From contig JAMYWO010000407.1 in NCBI GenBank assembly GCA_024220525.1, positions 1 to 30,368 on the forward strand: 30,368 nucleotides of DNA, in the 5' to 3' direction. This document shows, piece after piece, positions 1 through 30,368 of this stretch (its first letter is position 1; the number at the start of each line of letters is the position of its first letter). The translations under genes and the position numbers were made by a program. The stretch is from Cochliopodium minus (taxonomy: Eukaryota; Discosea; Himatismenida; Cochliopodiidae). The notes below the pieces were generated by a model. The model saw nothing but the letters and a program-made list of their open reading frames with translations, searched no databases and was not told the DNA's origin.

Positions 1-77
1 AAAAAAAAATTAAAAATTAAAATAACAAAATTAAAATTAAATTGGATTAAATAAATAATAAATATATAATTGAATTA
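1..77. repeat. 77-bp direct repeat at window start
   Basis: Identical to 20864-20940. It lies in the last intron of PA-7TM copy A. The match ends exactly at the window edge on one side and at the single N (20941) on the other. Confidence 0.97.
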
Positions 78-91
78 AAATGAATATTTAC

Positions 92-2398
92 CAACAAACC
101 CATTAAATAAAGAATGAAAAATAGAAGTAGAAATTCTTATTTTGGGATTATCACTCAGAGTATCACTAATGTCCAATGAATGTACTACCAAGTTCATTAA
201 ACAGATTATTGCCAACAAAATGATGCAAACACTAATCTTTTGGTATTCTTTTTTCTTGCTTTGTGAAATGTCACTTTGTATTTCTGCCAATGATCTCAGT
301 TTTTTGAGCATAAAAAATGCTCCAAATAAATAAAAAATGGCCATCTAAAAATAAATAAAAAATTAATAAAAATAATAATTTAAATGTTACAATATTTTGA
401 AAAATAACAAAAATTTATTGAAAAAAAAAATGACTGTAAAATTATTTTTTTTTAAAAAAAAAATGACGGTAAAATTTTTATTTTTAAAAAAAAATTTAAC
501 ATTAAAATATTTTTAAAATTTAACATTAAACTATTTAACAACTTTAAAATATTTTTACAAAAGAATAAATGGCTGTTTCAAATATGTCTATTTGGTCTAA
601 TACACTGTGAGTAATTTTGTAAGTGAGATAAAGAACGATGTGTGAAGTGATGAGTCCAATGTCTGCCATCAAAATCAAGGTGAAGATGATGGTGGATATG
701 ATTAAGAAAATTTTGTTGGAAAACTTTGATAGAATCCAAATAAAATAATAACTTATTGCCAATGTTGTTAAATCCTCGAAATAATTAGTCTTTTAAAAAA
801 AATAATAAATACAAAAATAAAAAATATAAAATAAAAACAAAAACAAAAATAAAATATTAAAAAATAAAAAATAAAATATTAAAAAAAAAAATAAGAAATA
901 AAAATAAAAAATAAAAAATTTAAATAAAAATGAAAATGTTAAAATCCATTATTCAAGAATTTAAAAAAGTTTTACAAATAGATCAAGAGAAAAATATTCT
1001 AAAATTCAAAAATAAAAAATTAAAAATGTTTTTTTTTTAAAAAATTAATTTTACCATACGAAATAACTTTTTTGTGAAGTCCATAAGGATCAATGACAAT
1101 AGTCATACTAAACACATTGGCTAAATTTTTTGAAAAAAAAAATTAAAAAATTAAATTAAAAATTTAACAAATAAATTAAAAATAAATTAAAAATTAAAAA
1201 AATTAAAAATTATAAAATTTTAAAAATTAAAAAATCAAAAAAATTAAAATTATAAATTTAAGAAATAAAAATTAAAAATAATTTAAAAATTAAAATTAAA
1301 AATAAAATAATTTTTTTTTTTTTACCAATAAATGCCAAGATTAAAACAAATCTTTGTAAGCTTGGTTTGGCACCTTCGGATTTTACAAACATCAGCAATT
1401 TAGTAATTATTAAGGAAATAGCAAGCAAGTTGAACAAAAAGCTGAAAACTTGAAAGAAAGTAAAACCACCTAAAAAATGTTGAAAAAAAAATTAAAAAAA
1501 TTAAAAAAATTAAAAAATAATTTTAAAATAATTGAAAAATCACCTTTGTTTATTTTATCTAGTGTGTTTTCTGACGCTTCTAATTGTACATATACTTCGT
1601 TGTTTGCGTCGAATTGTGGAATAATATAATCGATAAAAGATCTATTTTTACAAAAAAAAATAATTTTTTTTTAATTTTATTTAAAAATTTTTTTTTGATT
1701 TAATTTTTTTTTTAAACATTTTTTTTTTACTGTCTTTTCAAAAAGAAAGTTGGTATTTTTAATTGTTTGTATGAAGGTTTTGCTTGTATTAGTCTTGAAT
1801 AAAACCATTTGGTATCTACCTAATAAATTTTTTTTTTTTGATAATTTAATTTCAGAGAAATTTCATTTCATTGAAGATTTTTTTATATACCCCTATCAAA
1901 ACTGCTATACAACCGGCCTGTTGTGCATGTACCACCATATGATTAATTGAACATCCACCTCCTATCATGATCGCTGCCACTGATCCATTCATCTTCAAAA
2001 TTATTTGAAGTTATAATAAAATAATTAATTCAGATTGGCAGATATAAAAATATGATATGATAGATCTTATCAGGATATAAACAATATTATTTGATGATTG
2101 AAAAAAAATAGATGTAGTTATTGATATTAAAAAATAATAAAAAAAATATATTTTTTTTTTGAATATTCACTTTAGATTGAAAATCGATATTTATCCCACT
2201 ACAATTTTTCAATCCATCTCTTCCATATCCAATGGGAATCAATCTTGTATAATTGATTTTGTTGGGGATATTGGAATGAGGGTAATCCAAGTAAGGGGTA
2301 TCTTCATGTAGAATCCTATCTGATGTTAGATATACCATGGAAGATGAACATATGGAAATTGATATTAGAATCCAAAAATAAGTACGAATGGGTAACAT
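92..2398 (-). CDS. PA-domain 7TM protein, copy A (all but last exon)
   Basis: Not a protein I recognise by name. Exons on the minus strand: 2171-2398, 1891-1992, 1731-1819, 1544-1641, 1326-1469, 1055-1120, 559 to about 774 or 789, and 92-344; the last exon lies at 20731-20846 because of a scaffold error. A signal peptide (MLPIRTYFWILISISI) precedes a PA-like ectodomain (GLKNCSGI; NGSVAAIMIGGGCS; AQQAGCIAVLI; KIPTFF). About seven hydrophobic segments follow, with the motif VIDPYGLHKK at the end of the second. The family suggests a receptor or sorting role in the secretory or endosomal system, which is inference. Compared with copies B and C it has an extra intron (1470-1543). Its 1055 donor (phase 1) and the next acceptor do not agree in phase, so an unusual splice, a base error or a defect is possible there. 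Confidence 0.75.
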
Positions 2399-2491
2399 TT
2401 TTTATTTTTTCAATTTTATATTTTTTTTTTTAATTTAATTTTAAATCTAAGTTTTAAAAAACTGTTAATATCAAAAATTTTTTTAAAGAAT

Positions 2492-4372
2492 TTAGTTTCG
2501 GCTGTGTCTTCTTTCAAACTCGCTAGTGAAGTAAAAAAACAAGGTGATACCTTTTTTAAAATGGTTAAATTATAAGATTATTTTAAAAGTTAATCTAAAA
2601 AATTTCAAACCCATCAACCCATTTAAAAAGCAAAAAATGAAAAGTGAACAAATTTTAAAAGTTGCACTCGAAAAAATTTTATAATTGATTACAACACAGT
2701 GGAAAACAAAGTTGGTGATGTCTACAATCCCAAAAAAGATGGAGCATATCATAATTTTATAGTAATCCCTGTTTTTCTGCTTCATGTTTTGGCATTTAAC
2801 TTTGGAAAGAGATTTGAGGTTTACAATCAATACTAGACAACTAGTTAAATAGTAAATCCCTAACTGTTTTTTTTAAAAAAAATTTAAAAAAGATTGATTG
2901 TTAATTTTTGAACATTGATGAATATTTTATAAGAAATTTTTTTTTTTAGTTTTTAAAAATTTTAAAGATAAAAATTGATTATTTATCAAAAATTAAATAT
3001 TTTACATATGCATACAAACATATTCCAAGAATTAATAATTTGATAATTGAAGATTCTCTTAATCTGTAATTGAGATATAGATATGTAAAAGTTATAAGAA
3101 AAGATAAATCTGCAAGAATACTGAGGATCATTAAAGCAAAAGAAACTATACTAAGAATTTTTTTGAAAGGGAACATCCTTGAAAGTGTTAAAATTGTATA
3201 ATGAGCCATTGTTATCATTGTTACATCTTGAAAAAAAAACAGCTAAAAAAAGAATTTAACTTTAATTTTTATGTTAAAAAAAGCAATATTACAAAGAAAA
3301 CAATCACGAAGAAATCTGAAGAACAATTATGAAAAAAAAATTAATAAATTTTTTTATTTTACCATATGATTTGATAACTTTGTGTATCCCATAAGGGTCG
3401 ATCATGATCAAAATGCAAAAAACATTTGCTACAAAAATTAAATTAAATTATAATTTTAATTTTTTTCAAAATCTTACTTATTAGAGAGATTATTAGAATT
3501 GAGATTTGAAAAATAGAGTTATGATTTTTTGACAGCAACAAAAACAAAAATTTAAGTACTAAAACTATTACAGATGCAAAGTTTGTGCAGATGATAATAA
3601 TTTGAAATGTAATTATTACTGCTTTGTCCATTTTGTCCAAATCATTCTTCGATGTTTCCAAACATACATGATAAAATTTCTGCTTTACAAGGACATTGGA
3701 AAAATATTTTTTGTAAATACTTTGTTTTATTTAAATTAAATAAAATTAAAAATAAAATCCAAATAAAAATAAAAAATTTAAATACCTATTCTTTGCAAAA
3801 TATGTTGGAATTATTATATTATTTGTAATTTTTGATTTTTCTATCAATCTCGCATAATACCAATCATTTTCTTCCTATATATTTTGATGTTATTAAAAAT
3901 TATTTCAAATTTAATTATTTTTCTTACGAATATAAGTGTTGCTATAGCTCCATTTTCCTGGCATAAAAGAATCATACTCATCAATGAACATCTTCCACCA
4001 TTCAACAATCCAGCGATTCTTCCATTCAACTTTTTTTTATATAATTTTTTATTCAGAGAAAATAAATTAATATTTATTTATAAAATGAAAGTTTTTTTTT
4101 TTAATAACTGAATATATGTAAAGATAATTGAGATGAGAAGTTGAGATTTTTACCATCTCTTTCACATTTTGATTCATATTTGTACAATTTCGAACACCAT
4201 CCACTCCAAATCCAATAAAAACCAAAGTGGAATTTATGAATGGTGGGATTCGTACTTTAGGAAGTTCCAAAATGGGAGTATCGATGATTATCGTTTGATA
4301 ATTTGTATGAATAGTTGAAAACAAGAAAACAGGCATCAAGATGAAGATAATGAGGGATTGCCTGAAGATCAT
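2492..4372 (-). CDS. PA-domain 7TM protein, copy B
   Basis: Complete in the window. Exons: 4154-4372, 3928-4029, 3786-3874, 3478-3719, 3363-3428, 3006-3226, 2611-2863, 2492-2550, all in phase, giving about 410 residues. A signal peptide (MIFRQSLIIFILMPVFLFS) leads into a PA domain (NCTNMNQNVKEM; NGRIAGLLNGGRCS; CQENGAIATLIF; NDWYYARL; IIPTYF). Hydrophobic segments follow from 'KAVIITFQIIIICTNF' through 'CSLFIFCFLNGLMG', with MIDPYGIHKVIKSY after the second. The C-terminal tail is short and basic (ERRHSRN). The start is chosen to match the signal peptides of A and C. Only 93 bp separate it from copy A. Protein function is unknown; the PA domain in other families is a lumenal or extracellular binding module. 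Confidence 0.82.
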
Positions 4373-4589
4373 TCAAAAAAAAATGAGGTTTTTTTTAAAA
4401 TATTGAATGTTTTCTTTTTTTTTTAAAAATTATTAAGAAAAAAGAAAAAAAAAATAAGCAAAATTAATGGACATTTTTTGTACCTCGGTAAATAAAAATT
4501 AGTCCGCAGTTGTAAAAATCAAAAATTAAGAAATTTTAAAATTTTTTGGAAATCTAAATTTCAATATAAAAAAAATTGTAAATTTAATG

Positions 4590-7095
4590 TTAGATGGATT
4601 TTGAAGATTTAGATTGTGAGCTTCGATTAGAAGAATTTGGTTCACTGTTTTTAGGTGAATTAGAATATCTCATAAGTTTCTTTTGTCTTTCATATTTTGT
4701 GGTGAAAAAGAAAAAGAGGGTGATTCCTTAAGTAAAAATATTTAAACATTAAATTAAACATTAAATTAAAAATTAAAATTAAAAATTAAAATTAAAAAAT
4801 GAAAAAATTTACAATAAAAAAAATCAAATTAAAAAATTAAATTAAAATTTAAAATTAATAAATATTAAAAAATAAAAAATAAAAATTAAAATTTAAAAAA
4901 TAATATAAAAAATATTTTACCAGCAAGAGCAGACAAAAAACAATAAATATAAATGACAGTTATTCTAAAATAGGCATTGGATAAGATATTCCGATTGACG
5001 TAACAGGCATGCAACACAAGGTTGGTGATGTTGATCATTCCAAAGATGAAACAGTAGATGGTGATTTTTATGTACTCCGTACCCTTTTGGTTAGAGTTGT
5101 TGCTTTCATTGTTTTTAATTTTACTTATATTTACAAGTAACAAAATTGACCCTATCATGTAATATATTCCCAACTAAAAATGAATTTAATAAAATATAAA
5201 GTAGAAAAAAATTTAATAAAAATAAAGAAAATCCTTTTTTTTTTATTATTATAATGAAGAATTCAAAAAAAAATTTTAAATAAATTAATTAAATAATGAA
5301 AATGTTGTAAATCCTAATAATAATAAATTATTAATTGAAAAAATTTTATTAAAGAAATGAAAAAATCAGTAAATGAATAAAATAAAGAAAAGGATTTAAT
5401 GAATTAAATGAAAAAAATAAATAAAAATAAAATTAGATTTAATTAAATAAAAAAAATTGAGTGAATTTAAAAAATAAAATTGAATCAAATTTGAAATAAA
5501 AAATAAAAAGAATTTACGTAAGCATATAAACAGATAACTATTATGTGCAAATATTCTAGAACATGTAATTTAGCGTTGTATGTGAGATAAAGAGTGGTAA
5601 TGAATATAATATAGGCAGTGTCTCCCAATAAAAACAAAATGAAAAAAATCAGAGAAATATAGAATACTGGTTTCGGTAAAAATTTGACCATAATACAGAT
5701 TGTGTAATAAGAAATAGCTATCATTGTATAATCTTGAAATAGGTATTGCTATTTTTTTTTTTTTTTAAAAAAAAATATGATTTAGAATTTAAAAAAAAAA
5801 AAAATCTTTTTCTTACAAACTGTACTATTACAAAATAATCTGTTTTAAAAAAATTTTTATTTAAAAAAAATTTCAATATTATTGACAAAGAATATATTTT
5901 TTTTTTTTTACTGTAAGACGTTATTATCTTGTGAACACCGTATGGATCTATCATTATCATTATCGCAAAAATGTTTGCTATTAATTAAAATAAATAAATT
6001 CCATTAAAATTTAAATTACAAAAATAATTTAAATAAAACTAAAATATAACATTGAAATATAAAATTAAAATATGACATTAAAATATAAAATTAAAATAAC
6101 ATTATAAATAAACAAAATTAAAATTAAAATTCACAATTTATTATTACCAATCATAGATAATCCCAGCAGTATTCCTTGAAAATAGAATTTATATTCTTTT
6201 GAATAACAAAACATGATAAATTTGCTTGTTATTAGTAAGATTGCTGCCACATTACACATAAGTACGAAAACTTGAAAAAAAATGATTGCTCCTTTGTTCA
6301 TTTTGTCCAAATCATTTCTAGATACTGTGAGATAAATATTAATCCTTTCATCAGTTTCAAAAATACTCGATATATATTTATCATAAATTCTTTTGTAAAA
6401 AAACTGAAATTAAATTAATTTTTGGCGGGAGAATTTCTTTTACGATTTCTTGACAAAATAAGTTGGTATTTTTATTATTGATGTATTTTCTTGCAATAAT
6501 CTTGCATAATACCATGATGTTTGTTCCTTTATGAAAAATAATTTTGGAGTGAAAAATATATTTTTTGAATATTGGGATGTTTTTACAAAGATTACAACTG
6601 CAATCGCACCATATTCTTGGGCATTTTTTATCAATGTTGAAATTGGGCATCCAGCTCGAGTAGTTAATGCAGCCACATTCCCTTTCAACTTTTTTTTTTT
6701 AAAATTAAAAATAGAGGAAATGATTAATGATTTTTGTAAAAGAGAATTGATGAATCAATTGTTTGATAAAAAACATTTTTGACGCCTTTATATTCCTCAT
6801 TTAAATTTTAAATAATTAAAAATATTTTTTAAATCATTAACTGAAAAATATGTTTATTTTATTATTTTTTAAATTTTACTCTTTTTCCATATTCTTCACT
6901 AATTCCGCTACAATTCCTCAATCCATCCAACCCCTCTCCTGTTTTTACCAACGATGAATTAATAAATTGAGGAAAATTAACATGAGATAGTTCCAAAACT
7001 TCAGTTTCTGTTACTATTGTAACGTTTGGGATGTAGATTACAGATGTTTTACAAAGCATTATCATTAAAAATAAAAAAGTTAATTTGTAAAGCAT
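4590..7095 (-). CDS. PA-domain 7TM protein, copy C
   Basis: Exons: 6880-7095, 6587-6688, 6444-6526, 6148-6403, 5912-5977, 5518-5732, 4921-5173, 4590-4726. Start at 7095 (MLYKLTFLFLMIMLCK, a signal peptide) fits the paralogues better than the upstream in-frame ATG at 7137. PA domain: GLRNCSGI; GNVAALTTRAGCP; AQEYGAIAVVIF; WYYARL; KIPTYF. Then about seven membrane segments, with MIDPYGVHKIITSY after the second, and a Ser-rich tail after TTKYER. Exon sizes match the other copies (102, 66 and 253 nt in all three). The donor at 6443 (phase 2) and the acceptor before 6403 disagree by one base at a seven-base homopolymer. Either the run is miscounted or the alternative GTCAAG donor slightly upstream is used. 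Confidence 0.8.
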
Positions 7096-7350
7096 TTTTT
7101 TTTGTGTTTGTTTTTCTTTCAAATTTTGTTTAAACACTTAATTATTCAAAAAGTGCTTAAATTTTTTGATTTTTTTTTTATTTAATTTAAATTAATTTAT
7201 GTTAAAAAAAAAAAACTTTAAAAGAGCCTAAAATAAAAAATAATAAAATTTAAAGAATCAAATATCAGTTTGAGATTTCATGTTTTTAGGAAAACCATAA
7301 ATTTTTATTTCCTCTCAATAAAAATTAGATACATCATATAAGAAAAAGAA
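7096..7350. other. Intergenic spacer, nothing recognised
   Basis: This AT-rich spacer lies between the start of PA-7TM copy C and the stop of the pseudokinase; both genes are on the minus strand. I see no ORF with domain character, RNA gene or repeat beyond A and T runs. Confidence 0.6.
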
Positions 7351-8156
7351 TTAAAACCCAAAGGGATTAAAGGTAGGAGAAGAACAGAGAGCAACAATAT
7401 ACTTAAGACTATTTACATTTTCTACGGAGGAATTTTCAATAAACTCACTTTTAAGTAACTTTCCGGCACTTGATCTCTGTGAAGGATCTTTAAAAAATTA
7501 AAAAATTAATTAAATAAAAAAAATAAAATAAAATTATCAAAAAAATTTTTTACCAGATGCTAAACATTCTTTCAAAAAAGAAACAGAATGCTTTGAGAAA
7601 TTTTGAGGGAATTTAAGGGGGTAATTGTAAGCATTTTTGAGGATGTTTTTGATGTAATATTTTTTGCATTTGGCGTTCCTCAAGAGGTAGAGAACGACCA
7701 TTCCGAGTGAAAAAATGTCATTTTCTAGACCATATTTTCCATGTATCATTTCTTGATAAAAATATTTTAAATGGTTTTTATTTAATATTTTTATTTAATG
7801 TTTTAATTTAATATTTTTATTTTATTTTATTTAATCACTTTTTTTTTTAATTTTAATTTATTTAATCATTTTTTTTTATACCAGGAGAAGAAAATAAAAG
7901 GTCACCTTGCAATGATGAATATTGTTTTTCATTTTTTTTGCAAAAAACAAAATTTGATAAATCAGCTTTAAAAATAATATTGTTACAAAAAAAAAATAAA
8001 AAAACTTTTTATGTAAATTTTTTTTACAAATTCTGACTATTCCCGTCTCGTCCAAAACTACATTACTTAATGAAATGGATCTCAACAAAATATTATTTTT
8101 ATGAGCAAATTGAATGCCTAGCAAGATTTGTTTTGTGATGAAAGCAACTTTTGTTT
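7351..8156 (-). CDS. Pseudokinase, C-terminal lobe only (5' end missing)
   Basis: Four exons (8028-8156, 7882-7965, 7554-7751, 7351-7487) encode about 182 residues of a protein-kinase fold. They cover helix E (ITKQILLGIQFAHKNN), the catalytic loop, the activation segment ending SSPEMI, subdomain IX (ENDIFSLGMVVLYLL) and subdomain XI (CLASDPSQRSSAGKLL), then TAA. The usual HRDLKPEN reads LRSISLSN and DFG reads DLS, so the catalytic Asp and Lys and the DFG Gly are gone. It is probably inactive and a scaffold or regulator. The N-lobe is absent: upstream of 8156 is a simple repeat and then an A2M exon out of phase with it. The true upstream exons lie elsewhere. Confidence 0.8.
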
Positions 8157-8367
8157 CTGTAAATAAAAAATAAAAAATAAAAAAATAAAAAAATAAAAAA
8201 ATAAAATAAAAAATAAAAAATAAAAAATAAAAAATTTGAAATAAAAAATTTGAAATAAAAAATTTGAAATAAAAAATAAAAAATAAAAAATAAAAAATAA
8301 AAAATAAAAAATAAAAAATAAAAAATGAAAAATGAAAAATAAAAAATGAAAAATGAAAAATAAAAAC
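8157..8367. repeat. (AAAAAAT)n tract, probable chimeric joint
   Basis: A/T-only microsatellite built on AAAAAAT, with AAAAAAAT variants at its left end, three copies of an AAAAAATTTGAAAT unit in the middle, and AAAAATG variants at the right. It separates a phase-1 kinase acceptor (8157) from a phase-2 A2M donor (8367). These cannot be spliced to each other in frame. The same AAAAAAT unit fills the right end of the window (30301-30368), so this tract is the likely place where two loci were wrongly joined. Confidence 0.85.
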
Positions 8368-11300
8368 CTCTTGTCTTCAGTTCTTTCGATCCAGTTTCTT
8401 TTTGTTTGAACTTTGATTTTTGCTTCTTTGATCAACTTTCCTTCGACATCTGTCACGATGAGTTCGATTGGGAACTTGTCGGTTGGTTTGCAGAAGTACC
8501 TGTTGCTTTTGTAACCAACATAGTAGTTGGAAGGGTGAAGGAGGATGTTAGTAGAAGAGGACATTGTTTGATAATTCACATCTTTATTTTTTTAGAAAAA
8601 TTAGTTTGAAAATATAGAAATAAAATTTTAAAAAAAAAATAAAAAATAAAATAAAAAATAAATTCAAAAATGTAAAAATAAATTAAAAATTAAAAAGAAT
8701 AATAATTTACCTTGTACATTCGCTGTTGCAACGACAGTGATTGGTGAAGGAGAGTTTTTTATCAAGTTTCCTGAGTAATCGATTCTCAAGTGATGTTCTC
8801 CATCTTTGTCAGTCTTTCCAGTGTGGTTAAAAGCACCCAACTACAAAAAAAATCAAAAAATTTTAAAGAAAAATCAAGAAAATTAAAAAATTTTCAAAAA
8901 AAAAAGTTAATAAAAAAATTAATCAAAAAAATTTATATTTTAAAAAAAAAATTAATGTGAAATATTTTGTTCAAAAAATAAAAAGTATTTACAACAGTAT
9001 TTCCTTCGTAAACTCTTGAAAACCATGGTCTTGCTGTTCCAAAACGATATCCAATATGTCCTGGTGGGGAAAAGGTTGATTTAGTAGCTCTTATGTTCCA
9101 ATTTACATTAGCGTTGTTCAAAGGTCCTCCTGCAAAGTAGGTGGCCTTTGCGGTGGAGATTGCATATCCTCCAATGTCGTTGGAACTTACATGGGTTGTG
9201 ACAGGCAAATAAGAAGTGTTCGCTTCGAATTCTGGTCTTCTGAATTCTTGGATCTTTAATCAATAAAAAAAAAAACGAATGAAAAAAATAAAAAATAATA
9301 ATAATAACAAAAAAAAATATTAAATTAAAATAATAACAAAAATGATCAAAAATAAAATTGCAAGAATAATGATATTAAAAATAAAAAATTATTTAATAAT
9401 AAAATAATAAAAAAAAAAATTAAAAAAAAATATTAAAATAAAAATTTTAAAAACAAAAAATATTAAAATATTAAAAAATTAAAAAATTTACACTAAATCC
9501 ATGATGATGATATTCTTCTTTGTATTTAAACTCTACTCTTCCTTCTCCCAAATTAACATCATCCTTCAACTCGAAAGAGAAATCAAAAGCACCAAATGAG
9601 TTTAACTCGAGGACTCCATCCAACAACTTGGAGCCTCTTGGATCATAAACATCATAAGTTACAGAACCGGTGACATAAGTAGGGATTACACTGTCGTCTT
9701 TATGAAGCAAATGTCTGACATAACCCTTGATATTGACCTAAAATATTAAATTGGATTTAAATAAAAATCAAAAAATTTAAAAAATAAAATGTTAGAATTA
9801 TAAAAAATACAAAAATAAAAAAATAAATAAAAATAAAAATAAATAATAAAATACAAAAATAAAAAATAAATAAAAATAAAAATAAATAATAAAATGATAA
9901 AAATTTTAAAAAATAAATAAAAAGAAATAAAAATAAAAAGAAATAATAAAATAATAAAATGAAAAAAATTTTAAAAAATAAAAATGAATTTTAAAATAAT
10001 ATATAAATTTAAAAAAAAGAATGAAACTAGAAAAAATTCTTTATATTACTTTTTCTTTTGGTTTGTAAAGTTTTCTGTCGTCAAAAGTGAACCATACATG
10101 TCTGTCAGACCAGTAGTTGTCTACGTACAAGTGTGGGTAGAATGCGATATCATCTCCCAAGGTTGCTTCTACTCTCACTGGACTCTTCTCAATTTTTTTT
10201 TTGTAGATTGCAATCCCGTGTTCGTTGGAGGTGACTGTTTCATCATTAATGATCAAGTTTGCATTTGGAACAGGTGATCCATCACTGTTTTAAAATTAAA
10301 TAAATAATTAAAAAAAAAAAAATTATTTTAATGATTTAAAAAAAAAAATAAAAATAAAAAATTAATTTAATTGAAATTTATGAAAAAAAATTTGAAAAGA
10401 ATTTTACTTTATTTTGGTAATTACTCCATACAATGGCAAGTTTGGATTTGAAGATGAGTAGAGGGTAATTCCGAGATTAGTGCACTAATAAAAATGAAAA
10501 GAGAAAAATAAATCGTTTAAAAAAAAAAATATTTTTTTTAAAAAAAAAAAAAAAAAGATACCTGAACCCAACACCAATTAATTTCTCTGTTTTCGTACTT
10601 GGAGTTTTGATTAAATTTTTCATATTCACTTTTCTCTGGTTCAACAGAAATGATCAATTGTCCAAGTTTGCTGTTTCCATGTTGAAGGTAGTCTGCAAGA
10701 TTCAAAGAGAGTTTGTAAGGGACAGTTGGATCTTGGATAGGAATTTCAGGAGTGAAATCTTTGACCAACTTTCCGAGTTTGAGAGGAACTGTTGCTTGTC
10801 TGTATTCTTGGTCTCCTTTTCTTTGTGGAAAATCTTCATAATCAGCTGGTTTTACTTGGTACACTCTAACCAAAATCTTTTTGTACTCATAAACCTTTTT
10901 TTAAAAAAAATTAAATGAAATATTTTAAAAAAATTAATGAAAATGATTGAAAATTTATAAATGATATTCAAAAAAATTTAAAAACATTATTAAATGAACA
11001 TTATAAAAAATATTTACAACAATGTTGTAACATGGATTTGGAACAATAGGATCATAAGTGAACAAACCAGTTTGACAACTGATGTTAGGGTTAGGAGTTC
11101 TAGCACCAATTCGGAAAGTGACGTTGTCGCCGCCAGTCAAACTCTGGCCATAGATGTCCTTCAAGTCCTTGCTCACAGTCACCTTGTAATCGGTATTTTC
11201 CTTGCTATAGTTTCTAATGGTGATAGAAGAACGGTTGCTTGCAATGGCGAGACCTTCACATTCTGGTTCGATTTTGATGGTTTCTTTTGAGAGGGAGTTT

Positions 11301-13137
11301 TGATCTAAATCGTTGGAGAAATTCAAAGACCATGTTCCCTTTGGCCTTGCCTTGTGTTGGTTGGTGTCTGGGCTTTGGCTGGTGATGGTGAGAGGTGGGT
11401 AGGTGGAGAACTTGAGGGTGATGGGATTCTCGGTGAGTCTTGGACCTTCGGTGGATGGGGAGCCAGGTCCGATGGTCAAGACGTATTGCACATTATTCTC
11501 GAGCTCAGAAGATAGCTTGAAAGCTAAATGAAAAAAGAAAATTAAAAATGAAAAAAGAGAATTTAAAGATTAATTGTTTATATAAAAAAAGATAATTTAA
11601 AAGAGGAAAAGAATTTAAAGATTAAATGTTTAAATAAAAAGATAATTTAAAGAGAAAAAGAAAATAAGTTTTTGAAATATCAAATTTAAATTTTTTTATT
11701 TTATTTTCTTACCAATCCATTGTCCTGTAAGTGCTTTGGAGAATTTATCTTTCAAATCTTCATTCTCTTTGATTTCTTTCTCATCCAACAAAATGAAGTC
11801 TCCTCCATTCTTAGAGTTGGATCCACTCAACTTGATGGTGCTGAGGAATGCCTTCTGATCGATCTTTTGATCGAATGCGAAATAGAAGATGGGATTCAAA
11901 TCTGGCACTTTGGTATCTCTTGTAGGAAATGTATCCAAGACTTTGACTGTGCTCGTGGAAAATTGGAAGTTGAAATCATTTTTCAAAATACCTCCTCCAA
12001 TTGATTTGATTCCTTTTGGGATGGATACTTGGTAATTTGTAGATTTTGGGAATCTATGTTCTGCTTCAAACTAATAGAAAAATAATGATTAAAAAATTTT
12101 TAAAAAAAAGAGATTTCAAAGAAAATTTATAAATAAAAAATAATAATAAAAAATAAGAAATTATTTTTGGGTGGAATTAGATAATTAAAGAAATATAGTT
12201 ATTCTTTAAATTTAAGATTTTTGTTTTCATTTATTTTACTTGTAAATTTTGGGTTCCCTTCCATGACCATTTTCCAGGGACAGCTGGCTTCAATGTTGCA
12301 GGAAGATCCTTCAATTCGATTTCTGAAAGGGATGAGACTGCGATCATTGGTTGATTGAATGAAATGGATATGACAGGGACTACATTGAGTTCTCCAATTG
12401 GGCTATATCTTTCGATCTTTAATTCATCTACTTCTTGATTCGCCAATTCCTGCAATTTATTTGGATCCAATGTTTCTGATTGGATGGATGGATTTTGTGG
12501 TGGAAATGGCAATTGGATCCTTTCTCCAGTCTTTGGNNNNNNNNNNNNNNNNNNNNNNNNNNNNNNNNNNNNNNNNNNNNNNNNNNNNNNNNNNNNNNNN
12601 NNNNNNNNNNNNNNNNNNNNNNNNNNNNNNNNNNNNTTTGGATCCAATGTTTCTGATTGGATGGATGGATTTTGTGGTGGAAATGGCAATTGGATCCTTT
12701 CTCCAGTCTTTGGTGCAGGGATTGATTTTTCTGAAATACAAAAAAAAAAATAATAATTTGATTTTATATCGAATTTATTGATTTAAGATGAGACAATAAT
12801 AAATATTAGGGATTGAGATGTCATAATTTTTATTATTTCAAACTATAATTATAAAATTATTGAATTTATTATTTTGATATTTACCTCTCACATTGAATTC
12901 TTGTTCATCATTTTCCTTTATTTTCACTTCATCTACTCTTGAAAGCAATTTCTTTGTATTTTCCTCGGATAATTCAGTTATCTTGACTTCCTCTTCTTTC
13001 AATGAGGAAGATTGGCCATCATTGTTGGTGATCTCATTGAGATTGGTGTCTGATAATTTGACAGTGAAATTATGCTCTGGTATCTTATCATTGTCTTCAA
13101 CATTATTGAACGATGTGATGCTATGAAAGCTTTGCAT
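8368..13137 (-). CDS. Bacterial-type alpha-2-macroglobulin, N-terminal half (exons 1-11)
   Basis: Exons: 12885-13137, 12240-12730 (containing the 100-N gap and its 77-bp duplication), 11713-12070, 11018-11523, 10562-10894, 10408-10484, 10050-10284, 9492-9737, 8993-9253, 8711-8840, 8368-8581. Domains in order: a charged N-terminal region of about 90 residues; macroglobulin-like domains of the bacterial type (SISFNQPM...PGKWSWKGTQNLQ; FAFDQKIDQKAF; LNFSNDLDQNSL); the FDDRKLYKPKEKV motif that opens the MG core; and MG domains (YFAGGPLNNANVNW, SPPGHIGYR; STNILLHPSNYYVGYKS). Family members are protease-trapping proteins. No signal peptide or lipobox is visible at MQSFHSITSF, so the product may be cytosolic or an upstream exon may be missing. 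The last donor is phase 2 and fits the exon starting at 30277. Confidence 0.88.
12460..12536. repeat. 77-bp direct repeat, left of N gap
   Basis: Identical to 12637-12713. It lies inside A2M exon 2. The match stops exactly at the gap edge, as expected for overlap between neighbouring assembly-graph edges rather than for a biological duplication. Confidence 0.97.
12537..12636. other. 100-N scaffold gap
   Basis: One hundred Ns, a conventional gap size. Because the two 77-bp flanks are identical and one A2M exon reads in phase through their merge, the gap probably represents no missing sequence. Confidence 0.95.
12637..12713. repeat. 77-bp direct repeat, right of N gap
   Basis: Exact copy of 12460-12536. 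Dropping one copy gives a single exon that runs from EKSIPAPKTGERIQ into PNKLQELANQ without a break. Confidence 0.97.
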
Positions 13138-13682
13138 TTTTTTTTTTATTTTATTTGGGTGGAATGAGAATTTTTTGAATTTTTTTTATTTTTTTGATAT
13201 CATATTGTTGCTTCAAATCCCTTTTGTTGGAGAATGTTTGTTTTCAAAATGGAAATGGATTTTTATTATTTATTGACAACTTTCGCATAATCTAACACAA
13301 AAAGCAATGAGCTGAGTTTGAAAGAAAATAATTAATTAAATAAAATATTAAATCAATAAATCAATATGAAATCAAACCACATAACTTCTGTGAGGAATGA
13401 TTTTAAAAAAAAAAAATTCAAATAAAAATAGAGATCACTATCCAATCCTTGACTCAAAAAAACAATATATCCAAATCTAACATTTGAATTCAAAAAATTG
13501 ATCAAACAATATTGAAAATATTTCCTGATGAATTCAAAGAACCCAAAGATATAAAAATTTTTTTATATATGTAAGCAAATCTGAGCAAATACAATATATT
13601 CAAAGAATAATCTTGAGTTATGTATGATTATAATCCTAATTTCAAAAAATTTAATTCTAAAAAGAAAAAAGTTTTTTTTGGA
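13138..13682. other. Intergenic region, A2M upstream side
   Basis: This is 545 bp between the A2M start codon and the stop of the dehydrogenase gene, both on the minus strand. It should hold the A2M promoter. I see no gene, RNA or defined motif, and no convincing signal-peptide exon for the A2M. Confidence 0.5.
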
Positions 13683-15100
13683 TTAAAGCATCGGTAATCT
13701 CGATCCACCATCTAATCTGATAGTTGTCCCGTTTAAAAAATTGTTTTGGAAGATATGTGCAACCAAGAAGGCAAATTCATTGGGATTTCCGAATCTTTTT
13801 GGGAAAGGAGTGACTTCAACCAAACCTTTCTTCACTTTTTCATTTGCTTTGGACATCATGGGAGTATCAAAACTTCCTGGAGCGATGCAAACTGTTCTAA
13901 TCCCGTCATTTGCAAGATCTCTTGAACTAACTTTTATAGAAATGTAAAAAAAATGAATATTTTAATATAAAAAAATAATAAAATTAGAATGAGGTAGTAA
14001 ATAAAAATATACAAAATTCAAACCTAATGTCATCGAAACTACAGCTCCTTTACTCGCAGAATATGCAACCTGGCCATTTTGACCATCGTAAGCTGCAACA
14101 GAAGCAACATTAATAATGACTCCTCTTTGTCCTAAAAATCAATCGAAATGGATTGAAAATAATCGAAATGAATTGAGAATTTTATTATTTATTATTTTTT
14201 GAAAAAAAAAAAAAAAACCATCTTCATCGATTTTATTTTGATTGATCATTTCAAAAGCAACCAATCTATTTACACTAAAAAAATTTTGTTGTTTTTTTTT
14301 TTTAAAAAAGAATAAATAATTTTTGATTTTGGATTGTTTTGCGGAGATAAAATAAAAAGAAAAGATAATTGATATTATTTGATGAAAATTCATTTATCCT
14401 TTCGATAATGAAAAATATGAAAGGTAAATAATTTAATTATAAAAACAATAAAGGATTTTCACATTTCCGCCCAAAATTAAAAAAGAAAATTGTTTTCTTA
14501 CTTAAATGTTCCAATTAAATTGATTTCAATCACTTTCTTGAATATCTCAAGATCATGTGGACCCATTTTCTTAGATGCTATTTTGGATGCCCATCCCACC
14601 CCTGCAGCATTGACCACCCCATGTATGTTGCCGAATTTGGCTTTGATTAGTTTGATTGCATCCAATACGGATTGCTCGCTGACGATATCACATTCTATGA
14701 ACAAGCAGCTATCTCCCATTTCCTTTTGCAAATTCAATCCTCCTTGTGTATCTCGATCAAGTATCACGACATTTCCTCCCAATGAAATTAATAATTCTAC
14801 TGTGGATTTACCCAATCCTTTTTTGAATGAGAAATATGATGTGGATTATATTATTATAGAATATTGATGAAAGGATATTTCAAATGGATTGATAGATATT
14901 GAAGAATAATTAAAATATCTTTTGATTATATAAAAGGATTTTCAAATGAATATTTGATTTATGAAAATACTTTAATAGTTTGATATAAAGATCATTTCAT
15001 TCCTTATTTCTTGATATTTCTGTTTGTCTTCCAATTATTGAATTTTTTTTTTACCAGATGCTCCACCAGTAACAATAAAAGTATGTTCTTTGATTTTCAT
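13683..15100 (-). CDS. HSD17B10: Short-chain dehydrogenase, HSD17B10 / type-2 3-hydroxyacyl-CoA dehydrogenase-like
   Basis: Five exons (15055-15100, 14502-14817, 14219-14274, 14024-14131, 13683-13930) join in phase to 257 residues, close to the length of the human enzyme. Rossmann motif TGGASGLG near the N-terminus, NAAG at the fourth strand, catalytic Ser in [11 protein letters not shown] and the YSASK tyrosine-lysine pair, PG motif ([11 protein letters not shown]) and the C-terminal [12 protein letters not shown]. Spacing and the [20 protein letters not shown] block resemble HSD17B10, which oxidises short branched 3-hydroxyacyl-CoA and steroids with NAD in mitochondria and is also a subunit of mitochondrial RNase P in animals. 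No cleavable targeting peptide is evident, as in the human protein. Exact orthology versus another SDR is inference. Confidence 0.88.
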
Positions 15101-15160
15101 AATGTTGATATGTTATAAAGGTGAATCAACAATCCCAAAATTTTTATTTATTTTTTTTTA

Positions 15161-17145
15161 TTAATTTTTGGGTTCGAGAAACAAAGACAAATTCTCCAAT
15201 TGAGCTTCATCTTTAACCTCGACATCAAAAATAAACCTTTGGATGATAGAAGAATGTAAAAACTTGTAATCAACATCTTGAAAAGACAAAATCTTGTCGA
15301 TGATACTGGAGACCATCTTGATCTTCTTCAAATTGATGATGTGAGGATTCTCCGAAAGGAAATCATTATTCCCATCAACGATGAAAAATATATCAGAAAG
15401 AAAAAGACCCAAATAAGGTAAAGTAGGAGGTTTAGATTCCTTTAAAAGGTTTCTAAGGTTATTATAGTTCTGGTCAGTGCTTACAATACTCTGCAAATCT
15501 TCCCAAGTCTGCATGTGAGAAGAAGAAACAGACTTCCAAGTTTTTTTGAGACGCCTCACCGCAGTGACTCTCAGACCAGAGATGATTTGCATGACACCAC
15601 AAAAGTTGTTGATTTCTTTGCAAGAGTTGGCAACTTGGATGAAATACTCGATGAGAGAAGCTCTACTTTTGAATTTCTTTTCTGATAAAATAACAGTAGA
15701 AACCCACAAACTTAAATAATTAAAATAACGGATGAAATGTGTTGCGTTGGGAGAAAATGTGTTTTTGAGTTTTTCGTTCTGCCACCTTTTATTCAGGAGC
15801 TCTTCAAGTCTAACGTTTTTGTAGATTAGATAACCAATCATAGTAAATTGTCTCGCCAACTCCAAGAAAGGGACATCTGTGATTATTTTAATTGGCGCAT
15901 CTTGAAAGAAAAAAAAAAAATATGAATAAAAAATTGAAAATAATAAAGCAAATAATAAAATGAAAAAATTTCAAAAAAAAAAATACTTTTAGGTTTTAAA
16001 ATTTTGGGAAAATCGATTGGGATTTCATATTTTTTCTTTTGATCCTTTGAAAAACAAAGAATCTCTTGTACAAGCTTGGCATGAGGATCAAAAATGATGT
16101 TTTCATTCTCAGAATTATTTTCAACGTTGAAAATCTCTCCGCTGCTTCCACTGATAGACTTGATGTTGTTGTTGCTCACGTAAAGAGAGCTCATGAAGGA
16201 ACCTTCTGAAATCCTTTTTTTTTTGTGAGAGATTCTGCTCATAAAAGATTGTACTGATTTCACGAACCAACTGTTGCTTTCCAAGTTTTCTTGTGATTGA
16301 TACGAAATCCATCTTTTTAAGATGGAAAGCACCCTCAGTTGTATCAGCGGAGTTTTTTCTTTTTTCCACTCTTGTTTTTTTTCTTCGTTTAGATTGGTGG
16401 GTTCGATGCAGCAGTATCTTGATTGCAATAGAGATAGAAAATCTTTGGGGGATACGAAGAGATCAAAGGTGATTATCAATTCTCTCTCCAAATCCTCTTC
16501 GAATTTATCATTTTCTGTCAGATGTTGGATCATCTTCACAAAACTCATCCCTATTATCTCTTTTTCTTCGCTGTATGTTATTTCTTCTTTGCATTCTTCG
16601 AATATATTTTCATCTCCTGATCTCTCCAAGATTTTCTTTATATCTTCCTTTGATAAGAGATATTCATCATGTATTTCTTCTTTTTTGCTGCTTTGAGCAC
16701 CCGAAAACATAAATGCATCTCTATGGAATATATAAAACATATCTCCAGAATCTTCGAATTCTGATCCTTGTATATTGGCCACAAATCCATTATATATCAT
16801 TAATGATCCCATTTCTAAACCTTTTTCTCTTGTATCTATTATTTCATTTGATATCATCCAATTTATTGCATCTTCACCTAATTATACACCATTATTGTGT
16901 TTATTTATTGAATATAATGAATTTGGGCAATAGATATTAATTTTTTTTTTTTCAATTCTATTCTAACCAGTAAAACATTCTGGATATTTCTTTAATCCTT
17001 TTGATCTTTTCTTTAATTGTAATGCTCCATTCATTTTATCACATATTTCTTCCAATGTTAAAGTTGCAGATGGTTTAATATAATCTAATCTATTTTTTCT
17101 ATTCAATTTTTGCAATATTGCTCCTAAATCTTCATCATATTCCAT
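15161..17145 (-). CDS. DEP-domain Ras guanine nucleotide exchange factor
   Basis: Three exons (16968-17145, 15987-16877, 15161-15900) give 602 residues. A DEP domain spans roughly residues 40-125 (KKYPECFTG, then EDAINWMI, LEMGSLMIYNGFV, MFYIF). A RasGEF_N (REM) region follows at about 170-280 (MSFVKMIQHLT; ELIITFDLFVSPKDFLSLL; LRVLSILKRWI). The CDC25 catalytic domain occupies about 360-600 (VPFLELARQFT; THFIRYFNYLSLWV; NFCGVMQIISGL; PPTLPYLGLFLSDIFFIVDG). Such proteins load GTP on Ras or Rap at membranes, and DEP domains recruit them there. It ends 60 bp from the dehydrogenase start and is divergent from the TBC gene across 644 bp. Confidence 0.92.
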
Positions 17146-17789
17146 AATTCTTCAAATAATCTATCTCTTTTGCTTCAAATAATAAAATATTGAACAAATT
17201 ATGCGACCCAAATTTTATTTATTTTTATTTGAATGGAAAATCAATCAAGAAAGATTTGAAACTTAAAGATAAATAGTATTTCAATTTTCTTTAGAAATTT
17301 TATTGAATCTTTTCTTTATAATAATTCCTTCCAAAGCTTCAAATGAATCACTAATATAAAAAAATTTTAGGATCTAATTGAATCTTTTATTTTGAAGAAG
17401 GATTTCTGATTTACGATTTTGAATTTTATTAATTTTCAGTTAAATTATATTTTAACCTAAAATAAATTATCTATTTCAGTTGAAAGGAAATTATTTTTCA
17501 CATAAAATCCTTTTTTCATTTTCCTCTACATTAAAAAAATTCCTTTAAAATTCCTCCACATTTCAAATAAATAAAGTCAGAGATTGTTAAAATCAATGAA
17601 TATTTTTAAGATCTCTTTTTTTTTTTTCAATTTTAGGAACTCTTTATTATAATTTTGCTTTTTTATTTATTGTTTTTAATAATCAAAAAAAATAAAAATA
17701 AAAAAGAGAAAAGGAAAAAATTAACATATTTCAAAAAAGATAAACTCTTTTCATCACTCACTTCCTATATCAAAAAAAAAAAATCAAGA
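17146..17789. promoter_or_regulatory. Shared upstream region of RasGEF and TBC genes
   Basis: This 644-bp AT-rich region lies between two divergent start codons, so it must contain both promoters. I see no gene in it and no motif I can name; oligo-T and oligo-A runs lie close to both starts. An in-frame extension of the TBC gene back to 17655 is hydrophobic then Lys-rich and is judged non-coding. Confidence 0.45.
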
Positions 17790-19543
17790 ATGATCGAAAA
17801 TTTAAAATTATGTAAGGAAGATAAAGAAAATATAATGAATACTTCAAATGATAGACTATTCATGAACATAATGAACATCTTCAATGAACCAGAGCATACT
17901 TATAAATCAACCTCCGAATATGATGAATATGGTTTTAACAAGTAAGAAATAAATTTAAAAACTTGATAGTTTTATAAATGAAATGAAATTTCAGCATTTT
18001 TTTTATCCTTATACATTAACTGAAACCTTTTTTTTATAAATTTTATTTACCGTTTATTTTCCTATTTTTCGAAAGGAAATCAAAGAGAAGTACTGGTGAT
18101 TTACTAAAGGGAAATAGCAAAGAATCAAAAGAAGAAATATTAAATTTGCAACATATGATCAGATGGAAGGAGATCTTGGATAATTTCGAGAATGAAGAGA
18201 GATCTGATATAAAAACAATGATATACAAAGGAATCCCTGAAAAACTCAGACCAATGGCTTGGATAAAATTGGCAAGTCTGAAAGTAAATAAAAATTCAAA
18301 GTTTCAAGAATTTAATATTCAAAATATTAAAGATTTTAATATTTTCAAAATAATTATCCTAAATTTTGAAAATTTAATCTTCAATAATCAATAATTTACA
18401 AATTTTTCTCCATTTTTAATCATCAAATTACTCTTTTCATCAACTCACAAATATTTTTCTTTCTATTTTTTTAGCAATCGTTCTTTTCGGGCAAATATAA
18501 ATACGATGATAATTTGGTGAAGAGATACAGCAAAATATGGGAAAAGATGGATCAAATGGACCCAGAGAAGAACGATTATGTAAGACAAATTATGTTGGAT
18601 ACTCAGCGTACATACGGAGAACATTATTACTTTGAAAACGATGAAAGTGAAGGGAGAGTAAGATTGGCCAGAATATTGAAGAATTATTCCTTCATGAGAA
18701 AAGATTTGGGTAAAATTAAAATAAATAACAAGATTTTTATAAACACATAAAGCAAAACAAAAGAAGTACAAAAAAAGCAAAATGTATTATATTTGGCGCA
18801 AAATTAATTTTTTAATTTTATTTTTTCTATTTATAGGATATTGCCAAGGCATGAATGAGATCGCTGCCACCGTTTTGTTGGTCATTGATGATGATTTGGT
18901 TGCATTTTCTATATTTAGTGAAATAATTGATAGACTTGAAGGATATTTCGTCAAAAATTTGTGGGAACTCGTCGAGGATTGTCGTAAAAATTTTTATCTG
19001 TATGAAATTGTTTATTTACCAAAATTTTCACAATACTAGAATTATTCGAATTTATTCTCAATAAACAATTTCCTCATGTTTTGATACATTTGAAAGAAAA
19101 TGATGTTGAAATCTCAATGTAAGATATCCTTTTAATATTGACCTTTAATTACTTTTTAAATTAAAAAATATTTTAAATTAACAAACAAAAACTTATTCAA
19201 AATTTTTTATAAAAGGTTTTTTTCAAAATGGGTTCTTTCTATCTTTTCTTTTCTCAAATTCGAACAACATGTCAAGTGTATCGACTACGTCCTCTTGGAA
19301 GGAATCAAAGCCATCTACAAGATCGCTCTCTCCATCTTCATGTGCATCGAGAAGAAGTTAATGAGCTTGGAGGGTCTTGATAAACTCTTACCTTTCTTGT
19401 TGAGCTTGCACGATGATGATACCCACATTGATATTGAGTCTGTTTATCCTACAATTCCCATCGAAGATTATTTACAAGTTGCTCCTCGTTTTTCTCTCAA
19501 GAAATCTCTTAAAAGACAACATGTCAGGCAAACTTCTCGCTGA
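17790..19543 (+). CDS. TBC-domain Rab GTPase-activating protein
   Basis: Six exons (17790-17941, 18076-18283, 18475-18709, 18837-18983, 19040-19118, 19216-19543) join in phase to 382 residues. The TBC domain begins at KGIPEKLRPMAWIKLA. It carries the arginine finger in QIMLDTQRTY and the glutamine finger in GYCQGMNEIAA, so both catalytic residues of the dual-finger mechanism are present. Later blocks are FEFILNKQFPHVLIHL, FFSKWVLSIFS and LLEGIKAIYKIALSIF. It should stimulate GTP hydrolysis by a Rab. I cannot assign the subfamily; the layout recalls GRTP1-like RabGAPs. The last exon uses more C-ending codons than the rest. Start chosen at MIENLKLC, where codon-like sequence begins. The 59-bp intron at 18984-19039 could be overlooked because the exon stays open into it. 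Confidence 0.9.
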
Positions 19544-19734
19544 TGTTTGTTGTTTTCAAAAATTTTTTTTTCAAAAACGAGAAAAGTATATATATTAGCA
19601 ATTGTATTTAAAAAAAAAAAGAGAAATTTTAATTAAAAATGTTTTTATTTTAAAATAGTTCACTTTCTTTTATTTTTTTTTGAACATGCAAGTAATATCA
19701 ATCCATTCAAACAAAAAAAAAATATATAAAAAAA

Positions 19735-20678
19735 ATGAACGCAGAATCAACAAAAATAATTGAAATAGTGATATCTGAGATCAATAATTTCATTTTTAAA
19801 AACTATGAGAAGATATCTTTGGACATTGACTTCTTCAATGAAGATACCATCCAATTTTTATGTGCCAGCGTGCTCATTAATTTGCCAGATGTGACCAATG
19901 TGGAGATTGAGAAGCCATTAAAAAAAAAGAGATTGGATTTGATGTTTTTATACAAAGAGGATTGGGTATTAGTTGAAATTAAATACATGAGAGTGACGAA
20001 ATTGATGTTAGATAAAAAAATTAAATTCGAAATTTCTTTAAAAAATTATCAAGAAGATATCAACAAAATTAATTGCAATATAGATGATTTCTATCTTGAA
20101 TTCGAGAACAAAACTCACTATCATGATGATAAATTGTTAGAAGCAAAAAAAGAAATTAGAATGTACAGCGAAATGTTGTTTGATCATAAAATCTTTTTGA
20201 AAGATGAAAACAAATTTATATTGTCTTACATTGGTCCTGCAAGTTTTTTGTACAATCAATTTGGTGAAAAAATAGAGGTAAATTTGAAGGAGGGTAATGA
20301 TATTTGGTTCACTTAAATATTATATTATTTTATTTTTATTGTTAAATAATTTTCAAAGAAAGTCTATTTACATTGAGGGAAAATCACTTTGAGACAATCA
20401 AAAATTTGTTTGACAGAAAGTTACAAGCAACTTATTTGACATCCACGAGCGTCAAACTGAGCTGGATGTTCTATTTTCATAAGAAAAATGTTAATTTTGA
20501 AAACCAAGAGTACTTTGTAATTGACGAAAACAAACTACACGACAGAGTAGCTGCCATGTTAGTGGGTGACAAATCAATGGTCTTTCCAAAAATGTCTTAC
20601 AAAATGAATAAGAATTACTTTATCAAAACTTTTAGTGATGAAAGTTTGTATTTTGGATTTGAAGAATACAAAAAATAA
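19735..20678 (+). CDS. PD-(D/E)XK nuclease-superfamily-like protein
   Basis: Two exons (19735-20293, 20359-20678) joined over a 65-bp GT-AG intron give 292 residues. Without splicing the frame stops at 20316 and the following 320-nt open frame would be orphaned; phase agreement supports the intron. The pattern RLDLMF...DWVLVEIKY gives Asp68, Glu81 and Lys83, the D...ExK signature of the restriction-endonuclease-like fold, with a possible helical Glu at 36. No other domain is recognised. Such folds occur in nucleases, Holliday-junction resolvases and phage or transposon proteins; here the role is unknown. The family call rests on a short motif. It converges on the last exon of PA-7TM copy A, 52 bp away. 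Confidence 0.6.
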
Positions 20679-20730
20679 AAAAAAATAAATTTTCAAGTAT
20701 AATTTTTTTGAAAAAACATTTTTTTTATTT

Positions 20731-20846
20731 TCATTTGTTTTCGAAAGGTATCTCTTTTTTTTTTCCAGAGTTAGTTGTGTTACCACTCCTCTCGGATTGT
20801 TGATCTCGTTCGTATTTTGTAATGAAAAGAAAGAAAAGAACAATAC
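20731..20846 (-). CDS. PA-domain 7TM protein, copy A, last exon (displaced)
   Basis: The acceptor TTAAAG precedes an exon reading GIVLFFLFITKYERDQQ and ending TGA at 20731-20733. Copies B and C end with the homologous exons GITLFFYFTSEFERR and GITLFFFFTTKYERQ, also entered in phase 1. This exon therefore supplies the end of the seventh membrane segment and the short basic tail of copy A. The preceding exon of copy A (92-344) stops at a phase-1 donor at 91. Bases 1-77 repeat 20864-20940, so the true intron is about 108 bp. It sits 52 bp beyond the convergent PD-(D/E)XK-like gene. Confidence 0.82.
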
Positions 20847-20863
20847 CTTTAACAAATTTATTA

Positions 20864-20940
20864 AAAAAAAAATTAAAAATTAAAATAACAAAATTAAAAT
20901 TAAATTGGATTAAATAAATAATAAATATATAATTGAATTA
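20864..20940. repeat. 77-bp direct repeat before single N
   Basis: Exact copy of bases 1-77, immediately followed by N at 20941. It shows that the sequence ending here continues into base 78 of the window rather than into 20942. Confidence 0.97.
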
Positions 20941-20941
20941 N
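20941..20941. other. Single-N scaffold joint
   Basis: One N separates an intron of PA-7TM copy A from a (TTTTTTA)n tract in the 5' part of the RCC1 gene. Nothing in the genes supports continuity across it. Confidence 0.9.
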
Positions 20942-21056
20942 TTTCTATTTTTATTTTTTATTTTTTATTTTTTATTTTTTATTTTTTATTTTTTATTTTT
21001 TATTTTCTATTTTTTATTTTTATTTTTATTTTTTATTTTTTATTTTTTTATTTTGG
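20942..21056. repeat. (TTTTTTA)n microsatellite
   Basis: Tract of TTTTTTA units with slight variants at the start of the fragment carrying the RCC1 gene. It forms the 3' part of an intron whose acceptor is at 21071-21073. It marks a fragment edge, so the 5' exons of the RCC1 gene are not in this window. Confidence 0.9.
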
Positions 21057-21073
21057 ATTTTTTTTCATTTTAG

Positions 21074-22060
21074 GAACCATCGTGGACAAACTGGAATGAA
21101 TAATACCTCCGGCATTATCAAAAACATTAAAGAACCTACCCTTGTGTTGAACAACAAAAATATTAATGCACTTTATGCGGGTGCTTATCACTCCATGATA
21201 CACAATAGTAAATTGTTTAGATTTTTTTATATATTTTATTTTATTTTAAAAAAATGTAAGTATTTTTATATTTTTTTTTTATTTTTTAAATTTTTTATTT
21301 TTTATTTTCTATTTTTTATTTTTAATATATTTGAATTTTTTATTTTTTAAATTTTTTATTTTTTGTTTGAATTTTTTATTTTTATTTGAATTTTTTATTT
21401 TTTATTTTCTATTTTATTTTTTATTTAATTATTTTTTTACTTATCATTTTTAAACAAATTTGAAGGAGATGGAGATATATTGGTGTGTGGATTAAACTCA
21501 CATGGGCAGTTGGGTTTAGGGAAAATAGACGAACAATATTCTTTCACTTTTTTGATGAAAGACAGAGCCAGAAACATTTTTTGTGGGAATCATAGCACTA
21601 TCATCCACAAAGAAAATGGAGAGATGGTGACCTTTGGGTTATTTATTTAATTTTTTTTTTTTTTTCAATTTAATTTTCTTTTTTTTTATTTTTTTATTTT
21701 AGATTTCAATTTCATTTAAAAAAATTTATGATTTCCAATTTATCTTTTCATTTAATTTTTTTTTTTTCAATTTTAATTTTTTTTTTGGTTATAAGGAGCA
21801 ATCAGTTTGGTGAATTGGGATTAGGACACGACCAGGAAGTGTTTGTGCCTACTTTATTATCGAAATTAGAAGTTAAAATTTACCACTCAAGCAGCCCTCT
21901 TCGCATTGAGTGGTCTCCTTCCCTTCACATTTACTTTACAAACTCTTTTAAACTCAATGTTTTGATTTTTATGATTTTTTTGAAGAGAAACCAAATCAAA
22001 ACTCTTCTAAAAATTCCCAAATTTGTTATTTTTGAAATAATCAAGAAAATATTGAACTAA
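21074..22060 (+). CDS. RCC1-repeat protein, C-terminal part (5' end missing)
   Basis: Exons 21074-21207, 21466-21637 and 21796-22060 join in phase. They encode the end of an RCC1-type beta-propeller: repeats with NHRGQTGMN, CGLNSHGQLGLGK and GSNQFGELGLGHD, each followed by P/F-type and 'AGAYHSMI' or 'CGNHSTII' segments. A C-terminal module follows (WSPSLHIYF...LKRNQIK...KIPKFVIFEIIKKIL), also seen in the ankyrin gene next door. The first exon enters in phase 2, so upstream exons exist but are lost at the 20941 joint. RCC1 propellers serve as exchange factors or protein-binding platforms; with only about three repeats visible I cannot say which. The 258-bp intron at 21208-21465 is filled with TTTTTTA-like repeats. 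Confidence 0.82.
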
Positions 22061-22084
22061 AATTATTATTTTATTTTTGTTGGA

Positions 22085-23765
22085 TTAAATAATTTGCGTA
22101 CTATAATTTAGGATGATATAATACAAAGGTTTGGGAAGTTTGATTTTGTTGTTAAAACAAAAAATTTTGAGAGAAAGAAAAAATTGAAGAAAAACAAATC
22201 TAAATTTGAACGGATACAAGTGATGTTTTTCTTTCGTCCAAGTTGTTCCTTCATCTTCAAATTTTTTAAGTAATTCGATTATTTTGTTGGAGAACTTTTG
22301 TTTTAAACAGTATTCAAGATAAGTTTCGTCAAGATATTTGTTTTGCAGGACATTATAATGTTTGTAACTGGGCATTTTAACTTTGTGTATCAACAAAATT
22401 TCCAACAAATCCACCCTATTAGATTTACCAACTAATTGATAAACATACGAATCCTCCTTTTATAAATTTTAGTTTAGAAAAAAATTAAAAATTTCTTTTT
22501 CAAAAAATTACATTTGTTATTTCATTTTTATTAATCAACAAAAGAATAAAAGTTTCAATTTTGATACGATTATTAATTGCACCAAAATAAACTTCTTTTT
22601 CGATCCTAGCTTTATGTTCAACCAATAACTGAATTATTTCGTGTCTTGGAGAAAATTTTTGTAACTCGGCAATCAGAGGAGATTTTTTATCACTAAACCA
22701 CCAATAATTTGTGTTTGGGTCTGCTCCATATTTGAGCAACAAAGAAATATATTTTGCAGGGAATTTGTATTCAATACAGTGCTTAAAAAAATTAAAAAAT
22801 TTTAGTGAATAGAAATAAAACAAATATTTTTTTGTACTTGCAAAACATTAAGATTTGTGTCATCAAAATTGTTAATTTTAATTCCTTTTTCCAAAAATAG
22901 TTCAATAATTTCCAGATCCAAAACTTTTTTTCTAAAAAATAAAAAATAAATAAATAAAAAGAAAAATTAATGTATAAAAAAAATCCCTATCAGGAATAGG
23001 ACGAAAGCAGTTAAAAGCTGCAAAACAAACCCACAGTTTTTTAATTTTGTTTCCAAAAAGGAATAAGCAAAAGAGAATATATAATTAAACAATTTTTTTC
23101 AAAAAAAAAAAAAAAAAAAAATGTATGAAAAAAATTACTCATTTAAAATAACTTGCAAATAGTTTCTCTTTTGCGAATCTTTTGAATTGACACTTGTTCC
23201 GTTTTCAAGAAAAAAAGAAATCAAATTTTTACAAAGTATTTGTTTTGAACAGAGAATATGTAACACTGTTTGTTCTAATTTGTTTTTTTCGTTTGTTTTG
23301 GTTAACTTTGAAAGAAATTTCACCAACTTTTCGTTTGGATCATCCGTGTTGCATGCCAAATGTAAACAGTTATTTCCATTTTTATCTTTAGAGTTTGGAT
23401 CAGCACTCTTTGAAACTAAAAATTCAATGATTTCTGTTGTCATATTCTTTTCATATTATTCAATTTAATTCAATAAATTTTCTCTGAATGAAAAATTTTT
23501 TTACTTGATTTTGGGATGCCACTTGTATTGTTGTCATTTCTATATTCTTTGGATTTTTCCATAATTTATTCACTTTGAAATTTTTTGTGTTCAATAATTT
23601 GATTATATTGAGATTGGGATTTGGAGATGAACATGCAAGATGCAGCAAATCTTCATATGATGAATAATCTTTCAGATTCATGAGAAGATTCACATTATCA
23701 TAGTTCCCTTTTCTTATTTCTTCTATGATATCTAATTCATGAGTTTTACTATTTTCATTTCCCAT
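22085..23765 (-). CDS. Ankyrin-repeat protein with possible N-myristoylation
   Basis: Five exons (23505-23765, 23139-23446, 22838-22931, 22512-22781, 22085-22456) join in phase to 434 residues. Ankyrin-type repeats run through most of it (EDLLHLACSSPNPNLNIIKLL; GNNCLHLACNTDDPNEKLVKF; QTVLHILCSKQILCKNLISF; ISLLLKYGADPN; IIQLLVEHKARI). The protein starts MGNENSKT, with Gly2 and Ser6 as in N-myristoylated proteins, so membrane anchoring is plausible. It ends in a module (WTKEKHHLYPFKF...LSLK...KLPKPLYYIIL) like that at the end of the RCC1 protein. The exon 2 donor is taken at GA|GTAATT because only this gives the phase needed by exon 3. It is convergent with the RCC1 gene, stops 24 bp apart. Confidence 0.88.
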
Positions 23766-24050
23766 TTTTGATTAGAATTGAGTGGTTGGAATAGAGGTAT
23801 GATTGTTCAATTTTTTTTTTTTTTGTTGTTTTTAGTTTTTAAATTTTCTCTTCAAAAAATTTATTTGAAAATTCTTTAGAAAAAATAAAACACCTTTCAT
23901 TGAATTTATGAAATTGCAATCTTGAGCATGAATTGAAATTTTGGGAAAAGATGAAAGAGAATTAAAAAGGTTTTTTTTGAAGTAAAGTTATTTAATTTGA
24001 AAAAAAAAAATGAAATTCTAAGAAAAAAATAAGGAGAATAAAGAAATGAA
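23766..24050. other. Intergenic spacer, nothing recognised
   Basis: This 285-bp stretch lies between the ankyrin start codon and the A2M stop, both genes on the minus strand. It is AT-rich with oligo-T runs and has no gene or structure that I can support. Confidence 0.5.
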
Positions 24051-27000
24051 TTAATTGATTTCGACAAAATCAGAAGAACTGCGCCCAAAAATCTCGGGAG
24101 AATACATTTCTTCTGCAGTAGCAGGAGGAACGACAAAGGTACCTTTGGTGGTGGCTCTAGCAAAGTACTTGTACTCGTATTTGCCTTCCCACAACAAAGA
24201 TTGGAATGCTTCTGCTCTCTCATCGCGGAAATTTTGATGTTCGAACCAAACAGTAGGATGATACCATCTGTATTTCAATGGACTTGTGTTATTGAGACTG
24301 GTTTGTTCACTAATGTTGACTAGAAGCATAAAAAAATTTGTAAAAAAAAAAAAATATAAAAAAGAAATTTAAAAATTTCTATTTTTAAATTAAAATGAAA
24401 ATATTTAAAGAAATGTTTAAATTAAAATGAAAATATTTAGATATTTTTATTTTGTTTACCTGAGCTTCCTTTGAGATAAGGATTGATGATTTCAAGACCA
24501 GATGGCAATTTATCAACTAAAAAAAAAAAAAAAAATTTAAAAATAAACAATTTAAATTGTTTTTTAAAAATTTTTATATTTTTTAATAATTATTTTTCGA
24601 TTATTTTTCGATATTTTTTTATTTTTTTTGTTTTATTTTTATTTTTTTTTTTTTACCAAGAGCAACGTGATATCTTCTTGAAGTGGTGATCAACTCAACT
24701 CTGACCAAAACCTTCTTCCCCAAAGCAAATCTCCAAACACCCTTCTCATCCCTGGAAACATCCTTAGGATCCTCAACACCCTCATAACTTCTGCTGATGA
24801 AAAAACCATGAGCGGAACTTTTAAGATTAAGATCCCTAGGGGAGTAATCCATTCCCAGTCTGTAGTAGAGTCTCCCCTTCCCTTTCTTTTCGATGATGAA
24901 CGGTTTTGTTTGTTGTTCTCCTCCCTCGAGAACGTGTTTCATTGGAACTTTCACTATCTTGGTTTCTGTTGATCTTCCTTTCCATGATTGTTCTCCGGTA
25001 TAAACTATTTTTTATTTTTTCAAAAAAAATAATTTTAAAATTTTTTTAATTTTAATTTTTTGTTTTTTTTTTATTCAGTATTTTATTTATCAAAAGTTTG
25101 TACATTTATTCATAATTTAAATTTTTTTTTTTTAATTTTTTATTTCATTTTATTTCATTTTGTTTATTTATTTTTTGTAAATTTTTTTTATTTAAGAATT
25201 TTTTATCAAATGATTTTTAATTAAAAATTTTTTTTATTTTTTACAAATTTTTTATTTTTTGTTATTTTTTATTTTTTTTTGTAAATTTTTTATTTTTACC
25301 TTCTCCTAACCACATGTTTGTTACAAATTGAGGCTCATCCTTTTCGTAGACAGAGAAGTATTTTTCCAAAGCGACAAGAATCAAAGAATTTTCTTGGGTG
25401 TTATTCCATTTCCCTTGCTTCTTTCCTGCGAGGATTCTAAATTAAAAATTAGAAATTAAAAATTAAAAATTAAAAATTAAAAATTAAAAATTAAAAATTA
25501 AAAATTAAAAATTAAAAATTAAAAATTAAATTAAAATAAGAAAAAATAAAATGAATTAAAAGATTGATTACCCCTTTGCAACTTTAGGAATGAGAGAATT
25601 CTTCTCGTCAACAGTTAACAATGCTAAAAAAAATATAAATTTTTTTTAGTTTAAAAGTTAAAAAAAAAAGCAAATAGAAAAATATTTAGAAAATAAAAAA
25701 TTAAAAAAAAAATTAAATATAAAATTTCAATTACCTTCCAAAATTACAGCATCAGTTCTAAATAAATAAAAATGTTTTAAAATCATTAAAAATTTTATAA
25801 TGTTATATTTTTTTTTTGTTTTTACCTTCTTTCACTGTGCAACAAGACGTATTTTCCATCATCTCCATAAGAAGTGACAAAGTTGGCAGTTTCTGCAGTT
25901 TCGTTTGCTTTGTTTTTCAAATGTTTCAAAATGGATTCAATTGCACTCTTAGTCAATGTATCCTTCTACAAATATAAAAAAAAATAAAAAATTTTATAGA
26001 ATTTTTTTAAAAATAAATAGAAAAAATAAAAAATTTTAAAATATAAAATAAGAAAATAAACAAAAAAAAAAAAAATGAAAATAAATAAAAATAATATAAA
26101 AATACTAACTAAAATAAAAATTATAAAAAACAAATTAAAAATAAAAAAATATGTTGATAGAATAATTTTTAAAAATTAATACCTTAGGGCTCAAAGCAAC
26201 CAACAACCATCCAAGAGATTCCAAAGATAATTTCTCGAGTCCATATTTCTCGAACAATTGCAAAGCCTTGGAGGAAACATCCTCGGAGTGTTTTTGCAAG
26301 ACATACAATGAGTAGGAGATGATGGTGATTCTGGTCTGTTCAGTATACCTAAAAAAAAATTAAAAAAAATTAAAAAATAATTTATAAAAAAATTAAATTA
26401 AAAAATTTTTTAAAAAAATTGAAAAATTAAAAAATTAATAAAAAAATTAAAAAATAATTAAAAATTAAAAAATAAATTTATTTACCAGTCCAACTTCACA
26501 TGTTCTTCAATGTTGCGGAGATATTGGAGGAGTTTGGTGACTACTTTATCGTCAACTTGGACTTGCTTTTGTTTGCAGATTGCAAGTGCGTGACCAATGT
26601 GAGCTGATACATAAGGTAAAGAGCTCCTAAAAATAAAATTTTAATATAAAATAAAAAAAAATAAAAAAAAATATTAAATTAAAAAATATTAAAAATTAAA
26701 AATTAAAAAATATTGAAATTAAGAAAAAAATTTTTTAAATTTTTTTTTTACGTTTGGTTGGTAGAAGATTCCCAGAAAGAAAATCCTCCATTTTCGTATT
26801 GTCTTCCGTTCAATTTGCTCAAACTTTCAGCGACGCTTTTGTTGATTTCTTCGAGGGAAGGAGTTCCCTTGACATTGAAAGCGCTCAACGCATCTCTCAA
26901 AGAAACAACACCTAAAAAAAAAAATTATAAAAAAAAAATAAAAATAAAAAATAAAAAATAAAAGATGAATGAAAAAAAAATAAAAAAAATAAAAAAAAAT

Positions 27001-30000
27001 AAAAATCAAAATCAAAATCAAAATCAAAATCAAATCAAAATTAATAAAATTAATTAAAAATCGAAAATTTGATAAAATTAATTATTTAAAAAAATTTATT
27101 TTTACCTAAGACACGACTTGCAAGTTGTTCGTTACATTCATAAGTGTAGTTGTAGAGGGACAAGACTGCATCAGTGAGGCTTTGGAGAGCAGTGGAGCTG
27201 GTGGAAATCTCCAATCCACCGAATTGCGGATATACATCACTTGGTGGTTTGACTTCTTGAATCACAATCTTGTCATCAGTAACGTCACCTAAAAAACAAA
27301 TTAAAAATTAAAAATAAATTAAAAACAAATAAAAATGAAAATAAAAGAAAAATAAAAGAAAAATAAAATAAAAAATATTTTATTACCATATGTTGCGAAG
27401 GCTTTATTTTTTTTTTTTTTTATTTGGAAAAAATGTTAAGATTTAATTAAATTTCTTTTTGAATTTTTTTTTTTTTACCTTCACTTGTGGATGGAGTGAA
27501 AACAGGAACAGAGTTTTCAGAACTATCTGCAAAGTCACCAGATGCAACTACTGTTTGGAATCTTTATTTATTTAAAAATAAAATAAATTTTTTTCAAATG
27601 TTATTTAAAATATATTAAAATTTTTTAAATATTTTTTTGGTTTAATTGAATATTTTTTTTACCTTGCAATACCACAGAAATTAGTTTCGATTGGAAATTT
27701 GACGTTTACTCTTTGTGTTGGTTCCAAAACAAAGTTAAATCCACCAGTTCCATTTCTTTTTAAAAATAAACATACAACAAATAAGATGAAATAAAAAATA
27801 AAATATAAAATATAAAAAATAAAATTTTTTTTAAAAAAAAATAAAAAAATAAAAATATTTAAAAAAATAATTATTTGAAAAAAGGTAATATTATAAGAAT
27901 ATTTTTTTTTACCTTATGGAAGAGTTAGTACATCTCAAAGCAATGACAACGTCCAATTGTTCATCAGTTTGATTTTGAACAACTACGTTGACGTCTGGCT
28001 TGTCTCCGAAGTTGAGGAATCTTGGCAAGGAAGGTCTTACCATCAATGGAAGAGAGGCGGAAACACTTGATTCTCCGAGACCGTACAAAGTGTCTGAAGC
28101 AGCAAGAGCCCAAATTCTTTTTAAAAAATAAATATTGTCAAGAATAAATTTTTTTAAAAATTAATATAAAAAATTGTATGAAAAAAAGAATTAAAAAAAA
28201 AATAAAAAAAATTTCTAGAAAAATAATTTTTTTTACCTGTATCTTGTCAAGTTATCAGGCAATTTAAATTTAGCAGAGCATTTTCCAGAGTTATCTAAAA
28301 GAAAATAATTTAGAAAAGAAATTGTTTTAAAAATAATAACCTGTCTTTAAAGATGGAGAGAACAATGCCAAAGCGTCAAAATTGGATCTCACTTTTAAAA
28401 AAAACAAAATTTATTTAAAATAAAATAAAAAATTTTTGATGCATTAAAAAATTTATTTAAAATAAAATTTTGAAAAATTTTAAAAAAAATTTTAACCTGC
28501 AATCTTTGCATTGTTGTTGAGCGCACCTCCCCCTTCTTTTTTTTTATTTTCTCGAGCGCAATCTTTTATATTTTTACATCCTCCATAAGATTTCGAAGTT
28601 GTAGAGGTAAAGGTGCAACATGGACTGGCGTAACAACAACGATTCAACCCTCCTGAGCAATTTTCAAAAGATAATTGTTTACACCCAAAGCAACAATGTA
28701 TTTCATCACCGTCATCTTCTTCGAAAATTACAGGTTCAATAAGAGAAGACTAATTTTCCAATTTCAATAAAAAAATGAATTTACCAAAATTGAAAAAATA
28801 AAATTTGATATTCAAAAAAAATATGTTAACATGAAAATATGAAAAAAAAATTTTAAAATAAAAAAATGATCAATAAAAAAATAAATGTAACATTATCGAA
28901 TAAAAATAGATAAGAAAATAAATGAAATAAATGAATAATAAAAAAATCATTTTACACTTTCCAAATTGCTCAAAGATTCAACATCTAAGAGAATGATTTG
29001 GTCTTTGGATTTGTGGACAGTTAGCCCGTATAGTCTGCTTGGATAGAACAATGAGAGAGGGTTTGTTAATTGGTAACCGGCAAGAGAAAGAACACTATAA
29101 ATAAATAAAAAAGTAAAATAAATGAAAATAAAAATAAAAAAATAAAAAAATAAAAAAAGATTAAAAAATTAATATAAAATTATAAAAAATTAAATAATAA
29201 AACATGTAAAATAATACCTCTCATCTACTACAACGAGACACACTTCTACTTGTGCAGGGGAACCACTTTTGTCCTTTATTTCAACTTCAATGCTTATTTC
29301 TTCTCCAGGAGAAGCTTTCTTCTTGGAAGGAGTTGGTACGACATTCAATTCGAAGTATTTGTTTGAAATATTTACACCAATAGAACCAGAAGCCATAGCA
29401 GGTCTATAAAAAATTTGAAAAAAAAATAAAAAAAAATAAAAAAATCATAAAAAATCAAAAAATAATAAATAAAAAATAAAATAATAAAAAATATGAAGTA
29501 AAACAATAAAAAATGAAAATGAAAAATAATTTTTTGAACCTCTTTTTGTCCTTTACTACTTGACCCAAATCATTGGTTCTGTTTTGTAATCCATCAAGTT
29601 CGACTCTAAGGCGAATGGCAGGCAACCATTCCTTCTTGACAGGAAAAGTGATGATTTCTGTCTCGCTTTTCAACTCGAGGGTTTCTACATGGACAGCTCC
29701 TTCACATTCAATTACAAATGTGCAAATTGATTTTTCAAAAGGTGAAATAACTAAGAAAATTAAAAAAAAATTCAAAAAAAATGTATTGAAAAAAAAAAAA
29801 ATAATAAAAAAATTAAATAATAAAAATTAAATTTTTTTACTCAAAAGTTCTCCTTTATCTCCAACTTCGTAGTTTTCTTTGTTTGGAATCAATGTTACTT
29901 CTTCGGTTGGAATGCTGCTATAGTCAGATCTGACTCTTCTGTTGAATCCACCACTAAAAAAGAAACGAAAATAAGAAAATATTATTTTTTAAAAAAAAAA

Positions 30001-30277
30001 TCAATAAAAAAATCAAAATAATTTGTTACCTGACACGAAAATCACTGAAAGTACTAAAAAAATAAAATTTAATTAAAAAATTAAAATAATTAAAATAATT
30101 AAAAAAAATTACCTTTTGTTTATTCTTCCTTTCTCGTCTTGAACAATGAAGGTAAAAGAGTACAAACCAGACTTGCTGTTTGCTTCAAAGATGAACTCAG
30201 CAGGTTTGTCCTTGTCGGAAGATGAAACTACTTCACTTTCGACTATCTCTTCTCTATCTACTAACTTCTCAAGTCCT
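24051..30277 (-). CDS. Bacterial-type alpha-2-macroglobulin, C-terminal half (exons 12-35)
   Basis: Twenty-four exons, first 30113-30277 and last 24051-24319, all in phase. In order: MG domain (SKSGLYSFTFIVQDEKGRIN); MG6-like region (YEVGDKGELL, ISPFEKSICTFV); RPAMASGSIGV...PGEEISIEVEIKD; AGYQLTNPLSLFYPSRLYG; a ten-cysteine insertion; the A2M core (VRSNFDALALFSP, LPDNLTRYRIWALAASD); the microexon peptide AFATYG; the thioester motif CNEQ (27125-27136) in YECNEQLASR; the alpha-alpha toroid (NGGFSFWESS); and the receptor-binding-like end (YHVAL, GLEIINPYL, RATTKGTFVVPP, EEMYSPEIFGRS). The Cys and Gln needed for the internal thioester are both present. Bacterial homologues trap proteases by covalent capture. 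Joined to 8368-13137 it makes about 2,065 residues with the thioester Cys near 1,559. The 5' neighbour at 30278-30368 is an intron repeat at the window edge. Confidence 0.93.
25440..25530. repeat. (AAAAATT)n microsatellite in A2M intron
   Basis: About a dozen nearly perfect 7-bp AAAAATT units within the intron between A2M exons 25572-25623 and 25300-25436. No gene is disturbed. Confidence 0.9.
27005..27040. repeat. Short (ATCAAA)n tract in A2M intron
   Basis: Five to six ATCAAA units in the intron between A2M exons 27106-27288 and 26752-26911. Confidence 0.85.
28556..28696 (-). other. Cysteine-rich insertion in A2M, bait-region position
   Basis: Exon 28497-28749 contains ten cysteines in about 47 residues, arranged CC-C-C-CC-CC-C-C, flanked by an acidic stretch (FEEDDGDE) and by KKKEGGGALNNN. 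It sits between the MG domain ending QIILLDVESL and the core domain starting VRSNF, where bacterial homologues have a variable Gly-rich linker thought to act as the bait. The rest of the protein has only scattered cysteines. Confidence 0.7.
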
Positions 30278-30300
30278 CTATTAAAAATAATAATATAAAA

Positions 30301-30368
30301 AAAATAAAAAATAAAAAATAAAAAATAAAAAATAAAAAATAAAAAATAAAAAATAAAAAATAAAAAAT
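30301..30368. repeat. (AAAAAAT)n microsatellite at window edge
   Basis: Almost perfect AAAAAAT units run to the last base. They form the 3' part of the intron ahead of the A2M exon 30113-30277 and match the unit at 8275-8330, where the N-terminal half of the same gene breaks off. Confidence 0.92.

What the first reader, a model, noticed from the sequence alone, without database searches (positions are those of the whole stretch)
8157..30368. The A2M gene is split by a scaffold misjoin: 8368 should meet 30277
The N-terminal A2M half ends at a phase-2 donor (AAG AG|GTTTTT at 8367). The minus-strand acceptor after 30277 opens an exon that completes the codon (AG|A, then GLEKLVDREEI) and carries the next expected MG domain. 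The exon actually adjacent (8156) belongs to a kinase, needs a phase-1 partner and would be read out of frame. Both broken ends lie in (AAAAAAT)n. The kinase lacks its N-lobe and the C-terminal A2M lacks its N-terminus, which one misjoin explains.
Basis: partly seen in the sequence, partly recalled or inferred. Interest (0 to 1): 0.85.

Follow-up and report, generated by a model that had tools for sequence, protein, structure and literature searches.

The report
Misassembly splits an alpha-2-macroglobulin gene
A protease-trap gene of an unidentified eukaryote looks cut in two only because assembly software put three pieces of DNA in the wrong order; uncut sister genes show how the halves belong together, so this is an artefact rather than new biology.

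Summary
The window is a whole 30,368-b contig (C402 of 598). On the minus strand the A2M 5' half (13137-8368) ends in phase 2; the 3' half (30277-24051) is open in entry phase 2 only (1 stop, the terminal one; 81 and 59 in the other phases). The neighbouring exon (8156) is a kinase C-lobe needing phase 1. Uncut paralogs decide it: the nearly full-length paralog C360 maps as residues 6-883 at 12536-8367, then 883-1955 at 30279-24069.

A second join, the single n at 20941, is also wrong: the 77 bases before it equal bases 1-77 of the contig, and the exon beside them completes the GPCR-like gene cut at the contig start. True order is 20942-30368, then 8368-20940, then 78-8160: block order inverted, orientation kept. 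I infer that 1-20940 is a false circle closed at an (AAAAAAT)n array. A second A2M gene (C166) is scrambled likewise. The kinase N-lobe was not found, and no reads were available. Artefact; known gene family.

The parts
8368..13137 (-). 5' half of a bacterial-type alpha-2-macroglobulin gene (11 exons, about 975 codons with the gap collapsed, exit phase 2)
   Evidence: gene model and phases; Big_5 x2 and MG2
24051..30277 (-). 3' half of the same gene (23 exons, entry phase 2, terminal stop)
   Evidence: A2M_BRD, A2M, bMG10; YfhM structures
8161..8366 (.). (AAATAAA)n tract where kinase block A and A2M block B are falsely joined; longest pure AAAAAAT run 60 b at 8267-8326
30299..30368 (.). pure (AAAAAAT)n, 70 b, running to the contig end; inferred true partner of the tract left of 8368
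7351..8156 (-). C-lobe half of a protein kinase (4 exons, entry phase 1), N-lobe missing
1..77 (.). contig-start 77-mer, identical to 20864-20940 and to C55:168695-168771
20864..20940 (.). second copy of that 77-mer, directly before the single n
20941..20941 (.). single n: second wrong join (block B to block C)
20731..20846 (-). last exon (phase-1 entry, GIVLFFLFITKYERDQQ... to a stop) of the PA/7TM-like gene cut off at the contig start
92..2398 (-). the rest of that gene, ending in a phase-1 donor (FNGFVG|) near the contig start
12460..12713 (.). 100-N gap (12537-12636) flanked by the same exact 77 b on both sides; with N and one copy left out the exon is in frame and aligns with paralogs
21074..22024 (+). 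RCC1-like gene lacking its 5' part, first exons after the n: left edge of block C

Best explanation
The split is an assembly artefact. In the genome the order along the + strand is C (20942-30368), then B (8368-20940), then A (78-8160), and the A2M gene runs uninterrupted on the minus strand from B into C through an intron that holds an (AAAAAAT)n array. The contig shows A, B, n, C: order inverted, orientation kept. Supported by gene continuity here: C joins B (A2M), and B joins A (77-base overlap plus the GPCR-like exon). Inferred: the array in the A2M intron and one in the kinase intron are direct copies; the assembler joined A to B across them, closing B-A into a false circle whose ends overlap by one 77-base assembly word, and a scaffolder then hung C on the end with a single n. 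The encoded protein is a bacterial-type (YfhM-like) thioester alpha-2-macroglobulin, presumably a protease trap that acts when its bait region is cut (inferred from its family).
For: Phases and stop counts. C360 paralog: residues 6-883 at 12536-8367 and 883-1955 at 30279-24069. MAFFT alignment of the joined protein with C234, C360 and C145: the split-codon Arg is identical in 3 of 3; identities left/right of the join are 0.54/0.59, 0.56/0.65 and 0.57/0.63; within 60 columns of the join the only gap is one residue in C234, 34 columns away. In C234, C145 and C166 one open exon spans the join; in C360 the codon lies inside an exon. 77-mer 1-77 = 20864-20940, 3 exact places in the genome search; the 100-N gap has a 77-base suffix/prefix overlap too. 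The GPCR-like gene continues in phase from A's start into the exon at the end of B, like the tails of two paralogs in the window. A2M gene C166 is scrambled in the same way.
Against: No reads or transcripts were available, so adjacency is inferred from homology. The contig carrying the kinase N-lobe was not found, so the circle model lacks its last piece. The pure run inside the A/B tract is 60 b, shorter than 77, so a plain k=77 collapse does not by itself explain that join; an earlier, smaller word length or a shortened array must be assumed. The 77-mer also ends a block in C55, and by my hand reading that block's coiled-coil exon is phase-compatible with the cut GPCR-like gene too; only homology of the exon at 20846 decides for B. 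The donor GTTTTT is weak.
Confidence: 0.96

Rival explanations
1. Real genomic rearrangement: the gene is truly broken in this strain or on one haplotype, leaving two pseudogene halves.
For: A second A2M gene (C166) is also in pieces, so A2M loci could be rearrangement-prone.
Against: The joined halves are open over 2,060 residues with 0 internal stops. A second unrelated gene is cut at the same contig's start, and its missing exon sits at the other end of the neighbouring block. The breaks coincide with assembler marks: a 77-base overlap, an n, and simple repeats at a contig end.
Confidence: 0.02
2. Two genuine separate genes or a trans-spliced A2M made from two loci.
For: The halves lie about 11 kb apart in the wrong order on one strand.
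Against: The four close paralogs examined carry the join inside an exon; the neighbouring exon belongs to a kinase in another phase.
Confidence: 0.01
3. A2M-kinase fusion gene: the 5' half is spliced to the kinase exons.
For: The two exon sets are adjacent on the same strand; my home-made gene finder did chain them, through an acceptor at 8080.
Against: The homology-defined exit phase is 2, the kinase exon at 8156 needs 1; the kinase would lack its N-lobe; none of the paralog models shows it.
Confidence: 0.01

Closest known systems
Bacterial alpha-2-macroglobulin YfhM/ECAM of E. coli and the homologue in PDB 4u48 (5a42, 4ziq, 4rtd, 4u48; that 4u48 is from Salmonella is recalled)
   Same: 3' half matches them at E 2.8e-24 to 4.8e-22, in YfhM over residues 56-267 and 383-1072, which take in the thioester site (CLEQ aligned with CNEQ); bMG10 domain present
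   Different: Eukaryotic gene of 34 exons, 2,060 residues against chains of 1,614-1,647; no signal peptide or lipobox apparent by eye; Cys-rich bait region. The 5' half found no PDB relative at E <= 0.01.
Dictyostelium DdiCPRas2, a COG2373 (bacterial A2M-like) protein in a protist (PMC2430557, passages seen)
   Same: A bacterial-type A2M region in a protist
   Different: That protein carries an inserted cpRAS GTPase domain; Pfam listed no GTPase domain here at E <= 0.01
CAGE complex / AbpF of Tetrahymena and Dictyostelium (PMC12485934, abstract and passages seen)
   Same: Large, protist, some domains whose best structural matches are A2M
   Different: Its domains had not been annotated as such, and the word thioester does not occur in its main text; not compared by sequence here
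Assembly order errors at simple repeats and scaffold gaps (general class; single-n negative-gap joins are recalled as a habit of the scaffolder SSPACE, not confirmed by the listing)
   Same: Exact 77-base end overlaps, single n, breaks in simple repeats
   Different: Here block order is inverted with orientation kept, in 2 contigs

Membership tests
Alpha-2-macroglobulin family, bacterial type | MG2, bait-region domain, A2M and bMG10 domains in order once joined | tested here: met
   MG2 in the 5' half; A2M_BRD, A2M, bMG10 in the 3' half, all above Pfam cut-offs
Alpha-2-macroglobulin family, bacterial type | CxEQ thioester motif | tested here: met
   YECNEQ aligns with YGCLEQ of YfhM; CNEQ also in C234, C360 and C166
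Alpha-2-macroglobulin family, bacterial type | Variable bait region between the BRD and A2M domains | tested here: met
   variable stretch with 11-14 Cys in the compared segment of 4 of 4 aligned genes; that it is cut by proteases was not tested
Alpha-2-macroglobulin family, bacterial type | Secretion signal or lipobox | tested here: inconclusive
   none seen by eye at the predicted start MQSFHS...; the start codon is not verified and no predictor was run
Alpha-2-macroglobulin family, bacterial type | Protease trapping on bait cleavage | not testable with these tools
   needs biochemistry
Assembly misjoin | Gene content collinear with intact homologs only after reordering | tested here: met
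Assembly misjoin | Break points coincide with assembler marks (word-length overlap, n, simple repeat at a contig end) | tested here: met
Assembly misjoin | Reads contradict the contig and support the new order | not testable with these tools
   no reads held

The most novel reading that the evidence does not exclude
A2M genes in this organism really are scrambled in the DNA that was sequenced, with blocks in inverted order bounded by (AAAAAAT)n in at least two loci, as in germline genes that are unscrambled during development.
Probability: 0.02. Interest if true: 0.8.

Novelty: not a real feature. Interest (0 to 1): 0.2.

Why it matters
It shows that this contig is wrong in at least two places and that annotators would report two truncated A2M genes, a headless kinase and a tailless membrane protein that do not exist. 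The same pattern in C166, and open frames that run into two other single-n joins, suggest the fault may be general in this assembly, so gene counts, synteny and gene-fusion claims from it need checking. The gene itself adds a eukaryotic, multi-copy example of bacterial-type A2M with a Cys-rich bait region.

Tried and rejected
Looked for the kinase's missing N-lobe. The DNA search of the kinase region gave 137 matches; apart from the self-match the listed ones fall in its two AT-rich intron stretches. Protein paralogs are at most 35% identical apart from matches to C402 itself. The Pkinase scan listed no N-lobe-only match that I could place at a contig edge, but it scored 123 of 846 candidates, its list was cut short, and I know few contig lengths. 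C52, which begins with (AAAAAAT)10, was tested as the partner: no kinase exon showed in my models of its first 2,500 b, which were not searched against Pfam. Rejected a simple pure-array k=77 hub as the full cause of the A/B join because the pure run is 60 b. Looked for an exact copy of the start of the block right of C55's n: only itself; C5 matches it at 77%. Rejected C55 as the left neighbour of base 78 because the exon at 20846 resembles the GPCR-like paralogs' tails. Paper searches gave background only. The organism was not identified: the 18S search did not complete.

Full report
What the window is. The window is the entire contig C402 (30,368 b) of a 44.65-Mb, 598-contig assembly. Its G+C is 24.5% and it is dense in spliceosomal-type introns, hence a eukaryote.

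Observation. The 3' half has 1 stop with entry phase 2 against 81 and 59 with the other two. Pfam places Big_5 and MG2 in the 5' half, A2M_BRD, A2M and bMG10 in the 3' half, and only positions 100-263 of the kinase profile in the kinase. The raw gene finder itself chained A2M to the kinase, through an acceptor at 8080; homology overrules it.

Decisive test. The genome search listed PF00207 matches on 7 contigs, C402 included. A 350-residue query across the proposed join hit C234 over residues 1-179 in one open frame at 53% identity, C145 over 1-127 (the last matched codon is the TAA that ends the open frame), C166 over 1-114, C360 over 1-64 and 61-131, and C90 over 19-326 at 36%. Exon readings show TQDERGLEK (C234), VEDERGLAN (C145) and KEDKRGMSY (C166) inside single exons; in C360 VEDERGMAK lies inside one exon. 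Nearly full-length models of C234 and C360 and a partial one of C145 (cut by a withheld stretch) were aligned with the joined protein of 2,060 residues and 0 internal stops: the join residue is Arg in 4 of 4 rows; within 60 columns of it the only gap is one residue in C234, 34 columns away; identity left and right of it is similar (0.54/0.59, 0.56/0.65, 0.57/0.63). C360 mapped back onto the window gives residues 6-883 at 12536-8367 and 883-1955 at 30279-24069. So 8368 and 30277 belong together.

A second wrong join. The 77 bases before the single n at 20941 are identical to bases 1-77 of the contig, and the only other exact copy listed in the genome search is at C55:168695-168771, again directly before a single n. 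The 100-N gap inside the A2M gene is flanked by an exact 77-base suffix/prefix overlap as well. I read 77 as the assembler's word length (inference). At the contig start a PA/7TM-like gene is cut after a phase-1 donor (FNGFVG|; its PA match is weak and below the Pfam cut-off in the neighbouring paralog). The exon at 20846-20731, next to the 77-mer, reads on in phase 1 as GIVLFFLFITKYERDQQ... to a stop, like the tails GITLFFYFTSEFERRH and GITLFFFFTTKYERQKK of its two neighbours in the window. So the block ending at 20940 continues at base 78.

Order. With C joined to B and B joined to A, the true order is C (20942-30368), B (8368-20940), A (78-8160). The contig has A, B, n, C. A simple account is that A was joined to B across (AAAAAAT)n arrays lying in the A2M intron and in the kinase intron, closing B-A into a circle with a 77-base end overlap; C was then attached with an n. 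(AAAAAAT)10 matches 302 times in the assembly (150 forward, 152 reverse, overlapping matches counted; the backward control, 150 and 161, is the same array read the other way and so says nothing), so such arrays are common. Against the simplest form of this account, the pure run at the A/B join is 60 b, less than 77.

The fault is not unique. The C166 A2M gene is in three blocks on the minus strand: residues 711-918 of C360 at 80377-79520, 918-1269 at 82287-80745, and 1267-1956 at 91548-87826; its part before residue 711 was not found in the stretch read (C166:74000-91629). This is again inverted order with orientation kept, with an n at 82398 and (AAAAAAT)n at the contig's right end. A scan of the window and the 68 loci shows six distinct single-n joins. 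Two are contradicted by gene order (C402:20941, C166:82398); at two an open frame runs into the n (C55:168772, and an Hsp70 gene at C42:100810 whose matched piece stops at profile position 360 of 599); two are undecided (C166:75312, C90:84079). These six are those in loci I happened to fetch, not a sample of the genome.

The gene. The 3' half matches bacterial alpha-2-macroglobulin structures and keeps a CxEQ thioester motif; the 5' half had no PDB match at E <= 0.01. It most likely encodes a bacterial-type, thioester protease trap; function is inferred from family. The stretch containing the bait region carries 11-14 Cys in the 4 aligned genes, the window's included, while the C90 paralog's has 0 Cys and 40 Asp/Glu in 210 residues. 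A bacterial-type A2M region in a protist has been reported before in Dictyostelium (PMC2430557, passages). A2M-like folds in a protist cage are discussed in PMC12485934 (abstract and passages). The listing (15 of 26 papers shown) held no title on Cys-rich bait regions; I read none of those papers.

Limits. No reads or transcripts were available; the contig with the kinase N-lobe was not found; and the place inside 8161-8366 where the false join lies cannot be fixed.

Noticed in passing
window 20941; 1-77; 20864-20940: Second misjoin: the single n follows a 77-mer identical to the contig start; the exon of the PA/7TM-like gene beside it belongs to the gene cut at the contig start.
   Followed up: yes
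L064/L065 (C166:79500-91629): Another A2M gene in three blocks with inverted order and kept orientation, n at C166:82398, contig end in (AAAAAAT)n.
   Followed up: partly
L014:2678 (C42:100810): An Hsp70 open frame runs into a single n (matched piece stops at profile position 360 of 599).
   Followed up: partly
L026:5001 (C55:168772): Single n after the same 77-mer; an open frame to its right runs into the n.
   Followed up: partly
window 28497-28749 and paralogs L061, L062, L063: Bait-region stretch of A2M is Cys-rich and variable among paralogs; that of C90 (L066) has 0 Cys and is acidic.
   Followed up: partly
window 12460-12713: 100-N gap between two exact 77-base copies; leaving out N and one copy gives an exon in frame that aligns with paralogs.
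   Followed up: yes
C55:169056-169194 (L018:1862-2000): Interspersed element of about 130 b: 37 of the 41 listed matches are other copies of it, at 75-98% identity (40 of 200 candidates scored).
   Followed up: no
window 21074-22024: RCC1-like gene without its 5' part, just right of the n; RCC1-like stretches also lie on both sides of the n of C55 (the C55 ones by eye).
   Followed up: no
L064:6440-6540 (C166 about 80,440-80,540): A (TTTTTAT)n tract that turns into (AAAAAAT)n, its own reverse complement, near where two scrambled blocks meet; possible join artefact.
   Followed up: no
window 19735-20293: Open frame on the + strand with no Pfam match at E <= 0.01.
   Followed up: no
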